From the NCBI GenBank assembly GCA_026388695.1, contig JAPLJH010000044.1:1-37663 (forward strand): a stretch of 37,663 bases of DNA. Reading direction: 5' to 3'. A program made the translations under genes and the position numbers. Within the stretch, counting starts at the first letter, position 1. Each line of letters begins with the position of its first letter. The stretch comes from Deltaproteobacteria bacterium. Lineage in GTDB: Bacteria; Desulfobacterota; Desulfobulbia; Desulfobulbales; Desulfurivibrionaceae. Below are positions 1-37,663 of the stretch, piece after piece. The notes below the pieces were generated by a model. The model was not told the DNA's origin. It saw only the letters and a program-made list of their open reading frames with translations, and did not search any database.

Positions 1-1
1 T

Positions 2-238
2 GTCTATGAAATCTACGGCATTTACGACCTCCCTGCCGGCGAGGCCATCTCCAAGTACGGCAAGGCCTTTATCCGCTTGGGCTACCAGCATTATGACTAC
101 AACTACACCTACAGCGGCATGTGGCTCGGCACCCCGACCAAGATCGAAGATATCAAGAACGATCCGCTCTCTGCCCAGTTCTATCCCGCCATCGCCTCAA
201 TGGATCAGGTATACCTGACCTTTGAGGCGAATTTCTAA
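2..238 (+). CDS. 3' end of an outer-membrane beta-barrel protein (DUF3373-like porin)
   Basis: Only the last 78 codons are in the window; the reading frame is open from base 2 to a TAA at 236-238. The translation is rich in Tyr, Gly and alternating hydrophobic residues (for example RLGYQHYDYNYTYSG) and ends in LTFEANF. A terminal Phe is the usual C-terminal signal recognised by the BAM machinery for outer-membrane barrels. The pattern resembles the C-terminus of DUF3373-type porins found in sulfate and metal reducers, but with so little sequence the family is a guess. The frame also contains an ATG at 6 in another frame, which is a shadow. The gene converges on kdnA; the likely terminator is the hairpin with a U-tract at 370-409. 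Confidence 0.6.
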   Translation, partial: VYEIYGIYDLPAGEAISKYGKAFIRLGYQHYDYNYTYSGMWLGTPTKIEDIKNDPLSAQFYPAIASMDQVYLTFEANF

Positions 239-280
239 AAAAGAAACCGCTTGGGATAGCGGATAATCCCAAGCGGTTTC
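237..280 (-). terminator. Intrinsic terminator for the leftward (kdnA) transcript
   Basis: A perfect 14-bp stem joins 243-256 and 267-280 with a 10-nt loop. On the - strand it is followed by six T residues (complement of A237-A242). No U-tract follows on the + strand, so it fits the leftward transcript even though it abuts the stop codon of the rightward gene. Confidence 0.7.
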
Positions 281-369
281 ACTGGCTTTCAATCTCTTTA
301 GCGAGAGCTCCCCGATCAGTAAAATCTTGAGCCATCCCACAATTGCTCCGGCTGATCGGTTTACTCTAC

Positions 370-409
370 CCGTTCCCCCAGGCTCCAACCCTGGGGGAAC
401 GGTTTTTTT
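370..409 (+). terminator. Intrinsic terminator for the rightward porin transcript
   Basis: A perfect 13-bp GC-rich stem joins 370-382 and 390-402 with a 7-nt loop. It is followed by seven T residues at 403-409 on the + strand. The - strand side lacks a T-run. It therefore fits termination of the rightward transcript, about 165 nt beyond the porin stop codon. Confidence 0.75.
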
Positions 410-429
410 GTCACACAAAAGGCCCCTAC

Positions 430-1641
430 TCAGGCCAGAGCAGCAACCGCCTTTTCCACCGCTGCGGCGATCTGCCCAAGCCTCTCTTCGGAAACCTGCT
501 TGACCGGCACCGGATACACGAGGAGCCGATCCATGATCGCCGCTGATTTCGGCAACGCCTGGGCATCGTACACCACCCGTTTTTTACCGCCCGGCTCCAC
601 AAAAGGCCAGCCTGACTTGGCAAGGGTGGAGCCAGCCAGCAGATGCTCCCACTTGGGGTAGTAATGCCAGGTGTTCTCGGCAAAACAGATGGCCCCGGCC
701 CCGTTCTCAGCCAGGGCCTTTTTCACCGTCTGGGCCTTGGCTTTGTCCGGCAGGAAAAAAGCGAGGAAGGAGGCGTTGTCGCCCTTCTCGTCAAGGATGG
801 TGCGGAAGGTCACGCCGGGCAGTTTGGCAACAATCGCCTTCATGGCCTTTTTGTTCTGCTGTTGGGCCGCAACAATGCCGTCGAGCTTGGCCAACTGGGC
901 CAGACCGATGGCGCCCTGCAACTCCATCATCCGATAGTTGGAACCGATGAAGCTGCGGCCCTCACCGCCCCTGCCGCCGGGGTTGACCGCATGGTCGTGG
1001 CCGTGGTCGTGGTACTCGCTCATGTCCCGCCAAAGCTTTTCGTCGTTGGTGACGATCATCCCGCCCTCGCCGGTGGTCATGGTCTTAACCGGGTCAAAGG
1101 AGAACGTGCCGCAGGCTCCGAAGGAACCGAGGCGCCTGCCGTTCAGGCTGGCCCCGGCGGCCTGGGCTGTGTCTTCGAGAACCGGGATTCCGTGCTTGTC
1201 GGCAATGGCCTTGATCTCCTCAATCCGAGCCGCCGCACCCATCATGTGCACCGGGATAATCAGCTTGGTTTTGGCAGTGATCTTTTTTTCCAGATCAGCC
1301 GGGTCCAGGTTCAGGGTTTCGTCCACCTCGGCAAAAACCGGGATGGCCCCGATCTCAAGGATCGCCTCCCAGGTGGCAACAAAGGTAAAGCACTGGGTAA
1401 TGACCTCGTCTCCGGGCCCGATGCCCAGCGCGGCCATGCCCACCTTGAGCGCTGCGGTGCCGGAGGTGACGGCCTGGCCGTGTTTCACCCCGCAATAGGC
1501 GGCAAACTTCTCCTCAAAGGTGCGGACTTTGTACACACCTTTGCGCTGCTCCGGGAACTCGTAACGGAACAGCACCCCGGTGTCCAACACCTCCAGAATC
1601 TCTTTTTTCTCTTCTTCACCAAATATCTCAAAACCGGGCAT
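430..1641 (-). CDS. kdnA: 8-amino-3,8-dideoxy-manno-octulosonate (Kdo8N) aminotransferase, DegT/DnrJ/EryC1 family
   Basis: A 403-residue PLP-dependent sugar aminotransferase. It opens with MPGFEIFGEEEKKEI, and it carries the PLP-lysine region GTFSFDPVKTMTTGEGG (Lys near residue 187) and an unusual DHGHDH stretch. These features match KdnA as I recall it from Shewanella, which transfers an amino group to 8-oxo-Kdo to give Kdo8N, a Kdo replacement in LPS that lowers negative charge. The gene follows the KdnB-like dehydrogenase with a 62-nt gap on the same strand, the expected partner. The start is supported by AGAGGAG seven bases upstream of ATG. Had the neighbour been absent I would call it only a DegT-family aminotransferase. 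The specific KdnA assignment is by remembered similarity and context. Confidence 0.82.
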   Translation of the reverse strand: MPGFEIFGEEEKKEILEVLDTGVLFRYEFPEQRKGVYKVRTFEEKFAAYCGVKHGQAVTSGTAALKVGMAALGIGPGDEVITQCFTFVATWEAILEIGAIPVFAEVDETLNLDPADLEKKITAKTKLIIPVHMMGAAARIEEIKAIADKHGIPVLEDTAQAAGASLNGRRLGSFGACGTFSFDPVKTMTTGEGGMIVTNDEKLWRDMSEYHDHGHDHAVNPGGRGGEGRSFIGSNYRMMELQGAIGLAQLAKLDGIVAAQQQNKKAMKAIVAKLPGVTFRTILDEKGDNASFLAFFLPDKAKAQTVKKALAENGAGAICFAENTWHYYPKWEHLLAGSTLAKSGWPFVEPGGKKRVVYDAQALPKSAAIMDRLLVYPVPVKQVSEERLGQIAAAVEKAVAALA

Positions 1642-1703
1642 GATTCACTCCTCTATTTTCACAGCGGTTGCATTACATCTTCTTGCCTTAAACCTGTCCC
1701 TTC

Positions 1704-2876
1704 TCAGCCCCACCCTTCCATGGCCGTTTCATAGACCCGGATCACATCTTCCAGACTGGGCTTACGCGGATTATTTTCCACCGGCCGGGTCACGGTGAGG
1801 GCGATCTTGGCCATCTCGGGGATTTTCTTGGCCGGGATCTTCAACTCAGCAAGGCTTGCAGGGATGCCGAGATCCTGATTCATCCGGTAAACAAATTCCA
1901 CCCCGGCCTCAGCAGCCTCGCGCTCGGGCAACCCATCAACCTTGGCGCCCATAACCTCGGCCAACATGGCAAACCTAGCGGGATTGCCGATGAGGTTGTA
2001 GGCCATTACATAGGGGAGCAACACCGCATTGGCCAGCCCGTGCGGGATGCCGAACATGCCGCCCAGCGGATAGGCCATGGCATGCACCAGACCGACTCCT
2101 GCCGTGGCCAGGGCCTTGCCTGCCAGCAGGCTGCCCAGGAGCATATTGGACCGGGCCTCGATATTGCCGCCGTGGGCATAGGCCTTGGTCAGATTGGAGC
2201 TGATCAAATCGATGGCCTCCAGGGCGTACATGTCGGAGATGGCGTGGGCCTGGGTGGAAACAAAGGCCTCCAGGGCATGGGTCAGGGCGTCCACCCCGGT
2301 GGTGGCGGTGATGTGCGGAGGCAGAGACACGGTAAGGGCCGGATCGAGGATGGCGGCCTCCGGGTACAGCGGATCGCCGTTCATCCCGCCCTTGGACTTG
2401 GTCTTTTCATTGATGAACACGGCGGTAAAGGTGACCTCGGCCCCGGTCCCGGCGCTGGTGGGGATCATGATCTTGGGCACCCCGGCCTTCTTTATTTTAC
2501 CAAGGCCCAGATAATCCTCGGCCTTACCGCCGTTGGTAAGAAGAATACTGACCGCCTTGGCCACATCCATGGCCGAGCCGCCACCCGCGCCGACCACGCA
2601 GTCGCATTTGGCCTTTTTCGCCAGCTTGAGGCCGTTGTCGGCGAGCTTTAAGCCCGGCTCGGGATCAACCTTATCGTAGAGTTCATAGGCAATCTTTGCC
2701 TTGGCAAGGGGTGCGGTGATCCGCTCCACCAACCCGGCTTTGACAAGGCCCGGATCGACCACCAGAAAAACCTTGCTGCCGCCAAGCTCTTTTACCAGGG
2801 CGGGAAGGTCGTTGATCGCGTCCACTCCAAAACGAATCCGGGTGGGTTGAGTGACGGTAAAGGATTGGGAATGCAT
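1704..2876 (-). CDS. kdnB: Iron-type alcohol dehydrogenase, probable Kdo 8-oxidase
   Basis: A 390-residue group III (iron-dependent) alcohol dehydrogenase. The nucleotide-binding GGGS lies at residues 98-101. The expected metal ligands are all present: Asp196 and His200 in GVDALTHALEAF, His265 in GLVHAMAYPLGG and His279 in GIPHGLANA. Length is normal for the family. Such enzymes act on many alcohols. The immediate downstream KdnA-like aminotransferase makes KdnB, which oxidises C8 of Kdo ahead of transamination, the best reading. Upstream is AAGGGGACCCACC before ATG. The gene is divergent from darP; the 270-nt gap holds copy 1 of the structured repeat. A generic butanol or lactaldehyde dehydrogenase remains possible if the KdnA call is wrong. 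Confidence 0.75.
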   Translation of the reverse strand: MHSQSFTVTQPTRIRFGVDAINDLPALVKELGGSKVFLVVDPGLVKAGLVERITAPLAKAKIAYELYDKVDPEPGLKLADNGLKLAKKAKCDCVVGAGGGSAMDVAKAVSILLTNGGKAEDYLGLGKIKKAGVPKIMIPTSAGTGAEVTFTAVFINEKTKSKGGMNGDPLYPEAAILDPALTVSLPPHITATTGVDALTHALEAFVSTQAHAISDMYALEAIDLISSNLTKAYAHGGNIEARSNMLLGSLLAGKALATAGVGLVHAMAYPLGGMFGIPHGLANAVLLPYVMAYNLIGNPARFAMLAEVMGAKVDGLPEREAAEAGVEFVYRMNQDLGIPASLAELKIPAKKIPEMAKIALTVTRPVENNPRKPSLEDVIRVYETAMEGWG

Positions 2877-2990
2877 GGTGGGTCCCCTTTTTTGTTTATA
2901 AAACTTGCGGGCAATGATACTGTCCCAGGAATATGAACGCGTGCGTAACTATCCAACTTGGAGCCAAAAACCAAGGCTAGTCCAAGATAT

Positions 2991-3120
2991 GTAACTGTGT
3001 AGCAGTGCTGCAGATGCGCGAAAGAGACCTACAAAGTGTGCTATTGCACACAAGCGGGCCGATGACAGGTAAGCGAACCTGTGAGACTCCGAAGCAGATG
3101 CGGTGCTGCTGTCCAGTTAC
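2991..3120 (+). repeat. Structured intergenic element, copy 1 of 3 (likely RNA)
   Basis: The outer stem pairs 2991-3012 with 3099-3120; GTAACTG pairs with CAGTTAC at the ends, and the stem has one clear mismatch and several G-T pairs. Inside are a GTGTGC-TATT-GCACAC hairpin (about 3036-3051) and an ACAGGT...ACCTGT hairpin (about 3065-3082). The core motifs GCAGATGCGCG, GTGTGCTATTGCAC and GCAGATGC are shared with copies at 28073 and 31014. It sits between the divergent kdnB and darP genes, ending 28 nt before the darP start codon. Confidence 0.85.
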
Positions 3121-3148
3121 GCGAAATACTACTGTAGCGAGAACTTGC

Positions 3149-3760
3149 ATGGCAACTAAAAAATCAAGCAGCAGAGATACCGACCCGCAAGAAATTTACG
3201 TGAGCCGCTCTGAAAAGAAACGGCAGGCCAAGAACATCGAAGAGATCGCCAAAGAGCTGGTTGCTCTTTCCCCGGCCCTGATCAAAAAACTGCCCGCCGA
3301 CGATCTGTTAAAAACAGAACTCCACAACTCCCGCGACCTCAAAGGCGGCGCGCTCAAACGGCAGACCAAATTCATCGCCGGCCTGCTGCGAGAAAGGGCG
3401 AAAGAAACCGACGAGCTTCTTGCCTTCCTGACAGAACGCAAAGGTTCCCACCTGAAACAGACCGGGGAGTTCCACGAGCTGGAACGGCTACGGGAAGACA
3501 TTATCACCGAGGTAATCGAAGCGCGGGAGGAAGCCCAACGGGACCAGGAGCACCTCACGGAAAGCTGGCAATCTGAGACCATTGCCGTGGCCTGCCGCAG
3601 GTTCCCGGCCCTGGACCACAATGCCTTAAAAAAATCGGCCCTGCGCTATGCCGCCACCAGAAAGCCGGTGCATCGCAGGGAGATGTTCCGGCAACTGCAC
3701 GCCGCCATGGAGCGTCAGCAGTTTAGCGAGAAAACCCCGCCCGCCAGCGACGAGGCATAA
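3149..3760 (+). CDS. darP: DarP/YjgA (DUF615) ribosome-associated protein
   Basis: A 203-residue, strongly charged, helical protein. Its N-terminal part has YVSRSEKKRQAKNIEEIAKE, and its centre has the RQTKFIAGLLRER stretch typical of the DUF615 family (E. coli YjgA, renamed DarP), which helps late assembly of the 50S ribosomal subunit. The C-terminus is acidic and disordered (SEKTPPASDEA). I chose the ATG at 3149 because the frame upstream runs through the structured repeat and encodes a Cys-rich nonsense peptide. The Shine-Dalgarno is weak (GCGAGAAC). The family is best known from gamma- and betaproteobacteria; the match here is clear in the core but the protein is somewhat longer than the E. 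coli one. A PPC-domain gene starts 7 nt after the stop and probably shares the transcript. Confidence 0.82.
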   Translation: MATKKSSSRDTDPQEIYVSRSEKKRQAKNIEEIAKELVALSPALIKKLPADDLLKTELHNSRDLKGGALKRQTKFIAGLLRERAKETDELLAFLTERKGSHLKQTGEFHELERLREDIITEVIEAREEAQRDQEHLTESWQSETIAVACRRFPALDHNALKKSALRYAATRKPVHRREMFRQLHAAMERQQFSEKTPPASDEA

Positions 3761-3767
3761 GAACGCC

Positions 3768-4208
3768 ATGGAATACCGCACCGGCTCGATCAACCGGGTT
3801 TTCACCGTACGCTTTGACGAAGGGGATGACTTTCTCGATGGTCTGCGGCAGCTCATCATCAAAGAAAATATCCGCTGCGCCTGGTTCCATGTTTTGGGCG
3901 GCCTGCGCGAGGCCGGAGTGGTCACCGGCCCCAAGGAACCGGTCATGCCCCCGGAGCCGGTCTGGGCGCAAATAGACGGCGCCAGGGAAACCCTGGGCAG
4001 CGGCAGCATCTATTGGGATGAAACCGAGCCGCGCATCCACCTCCATGCCGCCTTGGGCCACCACGGCGACACCCTCACCGCCTGCGTACGCAAAGGCACC
4101 AAGGTCTATCTTATCCTTGAGGTTCTGATCCTCGAACTGGAAGGCATCGAAGCCACCCGCCCCTGGTTTGCCCAAGGAGGCTTCAATCGCCTCACCTTTG
4201 CCCCCTGA
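3768..4208 (+). CDS. PPC/DUF296 domain protein
   Basis: A 146-residue single-domain protein matching the plant-and-prokaryote conserved (PPC, DUF296) fold. It shows the N-terminal strand-loop RVFTVRFDEGDDFLDGL, the AWFHVLGGLREAGV segment, and a HLHAALGHHG motif. The His residues of this last motif bind a metal ion in structures of the prokaryotic family. Prokaryotic members are trimeric and of unknown function; in plants the domain occurs in AT-hook DNA-binding proteins. There is no AT-hook here, so DNA binding should not be assumed. The ATG at 3768 lies 7 nt after the darP stop, which suggests translational coupling; the frame is open further upstream but only over darP. No signal peptide or membrane segment is visible. 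Confidence 0.8.
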   Translation: MEYRTGSINRVFTVRFDEGDDFLDGLRQLIIKENIRCAWFHVLGGLREAGVVTGPKEPVMPPEPVWAQIDGARETLGSGSIYWDETEPRIHLHAALGHHGDTLTACVRKGTKVYLILEVLILELEGIEATRPWFAQGGFNRLTFAP

Positions 4209-4338
4209 CCTATCCCTGATTTTTCCATTTGACTTTTCCCCCGACTTTCCCGCATCATGGGAATAGTTCCCTGCAAAAAAATCACGCTGATGTTTGGCAT
4301 AGTGCTCATCCGCAACACACAGCAAGGGAGGAAAAACC

Positions 4339-4659
4339 ATGGCAACCAAAGAGAAAGCAAAAAAGGCACCCGCCGCCAAAAAATCACGGAAAACCGCGCC
4401 ATCATCCATCGAATTCACGGTGATGGCGCCCGAGGCCAAGGAGGTTTTTCTGGTGGGAGATTTCAACGGTTGGCAGGCGGAAGGTTTCCAGATGCGCAAG
4501 TTCAAGGACGGCGTCTGCCGAAAAAAAGTACAGCTCAAACCCGGACGCTACGAATACCTTTTTCTCGTTGACGGTGATTGGTGGACAGACCCCCAAAACG
4601 ACGCCTGTTGCCCCAATCCCTTTGGCATGGAAAACTCGATCATCCAGATCAACAGCTAA
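4339..4659 (+). CDS. Small CBM48 (isoamylase/AMPK-type) glycogen-binding domain protein
   Basis: A 106-residue protein with a Lys/Ala-rich tail at residues 1-20, then one carbohydrate-binding module 48. The module reads FTVMAPEAKEVFLVGDFNGW, followed by RYEYLFLVDGDWWTDP. The GDFNGW turn (40-45) and the following aromatic residues are the hallmark of AMPK-beta and branching-enzyme modules that bind alpha-glucans. There is no catalytic domain, so the protein may dock something onto glycogen or sense it. The paired ADP-glucose pyrophosphorylase genes at 25.4-27.9 kb indicate the cell makes glycogen. A strong Shine-Dalgarno, AAGGGAGG, precedes the ATG by about 7 nt. The 130-nt gap before it suggests its own promoter, but I could not pick one convincingly. 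Confidence 0.85.
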   Translation: MATKEKAKKAPAAKKSRKTAPSSIEFTVMAPEAKEVFLVGDFNGWQAEGFQMRKFKDGVCRKKVQLKPGRYEYLFLVDGDWWTDPQNDACCPNPFGMENSIIQINS

Positions 4660-4671
4660 AACACCGTTTAC

Positions 4672-4711
4672 AAAAAAAAGGCCCGTGCACACAAAGCGCG
4701 CACGGGCCTTT
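4672..4711. terminator. Bidirectional intrinsic terminator
   Basis: A 12-bp stem (AAAGGCCCGTGC at 4677-4688 with 4700-4711) and an 11-nt loop lie between the converging CBM48 and carboxyltransferase genes. On the - strand it runs into eight T residues (complement of 4672-4679), a strong signal. On the + strand it ends in CCTTTACTATT, which is weaker. Confidence 0.8.
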
Positions 4712-4736
4712 ACTATTCTAACACAATCGCTTCGGC

Positions 4737-6647
4737 TCAGGCGACGGGCGTCACCTTGATCAACTCATCGCCGGGCTGCACGGCGTCACCCACCTTGGCG
4801 ACAATCTTGCCAACCACCCCGTCCACCTCGCTGTTCACCGGGGTTTGCATCTTCATGGCCTCAAGGACCACCAGCTTCTCCCCGGCCTTTACTTCCTGGC
4901 CTTCCTGAACGGAAATCTCACAGATATTGGCAGTAAAAGGCGCCCGGACATCGCCGGCCTTGGCCAGGTCTTCGATCTCCTTCTTGCTCAGCTTGGCTGC
5001 CTTTGCCTCGCCAGCCTGGGCCACGGCGTTTTCAAAAACAAAATGCCGCTGGTGATGATCGATATTAAGATAGACGTTGGTTTCTGATCCGTCCTCATTC
5101 TCCTGCATGGGGCCCATCTCGACGATGTGCTCCTTACCGGTATGGTCTTTATAGGCAATGGTTTCTCCCAGCTTGAAGCCGCCCCGCCGGAAAAGAATGC
5201 TCGGCGGCAACACATAGACCTTGCCGAACTTCTCCTCAAAGCGGAAGAAATTCACCGCATCATTGGGATGCTGGAGATAGGTAACCAATTGCTGTTCGGT
5301 GGGTATGGAACCAAGCTTATCGGCCAAGGCCTTGCGCTCTTTCTCCAGATCAATATCCTCAATGGCCTCCATGCCGCCATCCCGCTCAAGTACCTGTTTC
5401 CACTCCGGCCCAAAGGCCTTCTCGTATATCCAGTCGGGCGGCGGATAGAAAGGAAAAGGCCCATATTTGCCGAGCAGCAGATTTTTCAGGTCGCCGGAGC
5501 AGTTACCGTAGCGTTCGCCGCCCTGCACGTTGCTCACCGCCGTGGTCCAGAGGATCTGGGAACCAGGCGTTACGCTCCAATAATTGCCCAACTCAATCTG
5601 GACCTTGGGCAGTTCCTTGTGGAGGATTTCCGGCATTTTGTCGAGGAAGCCGCCCTTGGCCGCCTGCTCCAGACTGCTGCCCATGGCGCCGCCCGGCAGC
5701 TTGTGGATCTGCACCGTGGGGTCAAAGCCCTTGATCTGAGATTCGAAGTACTCGTAGTATTTCCGCTCGGGCTGCAACACCTCGGAGGTTTCCATGATGG
5801 CCGCCTCGTTGATGCCCACGGCCTCGCGGCCGTACTCTTTCAGGGTATGGATGACGCTCAAAATCGGTGGCGGCCCGTAGTAGCCGGTGAAGGCGTGATC
5901 CGAAGCATCGACGATCTTGGCGCCAGACATGGCCGCAGAAACGATGCGGCCGATGTCGTTGCCATCGGTGTTATGGCCATGATAATGGATGACCATATCA
6001 GGATACTTCTGAAGAATCGCGTCCACCAGCTCGCCGATCCGCTTGGGCGAACCCAAGCCCCCGTGATTCTTAATGCAGAGGACGATCTCCTCCCCGGTGA
6101 CATCCAGAATTGCCTGGACCTTCTTCACATAAAACTCATTGGTATGTTCGGGACCCGTGGAAAAACAGATACACGGCTCCAGGATCTTGCCGGCAGCCTG
6201 CACCTCTTCAAAAACCGCCTGCATATTGGGTACATGGTTCATAAAATCGAACACCCGCCAGACGTCCACGTACTTGGCAAACTCCTTGACCACAAAACGG
6301 ATGACGTTTTGGGGATAGGGGCGGTAGCCGAAGAGGTTGATGCCACGGCATAGGGTCTGAAACATGGTCTTGGGCATCTTTTCCCGCAGCAATTCCAGCT
6401 TGAGAAAAGGATCCACCTGCTTACGGAGGATATCGACATGCACCGAGGCGCCGCCGGTGATCTCAAGAGAGAAATAACCGGCCTCTTCACGGGAGGGGGC
6501 GGCCAGCAAATCCGTATGCAACAGGATTCTGTTCTTGTAATCCGATTGCGACATATCACGGGCGGTATTGGTGATATAATACCCATCCGCTTTTCGCATA
6601 ATCTTGAGTACCTCAGTGATACCCATACCCTGAACAATGCGTTCCAT
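4737..6647 (-). CDS. pycB: Biotin-dependent carboxyltransferase subunit (pyruvate carboxylase B / oxaloacetate decarboxylase alpha type), divergent
   Basis: A 636-residue protein. An N-terminal carboxyltransferase barrel is followed by a conserved carboxylase region and a C-terminal biotinyl domain whose EAMKMQ motif places biotin on Lys599. The catalytic motifs are recognisable but unusual. RDMSQS replaces the common RDAHQS (metal ligand Asp31 kept). CIKNHGG replaces KDMAG (carbamylated Lys193 kept). HYHGHNTDG replaces HTHDTSG (metal ligands His221 and His223 kept). With the upstream biotin carboxylase it should move CO2 between biotin and a 2-oxoacid, probably pyruvate/oxaloacetate. A 2-oxoglutarate carboxylase or a transcarboxylase subunit is possible. 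I chose the ATG at 6647 because GATAGGAGTC precedes it; an in-frame ATG 33 nt upstream lacks a good site. Confidence 0.8.
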   Translation of the reverse strand: MERIVQGMGITEVLKIMRKADGYYITNTARDMSQSDYKNRILLHTDLLAAPSREEAGYFSLEITGGASVHVDILRKQVDPFLKLELLREKMPKTMFQTLCRGINLFGYRPYPQNVIRFVVKEFAKYVDVWRVFDFMNHVPNMQAVFEEVQAAGKILEPCICFSTGPEHTNEFYVKKVQAILDVTGEEIVLCIKNHGGLGSPKRIGELVDAILQKYPDMVIHYHGHNTDGNDIGRIVSAAMSGAKIVDASDHAFTGYYGPPPILSVIHTLKEYGREAVGINEAAIMETSEVLQPERKYYEYFESQIKGFDPTVQIHKLPGGAMGSSLEQAAKGGFLDKMPEILHKELPKVQIELGNYWSVTPGSQILWTTAVSNVQGGERYGNCSGDLKNLLLGKYGPFPFYPPPDWIYEKAFGPEWKQVLERDGGMEAIEDIDLEKERKALADKLGSIPTEQQLVTYLQHPNDAVNFFRFEEKFGKVYVLPPSILFRRGGFKLGETIAYKDHTGKEHIVEMGPMQENEDGSETNVYLNIDHHQRHFVFENAVAQAGEAKAAKLSKKEIEDLAKAGDVRAPFTANICEISVQEGQEVKAGEKLVVLEAMKMQTPVNSEVDGVVGKIVAKVGDAVQPGDELIKVTPVA

Positions 6648-6722
6648 GGCGACTCCTATCTTACACAGCAGTTGACCCAAAAGCGCCTTACGCCCTTCCG
6701 AACCAACAGGTAATTTTAAAAG

Positions 6723-8165
6723 TTAGACAGCGTAGGGATTTTCCCCTTTATAATGAATCTCTGCGATCAGATGGGCCAACTTGCTGCCTTCGCTGGCCTG
6801 GTCATCGTAATTGATCAGGTGCGAGTGGGTTTCAATGAAGGAGGTGTCAAAATCGCCCTTTTTGAAATCCGGATCCTGCACCAGATTCACATAGTAGGGA
6901 ATCGTTGTTTTCGGGCCGGTGATAACAAAGTTATTCAGGCAGCGGAGCAACCTGTCCACGGTTTCATTCCAGGAAAAACCGAAGACAGTCATCTTCACCA
7001 GGAGCGAATCGTACACCTTGGGAATGGTGAACCCTTGGTAGACAAAGCCGTCCAACCGCACGCCATAGCCGCCCGGCGAACGATAGACCGAAACGGTCTT
7101 GCCGCCTTCAGGCATGAAGTTGTTCTGCGGGTCCTCGGCATTGATCCGCATTTCCACGGCAAAACCCCGAATATGCACATCCTCCTGGCAAAAGGAAAGC
7201 TTCTTGCCCAGAGCCACTTTGATCTGGGTCCGGACGATATCGATACCGGTGACCATCTCGGTAACAGTATGCTCCACCTGCACCCGGGTGTTGATCTCCA
7301 TAAAATAAAATTTCCAGTCCCGATCAACGAGGAACTCCACGGTACCAGCATTCACATAATGTGAGGCCTTGGCCGCGGTAACGGCAGTCGCACAGATCAG
7401 GTCAACCAAGGCCTTGTCCTGGATCAGCGAGGGGGCGATCTCCACCAGTTTCTGATTCCGACGCTGGATCGAGCAGTCTCTGGAACCCAGATGCACGGTA
7501 TTGCCATCTTTATCGGCAATGACCTGCACCTCGACATGCTTGGGATTGATCACTGCTTTTTCAAGAAAGACCGCGTCGTTATTAAAGGCAGACTTTGCCT
7601 CGGCCCTGGCCATGGGAAGTTCGGCCCGCAGCTGCTTTTCGTTTTCCACCCGCCGGATGCCGCGCCCGCCGCCGCCGGCCGTGGCTTTCAGCATAACCGG
7701 ATAGCCGTATTTGTCGGCAAAATCAATGGCCTCTCTGAGACCGTGATCGCCAGCGGAGAGATTATCGGTACCGGGCACCATGGGGATTCCGGCCTCCATC
7801 ATGATCCGCCGGGCCGTTACCTTATCGCCCAAGGCTTGGATAACATCGGAGGGCGGACCGATGAAGATGATGCCATTGCTCTCACAAGCCTTGGCAAAAT
7901 CAGGATTTTCCGCCAAAAATCCGTACCCCGGATGGATAGCATCGACCCCTACTTTTTTGGCGACCCCGATAACCTTGTCGATGTTCAGATAATCGCAGCG
8001 GGGTCCATCGCCAATCCAGATGGCCTCGTCCGCTGTGCGGATATGCAGGGCATCCTTGTCCGGTGTTTCATAAATAGCCACGGCGATATGCCCAAGCTCT
8101 TGCACCGCCCGAATGATCCGCAGGGCAATTTCACCTCGGTTGGCTATTAAGATCTTCTTCTTCAA
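6723..8165 (-). CDS. pycA: Biotin carboxylase subunit (pyruvate carboxylase A / AccC type)
   Basis: A 480-residue ATP-grasp biotin carboxylase. It begins KKKILIANRGEIALRII and has the ATP-binding glycine loop KATAGGGGRGIRRV, the conserved HLGSRDCSIQRRNQK block, and the catalytic MEINTRVQVEHTVTE segment. It carboxylates the biotin carried by the downstream subunit, using ATP and bicarbonate. Length matches AccC and PycA. The start codon is TTG, supported by GAGGTGATCC just upstream and by conservation beginning at the next residue; no in-frame ATG fits. The downstream carboxyltransferase begins 75 nt later, so the two are a two-subunit carboxylase operon. No accB, accA or accD is nearby, which favours a 2-oxoacid carboxylase over acetyl-CoA carboxylase. 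Confidence 0.88.
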   Translation of the reverse strand: MKKKILIANRGEIALRIIRAVQELGHIAVAIYETPDKDALHIRTADEAIWIGDGPRCDYLNIDKVIGVAKKVGVDAIHPGYGFLAENPDFAKACESNGIIFIGPPSDVIQALGDKVTARRIMMEAGIPMVPGTDNLSAGDHGLREAIDFADKYGYPVMLKATAGGGGRGIRRVENEKQLRAELPMARAEAKSAFNNDAVFLEKAVINPKHVEVQVIADKDGNTVHLGSRDCSIQRRNQKLVEIAPSLIQDKALVDLICATAVTAAKASHYVNAGTVEFLVDRDWKFYFMEINTRVQVEHTVTEMVTGIDIVRTQIKVALGKKLSFCQEDVHIRGFAVEMRINAEDPQNNFMPEGGKTVSVYRSPGGYGVRLDGFVYQGFTIPKVYDSLLVKMTVFGFSWNETVDRLLRCLNNFVITGPKTTIPYYVNLVQDPDFKKGDFDTSFIETHSHLINYDDQASEGSKLAHLIAEIHYKGENPYAV

Positions 8166-8396
8166 CGGATCACCTCATTTAAGACAATTTTCAGGCCCAA
8201 AAAACCAACAAGTCAGCCCGTGTATATAAAAGTTTTCCTGTTTCAATCAGCGCAACACCGCCAAAAACCGCACAAAACAGTCATAGGGCAACACCCCACC
8301 CCAGACACTCAACTTTGCAAATTACCATACCGAATTTCCCAGGGCAACATTTTATGTCCACAAAAAAAAGAAGGGCCAGCGTTCCTCTGCCTGCGC

Positions 8397-8422
8397 AGAA
8401 TCCCTTGAAAAATCGGGATTCT
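8397..8422. terminator. Hairpin downstream of the GalT-like gene (weak terminator candidate)
   Basis: AGAATCCC at 8397-8404 pairs perfectly with GGGATTCT at 8415-8422, loop 10 nt. It lies just beyond the stop codon of the leftward gene at 8429. The T-run on the - strand is displaced about 25 nt further (complement of A8372-A8379), so termination here is uncertain. Confidence 0.35.
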
Positions 8423-8428
8423 TAGGGA

Positions 8429-10093
8429 TCAAGCCACGCCGCCCCCTTCTCTTTCAAGACCATCCAGCACCATGGGCAGATGCAGCCGACAGGCTGCGGC
8501 AAAATCCTCCGGAAAATGACCATTGACCCAACGCAACTGAGCCTCGCTGAAGGCGCCCATGGAATAAGGCAACTTGGGCAAAAGCGCATACAGCAGCCGC
8601 TGCCCGCCAGGCTTGGCCGTTATCCGGCTTGAATATTCGATACTGCTCACCAACCTAGCGCCCAAACGGGCAAGAATCTTCTGGGCGATGAGCAGGGCGC
8701 GGTCCAAGGCAGCGCGGGTGGCAGCGTCCGCTTCCAGAATATTTCCCACCGCCCCCAGGGGCATAATCTGCAATTCCCACTGGGAGGTCTGCGCCTTGGG
8801 CACGAAGAGCATTACCTTTTCATTTTCATACACAATCAGGCTGGTATTTTCATTTTCCAGCCCGTCCATCCGCCGGTTGTTACGGATCGCCTTAAGATAG
8901 GTACTGAAAAAATCGCAGCCCGTCTCTTTTTGGTATTGCTCACAGAACTCGGCAATGAGATCCCCGCAGGCGTAGCTTGGAATTGGCTCATCTGCGGCCT
9001 GACCGCCATGATGCCAGGCGGAAACCGTCTGCGGCAGCATGGCGAATTGCTGGTGGATCTGCTGATGCGAGGCATGGAGCCGGTAGCCGCTGGCCGAGAA
9101 ATCAAAGCCATAGTTCCAACCCCAAAGGGTGGCAGTGAAGGGCAAGGCCGGAGCATCTTTTTCCCGCAGGGCTTTTATCACCGCAAGCCGCAGCTCTTCG
9201 AGCTCGGTTCGGGTCATGGCCTTCCGGCCAGGCGGCAGGGGCAAGCCCAACTGGGCGGCAAGATGGAGAAAGGTACGCTGATAATAGAGGTGCCGCAGGC
9301 CCTGCATGTCGGCATCAGAAAGATCCGCCGTACTGTAACGGACAGCATCATCCGCCATGTTTGCGGCGTAATGCCCCCAAGGAATATAGCTGTTACGGCG
9401 CAGATACTCAAACACATGACAGCCCTGGGCCGCGCGGTACTCGCCCACGATTTCACTGCCCCCCTGCACTCCAGGTCGCAGGACCATGATCTTCCGGTAG
9501 GACTCGGGCAGATGGCGGTTGTTGACCACCACCTCAAACAGATCATGCCGGAGGATTCTGGCCTGCGCCGGACCATTGGCACCCCCTGCGTACCGCAAAC
9601 CGACCGGCTCTCCCGATCCATCGCGGAGAAATTCACAGCTCATGGCGGCCAGCGCCACCAAATCATCCTGGTCGGTAGAAGTCGCAGCCAGGGCCAGCAA
9701 AACGGTTTCCGGGAAAGCCGCGAAACTTTTTTGCAAATCCTGGGCCTCTCCGGCAGGCAAAATATCCTTTAACGCCTGGCGCATGGACACCGCCTGTGGC
9801 TCTGGCAATTTAATGGCGGCTGGACTTACCGCCTTGGGCACGGCCCAGGCGCTGCTGATGTAAGTAACTCCCCGAAACGGAAGGGGATTGACAATCTCAT
9901 AGACCGCATCTGCCTGACCAACCTGCAGATCGCCCTCGGGGAAATTCCTCTGGTTCAGATATGGATTATCGTCCGAAAATGCGCCGAGCGGCTCGACACA
10001 ATCATTTTCCCGCAGATTGGCAACCTGATATGCAGGCACATGCACGCCATAGACAAACTGTCCGGCAGGATGGACGCAGGAACGCACGGTCAT
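8429..10093 (-). CDS. GalT/HIT-superfamily-like protein of unknown function
   Basis: A 554-residue soluble protein that I do not recognise as a named family. Several stretches recall galactose-1-phosphate uridylyltransferase and other HIT-fold enzymes. LRHASHQQIHQQF-like spacing puts His340, His343 and His347 close together after GFDFSASGYR. A second half contains VMLFVPKAQTSQWELQIMPL, which has the strand pattern of the GalT C-terminal domain (PyEv..iP). The triad is not canonical, since the last His falls in IHQQF and not in HPHGQ. The substrate is unknown. A GGAGG site precedes the ATG by 8 nt. The gene is alone, divergent from a histidine kinase with 182 nt between them. There is no signal peptide or membrane span. 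Confidence 0.6.
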   Translation of the reverse strand: MTVRSCVHPAGQFVYGVHVPAYQVANLRENDCVEPLGAFSDDNPYLNQRNFPEGDLQVGQADAVYEIVNPLPFRGVTYISSAWAVPKAVSPAAIKLPEPQAVSMRQALKDILPAGEAQDLQKSFAAFPETVLLALAATSTDQDDLVALAAMSCEFLRDGSGEPVGLRYAGGANGPAQARILRHDLFEVVVNNRHLPESYRKIMVLRPGVQGGSEIVGEYRAAQGCHVFEYLRRNSYIPWGHYAANMADDAVRYSTADLSDADMQGLRHLYYQRTFLHLAAQLGLPLPPGRKAMTRTELEELRLAVIKALREKDAPALPFTATLWGWNYGFDFSASGYRLHASHQQIHQQFAMLPQTVSAWHHGGQAADEPIPSYACGDLIAEFCEQYQKETGCDFFSTYLKAIRNNRRMDGLENENTSLIVYENEKVMLFVPKAQTSQWELQIMPLGAVGNILEADAATRAALDRALLIAQKILARLGARLVSSIEYSSRITAKPGGQRLLYALLPKLPYSMGAFSEAQLRWVNGHFPEDFAAACRLHLPMVLDGLEREGGGVA

Positions 10094-10275
10094 ATCAAAA
10101 CCTCCGATGAATCACACGGGGAAGAGCGGCAAGGTTGCGCAGGGCGTAACTATAACCGGGAAACACACCTGCACTCCACAAGAAAAATCAAAAAAATCTC
10201 GACCTCGCTTGCCTTTGCCCTGAAATCTGCTACCATGGTGAAAAATCTATAGCCTCTTTCCTTCGGCCTCACGGT

Positions 10276-11403
10276 GTGTTTCTCTTGATACGAGCCATTT
10301 TCAACCGATTACTGCCCAGCAGAAACCACCGCCCCTCCCTGTTGTCGGAGGACTCCTTCTGCGACACCCCCTGCATTTTCACCGATGTTCTGCGGGACAT
10401 CGACACCGGGCTTATCATTCTCGACACCATAGGGAAGAAGGTTTTCTTCAAGAATGCCCATGCCGTAAAAATCCTTGAACCGCTCAAGGCCGCCCAAGAT
10501 TACGAGGGCCTCTCCGCCCTGCTCTGCAACGACCTGGACCCCCTCCAGCAGCCGGGCCGGACCAGGAGCCGCCAAACCATCATCCATTACGAACACCGGG
10601 TGCTGGGCTATACCGTATATAGGATTCCCGAAGACAAGCGCCACATCTCGATTTTCATTCAAGACATCACCGACCGACACCGCCTGGCGGCCATCGACGA
10701 AGCCACGGAGATGATGAACAACATCGGCTGCCTCTTCTCCGGCATCCGCCACGAGATCGGCAACCCCTTGAATTCCATCAAGATGGCCCTTGCTGTCCTG
10801 CATAGCAACATCACCAAATATTCCCCCGAAGAAATAGATGTGTATTTCAACAGAATTTCCGGGGAACTCGTCAAGATGGAGACGCTGCTCAAATCGCTCA
10901 AAAACTTCAGCATGTTCGAAACACCCAGAACCAGCGATATCGACCTGGCGATGTTTTTCGACAATCTCATGCAGTTGCTGGGCGCGGATATCCGCGCCAA
11001 AAAAGTGGAGATCCAGATCGACATCGCCCCGGAGGCGAAACGGATCATGGTGGACCCCAGAGCTTTGCAGCATGTCACCATGAACCTGTTTGCCAACGCC
11101 GTTGACGCCATGGCGGAGACGCCAAACCCGCTGTTGCTGGTGCGCAGCCAGAGCCGCGGCAATGTCATCCTCCTCTCCATCACCGATAATGGCTGCGGCA
11201 TGTCGGAGGAGTTGAGCCGCGATGTCTTCAAGCCATTTTTTACCACCAAGGCCCATGGCACCGGGCTGGGGCTGGTTATTTCCAAAAAAATGCTGACCCA
11301 GATGCACTGCGGCATTGAGCTGGTCAGCGAAAAAGGCATCGGCACCACCTTCCACCTGACCTTGCCCAAGAGCGCCACAAAAACACAACGGGGAGAGGCT
11401 TGA
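10276..11403 (+). CDS. PAS-type sensor histidine kinase
   Basis: A 375-residue kinase without obvious membrane spans. A PAS-like sensor covers about 30-135 (VLRDIDTGLIILDTIGKKV, ending SIFIQDITDRHR). The dimerisation/phosphoacceptor helix has FSGIRHEIGNPLNSIKM with His159. The ATP-binding domain shows the N box LFANAVDAM, G1 DNGCG (304-308), the F box FKPFFTTK and G2 GTGLGL. All catalytic boxes are intact. No response regulator is adjacent; the nearest REC protein lies in the opposite-strand Mgl module. The start is GTG at 10276; there is no in-frame ATG near the N-terminus and the ribosome site is weak. The two following genes are separated by a promoter, so they may be a separate unit. Confidence 0.85.
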   Translation: MFLLIRAIFNRLLPSRNHRPSLLSEDSFCDTPCIFTDVLRDIDTGLIILDTIGKKVFFKNAHAVKILEPLKAAQDYEGLSALLCNDLDPLQQPGRTRSRQTIIHYEHRVLGYTVYRIPEDKRHISIFIQDITDRHRLAAIDEATEMMNNIGCLFSGIRHEIGNPLNSIKMALAVLHSNITKYSPEEIDVYFNRISGELVKMETLLKSLKNFSMFETPRTSDIDLAMFFDNLMQLLGADIRAKKVEIQIDIAPEAKRIMVDPRALQHVTMNLFANAVDAMAETPNPLLLVRSQSRGNVILLSITDNGCGMSEELSRDVFKPFFTTKAHGTGLGLVISKKMLTQMHCGIELVSEKGIGTTFHLTLPKSATKTQRGEA

Positions 11404-11446
11404 ACCGAGATATCCGGCAAAAACATTCGCCTTCTATTTTCCTCTG

Positions 11447-11474
11447 TTGAATAGCGCGTGGGTTACGGTATAAT
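11447..11474 (+). promoter_or_regulatory. Sigma-70-like promoter for the DUF3365 gene
   Basis: TTGAAT at 11447-11452, a 16-nt spacer, then a perfect TATAAT at 11469-11474. Transcription would begin about 70 nt upstream of the ATG at 11550. Confidence 0.6.
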
Positions 11475-11549
11475 CCATCAGTTACCAGGGCATTGGTCCA
11501 TTTTTCAGACCTGCCCCAGCAAAACGTTTACAATCTTAAGGAGAATTAG

Positions 11550-12419
11550 ATGGGGATTCGCTCACGCTTCATAATCATCATGGCAATTATTTTCGGCGTC
11601 GCAACCGTGGGCATCGGGACGGCCAGCTACCTGTTCAGCAAGCGCAACGCCATGCTGGAGGCGAAAAGCAAAGGGGAGCTGATCTTCAACTATATTCTGG
11701 CCAACCGGGATTTTTACAAAGAAAAACAGCGCCCCCTCATCATGGAGGTTTTCGAAAAAGACCGTTTTTACCCCGAGCTGATGTCCGGCTTTGTGCTCAC
11801 CCGCGGCACCTTTGACATCTTCAAAAAGAATTTGACCGGTTATGATTTCAAGCAGGCAACCCTTGACCCCCTCTATCCGTCAAACAAGGCGGACGAGTGG
11901 GAGACCGGACTGATCACAATGTTCGCCAAACAGCCCGAGCTTACAGCCCATGAAGGCACTATGCAGCGGGATGGCAAAACATTCTTTTACCTGGCAAGAC
12001 CCATTAAGGTCGAGGGCAAGGATTGCCTGCATTGCCATGGCGATGTCAACGACGCACCCAAAGATCAGGTTGAGATCTACGGCTCAACCAATGGTTACAA
12101 CTGGAAGGATGGCGATACGGTGGCGGCCTACGTGGTCTACGTTTCCGTGGAAGAAGCCCTGGCCAACGCCCGAAAGGGAGCCATCACCCTGTATCTCATC
12201 GGGGCAGGCTGTCTGCTGGTGGCCCTTATCGGCATCTGGCTGTTTATGGACCGGTTCGTGGTAAATCCCATTGTCCGGCTGAGCATCAAGGCCGAAGAAA
12301 TCAGCCTTGGCAAGAACATGGAAGAGAGTGTCGGCATCAAGCAAAATGATGAGATCGGTGCCCTGGCCAACGCCATCGAACGCCTGCGGATGAGCATGGT
12401 CCGTATCCTCAAACGGTGA
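11550..12419 (+). CDS. DUF3365 (Tll0287-like) heme-binding sensor with HAMP domain
   Basis: A 289-residue membrane protein. Transmembrane helix 1 (about 6-28) anchors a periplasmic DUF3365 domain containing CLHCH at 159-163, the single c-type heme site of this family. Helix 2 (about 212-234) leads into a HAMP domain (FVVNPIVRLSIKAEEISLG onward) that ends at the C-terminus. There is no kinase, cyclase or chemotaxis output domain. The protein must therefore act through a partner, or is a truncated receptor of the kind whose HAMP contacts another protein. A plausible partner is the upstream histidine kinase, which lacks a membrane sensor; this is inference. AAGGAGAATTAG precedes the ATG. The OmpA-type gene begins 4 nt after its stop, so both are likely one transcript. 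Confidence 0.88.
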   Translation: MGIRSRFIIIMAIIFGVATVGIGTASYLFSKRNAMLEAKSKGELIFNYILANRDFYKEKQRPLIMEVFEKDRFYPELMSGFVLTRGTFDIFKKNLTGYDFKQATLDPLYPSNKADEWETGLITMFAKQPELTAHEGTMQRDGKTFFYLARPIKVEGKDCLHCHGDVNDAPKDQVEIYGSTNGYNWKDGDTVAAYVVYVSVEEALANARKGAITLYLIGAGCLLVALIGIWLFMDRFVVNPIVRLSIKAEEISLGKNMEESVGIKQNDEIGALANAIERLRMSMVRILKR

Positions 12420-12423
12420 GCAT

Positions 12424-13320
12424 ATGTCCATATCAAACAAAAATAAACAACCTCGGCCATCGGTCGGCCTTTGCCTTGTATTGCTCTGCGGCCTAACGCT
12501 GCCTGCATTCTTGCATCTCCCTGCCTCGGCGGCGGATTGCAAAAAGATTGCCGAAGAAATCAGCCAGGAACGCGATCTCATTGCCCGGCGCGACCTGCTG
12601 GCAACCGCCATCAAGCAATGCGCGAAAGATCCGGAGATCAACTTCATGCAGGGCTACAGCCTTGAGCGCCTGCGCGACTACAACAACGCCCTGCGTTACT
12701 ATGTCACCGCTTCGACCCTTGACCCAAAACATGCCAAGGCATTCTTCGGCCTGGGCGACATTTACATGGTGACGGACAAAGTGCAGAATGCCGTGACCGC
12801 TTACGAAAAAGGACTGGGCCTCGACCCCAGCAATAAACGGGCGGAAAAATCCCTCGAATCGGCACGGATCAAGTTGAAGGCCCAGCGCGGAGAATCGGTG
12901 AGTTCCGAGGAGGCTGTCACCGTTCTTTTTGCGGAAAAATCCAAGGACCGGGAGATCAGCCCCATCGAGGCCACGATTCTCCGGCTGTTGATCCTTTTCC
13001 CAGACAAGTCAGCGGGGCTTCCTGAAGAGGGCGCCGACCAGCTCAGCATCGTAGGGGCGCGCGCCTTTACGAGTCACGACCTGCAAGGCGCGGTGTTTGA
13101 AGTCATCGGCAACACGGACGATTCCGGCGATGCCAAGACCAATCTGGCCATTTCCCGGAAGAGGGCCGAGGCGGTGCGCAATTACCTGATCAAAAATTGC
13201 AATATTGATGCGAAAAAGTTGCAGGTGGCGGCACACGGCCAAACCCAGCCCATTGTTCCCAACTCCACGGAACAAAACAGAAAGATAAACAATCGGGTTG
13301 AGTTCAGACGGTTGAAATGA
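12424..13320 (+). CDS. Exported TPR and OmpA C-terminal domain protein
   Basis: A 298-residue protein. A signal peptide (about 1-37, hydrophobic core GLCLVLLCGLTLPAFLHLP, cleavage near ASAAD) is followed by two or three TPR motifs (about 60-145, including YYVTASTLDPKHAKAFFGLG). The C-terminus is a peptidoglycan-binding OmpA domain: VIGNTDDSGDAKTNLAISRK, then NIDAKKLQVAAHGQTQP and a closing NRKINNRVEFR. It should sit in the periplasm bound to peptidoglycan, with the TPRs free to bind a partner protein. The 4-nt spacing after the heme sensor gene suggests coupled expression and perhaps a shared envelope complex. There is no beta-barrel region, so it is not a porin. A bidirectional hairpin follows at 13347. 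Confidence 0.88.
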   Translation: MSISNKNKQPRPSVGLCLVLLCGLTLPAFLHLPASAADCKKIAEEISQERDLIARRDLLATAIKQCAKDPEINFMQGYSLERLRDYNNALRYYVTASTLDPKHAKAFFGLGDIYMVTDKVQNAVTAYEKGLGLDPSNKRAEKSLESARIKLKAQRGESVSSEEAVTVLFAEKSKDREISPIEATILRLLILFPDKSAGLPEEGADQLSIVGARAFTSHDLQGAVFEVIGNTDDSGDAKTNLAISRKRAEAVRNYLIKNCNIDAKKLQVAAHGQTQPIVPNSTEQNRKINNRVEFRRLK

Positions 13321-13346
13321 AATAGACGTGACATCTAAAAGAAGAG

Positions 13347-13388
13347 AAGGCCTTGCTCCCTTGGCAAAAAGAGAGCAAGGCCTTTTCG
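13347..13388. terminator. Intrinsic terminator between convergent genes
   Basis: AAGGCCTTGCTC at 13347-13358 pairs perfectly with 13373-13384, loop 14 nt. The + strand side ends in four T residues. It separates the converging OmpA-type and roadblock genes and may serve both. Confidence 0.7.
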
Positions 13389-13396
13389 CATGCAAT

Positions 13397-14047
13397 TCAG
13401 CGGGGAAGAAGCTTTGCGGTGTCTGCCCGGAATTCTTTTTCCAGCGCCGCGTCGCCGATCTCCTGACAAAAAAGATCAACCAGCTCAGGGAAACGCTCCT
13501 GGGCACACACCCCTCCCTGTAGCCATTTCCCGACAATCTCCTTGACCAGCATCGCCGCAATGGGACCAATGGCCCTGGCCAGCGCATCCTGAAAAACGGG
13601 AATAGCGCTTTTCAGCGGTTGTTCGTTCTGCGCCTGTGCAAAATCCATGCTTCCGGCTTTTTTGGCCGAAACTGCCTGTCTGGCGGCATCCGGGTTGGCG
13701 CGGACCTTTTCCACGCCCAGGGCGAGTTCGCCAAGAAGCATGTTGCTGGTCATGTTGATCAGCGAAAAATTTGCCTCTGTCTCACAAAGAATCACCAGCA
13801 AGGAACCGTCACTAAGATGCTTCACCAGGACCATGGCGTCGGGAAACCGCATCTCCACGGAATTGACACTGAGCTGACAGGAGGCATTCATCTTGAAAAT
13901 GCGCTGGAGGGAGACCCCCATCAGCTTGAGTGTCTCGTGGTCATAACCGTCCGGCACATAAGAAAAAATAATATCCGGCTTATCGACAGAGACAAAAACA
14001 CCCAAAACTCCGGGAAGTATTTTTATTTCCTGTAAAAGTTCATCCAT
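13397..14047 (-). CDS. Roadblock/LC7-like protein with C-terminal helical domain
   Basis: A 216-residue protein. Residues 1-105 have the strand and helix pattern of a roadblock/LC7 domain (MDELLQEIKILPGVLGVFVS, then SDGSLLVILCETEANFSLIN). A Gln/Ala-rich linker follows, then a second conserved-looking domain (about 145-210, DALARAIGPIAAMLVKEIV). Roadblock proteins such as MglB bind small GTPases and act as GAPs or scaffolds. This is the last gene of the six-gene leftward module, 21 nt after the REC-DUF4388 gene. GAGGAGC lies upstream of the ATG. The role of the C-terminal domain is unknown to me. The roadblock call rests on pattern and context; it could instead be a related profilin-like fold. 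Confidence 0.6.
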   Translation of the reverse strand: MDELLQEIKILPGVLGVFVSVDKPDIIFSYVPDGYDHETLKLMGVSLQRIFKMNASCQLSVNSVEMRFPDAMVLVKHLSDGSLLVILCETEANFSLINMTSNMLLGELALGVEKVRANPDAARQAVSAKKAGSMDFAQAQNEQPLKSAIPVFQDALARAIGPIAAMLVKEIVGKWLQGGVCAQERFPELVDLFCQEIGDAALEKEFRADTAKLLPR

Positions 14048-14068
14048 ACTACAAGCTCCTCATTAAAA

Positions 14069-15217
14069 CTACGACGCTAGCTGCTGGGCTTCGGCCAGGG
14101 CCGAGCCGATGGCCGCGACAATCTTAGTGGGTGAAACTCCCGACTGAACCTCTATCCCCACCGATAATTCCGCTCCTGGAATGATCAGCAACTGTTCCCC
14201 TTTTTCCTGGGTGAGGATGATATGGGAGGGAAGATCGGCATACCCGAGAATTCCCCTGATTTTATCCGCAGCCACGGCAACATAGGTGACAAATGGCTTA
14301 AACTCCTTATTGTCGATGTTCCGCTGAAGCCTGGCGGTTCCGTCCTTGGCAACCAGCACCATCCGGGTGACACCCTGGGCTGCCTGGAGCGTCTCCTCCA
14401 GGCCAACCTTGCCGCCCTGTTCCAGAGCTTGGGCCATCGCGGCGGTGGACGGCGGCAATGGCGCGGTGGCAAAATCAAGATCATCCAGTTGAGCAAACTC
14501 ATCATCACCATCGCCTACGGGCAGGCCTCCGGCCTGGGTCGATCTCTCGCCCCGTTCATCGCTCAAGCGGGCGCCTTCAATGAGAATGAATCCCAACGGG
14601 GCCTCGATCGTCCGTTTCCGATTTCGGCAGAAATTGTGAATCTCGATCTCGGCCTGATCCCAACTGATGATCTCGAATGCGGCATCAAGGCCGGAAAGAG
14701 GATCGGCATAGGCATTGATCAGACTGCCGTTTTTAAAAAACAGCAGGCCGGTGCGGGCGCCGGCCCTGGCCATGATGGTGCAGGTTTTTCGGTCAAGCTC
14801 CAGGAGCTGCAAAAACGAGGACAACGAGACCCCGGACACATGCCCTTTGGCGCCCGCGGCCAGACCATCCTTGATTTTTTGCAGCAGCAGCTCGAAATCA
14901 ACCGGCTTTTCGATGTACTGAAAGGCCCCCAAGTCCATGAGCCGGTCTTCCATTTCCGGGGTGCCAAAGGCGGTCATGACAATGACCGGCACGGAGTTTC
15001 TGAGCCTGCTCATCCGGCTGACCAGCTCAAAGCCGTCCATCTCCGGCATCTTCAAGTCAGTGACCACCAGATCTATCGGCTGGCCGGCAAGGACGGCCAG
15101 GGCTTCCTTGCCGTTGCCTGCAGTAACAACCTCAAAGATATCGACCCGCTCCCGGCACATGGCCTGCAAACTCAGCAAAAAACCATGGTCGTCATCAACA
15201 ACCAGCACTTTTTTCAT
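14069..15217 (-). CDS. Response regulator: REC, DUF4388 (PATAN) and roadblock-like domains
   Basis: A 382-residue three-domain protein. The REC domain (1-120) is complete: acidic pocket DDD at 8-10, phosphoacceptor Asp54 in TDLKMPEMDGFEL, Thr82 and Lys104. Residues about 125-215 form a DUF4388/PATAN-like domain (GVSLSSFLQLLELDRKTC, then GLLFFKNGSLINAYAD), common in deltaproteobacterial response regulators and linked to Mgl-type GTPases and pilus control. After a disordered linker (220-275), residues about 280-378 look like a roadblock domain (VTRMVLVAKDGTARLQRNI). This links phosphorylation to the GTPase and ATPase of the same module. No kinase is in the module; the PAS kinase at 10.3 kb is a possible but unproven donor. 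The gene lies 39 nt downstream of the PilB-like gene. Confidence 0.8.
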   Translation of the reverse strand: MKKVLVVDDDHGFLLSLQAMCRERVDIFEVVTAGNGKEALAVLAGQPIDLVVTDLKMPEMDGFELVSRMSRLRNSVPVIVMTAFGTPEMEDRLMDLGAFQYIEKPVDFELLLQKIKDGLAAGAKGHVSGVSLSSFLQLLELDRKTCTIMARAGARTGLLFFKNGSLINAYADPLSGLDAAFEIISWDQAEIEIHNFCRNRKRTIEAPLGFILIEGARLSDERGERSTQAGGLPVGDGDDEFAQLDDLDFATAPLPPSTAAMAQALEQGGKVGLEETLQAAQGVTRMVLVAKDGTARLQRNIDNKEFKPFVTYVAVAADKIRGILGYADLPSHIILTQEKGEQLLIIPGAELSVGIEVQSGVSPTKIVAAIGSALAEAQQLAS

Positions 15218-15256
15218 AGAAACTGCCCCTGTTACTTGGGTTAGTGTTTCAGCTCT

Positions 15257-17611
15257 TCATTTGATGCAGGCCGCCCGGACTTGCAAGAGGTCGGTCTGCC
15301 CATCCAGAACCTTGCGAATCCCGTCCTGCTTGAGGGTAAGCATGCCCACCCGCATTGCCTCGTCTCTGATTTCCGAGATGGGGCTGTTTTTAACGATGAG
15401 CAACTTCAGCGGATCGTTGACCGTGAGCAGCTCATGGATGGCAAGCCGCCCCAGGTAGCCGGTCTTTTTGCATTTTTCGCAACCTTTCGGCCTGTACAAG
15501 GCTGCCCGATCAACCTCCGCCATGGTCAGCGGACTCAAGGGATGCACCCCATATTCCGCAAGGATCAACTCTTTTTCCACCGCCTCGGGAGCGTATGCCT
15601 CCCGGCAATGGGGGCACAACCGCCGCACCAAACGCTGAGCCAGGATGCCAAGCAGCGAATCGGAGAAGTTAAAAGGGTCGATGCCCATGCCCAAAAGCCG
15701 GGTAACGGTTTCCGGGGCCGAGTTGGTATGCAGGGTCGAAAAAACCAGATGCCCGGTGAGCGCCGCCTCAATAACGGTTTCGGCGGTTTCCTGATCCCGG
15801 GTCTCACCAACCATGATGATATCGGGGTCGGCCCGCAAGAAGGCCCTAAGAATTTTGGCAAAATCCAAACCGATCTTGGGTTCCACCTGCACCTGCCGCA
15901 GCCCGTCTTGGACAATTTCCACCGGATCCTCAACGGTCCAAATCTTTTTTTCCGGCCGGTTAACGTAATTAAGCGCACTGTGCAGAGTCGTGGTTTTACC
16001 AGAGCCGGTGGGGCCGACCACCAGGATCAGGCCGTAGGGCAGATCAAGAAGGCGGCGCAGCTCCACAAGATTTCTTTCGGACAGGCCCATTTTCTCTAAC
16101 GGCAAGGCCGACCCGGCGGCAAGAATACGCAGGACCATATCCTCGTTGCCCCCATGGGTAGGGAGGGAGGCAACCCGAAGCTCGATCTTGCCGCGGCGGG
16201 TCTTGAACTTGATCTTGCCGTCCTGGGGCAGCCGCCTCTCGGAGATGTCCAGCTTGGCCAAAATCTTCAGCCGGGAAATCAATGCCCGCTTATAGGTAAA
16301 GGGGATATTTTTATAGTGGGAGCAGATGCCGTCAACGCGAAAACGGACAGAGGTTCCTTTCTTGCCGGGCAGCGATTCGATGTGGATATCAGAGGCGTTG
16401 CGAGCCATGGCATCCTCAATGATCCTGTTGGCCATCTGCACCACGACACCATCGGCAGCACCGCCGACTTGCTCATCCTCATCCTGTTGCCCGTCGAATT
16501 CCTCGACAAGCTCAATATTTTCAAAAACATCCTGCGTCGCATGATCCTGCTCGTATTTCCCGTAAAAAAAGTCGATAAATCTGTTGATGTCATCCTTGAG
16601 CCCTACAGCAAACTGAAAATCAGCCCCCTTGAGTACGGAGCGGATATTGTCCTGTTTGCCAAGATCGTTGGGATTGTCGGTCAACACAACGACACGGCCA
16701 TCCTCCTGCCCGATGGGAATAAAGACATTGATCCGAAAATAACTCTCCTTGGCCCCCTGAATACAGGTGGGCGCCTCCTGTACCTCCGCATCAACAAATT
16801 CGACAAACGGGCAACGATAATATTCGCTCAAGGATGCCCCGAGCTGTTTTCTTTCAACACCAAAATCACCCAGCAGGACGCTGTCCAGGGTTTTGTTATG
16901 CTGCTTGGCTTTGACCCGAGCCGCATCAAACTGGTCCGAAGTCAGCAGTTTGTTGCGGATCAGTCCGTAAAATTGACCATACTTGGTTGCTCTCTTGGAA
17001 AGGGTAGCGAGGCGCTGCTTGGCGTTGCGGTATACTGGATCAAGGTTGATCATTTCCTCCAAAGTTTTAATGGTGGAAGAAATGGAGCCCGTGCTTTCAT
17101 AGGTAAGGGCAAGCTGGTCGAGAAGCTGGAGACGTTCGGTCTTTCGCTCGAATCCGTCAGTTTTGCTCGCCACAGTCGCTGCCGCAGCCTCGAAATGCTC
17201 AATGGCCTCAAAGGGCTTGTCAAGCTGGAGACAGCACGTGCCGATCCTGGCATGCACCAAGGCTGGCCGGTATCCGGTGGCGAGCAAGGCCCGCAGCTCC
17301 TCCCCGGCCTCGCTATAAAAACCTGCCACCATCAGCCCGTGGCAATTCTCGAAACGATCTGCCTCGGAAGTAGGACTGGCACTCGCGGACGGAGTGGAAC
17401 CGGAGGCGGTCAGACCCCGTTCGGTTTGCAGGACAACCAGCCTTTCCTCAACCAGATCCCGAAGAATCAGCTCGCTGTCGGCAATTTGGGGCAGTAGCGA
17501 CTCACACAGAGCCAGCGCCTCATCCACGAGTCCTTGCCCAGCGTACAGGTCTGCTTCGACAAGTTTTGCCTCAATGGCTTCCTTAGTGGCCATGGCGATT
17601 GTCATAACCAT
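15257..17611 (-). CDS. TPR-fused GspE/PilB-type secretion/pilus ATPase
   Basis: A 784-residue protein. An N-terminal TPR-like helical region (about 10-205) precedes an MshEN/GspE N-domain (about 210-350, with QFDAARVKAKQHNKTLDSVL). The ATPase core follows: HIESLPG and RFRVDGIC, Walker A GPTGSGKTTT (533-542), Asp box, Walker B DPDIIMVGETRD (595-606), His box LTGHLVFSTLHTN, and a zinc site CPHC (666-669) with CEKC near 708. All catalytic motifs are intact. Normal PilB/GspE proteins are about 550-600 residues, so the TPR extension is an addition. No pilus or secretion structural genes are nearby; the neighbours are GTPase and roadblock proteins. The start could be 17611, 17605 or 17593; I kept the first, 9 nt after the upstream stop. 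Confidence 0.85.
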   Translation of the reverse strand: MVMTIAMATKEAIEAKLVEADLYAGQGLVDEALALCESLLPQIADSELILRDLVEERLVVLQTERGLTASGSTPSASASPTSEADRFENCHGLMVAGFYSEAGEELRALLATGYRPALVHARIGTCCLQLDKPFEAIEHFEAAAATVASKTDGFERKTERLQLLDQLALTYESTGSISSTIKTLEEMINLDPVYRNAKQRLATLSKRATKYGQFYGLIRNKLLTSDQFDAARVKAKQHNKTLDSVLLGDFGVERKQLGASLSEYYRCPFVEFVDAEVQEAPTCIQGAKESYFRINVFIPIGQEDGRVVVLTDNPNDLGKQDNIRSVLKGADFQFAVGLKDDINRFIDFFYGKYEQDHATQDVFENIELVEEFDGQQDEDEQVGGAADGVVVQMANRIIEDAMARNASDIHIESLPGKKGTSVRFRVDGICSHYKNIPFTYKRALISRLKILAKLDISERRLPQDGKIKFKTRRGKIELRVASLPTHGGNEDMVLRILAAGSALPLEKMGLSERNLVELRRLLDLPYGLILVVGPTGSGKTTTLHSALNYVNRPEKKIWTVEDPVEIVQDGLRQVQVEPKIGLDFAKILRAFLRADPDIIMVGETRDQETAETVIEAALTGHLVFSTLHTNSAPETVTRLLGMGIDPFNFSDSLLGILAQRLVRRLCPHCREAYAPEAVEKELILAEYGVHPLSPLTMAEVDRAALYRPKGCEKCKKTGYLGRLAIHELLTVNDPLKLLIVKNSPISEIRDEAMRVGMLTLKQDGIRKVLDGQTDLLQVRAACIK

Positions 17612-17620
17612 GCCGACCGG

Positions 17621-19084
17621 TTACACGCTCCTCATGGTTATGATCGGAACGGCATTCCCCTTAACCGTGAGATTGCCTGCAACGAGGGTATTAGGATCCG
17701 CAAGGGCTTCCCATCGGCAACCGGTGGAGGTGTCAAGCTGTTCTGTCGGCTCATCAAGCCAAAAGGCCATGCCGCTATTTCCCTTAAACACAATGAGCAG
17801 GGAGCTGTCAGCCTTGGGAGCACGCTCTTCCGTGTCAGACGGCCTGGCCACCGGGATGGTCAACATTTTCAGGGTGGCTTCATCGTGAAAACCCAGCTCG
17901 CCTTGCACAACAAAGCCGATCTTGCCAAAAAAGCCGCGTTTTAATTTTTTTATGGCCAAAAACGGACCGCATTTCCTGACCCTGCCCGCCGGTTTATTTT
18001 CATAGACAATCTGTTCCGGAAGGAACCCCACCGTTTTTCCGCCCCAGGTGGCAAGCGTCACCGTCGGCCAAGGACAAACTGCCGACACTGCTGCCGTTGA
18101 CCCTGTCGATTTTGCCGATTTTTCAGCAGCAGGCTCGACCGGAGCAGCAGCGTCCGCCTGATACTCATCGCCCAACGCCTTGATCAGGTTTTGTTTTTGC
18201 CTTTCCAGGCGTTCCCGCAACTCGGTGTGGATGGCATGCAGTTTTTCATAGCCAGGCGTTTTGGCAAAAAGGTTTTCAACCGGGATGATCCGTTTGGCAA
18301 TACACTTGCCCAGCACGGTGAGATGGGCATTCACCGCCTCGATCAGCACCGCAGCAGCCCTGCCAATGGGTACAGCAGGAAGTTCCGGCAAAAGATCATC
18401 ATCCGCTGCCCCCGGCTGAACCAAAGTAAAGGAGGACCCGGCTTTGGTTGCACCAGCTTGCGCAGTAGCCGCTGTTTTCTGCTCGGTCCCGGCAACGCCT
18501 TGCGCTCTTGGTGCAGCCTTCTGCAAGAGTTTGCTGTAATCCTTGGGGATATTGGGAATAGCGGAACGCAACTCAGAAAGAGTGGGGTCAAGCAGCGTTT
18601 TCTCGATAAGGGAGAGGTCCTCGGCGCCTGCGGCGGCCCGCAGAGTTTGCAGGCCTTCCTGCAAGGTTTTCGGCGCGGAGGTGGAAACGCTTTGCGGGGC
18701 AATGGCCATGGCTTCAAGCAACCTGTCCATGAGCGAGAAAATTTCCGTCAGGGCCACAGCCTTATCCACCTCAAAAACACCCTGAATTTCCTTCAGCGCA
18801 CTCCGGGTTTTTTCTATGTTGCCCGAAGATATCTCCCAATCCAGGGAAAGCAGGGCTTCCTCAAGGGGATTGAAGGCATCAGTCCCATCGGCGGAGAGCA
18901 GGCTGACCGGCAAGGCCGCCGCTTTTTCCGGGGCAACAGGTGCGACGGAAGCCGGGCCTGCCGGTTTGTCGGAGGCCGCAGCCGCAGGCTGGCCCTGTCC
19001 TGCCCCGGCATGCGGGGAGAAAAGGTTGTCAATGGCGTCATCTATCTCGCCGTGAAAGTCACGATCAGGGGCATTGTCAGTCAT
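17621..19084 (-). CDS. Large linker-rich protein with possible CheW-like C-terminal domain
   Basis: A 487-residue protein that I do not recognise. An N-terminal disordered Ala/Pro/Gly region (about 1-65) is followed by a helical region (about 70-185). A second Ala-rich linker, a helical segment with likely coiled coil (ELRERLERQKQNLIKALG) and a beta-rich C-terminus (about 330-487) complete it. The C-terminal repeats of strand-turn (TVTLATWGGKTVGFLPEQIV; LLIVFKGNSGMAFWLDEP) recall a degenerate CheW fold, but this is weak. It lies between the MglA-like GTPase and the PilB-like ATPase and could be the scaffold joining them. I chose the ATG at 19084 because AAGGAG sits about 10 nt upstream; the ATG at 19093 would have it only 1 nt away. 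Confidence 0.6.
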   Translation of the reverse strand: MTDNAPDRDFHGEIDDAIDNLFSPHAGAGQGQPAAAASDKPAGPASVAPVAPEKAAALPVSLLSADGTDAFNPLEEALLSLDWEISSGNIEKTRSALKEIQGVFEVDKAVALTEIFSLMDRLLEAMAIAPQSVSTSAPKTLQEGLQTLRAAAGAEDLSLIEKTLLDPTLSELRSAIPNIPKDYSKLLQKAAPRAQGVAGTEQKTAATAQAGATKAGSSFTLVQPGAADDDLLPELPAVPIGRAAAVLIEAVNAHLTVLGKCIAKRIIPVENLFAKTPGYEKLHAIHTELRERLERQKQNLIKALGDEYQADAAAPVEPAAEKSAKSTGSTAAVSAVCPWPTVTLATWGGKTVGFLPEQIVYENKPAGRVRKCGPFLAIKKLKRGFFGKIGFVVQGELGFHDEATLKMLTIPVARPSDTEERAPKADSSLLIVFKGNSGMAFWLDEPTEQLDTSTGCRWEALADPNTLVAGNLTVKGNAVPIITMRSV

Positions 19085-19115
19085 AAACTCCATTCTCCTT
19101 GAGAAATTGCCGGCC

Positions 19116-19601
19116 TTACAACATCCAGGAAGGCTTATTTCGTCTCATGCAGCAGATGCTTATTGGTGACATAACGCACAGTCTGTTTGCTGATTTGGGC
19201 ATTTCTTCAAGCTTAAGGCCGTATTCCAGGAGACTCGTGCGCAGGTCTTCCAGGCTTTCAACGTTTCTCTCCCGGCGCACCTGGAGATGGTCGGCCACAA
19301 AAACCAGGCCATCCGCCCCTTTGAGAACAAGCTTGCGGGTGGAGGCATACATGACCTGGCCCGGCACGGTATAGAGTTGGATTCGAATATTAAAGCCCCG
19401 GATCTTTCCCAGGTTCAAGGGGAGAAGATCGAAAAACAGGGTCCGGTCGCCCTTGGTTTCGATGGTCAGCATCTTGCCCCTGGCTTTCTCCGCCATGGAG
19501 CTGTGCACGGTGAGCAGATTGGTCGTTTTCCCGCAGCGTCCCGGTCCGTAATAGACAATCTTGCAGTGGATTTCCTTTTTGCTAAGATCAATGAGCGCCA
19601 T
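19116..19601 (-). CDS. mglA: MglA-like small GTPase with apparent internal deletion and frameshifted tail
   Basis: A 161-residue Ras-like GTPase of the MglA family. It has P-loop GPGRCGKTTN (19-28), the bacterial MglA signature DRTLFFDLLPL, and TVPGQ (78-82). Alignment to remembered MglA (about 195 residues) is close up to GLKLEEMP at residue 135. There the sequence leaves the family and ends in an unrelated tail, so the NKxD guanine-specificity motif and about 45 residues are missing. In another frame, minus-strand codons from about 19200 to a TAA at 19137-19135 read AQISKQTVRYVTNKHL and a few more residues, which resembles the normal C-terminal helix. The simplest reading is a deletion of about 130 bp not divisible by three, real or from assembly. 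GAGGGATGACC precedes the ATG. Confidence 0.75.
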   Translation of the reverse strand: MALIDLSKKEIHCKIVYYGPGRCGKTTNLLTVHSSMAEKARGKMLTIETKGDRTLFFDLLPLNLGKIRGFNIRIQLYTVPGQVMYASTRKLVLKGADGLVFVADHLQVRRERNVESLEDLRTSLLEYGLKLEEMPKSANRLCVMSPISICCMRRNKPSWML

Positions 19602-19604
19602 TGG

Positions 19605-20000
19605 TCATCCCTCAAAAATTTGCAAGAGGGTCGCGGACAGGTCGGCCACCCGGCAACGCACCAGCCCGAGTGAAACATCTTCCCCAAAAATGGTGATGAG
19701 AATAAGCTCCTCGCCAATCCGGCCAAAATGGATATTCCCGTTTTTCCCCTTATGAAAAAGCAGGGAAAAATCCTCCTCGCCGATCAGTTTGGCGATCTGG
19801 GAGGTTGCGCCGAGACTGGCCGCAGCCAGCGCAGCCAGGGAAATGGCATCGAGATCATCGGTATCATGCCCGCAGTTGGATAGGATATTGCCTGCCCCAT
19901 CAATGAGCAGGGCGTTGCGAACGCCCGCCTGAATGAGCGCCCCTTCTATGGCATTCCTGGCTTTGTCTAAAATTTCCGCAGTCAGGATAAAATCTTGCAT
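19605..20000 (-). CDS. Roadblock/LC7 domain protein (MglB-like)
   Basis: A 131-residue single roadblock domain. It has an N-terminal helix (ILDKARNAIEGALIQAGVRN), then strand ALLIDGAGNILSNCG, central helix ISLAALAAASLGATSQIAKL and the strand pair HFGRIGEELILITIFGE. This is the arrangement of MglB, which activates GTP hydrolysis by MglA in Myxococcus. It is the first gene of the leftward module, with the MglA-like start 3 nt after its stop, so the two are coupled. The ATG at 20000 has GGGAG about 10 nt upstream. The frame stays open further upstream to 20165, but those 55 codons read as unstructured non-family sequence and I leave them out. Confidence 0.85.
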   Translation of the reverse strand: MQDFILTAEILDKARNAIEGALIQAGVRNALLIDGAGNILSNCGHDTDDLDAISLAALAAASLGATSQIAKLIGEEDFSLLFHKGKNGNIHFGRIGEELILITIFGEDVSLGLVRCRVADLSATLLQIFEG

Positions 20001-20452
20001 ATCCCGTTTTCTCCCGTGGTGAGGGTTGGGGTACTCCATCACAGCAAACAGGGTAAGGTTGCCGCACACAAAGGGCGAAGCACCTGCCATGCGGTGGCTT
20101 CGAAACCGGCTGAAACGCTGTATATCTGCTGAATTTCCGGCAAAACACGTCCCTATCGTGTACATGGAAAAAAAAACCGTGTCAAGCGGAAAGCGTGAAG
20201 AAATAGTGTACTGATTCCACTCAAATATGCTGGCGATGAAAGAACTGGCCGCGTTTCACCAATGACCTGGCAGCACGCCTCCTGCAAAAACAGCCACGCC
20301 AAAAAGAAGGGGAAACGCCTCGAAACCGCGCCCGTTTTTTTAGGCCTTCCCCATCTTCTCTCCTTGTCTAATCTGCCGAAAATGGAGTATCTTGTTGTTT
20401 TTAGAAAACCCCTAAAGAAGTATTTGCCGGTTAGGCGACAAGGATTTTCACC
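20001..20452. other. Divergent intergenic region between the Mgl module and trpB
   Basis: About 450 nt without a supportable gene. It holds a candidate leftward promoter (20157-20185) and a weak rightward candidate: TTGTCT at 20364, 18-nt spacer, TATCTT at 20388. A short T-run at 20335-20341 lacks a strong stem before it. A 12-codon reading frame from ATG at 20228 (MLAMKELAAFHQ) contains no Trp codon, so I see no classical trp attenuator leader. Confidence 0.5.
20157..20185 (-). promoter_or_regulatory. Possible promoter of the Mgl/roadblock module
   Basis: On the - strand a perfect TTGACA (20185-20180) is followed after 17 nt by TACACG (20162-20157), a poor -10. Transcription would start about 150 nt upstream of the roadblock start codon. 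The -35 is convincing, the -10 is not. Confidence 0.35.
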
Positions 20453-21685
20453 ATGAACAAACCTGGCTATTTTGGACAATGGGGCGGTGCCTATATCCCG
20501 GAAGTACTATACGAAACCTTCCGGGAGCTGAAAGAGGTCTACGCCAAAGCCAAGGCAGACCCAGCCTTTTGGCAGGAGTACCTCGATCTCATGGGCTCCT
20601 ACTCCTGCCGCCCCACTCCCCTTACCCACGCCGACAACCTGAGCCGCCATTTCGGCGGGGCGCAGATTTTCATCAAACGCGAGGATCTCAACCACACCGG
20701 GGCGCATAAGGCCAACAACGTCATGGGCCAGGGGTTATTGGTCAAACGCATGGGCAAGACCCGGGTCATCGCGGAAACCGGCGCGGGCCAACATGGGGTG
20801 GCCTGCGCCACCATGGCCGCCAAGTTCGGCTTTGCCTGCACCATCTACATGGGCGAGGAAGACGTGCACCGCCAGCGGCCCAATGTCTTTTGGATGGAAA
20901 AACTGGGAGCCACCGTGGTCCCTGTGACCACCGGCAGCCGCACCCTCAAGGACGCCATCAACGAGGCTTTCCGCGACTGGGTCTCCAACATGGACACCAC
21001 CCATTATGTGATGGGCACGGTCTGCGGGCCGCATCCCTTCCCGGAGATGGTGGCCTGGTTCCAGTCCATCATCGGCCAAGAGGCTCGCAAACAGATCCTC
21101 GCGGCCCACGGCAGGCTCCCGGCCCGGGTCTATGCCTGTGTGGGCGGCGGCTCCAACGCCATGGGCATCTTCCAGGGCTTTCTTGCCGACCCCGAAGTAG
21201 AGCTGATCGGCGTAGAGGCCGGGGGCAAGGGGATTGAAACCGGCCAACACGCCGCGCGGCTCGCCAGCCAAGACGCCTCACCCGGCGTGGCCCAGGGGTA
21301 CAAAACCATGTTTCTCCAGGACTCCGACGGCCAGATGCGCGACACCCATTCGGTGGCCGCTGGCCTCGATTATATCGGGGTCTCTCCCCTGCTCACCGAC
21401 CTGTGGGAAAAAGGCAGAGTCCGCTTTGCCGCAGCCACCGACCAAGAGGTCATGGCTGCACTGGATCTCACCATCAAAAAGGAAGGGATCATCCCGGCGC
21501 TGGAATCCAGCCACGCCTTTGTCCAGGCCTTCAAAGAGGCAGGCGCGCTGCCCAGCGACCAGGCCATTATCATCAACCAGTCCGGCCGGGGCGACAAGGA
21601 TATCTTCACCATTGCCCACGCCTTTGATGATCCGTCTTGGAAAGAGTTTATCCGGAAAAAGGGGGAAGAATATGCAGCTCGTTGA
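20453..21685 (+). CDS. trpB: Tryptophan synthase beta chain
   Basis: A 410-residue TrpB1-type beta subunit, which joins indole and serine using PLP. PLP binds Lys86 in HTGAHKANN, the phosphate is held by GGGSNAMG (about 230), and the family blocks AETGAGQHGVA and HSVAAGLDYIGVSP are intact. The N-terminus PGYFGQWGGAYIPE is the standard TrpB1 opening, which supports the ATG at 20453 with AAGGA upstream. Length is normal. trpA overlaps its end by 14 nt, so the two subunits of the alpha2beta2 enzyme are co-translated. No other trp genes (trpEGDCF) are in the window, so the pathway is split in this genome. Confidence 0.97.
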   Translation: MNKPGYFGQWGGAYIPEVLYETFRELKEVYAKAKADPAFWQEYLDLMGSYSCRPTPLTHADNLSRHFGGAQIFIKREDLNHTGAHKANNVMGQGLLVKRMGKTRVIAETGAGQHGVACATMAAKFGFACTIYMGEEDVHRQRPNVFWMEKLGATVVPVTTGSRTLKDAINEAFRDWVSNMDTTHYVMGTVCGPHPFPEMVAWFQSIIGQEARKQILAAHGRLPARVYACVGGGSNAMGIFQGFLADPEVELIGVEAGGKGIETGQHAARLASQDASPGVAQGYKTMFLQDSDGQMRDTHSVAAGLDYIGVSPLLTDLWEKGRVRFAAATDQEVMAALDLTIKKEGIIPALESSHAFVQAFKEAGALPSDQAIIINQSGRGDKDIFTIAHAFDDPSWKEFIRKKGEEYAAR

Positions 21686-22451
21686 GCAGCTCCGGGCCGC
21701 CCGGACAAAAAAAGACATCCTGCTCATGACCCACCTGGTCCTGGGCTATCCCTCCTTTGCCGTTAACCGCGAGGTAATCCGGCAGATGGTGGCAAACGGG
21801 GTGGACGTAATCGAGCTTCAGATCCCCTTTTCCGAGCCCATGGCCGACGGCCCCATGATCATCAAGGCCAACCAGGAATCAATCGCCAACGGGACTAAGG
21901 TCGCAGACTGCCTTGCCTTTGCTGCGGAGATGGCCGCACAATACGACATCCCCTTCCTGTTCATGACCTACTACAATATCCTCTTCAAGTACGGGGTGGA
22001 GGATTTCCTGCGCAAGGCCAAGGAAATCGGGATCAGGGGCTTCATCGTCCCCGATCTGCCGCCGGAAGAAGGCGAGGAGTATCTCCGACTGGCTGGCGAG
22101 TTTGACCTTGCCCCCATCCAGATCTTTGCCCCCACCAGCACCGAGGAGCGGATGCGCACCCTAGCCGGACATGGGGCCGGATTCGTCTACTGTGTGGCCC
22201 GGCGGGGCGTCACCGGCAGCAAGACCGAGTTCGATGCCTCCTTCGATGCTTACCTGGCCCGCTGCCGCAAGGCCACGGACCTGCCGCTCGCCGTGGGCTT
22301 TGGCATCAGCAGCCGGGCAGACGTACAAATCCTGACCGGCAAGGCCGACCTGGCCGTAATCGGCACCGCCACCATCCGACTGGTGGAAGAAAAAGGCCCG
22401 GAAGCAGTGGGTCCTTTTATCGCTGGACTCAGGAGCTCAGACAAAAAATGA
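21672..22451 (+). CDS. trpA: Tryptophan synthase alpha chain
   Basis: A 259-residue TIM-barrel alpha subunit, which splits indole-3-glycerol phosphate to indole. The two catalytic acids are present: Glu48 in VIELQIPFSEP and Asp59 in MADGP (equivalent to Glu49 and Asp60 of the enteric enzyme). The phosphate-binding GFGISSRADVQ and the loop RRGVTGSKTEF are also present. Small departures from the usual consensus (LQIPFSEPMADGP where LGIPFSDPLADGP is common) are conservative. The ATG at 21672 overlaps the trpB end by 14 nt, with GGGGGAAG upstream. The stop overlaps the start of a PAS-LuxR regulator by 4 nt (ATGA), an unusual third gene for a trpBA unit. Confidence 0.96.
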   Translation: MQLVEQLRAARTKKDILLMTHLVLGYPSFAVNREVIRQMVANGVDVIELQIPFSEPMADGPMIIKANQESIANGTKVADCLAFAAEMAAQYDIPFLFMTYYNILFKYGVEDFLRKAKEIGIRGFIVPDLPPEEGEEYLRLAGEFDLAPIQIFAPTSTEERMRTLAGHGAGFVYCVARRGVTGSKTEFDASFDAYLARCRKATDLPLAVGFGISSRADVQILTGKADLAVIGTATIRLVEEKGPEAVGPFIAGLRSSDKK

Positions 22452-23296
22452 AAACCACGGCACCAGCCGACACAACTCTGGCAAGCGAGACCGCCCGCTT
22501 CCATGAACTTGCGAGCCAAAGCCTTGAATGGATTTGGGAAACAGACGCCCAGGGGAAACTGACCTATTGCTCGCCAAGCTGCAAGCTACTCTACGGCTAC
22601 AAACCCGCCGAACTCTTGGGGTGCAACATCATTGAAACGCTCATCCCTCCGGAAGACCGGGAGGTCCAGCGAACAATCATGGAAGAGACCCGCCTGAGCA
22701 GAAAACCCCTCAATGGCCTGCGACGACGGGGGATGCGAAAAAACGGCACTGTCATTCCAATCGAAACTCACTGCCGACCAATATTAGCCGGAAATACCGT
22801 GGTCGGTTTTCGCGGCCTCTCCAGAGACCTCAGCGCAATCCAGCAACTGGAACTCCACCTCGAACACAAGGCCCGTGAACTCACCGAACTCAACAACGCC
22901 CTCAGTCTTCTCCTGCACCAAGGCGCAGAATCCAGGGCCGAATATGAACGCAGAATCCACGACAATCTACAACGCCTGGTTTTACCCTACCTGGAAAAAA
23001 TACAGGAGCGCTGCAAGGACCAGGAGCTGGAGCTCTACCTGCGGGTGGCCTTGGCAAATATTGAAAAAATCACCTCAACCTTCAGCCTGACACTCTCCGC
23101 CAGAATGGATGGGCTCACCCCCCGCGAGTTGGAGGTGGCGGAACTGATCAAACAGGGCAGATCCACCAAACAAATGGCCACCGTCCTTGATCTTTCCAGC
23201 CGGACCGTAGAATTTTACCGCGACAAACTCCGAGTCAAGCTCGGCATCAAAAACAAAAAAACCAACCTACGCTCCTACCTTTCCTCCCTTGTCTGA
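22448..23296 (+). CDS. PAS-domain LuxR-type transcription regulator
   Basis: A 282-residue regulator. A PAS domain (about 15-135) shows SLEWIWETDAQGKLTYCSPS and RKNGTVIPIETHCRPIL, and ends GFRGLSRDLSAIQQLE. A coiled coil follows (about 135-215, LEHKARELTELNNALSLLL). The C-terminal LuxR/GerE helix-turn-helix (about 220-282) has LTPRELEVAELIKQGRSTKQ and SSRTVEFYRDKLRVKLGI. No REC domain or histidine kinase core is visible, so the PAS ligand or cofactor probably controls DNA binding directly. The start codon overlaps the trpA stop in ATGA, implying co-translation with tryptophan synthase. Targets are unknown; self-regulation of the trp unit is a reasonable but untested idea. Confidence 0.9.
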   Translation: MKTTAPADTTLASETARFHELASQSLEWIWETDAQGKLTYCSPSCKLLYGYKPAELLGCNIIETLIPPEDREVQRTIMEETRLSRKPLNGLRRRGMRKNGTVIPIETHCRPILAGNTVVGFRGLSRDLSAIQQLELHLEHKARELTELNNALSLLLHQGAESRAEYERRIHDNLQRLVLPYLEKIQERCKDQELELYLRVALANIEKITSTFSLTLSARMDGLTPRELEVAELIKQGRSTKQMATVLDLSSRTVEFYRDKLRVKLGIKNKKTNLRSYLSSLV

Positions 23297-23554
23297 TAGG
23301 CATCCCTCAAAACCCCGTATTTTTCCCGTATTGCTATTGGCGGCCAAGTCCATTATTAGAAAGACCGTTGCCAGATTCTATTTGTCTTAAAATTTGCGAT
23401 ATATACTAAAAATATACGCTGTATTGGTCTGCCACCAAACCGGGGGGAACGGTGCCAGAAAAAACACCACCTGCCTGACATTCTCGCCAAGACCGCCGAC
23501 CTCAACTTTCCGGCTACGAGGGTATCACGGTATACATAAAATCAGCAGGAGCGC

Positions 23555-24178
23555 ATGTTGGACACCCCAAAGCCCCTCCCCCAGTCCGATCAGACAACGG
23601 TCAACTCCCAAGCCGAAGTAATTCTTGCCAGCCTTGGGGATCCCTGCACCATCATCGACAAGCACTTCTCCATTATCTATGAAAATGAAGCCGCCAAGGA
23701 GATATGGGGCTCCAACTGCGGAAAAAACTGCTACGCCGTCTACCATGGCCGGCAGAATCGCTGCGAACAGTGTCATAGCGCAGAGGTTTTTGCCGATGGC
23801 CTAGTCCACAAAAACGAAAAACTGCACCACCACAACGGAAACGAGCGGCATTGGGAGATCACCTCCGCGCCGTTGAAAGATGCTACGGGCACAATTACCG
23901 CCGTGGTGAATATCATCCACGATGTCACCATCCGCAAGCTGACGGAAAAGGGAAAGGAGCATCTCCTTAGGGAGCTACAATCCTCCCTGGCCAAGACAAA
24001 ACGACTCAACGGCCTGCTGCCCATCTGCTCCTACTGCAAAAAAATCAAAGACGACAATGGAGCCTGGCAGCAAATAGAAAGCTATCTTCGCAGCCACGCC
24101 GAGGTGGAATTCAGCCACGGCATCTGCCCTGACTGCGGAGAAAAACACCATCCCCAAGTATTGACCAAGAAGAAGTAA
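23555..24178 (+). CDS. PAS protein with C-terminal Cys-rich zinc-ribbon-like motif
   Basis: A 207-residue protein. An N-terminal PAS-type domain (about 20-125) carries a Cys-rich insert, NCGKNCYAVYHGRQNRCEQC (about 54-73), and ends VVNIIHDVTIRKL. After a short coiled helix, the C-terminus has LPICSYCKKIKDDNGAW and then FSHGICPDCGEKH. That C-terminal motif (CSxCKKIxDDxGxW...FSHGxCPxC) is common at the ends of PAS and REC signalling proteins of deltaproteobacteria; two CxxC pairs suggest a metal-binding ribbon. There is no kinase or output domain, so it likely works through a partner. AGCAGGAGC precedes the ATG. The Cys insert in the PAS domain could bind a metal or sense redox; I cannot tell which. 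Confidence 0.82.
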   Translation: MLDTPKPLPQSDQTTVNSQAEVILASLGDPCTIIDKHFSIIYENEAAKEIWGSNCGKNCYAVYHGRQNRCEQCHSAEVFADGLVHKNEKLHHHNGNERHWEITSAPLKDATGTITAVVNIIHDVTIRKLTEKGKEHLLRELQSSLAKTKRLNGLLPICSYCKKIKDDNGAWQQIESYLRSHAEVEFSHGICPDCGEKHHPQVLTKKK

Positions 24179-24328
24179 CCACCTCCGATCTCCGGTCCAC
24201 GCCCTTTTTTTTCACATTTTATTTTACAGTTCCCTGGCAGACAGAGTAACTATATAAAAGAATAGGCAGGATGCTGGGCCTCCCCGCGCACCCAGACCAC
24301 TACGCCGCCAGAAATTACGACAGGTGCC

Positions 24329-25249
24329 ATGAGCCCGAACAAAACCTTAAGTGACATCTTCAGCAAGGTCAACATGAGCGAGCTGCCGGCCATGTCCGAC
24401 CATGTCCAGGAGTTGCTCCGGCTCCTGAACCGTGATGATTCCAACGCTGAAGAAATCTCTGCGGTTATTCTCAAGGACGCCTCCCTGACCACCAAGCTGT
24501 TGCAGGTGGTCAATTCGGCCTTTTACAGCCGGGGAACCCCCATCTCCAACATCAGCCGGGCCATCACCGCCCTTGGCCTCACCACCTTAAAGGAGCTGGC
24601 CGTCAGCCTGGCCCTGTTCGAGGATTTTCTCAAGGCCGGGGTCGAAAAGGAAGAAATCAGCAAGCTCCTGGCCCTGTGTTTTCTCAGCGCCACCCAGGCA
24701 AAGATTCTCTGCAAGGTCAAGAAAATCAACGTGCCGGAGGAAGAGGTCTTCATCTGCACCCTGCTGCACCAACTGGGCAAGCTTGTCATCCTGGTCTATC
24801 TGCCGGAGCTGTACCGCAAGGCCCAAGAGCTCATCGACCGTGGCTACTCCGATGAATTTGCCGCCAAAACCGTATTAAACGACCTCACCTTTTCCACCGT
24901 GGGCATGGAAATCGCCCGCTTCTGGAATTTTTCCGAAAAGATCGTCCTGAGCATGGGGGATAATCCGCCCCAACCAACCAGCAAACTCGACTCCCAGCTC
25001 TACCTCCTCAATGTGGCGGCCTTCTGCAACCGCCTGACCTGGACTCTCTGCTACGGCTCAAGCCTGGAGCTGGGCGAACTGATCCTGCACTACGGACCCA
25101 TGATGGGTCTCAACAGACGGGAGGCCTTTGGCCTGGCCAACAGAAGTCTGGATGTCGCCGAAGCGATGCCGGACAACATCATCCGTTTCGGCCTTGCCAA
25201 ACTCAAAATCCGCACCAAGATATCACAGAAAGAAAAGGCGAGCCGCTGA
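24329..25249 (+). CDS. HDOD domain signalling protein
   Basis: A 306-residue protein built around an HDOD domain (about 10-210). Diagnostic stretches are LPAMSDHVQELLRLLNRDD, ILKDASLTTKLLQVVNSAFY and ISNISRAITALGLTTLKEL. The position of a catalytic HD pair reads LLHQLGKLV, so the Asp is replaced by Gln and phosphohydrolase activity is unlikely, as is usual for HDOD proteins. The C-terminal 90 residues are helical and unassigned. HDOD proteins act as adaptors in motility, c-di-GMP and stress signalling. The gene is alone, 150 nt after the PAS protein, and converges on glgC; I found no clear terminator between them. The ATG has only ACAGGTGCC upstream. Confidence 0.9.
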   Translation: MSPNKTLSDIFSKVNMSELPAMSDHVQELLRLLNRDDSNAEEISAVILKDASLTTKLLQVVNSAFYSRGTPISNISRAITALGLTTLKELAVSLALFEDFLKAGVEKEEISKLLALCFLSATQAKILCKVKKINVPEEEVFICTLLHQLGKLVILVYLPELYRKAQELIDRGYSDEFAAKTVLNDLTFSTVGMEIARFWNFSEKIVLSMGDNPPQPTSKLDSQLYLLNVAAFCNRLTWTLCYGSSLELGELILHYGPMMGLNRREAFGLANRSLDVAEAMPDNIIRFGLAKLKIRTKISQKEKASR

Positions 25250-25389
25250 AGCCCAGCTTACGAGCACGGGGAACTGGGGCCAACAAGAGACAAAGCGAGG
25301 GGAAAACTACGGTTGAGCTCGGTTCAGGCCGCCCAACACAGCCACGCCCCGGTTGAAAGCAGCACAACCCTACCCGCAAACCCAACGGA

Positions 25390-26655
25390 TCAGATGGTTT
25401 CCCCGGTGGCGACGACCAACGAAGAAAAATCCCCTGCCTTGCAGGAAGGCGTTACCACACAGTTGCGTCCGATCACGGCCTGGGGCGGCACCTCCGCCTC
25501 CTTGCCGATCATGGTGATCCCGGTGTAGAGATGTTTGGGGCAGGCCTTGTTGGGCGTGGCCTTGTCCTCACCCTGCCCCACCACCGCGCCAAGGCCTACC
25601 CGGACTCTTTTATCAAGAATAGCCAAGTCCACCACGGCCCCTTCCTCTAAAACACAGTCGTGCAAAATGATCGAATCCCTGACCCGGACATTCTTTCCCA
25701 CCAGCACCCCAGGGGAAAGCACCGAATTGATCACCTCGCCTTCGATGACGCAGCCGGCGGAGATCATGGAACCCTCCACCTTGCAGCCGCGGACAAAACG
25801 GGCAGGGCAACGGTCCACCAGCAGCCGGTCCGCATAGGGGTTGGGCCGGATACCCCAGGCCTGCGGGGAGATCTCCGAATCGACTTTAAGTAAATCCATG
25901 TTTGCCTGCCAGTACGCCTGGACCGTACCCACATCCCGCCAGTAGCCGTGGAATGGGTAAGCAAAAACATTATCCCGTTCAATGGCCTTGGGGATAAGAT
26001 GCATACCGAAATCCACCTCCTCGCGGTCTTCCTCCAGAAGCCGGAGCAGATATTCGGTGTCAAACACATAGATTCCCATGGAGGCCAGATCGGTACGGGG
26101 CACCTTGGGTTTTTCCTCCCATTCGACGATGCGGCCTTCACCGTTGGTTATCCCTGCGCCGAACTGGTGGATCTCGGAAAGCGGCACCACCATCATGGCG
26201 ATGGTCACCTGGGCCTGCTTGCGGCGGTGGAAACGGAGCATGTCGTCGAGATCCATGCGGTAGATGTGGTCCCCGGACAAAATAACCGTCTCCTTGGCAG
26301 GATGCTCCCGGATAAAATCGATGTTCTGCCGCACCGCATCGGCGGTGCCCTTGTACCAGTCGGAATCGTGAGCCCCGGTGCGGGGGGGCAGGATCTTGAT
26401 CCCCCTGGTGCGGCCCGTGAAATCCCAGGCCTCGCCGGTGCCGAGATGGCGCATCAAGGAAAGCGGTTTGTACTGGGTGAGCACCCCGACCTGACTTAAG
26501 CCCGAATTCATCACGTTGCTCAAGGAAAAATCAATAATCCGGTAGAACCCGGCAAAGGGCACCGCTGGCTTGGCCCTGGTCTGCACCAGGACATTGAGGC
26601 GGCTGCCGACCCCGCCGGCCAGCAGGAGAACCAGGGTGTTGTCGCCTTGGATCAT
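25390..26655 (-). CDS. glgC: Glucose-1-phosphate adenylyltransferase, catalytic-type subunit
   Basis: A 421-residue ADP-glucose pyrophosphorylase, which makes ADP-glucose from ATP and glucose-1-phosphate for glycogen. The nucleotidyltransferase half has LAGGVGSRLN (Arg19 in place), RAKPAVPFAG, GDHIYRMD (catalytic Asp129), EEKPK and the metal-ligand segment GYWRDVGT (Asp241). The C-terminal half is a left-handed beta-helix of hexapeptide-like repeats (VIEGEVINSVLSPGVLVGKN). Its start overlaps the stop of the upstream paralogue by 4 nt, so both are made together. Of the two paralogues this one keeps all catalytic residues I can check, so it is the likely active subunit. The ribosome site lies inside the upstream gene. 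Confidence 0.9.
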   Translation of the reverse strand: MIQGDNTLVLLLAGGVGSRLNVLVQTRAKPAVPFAGFYRIIDFSLSNVMNSGLSQVGVLTQYKPLSLMRHLGTGEAWDFTGRTRGIKILPPRTGAHDSDWYKGTADAVRQNIDFIREHPAKETVILSGDHIYRMDLDDMLRFHRRKQAQVTIAMMVVPLSEIHQFGAGITNGEGRIVEWEEKPKVPRTDLASMGIYVFDTEYLLRLLEEDREEVDFGMHLIPKAIERDNVFAYPFHGYWRDVGTVQAYWQANMDLLKVDSEISPQAWGIRPNPYADRLLVDRCPARFVRGCKVEGSMISAGCVIEGEVINSVLSPGVLVGKNVRVRDSIILHDCVLEEGAVVDLAILDKRVRVGLGAVVGQGEDKATPNKACPKHLYTGITMIGKEAEVPPQAVIGRNCVVTPSCKAGDFSSLVVATGETI

Positions 26656-27911
26656 CGGACCACCTCGTTGTTGCCGATTTCCCCGACCATCTGCTCCGGG
26701 CGCAGATTCGGGTGCAGGGTGCAGCCGGAGCCGACCACCATGCCGTCCAGCACATGATTATTCCAGCCGACCACCGTCACCTTGTCGGCCTGGGGCGGCC
26801 CTGGTTCGCCGATCCGCACCCGAGCCCCGAAGGTCACGTTGACATCGCTCACCACCGTGTCGAGGATGGCGCCGTGCCCCACCACATTATCGTAAAAGAG
26901 CACCGAGTTTTTCACCTCCGCCCCGGACTTGACGTGGACCCCAGGAAAGAGGATGGAGTTTTCCACCCGCCCCTCCACCACACAGCCGTTATAGATCAGG
27001 CTGTTTTCGATGCTGGCTCCAGGACCCACCTTAAGAGGCTGGCAATCCCGGACCGCCCTGTGCTCCAGGTTGGTACGGATGCCCCAGTCCGCAAGCTGGA
27101 TCTTTGGTTCCGGCCCCAGCAGGTCCATGTTGGTCTGCCAATATTCGGCAACGGTGCGGGTGTACCCCCAATAGCCGTGAAACTTAAAACCGTAGACCTT
27201 GCGCTGGCTCGCCATGATCCGAGGCAGGATATCCCGGCCAAACTCAAAGGAATCATCCTCCCTGGCGTTGGTCTCCAGCACCTCATAGAGCACCGAGGGC
27301 TTGAAGCAGTACACGGTGAGCGAGGCCCAATTGAATTTTGGATCAACCGGTTTTTCCTGGTACTGATGGATGCGGCCGCCGCGCTCACCGTCCTCGTCAT
27401 CAATCTCCGCCACCCCGAACCGGCTGGCCTCGGCCATGGGCACCTGCAGGCAGGCGATGGTCAGGTCTGCGTCCTTGTCCCGATGGTACTGGAGGATCTC
27501 CCGATAATCCATGTGATAGACGTGGTCGCCGGAGAGCACCAGAATGGTTTCCGGGTCGTGGTACTGGACAAAATCGAGATTCTGATGGATGGCGTCGGCC
27601 GAGCCCCGGTACCAGCTACTCTGCCCCGAACTTTGCGAAGGAGGAAGGATGGAAACCCCGCGATAACGACCGGTCATATCCCAGGCCGCGCCAACGCCGA
27701 TATGGCTGATCAGGGAAAAGCTCCGGTACTGGCTGAGGATGGCGACCCGTTCCAGGCCGGAGTGCATGAGATTGCTCAGGGCGAAATCGATCATCCTGGC
27801 AAAACCGCCAAAGGGAACAGCCGACTTGGGCCGGTAGGCGGTGAGCACGTTCAGCTCGTCAACGCGCCCCCCGGCAAGGATCATGGCCAGAACCTTCGGT
27901 TTCAGTTTCAT
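26652..27911 (-). CDS. GlgC paralogue with degenerate active site, probable regulatory subunit
   Basis: A 419-residue homologue of the downstream GlgC, colinear over its whole length (nucleotidyltransferase domain plus beta-helix). It retains RPKSAVPFGG, WYRGSADAI, GDHVYHMD and EKP. Two catalytic segments are altered: LAGGRVDEL replaces LAGG(x)GSRL, losing the Arg that contacts the nucleotide phosphates, and GYWGYTRT replaces GYWRDVGT, losing the metal-binding Asp. This resembles the regulatory, weakly or non-catalytic subunits of heteromeric enzymes (Bacillus GlgD, plant large subunit). It is translationally coupled to glgC by a 4-nt overlap. CAGGAATTCC precedes the ATG, and a promoter lies about 73 nt upstream. 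That it forms a heterotetramer is inferred. Confidence 0.82.
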   Translation of the reverse strand: MKLKPKVLAMILAGGRVDELNVLTAYRPKSAVPFGGFARMIDFALSNLMHSGLERVAILSQYRSFSLISHIGVGAAWDMTGRYRGVSILPPSQSSGQSSWYRGSADAIHQNLDFVQYHDPETILVLSGDHVYHMDYREILQYHRDKDADLTIACLQVPMAEASRFGVAEIDDEDGERGGRIHQYQEKPVDPKFNWASLTVYCFKPSVLYEVLETNAREDDSFEFGRDILPRIMASQRKVYGFKFHGYWGYTRTVAEYWQTNMDLLGPEPKIQLADWGIRTNLEHRAVRDCQPLKVGPGASIENSLIYNGCVVEGRVENSILFPGVHVKSGAEVKNSVLFYDNVVGHGAILDTVVSDVNVTFGARVRIGEPGPPQADKVTVVGWNNHVLDGMVVGSGCTLHPNLRPEQMVGEIGNNEVVR

Positions 27912-27983
27912 GGAATTCCTGAAGAAAGAGGAGAAGCCGGGTAACGGCTCCTAAAATTCTGCTGCGATTCCTGATTGCAAAAC

Positions 27984-28012
27984 CATTATGGAAAGGGTTG
28001 CGCCAAAAAGCA
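27984..28012 (-). promoter_or_regulatory. Sigma-70-like promoter of the glgC pair
   Basis: On the - strand TTGCTT (28012-28007), a 17-nt spacer and CATAAT (27989-27984). The -10 matches 5 of 6 consensus bases. It lies between copy 2 of the structured repeat and the first glgC-like gene. Confidence 0.5.
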
Positions 28013-28072
28013 AGCACGGGAAGGGGGAGAGAGGAAAAAGATTTTTAGCAGGTGTTGAACCGGGCACAAGAT

Positions 28073-28201
28073 AGGCGATTACCGGGCGGTGCAGATGCGC
28101 GGAAGAGGCTGGCGAAGTGTGCTATTGCACATGAGCCTGCCGATGACAGCTAAGCGAGCGTAGCGAGACTGCGAGGCAGATGCGCTGCCCTGTGATCACC
28201 T
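28073..28201 (+). repeat. Structured intergenic element, copy 2 of 3 (likely RNA)
   Basis: The outer stem pairs 28073-28093 with 28181-28201, with two mismatches and three G-T pairs. Its sequence is different from the other copies. The core includes GCAGATGCGCGG, GTGTGCTATTGCACAT, GGCTGGC pairing with GCCTGCC around that hairpin, GCTA...TAGC, and GCAGATGCGC. The strand that tolerates the wobbles is +, antisense to both neighbouring leftward genes. Its right arm ends just before the stop codon of the DHH gene (28203-28205). Confidence 0.85.
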
Positions 28202-28202
28202 A

Positions 28203-29225
28203 CTATAGCAGATGTTTGGTGGTAAGCCGCATCAGGGTCTTGGTGGAAAAATCCTGCATCTCCGCAGGCAGATTCCGAAGCGGCACCTCGGCTCTGGCCG
28301 CTTCCCGATGGCCGCCCGCCGAGCCGATCGCATGGAACATCTTCTCCGCCAGCCGTCCGGCATTTTTCTTGTAGCCGTCGCAACGGAAGATGACCACCAG
28401 CTTATCGTTGTGCAGACCGGAGACGAAAACCCAAGCCACATCGTGGACCTGATTGAGAAAATCAGCGATGAGCACCAGCATATCCGGGCTGGGAACCTTG
28501 CCCAGATGGGCATACAGCCGCTGCTTGCTCACCTTCATCTCGTTGAGGGCGGTCTTGAAATAATTCAGCTCGGAGCGGCGGAAGGAGGACAACTCAATCT
28601 TGCGGACCAGATTCTGGTTGGCGATATTAAAGAGATAGCGGAAGGAAATAGCATCCGCCAGGGTGGCCTTTTTCTCGAAATTTCGGGTATCCACCTTGAT
28701 TGCATAAAAAAGGGCGGTGGCCAGCGCCACCGAGGGTTTGAGGCTGGCAGCGCGCAGATACTCGACAAGCATGGAGGCGGTGGCGCCGAAATCCTTACGG
28801 ATATCGACAAAGGGAGCCACCCAGCCCTTGGTGGCGGGATGGTGGTCAATGACCACATCAAAGGTGATATTCTCGAAGCAGGGCAAATGGCTGGGCTGGG
28901 AATCCAGCATCACCTTTTTAGTATAATCCCCGATTTTTATCGTGTGCAGACGTTCCATGGGGATCTTCAGCAGATCCACCATAACCACATTGTTGAGCCG
29001 CCTGATTTCGTTGGGATAGGCGATGGTGACGTTTTTCACCCGGTAGCGGAGCAGCCGCTTCAGGGCCATGGCGCTGGCAATAGCATCCGGGTCGGCGTTG
29101 ATGATCACCAGAACCTGGTCATCCTTGCCAAAAAGACCGCACAACTCGAGCAGGCGCTCCTTGGCGGTTTTCTTTTTGTTGGATACCGGTTTTTTGGGAA
29201 CTTCCAAACTTCCGTTCACGCCCAC
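28203..29225 (-). CDS. DHH-family phosphoesterase (NrnA/RecJ-like)
   Basis: A 340-residue DHH/DHHA1 protein. Metal-binding motifs are NADPDAIASAMAL (DxD, motif I), MLDSQPSH (motif II), VIDHHP (DHH, motif III) and GATASMLVEYL (motif IV). GSAGGHREAA near the C-terminus is the DHHA1 substrate-binding GGH. This is the layout of nano-RNases and pAp/c-di-nucleotide phosphodiesterases. The first motif has Asn where many members have His, which could affect activity or shift metal binding. The start is a GTG at 29225 with GGGGATGATGG upstream; the first 20 residues are basic and poorly conserved, and a later GTG at 29219 is possible. The substrate cannot be read from the sequence. Confidence 0.85.
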   Translation of the reverse strand: MGVNGSLEVPKKPVSNKKKTAKERLLELCGLFGKDDQVLVIINADPDAIASAMALKRLLRYRVKNVTIAYPNEIRRLNNVVMVDLLKIPMERLHTIKIGDYTKKVMLDSQPSHLPCFENITFDVVIDHHPATKGWVAPFVDIRKDFGATASMLVEYLRAASLKPSVALATALFYAIKVDTRNFEKKATLADAISFRYLFNIANQNLVRKIELSSFRRSELNYFKTALNEMKVSKQRLYAHLGKVPSPDMLVLIADFLNQVHDVAWVFVSGLHNDKLVVIFRCDGYKKNAGRLAEKMFHAIGSAGGHREAARAEVPLRNLPAEMQDFSTKTLMRLTTKHLL

Positions 29226-29347
29226 GCCATCATCCCCGCCGTCCGTTAAACCCAGGCCAAAACCTGCCTCCTGCCCCCACTACTATACCAGACAACCGAT
29301 GCCCTATACCACATGCTGGGATAAATTTCAAAGGTTTGCCCTTGGGT

Positions 29348-30895
29348 CTATTCTCCGTCAAAGAACGGGACCGAGGGAAACAGCGCAGGATCGGTGTGGG
29401 GAATAAAGCGGGAGCCGGAAAAACGGAGCATAAACTCCTGATTGACGTTCAATTCGATATAGGTGATCTTTTTCACCAGCTCCAAGCTCCGTTCCCGCGC
29501 GGCTCTTTCAAGGAGTATCCGCTGGGCGCCCACCAGGGAGCTATTGCCCACAGGCTCATAGGTGGCAAGGGGTAGATCGGGCAGCATCCCCAGAACAATG
29601 GCCTGCCTCGGCGAGATGTGCCGCCCGAAGGCCCCGGCCACATAAATGCGGTGCAAGTCGGCAAAGGCGACGCCCACCTGATTGGTCAGGGTGGTAAGGA
29701 TGGCATACATAGCCGCCTTGGAGCGCATGAGCGCGTCGAGATCCACCTGCCCTAAAACCACAGGCTGGCCATCCGCCGAATCCTTGCCCGGAACCACCAC
29801 AAACTGGTAGCCTTCGCTTCCCTGGATCAGCCGGCCGCCGGCCGCCTGGGGCCGAAACTTGCCCCGGATATCGATCTGCCTGGTCAGGTACAACTCGGCC
29901 ACCAGATCGATGAGCCCGGAGCCGCAGAGCCCCTTGGGCTTGCCCTTGCCGATGGTTTGATAAGTGATCTCCCCGCTGGCCGGATCGATCTGCACATGCT
30001 CGATGGCCCCGGGGCCTGCCCGCATGCCCATCCGAGCCACGCCGCCTTCGAGAGCCGGACCTGCCGCGCCAGCACAGGCGATGAGCCATTCCCGGTTGCC
30101 GACAATCACCTCGGCATTGGTGCCCACATCGATGAGCATGCAGGTCTCCGCCTGCTGGTCAAGGCCGCTGGCCAAAACGCCGGAGATCAGATCCCCGCCG
30201 AAATAACTGCCCACGCTGGGCAGCAACCAGACCGGCGCGGCCGGATGGATGGCCAGATGGAGTTCTCCGGCCAGACAGGGGTCCGGGGCGTTGACCATGG
30301 GGATATACGGTTCGCGGCAGAGATGGTAGGGATTGAGTTTAAGAAAAAAATGCACCATACTGGTGTTGCCGGACACCGAAAGCGCCCGGATCTCGGCCAT
30401 TGCCAAGCCGGAATCCCTGGCCAGCTCCGCAGCCAGGGCATTGACCGAATCGATAATCGCCCGGTGCAGCTCGGCCAGGCCCTCGTCCTTGCCAGCATGA
30501 TGGATGCGGGTGAGGATATCCGCGCCGAAACGGATCTGGCCGTTTTCCAGATCGGCCCGGGCCAGGGTTGCGCCGGTGGCCAAATCAAGCAGGGTTGCTT
30601 CGAGGTGGGTGGTCCCAAGGTCAAGGGCCATCCCGGCAAGAACCGGCGGCGACTGGGGGAGGAAATCAACCAGAAGCGGGGTGCCCAGCATATCATTGAT
30701 AATGGCAGCACCGGTAAAGCCTGCGGCGCGAAAGCGCTCGGCCACCTTGCTCAGACGCTGATACGGCACCACCGGCATGGCCCCATCCAACTGCGGGGCA
30801 AGCGCCTTCTTCAACCGGTCGAGATCGCCGGTGTTATCGCCAAGACTGGGAGGGGGTGCGGCCACCACAACGGCGCGCACCAAGGAATTCAGCAT
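29348..30895 (-). CDS. RACo/DUF4445-like ASKHA protein lacking the ferredoxin domain
   Basis: A 515-residue protein matching the middle and C-terminal ASKHA parts of reductive activators of corrinoid proteins (RACo, DUF4445). It shows AGMALDLGTTHLEATLLDL (phosphate 1, about 106-124), SGNTSMVHFFL, MLIDVGTNAEVIVGN, AGPALEGG and VAGAFGRHISPRQAI. RACo uses ATP to push an electron from an N-terminal [2Fe-2S] domain onto cobalamin. Here the protein starts at LVRAVVVAAPPPSL, just after where that domain would end, and no ferredoxin is visible upstream in this frame, which reaches a stop near 30954. The ATG at 30895 has no clear ribosome site. No corrinoid or methyltransferase genes are near. Either it uses a separate ferredoxin or the gene is 5'-truncated. 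Confidence 0.75.
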   Translation of the reverse strand: MLNSLVRAVVVAAPPPSLGDNTGDLDRLKKALAPQLDGAMPVVPYQRLSKVAERFRAAGFTGAAIINDMLGTPLLVDFLPQSPPVLAGMALDLGTTHLEATLLDLATGATLARADLENGQIRFGADILTRIHHAGKDEGLAELHRAIIDSVNALAAELARDSGLAMAEIRALSVSGNTSMVHFFLKLNPYHLCREPYIPMVNAPDPCLAGELHLAIHPAAPVWLLPSVGSYFGGDLISGVLASGLDQQAETCMLIDVGTNAEVIVGNREWLIACAGAAGPALEGGVARMGMRAGPGAIEHVQIDPASGEITYQTIGKGKPKGLCGSGLIDLVAELYLTRQIDIRGKFRPQAAGGRLIQGSEGYQFVVVPGKDSADGQPVVLGQVDLDALMRSKAAMYAILTTLTNQVGVAFADLHRIYVAGAFGRHISPRQAIVLGMLPDLPLATYEPVGNSSLVGAQRILLERAARERSLELVKKITYIELNVNQEFMLRFSGSRFIPHTDPALFPSVPFFDGE

Positions 30896-31013
30896 AAACA
30901 GGCAACCCCGAGAATATTCTTCATAAGCAACGGCATCCTGCCCAACATACTATGTCGGCTGCCAAGAAAAGTCCCTAAAAAAAAATGGCCGCCCCCGCCC
31001 TAATTCTCTCTCA

Positions 31014-31148
31014 ACGGAACCGTTCATCAGTGCCGCAGATGCGCGGAAGAGGTTTGCGAAGTGTGCTATTGCACATGAGCAGACCGATAACAGCTAAGCG
31101 AACGTAGCGAGACTGCGAAGCAGATGCAGTGCTGATGAACGGTTCCGT
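31014..31148 (+). repeat. Structured intergenic element, copy 3 of 3 (likely RNA)
   Basis: ACGGAACCGTTCATCAG at 31014-31030 pairs perfectly with 31132-31148, and the stem continues inward to about 31037/31125 with G-T pairs and one mismatch. The core has GCAGATGCGCGG, GGTTTGC pairing with GCAGACC around a TGTGC-TATT-GCACA hairpin, GCTA...TAGC, and GCAGATGCAG. It ends 80 nt before the lptF start codon, immediately upstream of a candidate promoter. Confidence 0.88.
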
Positions 31149-31158
31149 AGCGGCGAGC

Positions 31159-31187
31159 TTGACGTTCAGAGTGACCAATGGTAAAGA
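31159..31187 (+). promoter_or_regulatory. Possible lptFG promoter
   Basis: TTGACG at 31159-31164, a 17-nt spacer, then TAAAGA at 31182-31187. The -35 is good and the -10 weak. It lies just past repeat copy 3 and about 40 nt upstream of the lptF ATG. Confidence 0.4.
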
Positions 31188-31228
31188 GCCATAAAGGCGT
31201 TACGCCGTAACGAGGATCAATAAATAAC

Positions 31229-32419
31229 ATGCCCTTATTGCTCTACACCTATCTTGCCACCGAGATTCTGGCCCCGTTTTTTGCCAGCTTTCTCATCATC
31301 AACGCCATCCTCTTTCTGGGCAGGCTGGTCCCCCTGCTCAACGTGATCTTCGATTTCGGCGTCAGTTCCGGTGATTTTCTCCGTCTCTGCGCCTACATGC
31401 TGCCCAAGCTGATGATGTTTTCCATCCCCATGGCCAGCATGACCGCGGTCATCGTCGCCGTCACCAGAATGGTGAACGACAACGAAATCATGGCCCTGAA
31501 GGCCACCGGCATCGGCCTGATCCGCCTGCTGCCGCCGGTGATCGTCGTCGCCCTGTCCACCTCCTTGCTCACCTATTTTTCCGCAGTCACCCTGATCCCC
31601 CAGGGCACCCTGGCCATGAAAACGCTTTTTTTGCAGATGGCCACGGAAAAAATCGACAGGGGCATCCAGCCAGGACAGTTCAGCGAAGGCCTCGCCAATG
31701 TGGTGCTGTATATTGATAAGGTTGATCCGCAGACCAAGCAATGGCAAGGCGTGTATGTTTCCGATATGCGCCACGGCGACACGCCTCTCACTGTGGTCGG
31801 CAAAACAGGACGCCTGAGCGCCCAACCCGAAAATATGCTGATCACCCTGACTCTCACGGACGGCACCCTGCACCGCGCCAGCGAGAACATCACCCAGACC
31901 ATCCGCTTTGACCGTTACCAAATCAATCTGCCCATCAAGGCCCCCACGGAGATTGGCGGCACCTCCATTGCTGATATCGGGAAAAGCGGCATGAACCAGA
32001 AGCAACTTCTGGAACAGGTGGCAGCCCACGGCCCCAAAAGCCCCACCGGACTGAGCATGCTCATTGAGTACCACACCCGCATGGCCCTGCCGGTGGGCGG
32101 CTTCATCCTGACCCTCCTGGGGTTGCCCCTGGCCATGCTGGCCCGACCTGGCCGCAGGCCGCTGGGTGTGCCGCTGGGCCTGCTGCTTTTTGTCATCTAC
32201 TATGTTCTGTTCACTGCGGGCCGGGCCAACGCGGAAAGCGGCCACCTGCCGGTGGCGGTCGGCCTCTGGCTGGCTGACATCCTGATGGCTGTTTTCACCT
32301 TCATGCTCACCCGGCAGGTGGCGAAGGAAACCGTCCCGCTCTTTTTTACCCGCCTCAGCGAACCGGCCCTTGCCCTGATGGCCAGACTCCCAGGAATCAA
32401 AAATGGAGGAAAGCCATGA
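31229..32419 (+). CDS. lptF: LPS export ABC transporter permease LptF
   Basis: A 396-residue inner-membrane permease of the YjgP/YjgQ family. Three N-terminal transmembrane helices (EILAPFFASFLIINAILFLG, then PKLMMFSIPMASMTAVIVAV and LLPPVIVVALSTSLLTYF) precede a periplasmic beta-jellyroll (about 125-265). Three C-terminal helices close the protein. The coupling segment NDNEIMALKATGIG, which contacts the LptB ATPase, is present. It pairs with LptG to extract LPS from the inner membrane and pass it to LptC. lptG overlaps its stop by 4 nt. Upstream is GAGGAT about 12 nt before the ATG. lptB, lptA and lptC are not in the window. Together with kdnAB this points to a normal LPS-bearing envelope. 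Confidence 0.93.
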   Translation: MPLLLYTYLATEILAPFFASFLIINAILFLGRLVPLLNVIFDFGVSSGDFLRLCAYMLPKLMMFSIPMASMTAVIVAVTRMVNDNEIMALKATGIGLIRLLPPVIVVALSTSLLTYFSAVTLIPQGTLAMKTLFLQMATEKIDRGIQPGQFSEGLANVVLYIDKVDPQTKQWQGVYVSDMRHGDTPLTVVGKTGRLSAQPENMLITLTLTDGTLHRASENITQTIRFDRYQINLPIKAPTEIGGTSIADIGKSGMNQKQLLEQVAAHGPKSPTGLSMLIEYHTRMALPVGGFILTLLGLPLAMLARPGRRPLGVPLGLLLFVIYYVLFTAGRANAESGHLPVAVGLWLADILMAVFTFMLTRQVAKETVPLFFTRLSEPALALMARLPGIKNGGKP

Positions 32420-33492
32420 AACTGCTGGACCGTTATCTCATGGCCCAATTCGCCAAAAACCTGGCCCTGGTCATCTGCTCCCTGCTCGCCATCTATATGC
32501 TGGTCGATTTTTTCGAGCGGTTGGACAACTTTCTGGAGGCAAAACAAACCATCGGCCTGGCGGTGAAATTCCTGTTGCTCAAACTACCTTTCATGTACGT
32601 ACAACTGATCCCGGTCTGTATCCTGCTGGCCGGGGTCATCACTCTGGGTGTGCTCAATCATCATTTTGAATTCATGGCCCTCATGGCCAGCGGGATCAGC
32701 GTGATCCGCATCATCCGGCCCCTGTTCATCGCGGCCGCCCTCTTCACCCTGCTCACCGTGGCCATCGGCGAATGGGTGCTGCCCCCCACCACTGCGGCAA
32801 CCGACAAAATCTGGTACGAACAAGTCAACAACCAGATTCCCAAAGGCATCATCCGGGATGGCCGCACCTATTTCCGGGGCACCGAGGGAATCTATTCCTT
32901 TATCCGCCCCAACCTTGGCAAAAACGAATTCAGCAATTTCTCCTTTGCCGCCTATGACGCGGAACACGGCCTGACAACCCTGCTCACCGCCGATAGCGCC
33001 ACCTGGGAAAATGGCACCTGGCTGCTCAAAAACGGCCAGCAAAAAGAACGCACCGACAATGGCGGCTTTTCGGTAAAGCTCTTCAAGACGCTCACCCCGG
33101 CATTTACTGAACAGCCGGAAGAGTTCTTTGTCCCGCCTTACAAAATAGAGGAACTCTCATACACCAAGCTCCTGAAGCAGGCCCTGGACAGCAAGATTGC
33201 CAACCACGAATCGTTGTTGGAATTCCACCGCCGTTTCTCCTACATCTTTCTCGGCATCCCCCTGCTCCTGCTGGGGATTCCGGTGCTGCTCTCGGTGCAT
33301 AAAAACAAAGGCCGCGATCTGGCCCTGGCCATCCCGGTGAGCTGCGGCATGGCCTTTGCCGCCTGGGGCGCCTGGAGCGCCAGCCAGTCCCTGGCCAAAA
33401 CCGCCATCCTGCCGCCCGGCATCGCCTCCTGGTCCGTGCATCTGCTGACCATCGGTATTGGCTGCTTCCTCTTGAAACGGCACAACCAATAG
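32416..33492 (+). CDS. lptG: LPS export ABC transporter permease LptG
   Basis: A 358-residue YjgP/YjgQ-family permease, the partner of LptF. It opens MKLLDRYLMAQFAKNLALV, has early helices (VICSLLAIYMLVDFFERLDN and PVCILLAGVITLGVL), the coupling region NHHFEFMALMASGISVIRI, a periplasmic jellyroll (about 120-265) and three C-terminal helices, including FLGIPLLLLGIPVLLSV. The start ATG overlaps the lptF stop (ATGA), with GGAGGAAAGCC upstream. Length and layout are normal. A dehydratase-like gene begins 9 nt after its stop, so the Lpt pair may be transcribed with an unrelated metabolic pair. Confidence 0.93.
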   Translation: MKLLDRYLMAQFAKNLALVICSLLAIYMLVDFFERLDNFLEAKQTIGLAVKFLLLKLPFMYVQLIPVCILLAGVITLGVLNHHFEFMALMASGISVIRIIRPLFIAAALFTLLTVAIGEWVLPPTTAATDKIWYEQVNNQIPKGIIRDGRTYFRGTEGIYSFIRPNLGKNEFSNFSFAAYDAEHGLTTLLTADSATWENGTWLLKNGQQKERTDNGGFSVKLFKTLTPAFTEQPEEFFVPPYKIEELSYTKLLKQALDSKIANHESLLEFHRRFSYIFLGIPLLLLGIPVLLSVHKNKGRDLALAIPVSCGMAFAAWGAWSASQSLAKTAILPPGIASWSVHLLTIGIGCFLLKRHNQ

Positions 33493-33501
33493 CGCCCTGA
33501 A

Positions 33502-34281
33502 ATGGCCCTCGATCCCGCATCCTCAGCCGCCACGCTCAGCCGCTTTCGCAAGATCGGCATCATCGGCATCCCGCCTTTGGGAGTGATTCGGGCTGCCAAC
33601 GAACATGGCCTGGTTATCCATGATCTGGACGAGCCCCTGGTTCGGGAAGATCTCGAAACCGCCAGCCCCTATCTGCCCAGGGTTTACTGCGCCATCCTCC
33701 GCACCGCCGTGGTCAACGCCCTGCACCTGGAACTGGACGCCATCTATGCCGACACCGGCCCGGGCAAGTGCGACTGCGCCCTGCACACGGCCACGATCCT
33801 GGCCGAGGCCCTGCCCATTCCGGTGATCTGCACCAAAAACATGGACTCGACAGGCTATGGCACCCCACTCTGCCAGACCCGCCAGCCCCTGCTCGCCCGA
33901 ATGCTAGCCATCACCGCCGGGGTAAAATCCGCTGCCCCCTATGACACTCCACCGCCGGTTTCTCTGCCAACCGCCGGTTTCTGGGGGGTGCCGCCCAGGG
34001 ATTTTTCCATCCTCGAATTGTTCCCGGAGACCACGCACATCTTCGGTTGGGCCCGCTGCATGGAAAACAAAACCCCTGCGGATCACGAGCTGGAGGCGCT
34101 GTTCAACCCGCAGATCCCCACGGTTTTCTTTGCCCAGTCCTTTTGCGCGAAAACCGCGCTGGCCCGGTACCTGGCCAAAAAACATCCCCACGCCCTCTAC
34201 CTGGATGTGGATGTACACACCACCAGCAGCGCCCGCGCCAAGGTCCAGGCCTTTCTCGAGCTTTCCGGAGTGCGGCTATGA
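33502..34281 (+). CDS. Cys-rich protein resembling a small 2-hydroxyacyl-CoA dehydratase subunit
   Basis: A 259-residue soluble protein I cannot assign with certainty. Its start (FRKIGIIGIPPLGVIRAANEHGLVIHD), then VYCAILRTAV with Cys63, LDAIYADTGPGKCDC with Cys90 and Cys92, and LPIPVICTKN with Cys110 follow the strand-Cys pattern of the D-component (HgdB/FldB-like) dehydratase subunits. Those proteins bind a [4Fe-4S] cluster but are about 370-420 residues. Further Cys lie at 124, 186 and 215. The strongest support is the next gene, an activator-type Fe-S ATPase overlapping by 4 nt. The pair would make an ATP-driven low-potential electron system with unknown substrate. The ATG at 33502 has a poor ribosome site but is 9 nt after lptG. 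The family link is inferred from pattern and context. Confidence 0.5.
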   Translation: MALDPASSAATLSRFRKIGIIGIPPLGVIRAANEHGLVIHDLDEPLVREDLETASPYLPRVYCAILRTAVVNALHLELDAIYADTGPGKCDCALHTATILAEALPIPVICTKNMDSTGYGTPLCQTRQPLLARMLAITAGVKSAAPYDTPPPVSLPTAGFWGVPPRDFSILELFPETTHIFGWARCMENKTPADHELEALFNPQIPTVFFAQSFCAKTALARYLAKKHPHALYLDVDVHTTSSARAKVQAFLELSGVRL

Positions 34282-34946
34282 TCCTGGGCGACTTCGGCAC
34301 CTCCTACTGCAAGTTTCTCGATCTCGATACGCCTGGGGCCAAGCCGACCATCATCGCCACCAAGGAGCTGCCCAGGGAAACACGGGTGGATCTCGCCACC
34401 GGCCACAACGGCAAACGCTTCGCCGACCGCTACGTCAACGAGCTCATTGCCCTGGCCAGGGGCGGCGAGGCCTTGATCGAAGAAGAGGAATATGTCCTGC
34501 TCGACTGCGGCAGCCGGGACATCAAGTTCATCAAGTATGCAAACGGCAAACTGGCGGACATGGGCTGGAACGCGGAATGCGGTGCGTCGATGGGCTTCAC
34601 CATCGAACTGCTGGAGCGGTATTACGAGCTGGATTATGCCCACCTCCGGGTGCCGGAGCAGACCTTTTCCGTGACCTGCGGGGTGCTGGGGATGAGTGAT
34701 ATCTTCGACGCGGTGATCTCCGGGGTGCCGGTGGCCGAGGCAGTGGCCCGCTTTGTTAAAGGAATTGCCATCAACGCCTACCGCTTTGCCGGTTCGCCGA
34801 CCAAGCTCTACCTCTCCGGCGGGCTCTGCGACAACCCCCTGTTTGTGGGCAGCTTTCCCTGCCAGGTAACGCCACTGGGCCGCTTTGTTCTGTTGCGCGG
34901 ATTAGAAGCGGAGACGCGACAGCCCCGGCCTCCGGCCATTGCCTGA
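34278..34946 (+). CDS. BadF/BcrA/HgdC-type ATP-dependent Fe-S activator (ASKHA)
   Basis: A 222-residue ASKHA ATPase similar to activators of 2-hydroxyacyl-CoA dehydratases. The phosphate-1 loop is GDFGTSYCKFLD (4-15), and phosphate-2 is LLDCGSRDIKFI (74-85). WNAECGASMGFTIELLE carries Cys101, TFSVTCGVLGMSDIFD carries Cys134, and LSGGLCDN is the adenosine region. Cys101 and Cys134 match the two cysteines that, in a homodimer, hold one bridging [4Fe-4S] cluster. At 222 residues it is shorter than the usual 260 or so. ATP hydrolysis would drive one electron to the partner encoded just upstream (4-nt overlap ATGA). No acyl-CoA genes lie nearby, so the substrate is open. Confidence 0.8.
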   Translation: MILGDFGTSYCKFLDLDTPGAKPTIIATKELPRETRVDLATGHNGKRFADRYVNELIALARGGEALIEEEEYVLLDCGSRDIKFIKYANGKLADMGWNAECGASMGFTIELLERYYELDYAHLRVPEQTFSVTCGVLGMSDIFDAVISGVPVAEAVARFVKGIAINAYRFAGSPTKLYLSGGLCDNPLFVGSFPCQVTPLGRFVLLRGLEAETRQPRPPAIA

Positions 34947-34956
34947 GGTAAAACCG

Positions 34957-35145
34957 ATGCCCTCACCAACCACAGAGCGGCCAAACTGCCTGGCCTGCCT
35001 CCACTTCTACATCACCCACGAACCGGCACACCCTTACGGCTGCAAGGCCCTGGGCTTCAAATCCCTCCAGTATCCGTCCATGGTGGTGTTTGCCAGCTCC
35101 GGCATCCATTGTCAGCTTTTTAGCGCCAAGAAGCCCTCGGTCTGA
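34957..35145 (+). CDS. Small Cys-containing protein, probable metal-binding
   Basis: A 62-residue protein: NCLACLHFYITHEPAHPYGC, then KALGFKS, and a final SGIHCQLF. Four cysteines (CxxC, then two single Cys) and the pattern HFY...PYGCKALGFKS...SG..C look like a small conserved zinc- or Fe-S-binding family seen in proteobacteria, whose role I do not know. I chose the ATG at 34957 because GAGGTAAAACCG precedes it; an ATG at 34939 overlaps the activator gene and lacks a site. It begins 10 nt after the activator's stop and is likely the last gene of the lptFG transcript. Confidence 0.7.
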   Translation: MPSPTTERPNCLACLHFYITHEPAHPYGCKALGFKSLQYPSMVVFASSGIHCQLFSAKKPSV

Positions 35146-35189
35146 TTCCGGTTCTAAATCAAGCGGTAAACCATACAGATCGTCCGGAG

Positions 35190-35220
35190 AAAAAAGCGCC
35201 CCTCTCTTGACGGGAGGGGC
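35190..35220 (-). terminator. Intrinsic terminator on the - strand
   Basis: GCCCCTCTC at 35198-35206 pairs with GGGAGGGGC at 35212-35220 (one G-T), loop 5 nt. On the - strand it is followed by GC and six T residues (complement of A35190-A35195). It would end a leftward transcript coming from the radical SAM gene or from the structured region. Confidence 0.6.
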
Positions 35221-35413
35221 TGGGGGGTGGGTGAAGCTGCAACCTGCTGATGTCCTGGCTATTTCCCCCTCTCCCTGACCCTCCCCCGCCAAGGGGGAGG
35301 GAATGAAACCGCTCAAACAGTTTTAGCGTCTTTTCCGCCCCCGTCTACGAGGCGCGGCAAGACAAATGGGGGAGAAAATAATTCCCATTGGCACGCCGCC
35401 GAGCACCGGAGAG

Positions 35414-35474
35414 GCTGCCGAAAAGGGGATTTGCACTGTTTGAGGCGAAGCCGAGTTTGCAAAGCCCCGGCAGC
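35414..35474. ncRNA. Long hairpin of a putative structured non-coding element
   Basis: GCTGCC (35414-35419) pairs with GGCAGC (35469-35474). After a GAAAA bulge, GGGGATTTGCA (35425-35435) pairs with TGCAAAGCCCC (35458-35468) with a single mismatch. An inner GGCGAAGCC stem-loop closes the top. The strand is not determined. It could be an RNA, a repeat remnant or a mobile-element end. Confidence 0.4.
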
Positions 35475-35625
35475 ATCGAGGAGCACAGGGCATCCCGCCT
35501 GCGGCGGGACAAGGGACACAGGGTGCCTTTTCTTTTGGTTCGTTTTCTTTGGGCAAGCAAAGAAAATGAACAGAAGAATAAAGAGTATTCCTCTGGCTGC
35601 TGGGAATGATTGGTAATCAGATATC

Positions 35626-36648
35626 TTACGAATCAACCGGATTCAAAACCACGCTCTGCCGAGGCTGGCTTGCACTGAACACCGTTTCCACCCCCTCAAG
35701 AAGCCCCAAGGCAACAAGCCGTTTAACATTGGCGTTGCCCTTCCCTCGATAGATGGACTCGTCCGCCTTGGCCAGACACAGACAATGGGCTTGCTGGGGC
35801 GACCGGACGGAAAGTTCCGCGCGAACCTGATTGAAAAAAAGCCTGGAAAGAACCAGCTCCCCAAAGGCCGGATGGTACGGCCCTGCCAGCATGGTTTCTT
35901 CCAGCGAGGCCGAGGGCTGCAACCCCATACGCACCACAGAAATCCCCTGCCCATTAAAAATGGACCAGAGCCGCCCAGCCAATGCCACAGCCCGCGATAG
36001 GGAAAGGGGCTGATACCGCCCCTGGTGATACAGCTCCGCCAGGGGACTGCCTGAGATCACCAAACAAGGATAAAGCCGAACCATGTCCGGGCCAAGCGCT
36101 GCCGCCGCACGACCGCTGGCCAAGGCCGTTGCCGTGCTGTCACCGGGCAGGCCGAGCATGAGCTGAAGCCCCACCTTAATCCTCGCCCCCTTCAGGCAAG
36201 CCACCGCCGTCCGCACCTGGGCCGCAGTATGCCCCCGTCCACTGGCAGCAAGCACCCGATCATCCAGCGACTGGGCGCCCAACTCCACGATCCCCACCCC
36301 ATGCTCCCGCAGAAACCCAGCGATCTCCGAGGTCACATAATCCGGCCGAGTGGAGAGCCGCAACTCCCGGACCTGGCCCGAGGCCAAAAAAGGCTGGGCC
36401 GCACCAAGCAATTCCCGTTGCCGCTCCATGGTCAGGCCGGTGAAGCTGCCCCCGTAAAAGGCCACCTGAACCGGGGCATCAGGATAACGGCGGGGCCAGG
36501 CCAACTGGGTGCGGATGGTCTCTTCCACCTCGCGGGCACCGACCATGCCCTCCGGGGCACCGGTGATACTACGCTGATTGCAGAACAGGCATTGATGGGG
36601 GCAGCCCTGATGGGCGATGAAGATGGGGATGACAAAGGGCGGGGGCAT
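35626..36648 (-). CDS. Radical SAM protein (Elp3-like superfamily)
   Basis: A 340-residue radical SAM enzyme. The cluster motif is HQGCPHQCLFCNQ (CxxxCxxC, residues about 16-23), followed by AFYGGSFTGL and LRLSTRPDYV, typical of the Elp3/YhcC-type subgroup in which the second strand contacts SAM. VGLQLMLGLPGDS is also typical. The C-terminal acetyltransferase domain of true Elp3 is absent; the last 80 residues are unassigned. The reaction is unknown, with RNA modification a common role in this group. I chose the ATG at 36648, 4 nt after the rnc stop, since the upstream frame only shadows rnc. Co-transcription with RNase III fits an RNA-related function but proves nothing. Confidence 0.85.
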   Translation of the reverse strand: MPPPFVIPIFIAHQGCPHQCLFCNQRSITGAPEGMVGAREVEETIRTQLAWPRRYPDAPVQVAFYGGSFTGLTMERQRELLGAAQPFLASGQVRELRLSTRPDYVTSEIAGFLREHGVGIVELGAQSLDDRVLAASGRGHTAAQVRTAVACLKGARIKVGLQLMLGLPGDSTATALASGRAAAALGPDMVRLYPCLVISGSPLAELYHQGRYQPLSLSRAVALAGRLWSIFNGQGISVVRMGLQPSASLEETMLAGPYHPAFGELVLSRLFFNQVRAELSVRSPQQAHCLCLAKADESIYRGKGNANVKRLVALGLLEGVETVFSASQPRQSVVLNPVDS

Positions 36649-36652
36649 TGAT

Positions 36653-37408
36653 TTAGGCAAGATTCTTGAGGGCCATGGCCGCGGCTTCCTGCTCCGCTTC
36701 CTTTTTGCTGCGAGCACTGCCCTGGCCGAGGATCTCATCCCGGAAACGGACCGAGACATGAAAGGTCTTGTTATGATCCGGACCTTCGTCCCCCTCCAGC
36801 ACATACCGGGGACCCTCGTTGAACCGCTCCTGAAGCAGCTCCTGGAGCGAACTCTTGGCGTCGGCCAGGAACATGGTCTGCTGCCGGTCTTCAAACCAGG
36901 GGATAAAATGGCGTTCGACAAATTCGGTGGCCGCAGGGTAGCCGCCATCGAGAAAAATGGCTCCAGCCACGGCCTCAAGGGCACAGGAGAGGATGGACGC
37001 CTTTTCCCTGCCCTGATTGCTATCCTCACCCTTGCCCAACATCAGATACCGGCCCAAATCGAGATCACGCGCCATCCGGGCCAGGTGCCGCTCGTTGACC
37101 AGGGCCGCCCGCAGCCGGGTGAGATCGCCCTCCTGCATCTCCGGGAAATGCCGAAAAAGCGCATAGCCCACGGTGAGATCGAGCACCGCATCCCCGAGAA
37201 ACTCCAGGGTCTCGTTGTCCTTCTGCATCTGCCTGCCCTGTTCAAAGGCGTGGGAGCTGTGGATCATGGCTTTTTGCAGATGGGCGCGATCCCGGAAATG
37301 GTAGCCGAGATTTTCCTCAAGCAGGGTCAGGTCTGGCTGTGGGGTTTGGCTAAGGGTATTGGTAGTCACGGTAGGGTACAGGTAAGGGGTAATCTGGGAG
37401 GGTGTCAC
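36653..37408 (-). CDS. rnc: Ribonuclease III
   Basis: A 251-residue RNase III, which cuts double-stranded RNA in rRNA and mRNA processing. The catalytic signature is ETLEFLGDAVLDL (66-78). The second acidic site lies in LSCALEAVAGAIFLDGG. A double-stranded RNA-binding domain covers about 180-250 (DAKSSLQELLQERF, ending ARSKKEAEQEAAAMALKNL). Length is slightly above the usual 225-235 because of an N-terminal extension of about 20 residues. The start given is a GTG at 37408 with AAGAGG close upstream; another GTG at residue 14 could be the true start, giving a more normal length. It is followed at 4 nt by the radical SAM gene. Confidence 0.92.
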   Translation of the reverse strand: MTPSQITPYLYPTVTTNTLSQTPQPDLTLLEENLGYHFRDRAHLQKAMIHSSHAFEQGRQMQKDNETLEFLGDAVLDLTVGYALFRHFPEMQEGDLTRLRAALVNERHLARMARDLDLGRYLMLGKGEDSNQGREKASILSCALEAVAGAIFLDGGYPAATEFVERHFIPWFEDRQQTMFLADAKSSLQELLQERFNEGPRYVLEGDEGPDHNKTFHVSVRFRDEILGQGSARSKKEAEQEAAAMALKNLA

Positions 37409-37577
37409 CCCTCTTGCCGAGGAAACACCATACTCCAGCCGCTAAAAAATGGCAACGGATCACCCGGCCCGACGCGGGGCTTACGCCCTCTTTCCTTGCC
37501 TGCCGCAGGCCGGAGCAGCGCGCACATTTTCCCTTGTCAAAAAAACGATCTGCGTTTAAGATTGCCCCCACCAAAAA

Positions 37578-37652
37578 GGCGGCGTAGCCAAGTGGTAAGG
37601 CAGTGGTCTGCAAAACCATTATTCAGCGGTTCAAATCCGCTCGCCGCCTCCA
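37578..37652 (+). tRNA. tRNA-Cys (GCA), CCA encoded
   Basis: The acceptor arm GGCGGCG (37578-37584) pairs with CGCCGCC (37642-37648). Discriminator U73, typical of tRNA-Cys, is at 37649 and an encoded CCA at 37650-37652. D-arm GCC...GGC, anticodon arm TGGT-CTGCAAA-ACCA with anticodon GCA, and T-arm GCGG-TTCAAAT-CCGC are all intact. Confidence 0.97.
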
Positions 37653-37663
37653 TTGAAAATCAG

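What the first reader, a model, noticed from the sequence alone, without database searches (positions are those of the whole stretch)
2991..31148. Three-copy intergenic element whose outer stem changes sequence but keeps its pairing
Copies at 2991-3120, 28073-28201 and 31014-31148 share a core (GCAGATGCGCG, GTGTGCTATTGCAC, GCAGATGC). Each is closed by an outer stem of about 22 positions. The stem sequences differ: GTAACTG/CAGTTAC, AGGCGATTACC with its partner, and ACGGAACCGTTCATCAG with its perfect complement. Pairing is kept in all three. An inner stem around the TATT hairpin also changes in a compensating way (GGCTGGC/GCCTGCC versus GGTTTGC/GCAGACC; weaker in copy 1). Simple transposons keep their end sequences, so this points to selection on a folded RNA. 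I do not recognise the family.
Basis: seen in the sequence. Interest (0 to 1): 0.82.

Follow-up and report, generated by a model that had tools for sequence, protein, structure and literature searches.

The report
Jumping repeat with conserved RNA-like hairpin
The three copies belong to a large family of short jumping DNA repeats, found through much of one order of sulfur bacteria, whose ends and target duplications look like a miniature transposon but whose right-hand part folds into one conserved hairpin that keeps its pairing while its sequence changes.

Summary
In detail: 2991-3120, 28072-28202 and 31016-31146 are copies of one folded element. It is a miniature transposon (MITE), not a plain RNA gene: canonically 151 bp, GTAA...TTAC ends, 8-bp target duplications (50 of 248 copies; 0 with a displaced 8-mer). 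At least 38 copies lie in this genome; matches occur in 17 of 17 genomes of the genus and, by covariance model, in 122 of 193 of the order.

The covariation is real and is not a by-product of matching termini. In 47 copies with a verified duplication the right arm pairs with the inner left arm at 19.7-19.9 of 20 positions, with the true left terminus at 13.5-13.7. At orthologous sites 58 Watson-Crick double changes keep pairing, against 1-4 with slid partners. G.U exceeds A.C on the folding strand (87 to 45).

Best reading: an IS66/ISBst12-like MITE whose plus strand is selected as a fold, probably RNA; template switching may contribute. No IS66 transposase was found in 17 genus genomes; Rfam has no match.

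The parts
2945..3120 (+). Copy 1, whole element (176 bp): left terminus, lead, hairpin part; no recognisable target duplication, an old copy shared with orthologues L045, L078 and L090
   Evidence: Sequence; orthologous copies over the same span
2945..2957 (+). Left terminus (L1) of copy 1, GTAACTATCCAAC
   Evidence: the same arm beside 8-bp duplications in other copies
2991..3120 (+). Copy 1, hairpin part (arms L2 2991-3010 and R 3101-3120)
   Evidence: 92.1 bits, E 1.5e-22; fold z -5.1
3036..3050 (+). Apical hairpin GTGTGCTATTGCACA of copy 1
3010..3017 (+). GCAGATGC, 5' half of the helix with a tandem G.A step (partner 3094-3101)
   Evidence: GA/GA in 114 of 137 copies not found by the core pattern
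28072..28202 (+). Copy 2, hairpin part; its right end touches the stop codon of the - strand ORF 28203-29225
   Evidence: 91.7 bits, E 1.9e-22; ORF; fold z -6.2
31016..31146 (+). Copy 3, hairpin part; pairing extends two more bases each side (31014-31148)
   Evidence: 107.7 bits, E 9e-27; fold z -10.1

Best explanation
Each copy is a non-autonomous miniature transposon. Shown: the canonical element is 151 bp, runs from GTAA to TTAC, is flanked by an 8-bp target duplication, and consists of a left terminus (L1, about 13 bp), a lead of about 32 nt, and a hairpin part (arm L2, core, arm R, about 106 nt). R is at once the right terminus of the transposon and the 3' arm of the hairpin. Shown: R co-varies with L2 over 20 positions, not with L1, and does so also after insertion, at orthologous sites. 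Shown: the plus strand folds better and tolerates G.U more than A.C. Inferred: a transposase of the IS66 family, ISBst12-like, moves it in trans, because the ends and duplication match that group. Inferred: the fold is maintained as a single-stranded molecule of the plus strand, most likely an RNA made from the element, that helps the element to move or persist, for example as a binding site for a host or transposition protein. Resident copies then keep the pairing by compensating changes, with some one-step repair by template switching.
For: Target duplications: 50 of 248 copies with at most one mismatch beside an L1-like end, 0 with a displaced 8-mer; 12 of 44 copies from outside the genus, control 1. 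Empty sites. Ends: ISDge4 of the ISBst12 group, IS66 family, has TIRs GTGACTACTCAGCA / GTAACTGCTCAGCA and an 8-bp repeat (PMC12898284, passages). Of 30 IS66 loci of the order read here, 6 show GTAA ends with an exact 8-bp duplication. L2 against L1: in 35 genus copies R pairs with L2 at 19.7 of 20 and with L1 at 13.5; in 12 distant copies 19.9 and 13.7; where L1 and L2 differ (columns 5-13) R fits only L2 59 times and only L1 4 times, and 19 to 0 in distant copies. Covariation on 38 copies. At 35 orthologous groups (89 copies): 58 Watson-Crick double changes in register, 1-4 when slid. Strand: GU 87, AC 45 over 16 columns; inner helices P1b 18 to 4, P2 79 to 30; plus strand folds better in the three window copies and in three distant ones. 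Order-wide fold: 122 of 193 genomes, 49 of 62 genera, 134 matches in one single-contig genome.
Against: No IS66 transposase domain (PF03050) in 17 of 17 genomes of the genus, so the mobiliser is missing or extinct there. Not every empty site fits: for the second copy in L047 the orthologue L104 lacks only the hairpin part, and at one site L053 has L1 and lead but no hairpin where L105 and L125 have the whole. A canonical copy (L188) shows no promoter-like or terminator-like match inside it. Where the lead aligns well, it seems (by eye on the pair list) to diverge no faster than the core, so purifying selection on the core is not shown. Double changes are transversions more often than transitions (33 to 26), which fits one-step template switching as well as selection. 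In 7 locus-states one arm is converted at both wobble columns. Columns 1-7 alone show no significant G.U excess (26 to 18), and the P2 figure is dominated by one column (49 to 11). Relatedness of copies makes these p-values optimistic.
Confidence: 0.72

Rival explanations
1. The hairpin is maintained by mutation, not selection: template switching during replication copies one arm onto the other, so a plain MITE hairpin stays paired while its sequence drifts.
For: The mechanism is proposed for RNA hairpins (PMC8794818, abstract and discussion read). In 7 of 163 locus-states one arm is converted at both wobble columns (5 left, 2 right); from the column totals of the same table I would expect about 1.0 and 0.5. 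The five left-converted arms are paired almost perfectly throughout. Doubles include 33 transversions of 59.
Against: Template switching should erase wobble pairs, yet the tandem U.G/G.U step is kept in 158 of 201 genus copies and 24 of 44 distant ones, and 121 of 163 locus-states have both founder wobbles. It gives no reason for more G.U than A.C (87 to 45), nor for the conserved loops and GA step.
Confidence: 0.3
2. The co-varying arms are transposase binding sites (two on the left, one on the right) that change together as the transposase changes specificity; folding is incidental.
For: L1, L2 and R share GTAA and most of 13 positions, and subfamilies with different ends exist.
Against: R follows L2 and not L1 when they differ (59 to 4 and 19 to 0), the match L2-R runs 20 positions with strand-specific wobble, and arms change in place at orthologous sites after insertion.
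Confidence: 0.08
3. Single-stranded DNA of the plus strand, not RNA, is the selected fold, for example as a structure met by replication or by the transposition machinery.
For: G.T is tolerated in DNA hairpins as well (general knowledge). In the near-closed genome G007 the plus strand lies on the strand of negative GC skew in 18 of 20 copies, and 70 of 101 loci have negative local skew on that strand.
Against: Gene orientation is confounded with replication direction, and no single-strand transposase was sought. The 8-bp duplications point to a double-strand DDE transposase.
Confidence: 0.25
4. The element serves the host as a 3'-end hairpin or terminator of the gene that runs into its right end.
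For: In 87 of 163 loci the right end lies within 7 bp of the stop codon of a convergent gene (my own crude gene caller).
Against: The mRNA would then carry the weaker minus strand, where the wobbles become A.C. Tight and other loci do not differ in A content beside the stem (4.76 against 4.73 A in 12 nt). Copies with a duplication sit there less often (11 of 33 non-divergent loci, hand count of the listing), so survival in short gaps between genes may explain it.
Confidence: 0.12

Closest known systems
IS66 family, ISBst12 group (ISDge4)
   Same: GTAA ends, near-identical terminal sequence (GTAACTGCTCAGCA), 8-bp target duplication (PMC12898284, passages)
   Different: No transposase gene in the element; none of the family in 17 genomes of the genus; the right end doubles as a hairpin arm
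BOX, RUP and SPRITE repeats of pneumococcus
   Same: Short dispersed repeats with stable predicted RNA folds, modular forms, and copies that supply the stop codon of a gene (36 cases for BOX) (PMC3049150, passages)
   Different: No sequence comparison was made; 'compensatory' does not occur in that text; the present family spans an order
Enterobacterial RU repeats (RU-1, RU-2, RU-3; I recall ERIC as one of these)
   Same: Intergenic repeats of 103-168 bp likened to MITEs (PMC2759123, start of abstract in the listing)
   Different: No alignment was made here; difference in sequence is assumed, not tested
MITEAba12
   Same: Bacterial MITE with target duplications and terminal repeats (PMC6382973, passages)
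   Different: 9-bp duplications and a coresident partner IS; no inner hairpin is mentioned in the passages seen
REPIN / REP elements with RAYT
   Same: Dispersed non-autonomous palindromic repeats (PMC3116915, start of abstract in the listing, and recalled)
   Different: Here there are 8-bp duplications and 13-bp termini; a RAYT partner was not sought

Membership tests
MITE (non-autonomous DNA transposon) | Short dispersed repeat without a transposase gene | tested here: met
   Canonical length 151 bp; 38 copies read in G000, 134 model matches in G028
MITE (non-autonomous DNA transposon) | Terminal inverted repeats | tested here: met
   L1 against R: 13.5 of 20 positions pair, mostly the outer 13
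MITE (non-autonomous DNA transposon) | Target-site duplication and empty sites | tested here: met
   50 of 248 copies, control 0; empty orthologous sites
IS66 family / ISBst12 group derivative | GTAA ends and 8-bp duplication | tested here: met
   6 of 30 IS66 loci of the order show the same
IS66 family / ISBst12 group derivative | Terminal sequence shared with an ISBst12-group IS | tested here: met
   ISDge4 ends as printed in PMC12898284; compared by eye
IS66 family / ISBst12 group derivative | A matching autonomous IS in the same or a close genome | tested here: not met
   PF03050 in 0 of 17 genus genomes. 73 of 193 genomes of the order have it; none of the 30 loci read has both ends within 3 mismatches of GTAACTGTTCAGCA. 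Two sister-genus IS66 copies end GTAAGCGCTCAATG / GTAAGCGCTCAGCA, near the GTAAGCG subfamily only
Known structured RNA (Rfam 15) | Match to a covariance model | tested here: not met
   Only a tRNA in the window at gathering thresholds; no match at E up to 1 for copies 1 and 3
Conserved structured RNA | Compensating changes above controls | tested here: met
Conserved structured RNA | It is transcribed | not testable with these tools
   No expression data
REP / RAYT or IS200/IS605 type element | No target duplication on insertion (recalled) | tested here: not met
   Duplications of 8 bp are present
REP / RAYT or IS200/IS605 type element | Y1 transposase partner | not tested
   Not sought

The most novel reading that the evidence does not exclude
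A DDE-type mobile element that carries no protein but a conserved structured RNA, folded from its own right end, which takes part in its transposition or target choice; the right terminus is under a double constraint, as transposon end and as hairpin arm, across a bacterial order.
Probability: 0.2. Interest if true: 0.92.

Novelty: new variant of a known kind. Interest (0 to 1): 0.72.

Why it matters
176 loci were examined here and 42 of them hold copies in more than one record. Such sites make a natural experiment on how paired stems evolve: through wobble intermediates under selection, or by one-step template switching. That is an open question (PMC8794818, discussion). If the fold matters for movement, it adds a structured RNA to a transposon class that is thought to need only DNA ends and a transposase. 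For annotation, it is a repeat family through much of an order, without an Rfam match, that supplies stop codons to genes. I found no description of it in the listings (open-access library only).

Tried and rejected
Known RNA family: rejected, no Rfam match. Plain RNA gene in three copies: rejected by copy number, duplications and empty sites. Genus-restricted element: my first impression from the exact loop pattern was wrong; the covariance model finds it through the order and in 9 genomes outside it among 297 sampled in the phylum. Intrinsic terminator: no support. Purifying selection on the core measured by divergence: inconclusive; the pooled difference over 49 pairs (core 0.088, arms 0.130, lead 0.247) comes largely from distant pairs in which the lead hardly aligns. 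Plasmid and phage carriers: no match. Replication-strand orientation: strong in G007 (18 of 20) but weaker elsewhere (70 of 101) and confounded with gene direction; in G028 the 13 listed matches lie on both strands, skew not measured. Ectopic gene conversion of cores: suggested by hairpin modules that come and go at the same sites and by cores of orthologues being only slightly closer than those of other copies (0.065 against 0.080), not resolved.

Biases to note. The 112 named loci (80 shown) were found by an exact 32-base core pattern, so those core columns are nearly fixed there by construction; core counts leave these loci out. From the matches listed I fetched only part: 20 of 21 in G007, 40 of 49 in G008, 20 of 30 in G014 and 20 of 38 in G006, besides one locus each brought in by that search. 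In one search, 18 of 248 copies could not be put in register and 9 of the other 230 fell below 70% paired, so 221 entered the wobble counts; this filter favours G.U slightly. The excess in distant copies (106 to 7) is inflated because the model itself rewards G.U; I do not lean on it.
Full report
WHAT WAS CHECKED. The three stretches were read, aligned and folded on both strands. They are three copies of one element on the + strand. No shuffle of 200 folds as well as any of them on the + strand (z -5.1, -6.2, -10.1); the - strand is weaker (z -3.3, -3.0, -6.5). A covariance model made from 38 copies, the three window copies among them, finds these three and no others in the window. Rfam 15 reports only a tRNA in the window and nothing up to E = 1 for copies 1 and 3.

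HOW MANY COPIES AND WHERE. The loop sequence with up to two mismatches has 43 matches in the window's genome (2.58 Mb, 114 contigs). Of the places fetched, L001-L035 read as copies and L036 and L037 as chance hits; some matches are one copy read on both strands. With the three in the window that makes 38; the model later placed at least one more (C41). With one mismatch allowed, 17 of 17 genomes of the genus match, with 5 to 49 hits each; of 11 genomes outside it one has a single hit. Named hosts in the public genome set are MAGs labelled Desulfobulbaceae, Desulfurivibrio, Desulfobacterales, Deltaproteobacteria or Proteobacteria (capped list). The covariance model then showed a much wider range: 122 of 193 genomes of the order and 49 of 62 genera at E up to 0.001. 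Among 15 genomes searched more deeply, counts reach 134 in a single-contig 3.1-Mb genome of a sister genus and 133, 81 and 75 in others, and fall to 4. In a phylum sample 15 of 297 genomes match at E up to 1e-4, nine of them outside the order. Plasmid and phage collections gave no match.

IT IS A TRANSPOSON. There a third arm lies (L1, typically GTAACTATCCAGC), so the full element runs GTAA...TTAC, canonically 151 bp. Two sites do not fit simply: L104 lacks only the hairpin part found in L047, and L053 has L1 and lead without the hairpin found in L105 and L125. Eight-base target duplications flank the element: 50 of 248 copies have one with at most one mismatch beside an L1-like end, and none do when the right-hand 8-mer is displaced. 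Outside the genus 12 of 44 copies do, control 1. Copy 1 of the window has L1 at 2945-2957 but no surviving duplication. For copies 2 and 3 no L1 was listed.

WHICH KIND. GTAA ends and 8-bp duplications are, from memory, the marks of the IS66 family; 6 of 30 IS66 loci of the same order show both exactly. The closest printed ends I saw are those of ISDge4, ISBst12 group: GTGACTACTCAGCA and GTAACTGCTCAGCA with an 8-bp repeat (PMC12898284, passages). No IS66 transposase domain occurs in 17 of 17 genomes of the genus, although 73 of 193 genomes of the order have one. Two sister-genus IS66 copies end GTAAGCGCTCAATG and GTAAGCGCTCAGCA. So the ends are ISBst12-like, but descent from that group is not proved.

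THE COVARIATION IS REAL. On 38 copies 96.7% of cells pair; 102 cells have both sides changed against 21.4 +/- 4.0 in shuffles and 11-15 with slid partners. The sharper test uses copies at the same site in different species. Over 35 orthologous groups (89 copies) there are 58 Watson-Crick to Watson-Crick double changes in register and 1-4 when the partner is slid. Examples are L052/L116, L007/L100/L111 and L035/L050/L094/L137. So compensation goes on after insertion. It is also not explained by transposon ends having to match each other. In copies with a verified duplication the right end pairs with the inner arm L2 at 19.7 (genus, n = 35) and 19.9 (distant, n = 12) of 20 positions, and with the true terminus L1 at 13.5 and 13.7. 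Where L1 and L2 differ, R fits only L2 in 59 and 19 cases and only L1 in 4 and 0.

WHICH STRAND. In 16 outer-stem columns whose founder pair is Watson-Crick, G.U states outnumber A.C states 87 to 45, counted once per locus (176 loci; p = 3e-4 if loci were independent, which they are not fully). This comes from the inner part (61 to 27); columns 1-7 alone show no significant excess (26 to 18). Inner helices agree (P1b 18 to 4; P2 79 to 30, mostly one column). A tandem U.G/G.U step is kept in 158 of 201 genus copies and 24 of 44 distant ones; the mirror C.A/A.C step occurs once in the 201. Three distant copies also fold better on this strand. This fits selection on the plus strand as a single strand, RNA or DNA.

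RIVAL: TEMPLATE SWITCHING. Replication can copy one arm of a hairpin onto the other (PMC8794818, abstract and discussion). Signs of it are present: in 7 of 163 locus-states one arm is converted at both wobble columns, five of them with nearly perfect arms, and 33 of 59 doubles are transversions. But it would erase the wobble step that most loci keep (121 of 163 locus-states with both founder wobbles). I think both act.

CONTEXT. With a crude gene caller of my own, the right end lies within 7 bp of the stop codon of a convergent gene in 87 of 163 loci, in 26 of them with the element's own TAA as stop (distance -4). Copy 2 is such a case (ORF 28203-29225). Pneumococcal BOX repeats supply the stop codon in 36 cases (PMC3049150, passages). 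No terminator signature goes with it. Copies with a duplication show it less often (11 of 33 non-divergent loci, hand count of the listing), so survival in short intergenic gaps is a sufficient explanation. In the near-closed genome G007 the plus strand lies on the negative-skew strand in 18 of 20 copies. Across 101 loci the figure is 70, and gene direction is confounded with it.

MODULES. Extra hairpins are inserted at fixed junctions in some copies and absent from their orthologues. Other copies have a different core between the same arms. One 77-bp copy is almost only lead and palindrome, with nearly the same target duplication as a 283-bp element in another species (L182 and L160).

VERDICT. 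A MITE spread through an order, whose right end is also one arm of a conserved structure, without an Rfam match and not described in the listings I could search, is a new variant of a known kind. Whether the fold is an RNA, and what it does, needs experiments.

Noticed in passing
L054, L057, L089, L092, L106, L135, L149 and others; L043 at another junction: A 26-27 nt hairpin module (TGTCAAT.GTCGGCAG.AGTGCCGAC) is inserted at one fixed junction of the core in several copies, most often in one genome, and at a second junction in L043; some orthologues lack it.
   Followed up: partly
L006, L012, L016, L039, L104, L109, L119 (left arm); L006, L022, L046, L066 (right side): A second module (CGCCGCTTCGCTGCTG) sits in the left arm; its near reverse complement is inserted on the right side in some of the same copies, so the two could pair.
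   Followed up: no
L049, L051, L059, L089, L092, L115, L158: Same arms, different core between them: variant families that share the transposon frame.
   Followed up: partly
L182 and L160: Nearly the same target duplication (TCCCTTAA; one mismatch in one copy) holds a 77-bp element that is mostly lead and palindrome in one species and a 283-bp element in another.
   Followed up: no
87 of 163 loci, e.g. window 28202/28203: The element's right end abuts the stop codon of a convergent gene, in 26 loci supplying TAA itself.
   Followed up: partly
G007 contig C1: Copies are oriented by replichore: 18 of 20 with the plus strand on the negative GC-skew strand.
   Followed up: partly
[quoted passage not shown] possibly a tertiary contact.
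   Followed up: no
window 37578-37649: An ordinary tRNA gene at the right edge of the window.
   Followed up: no
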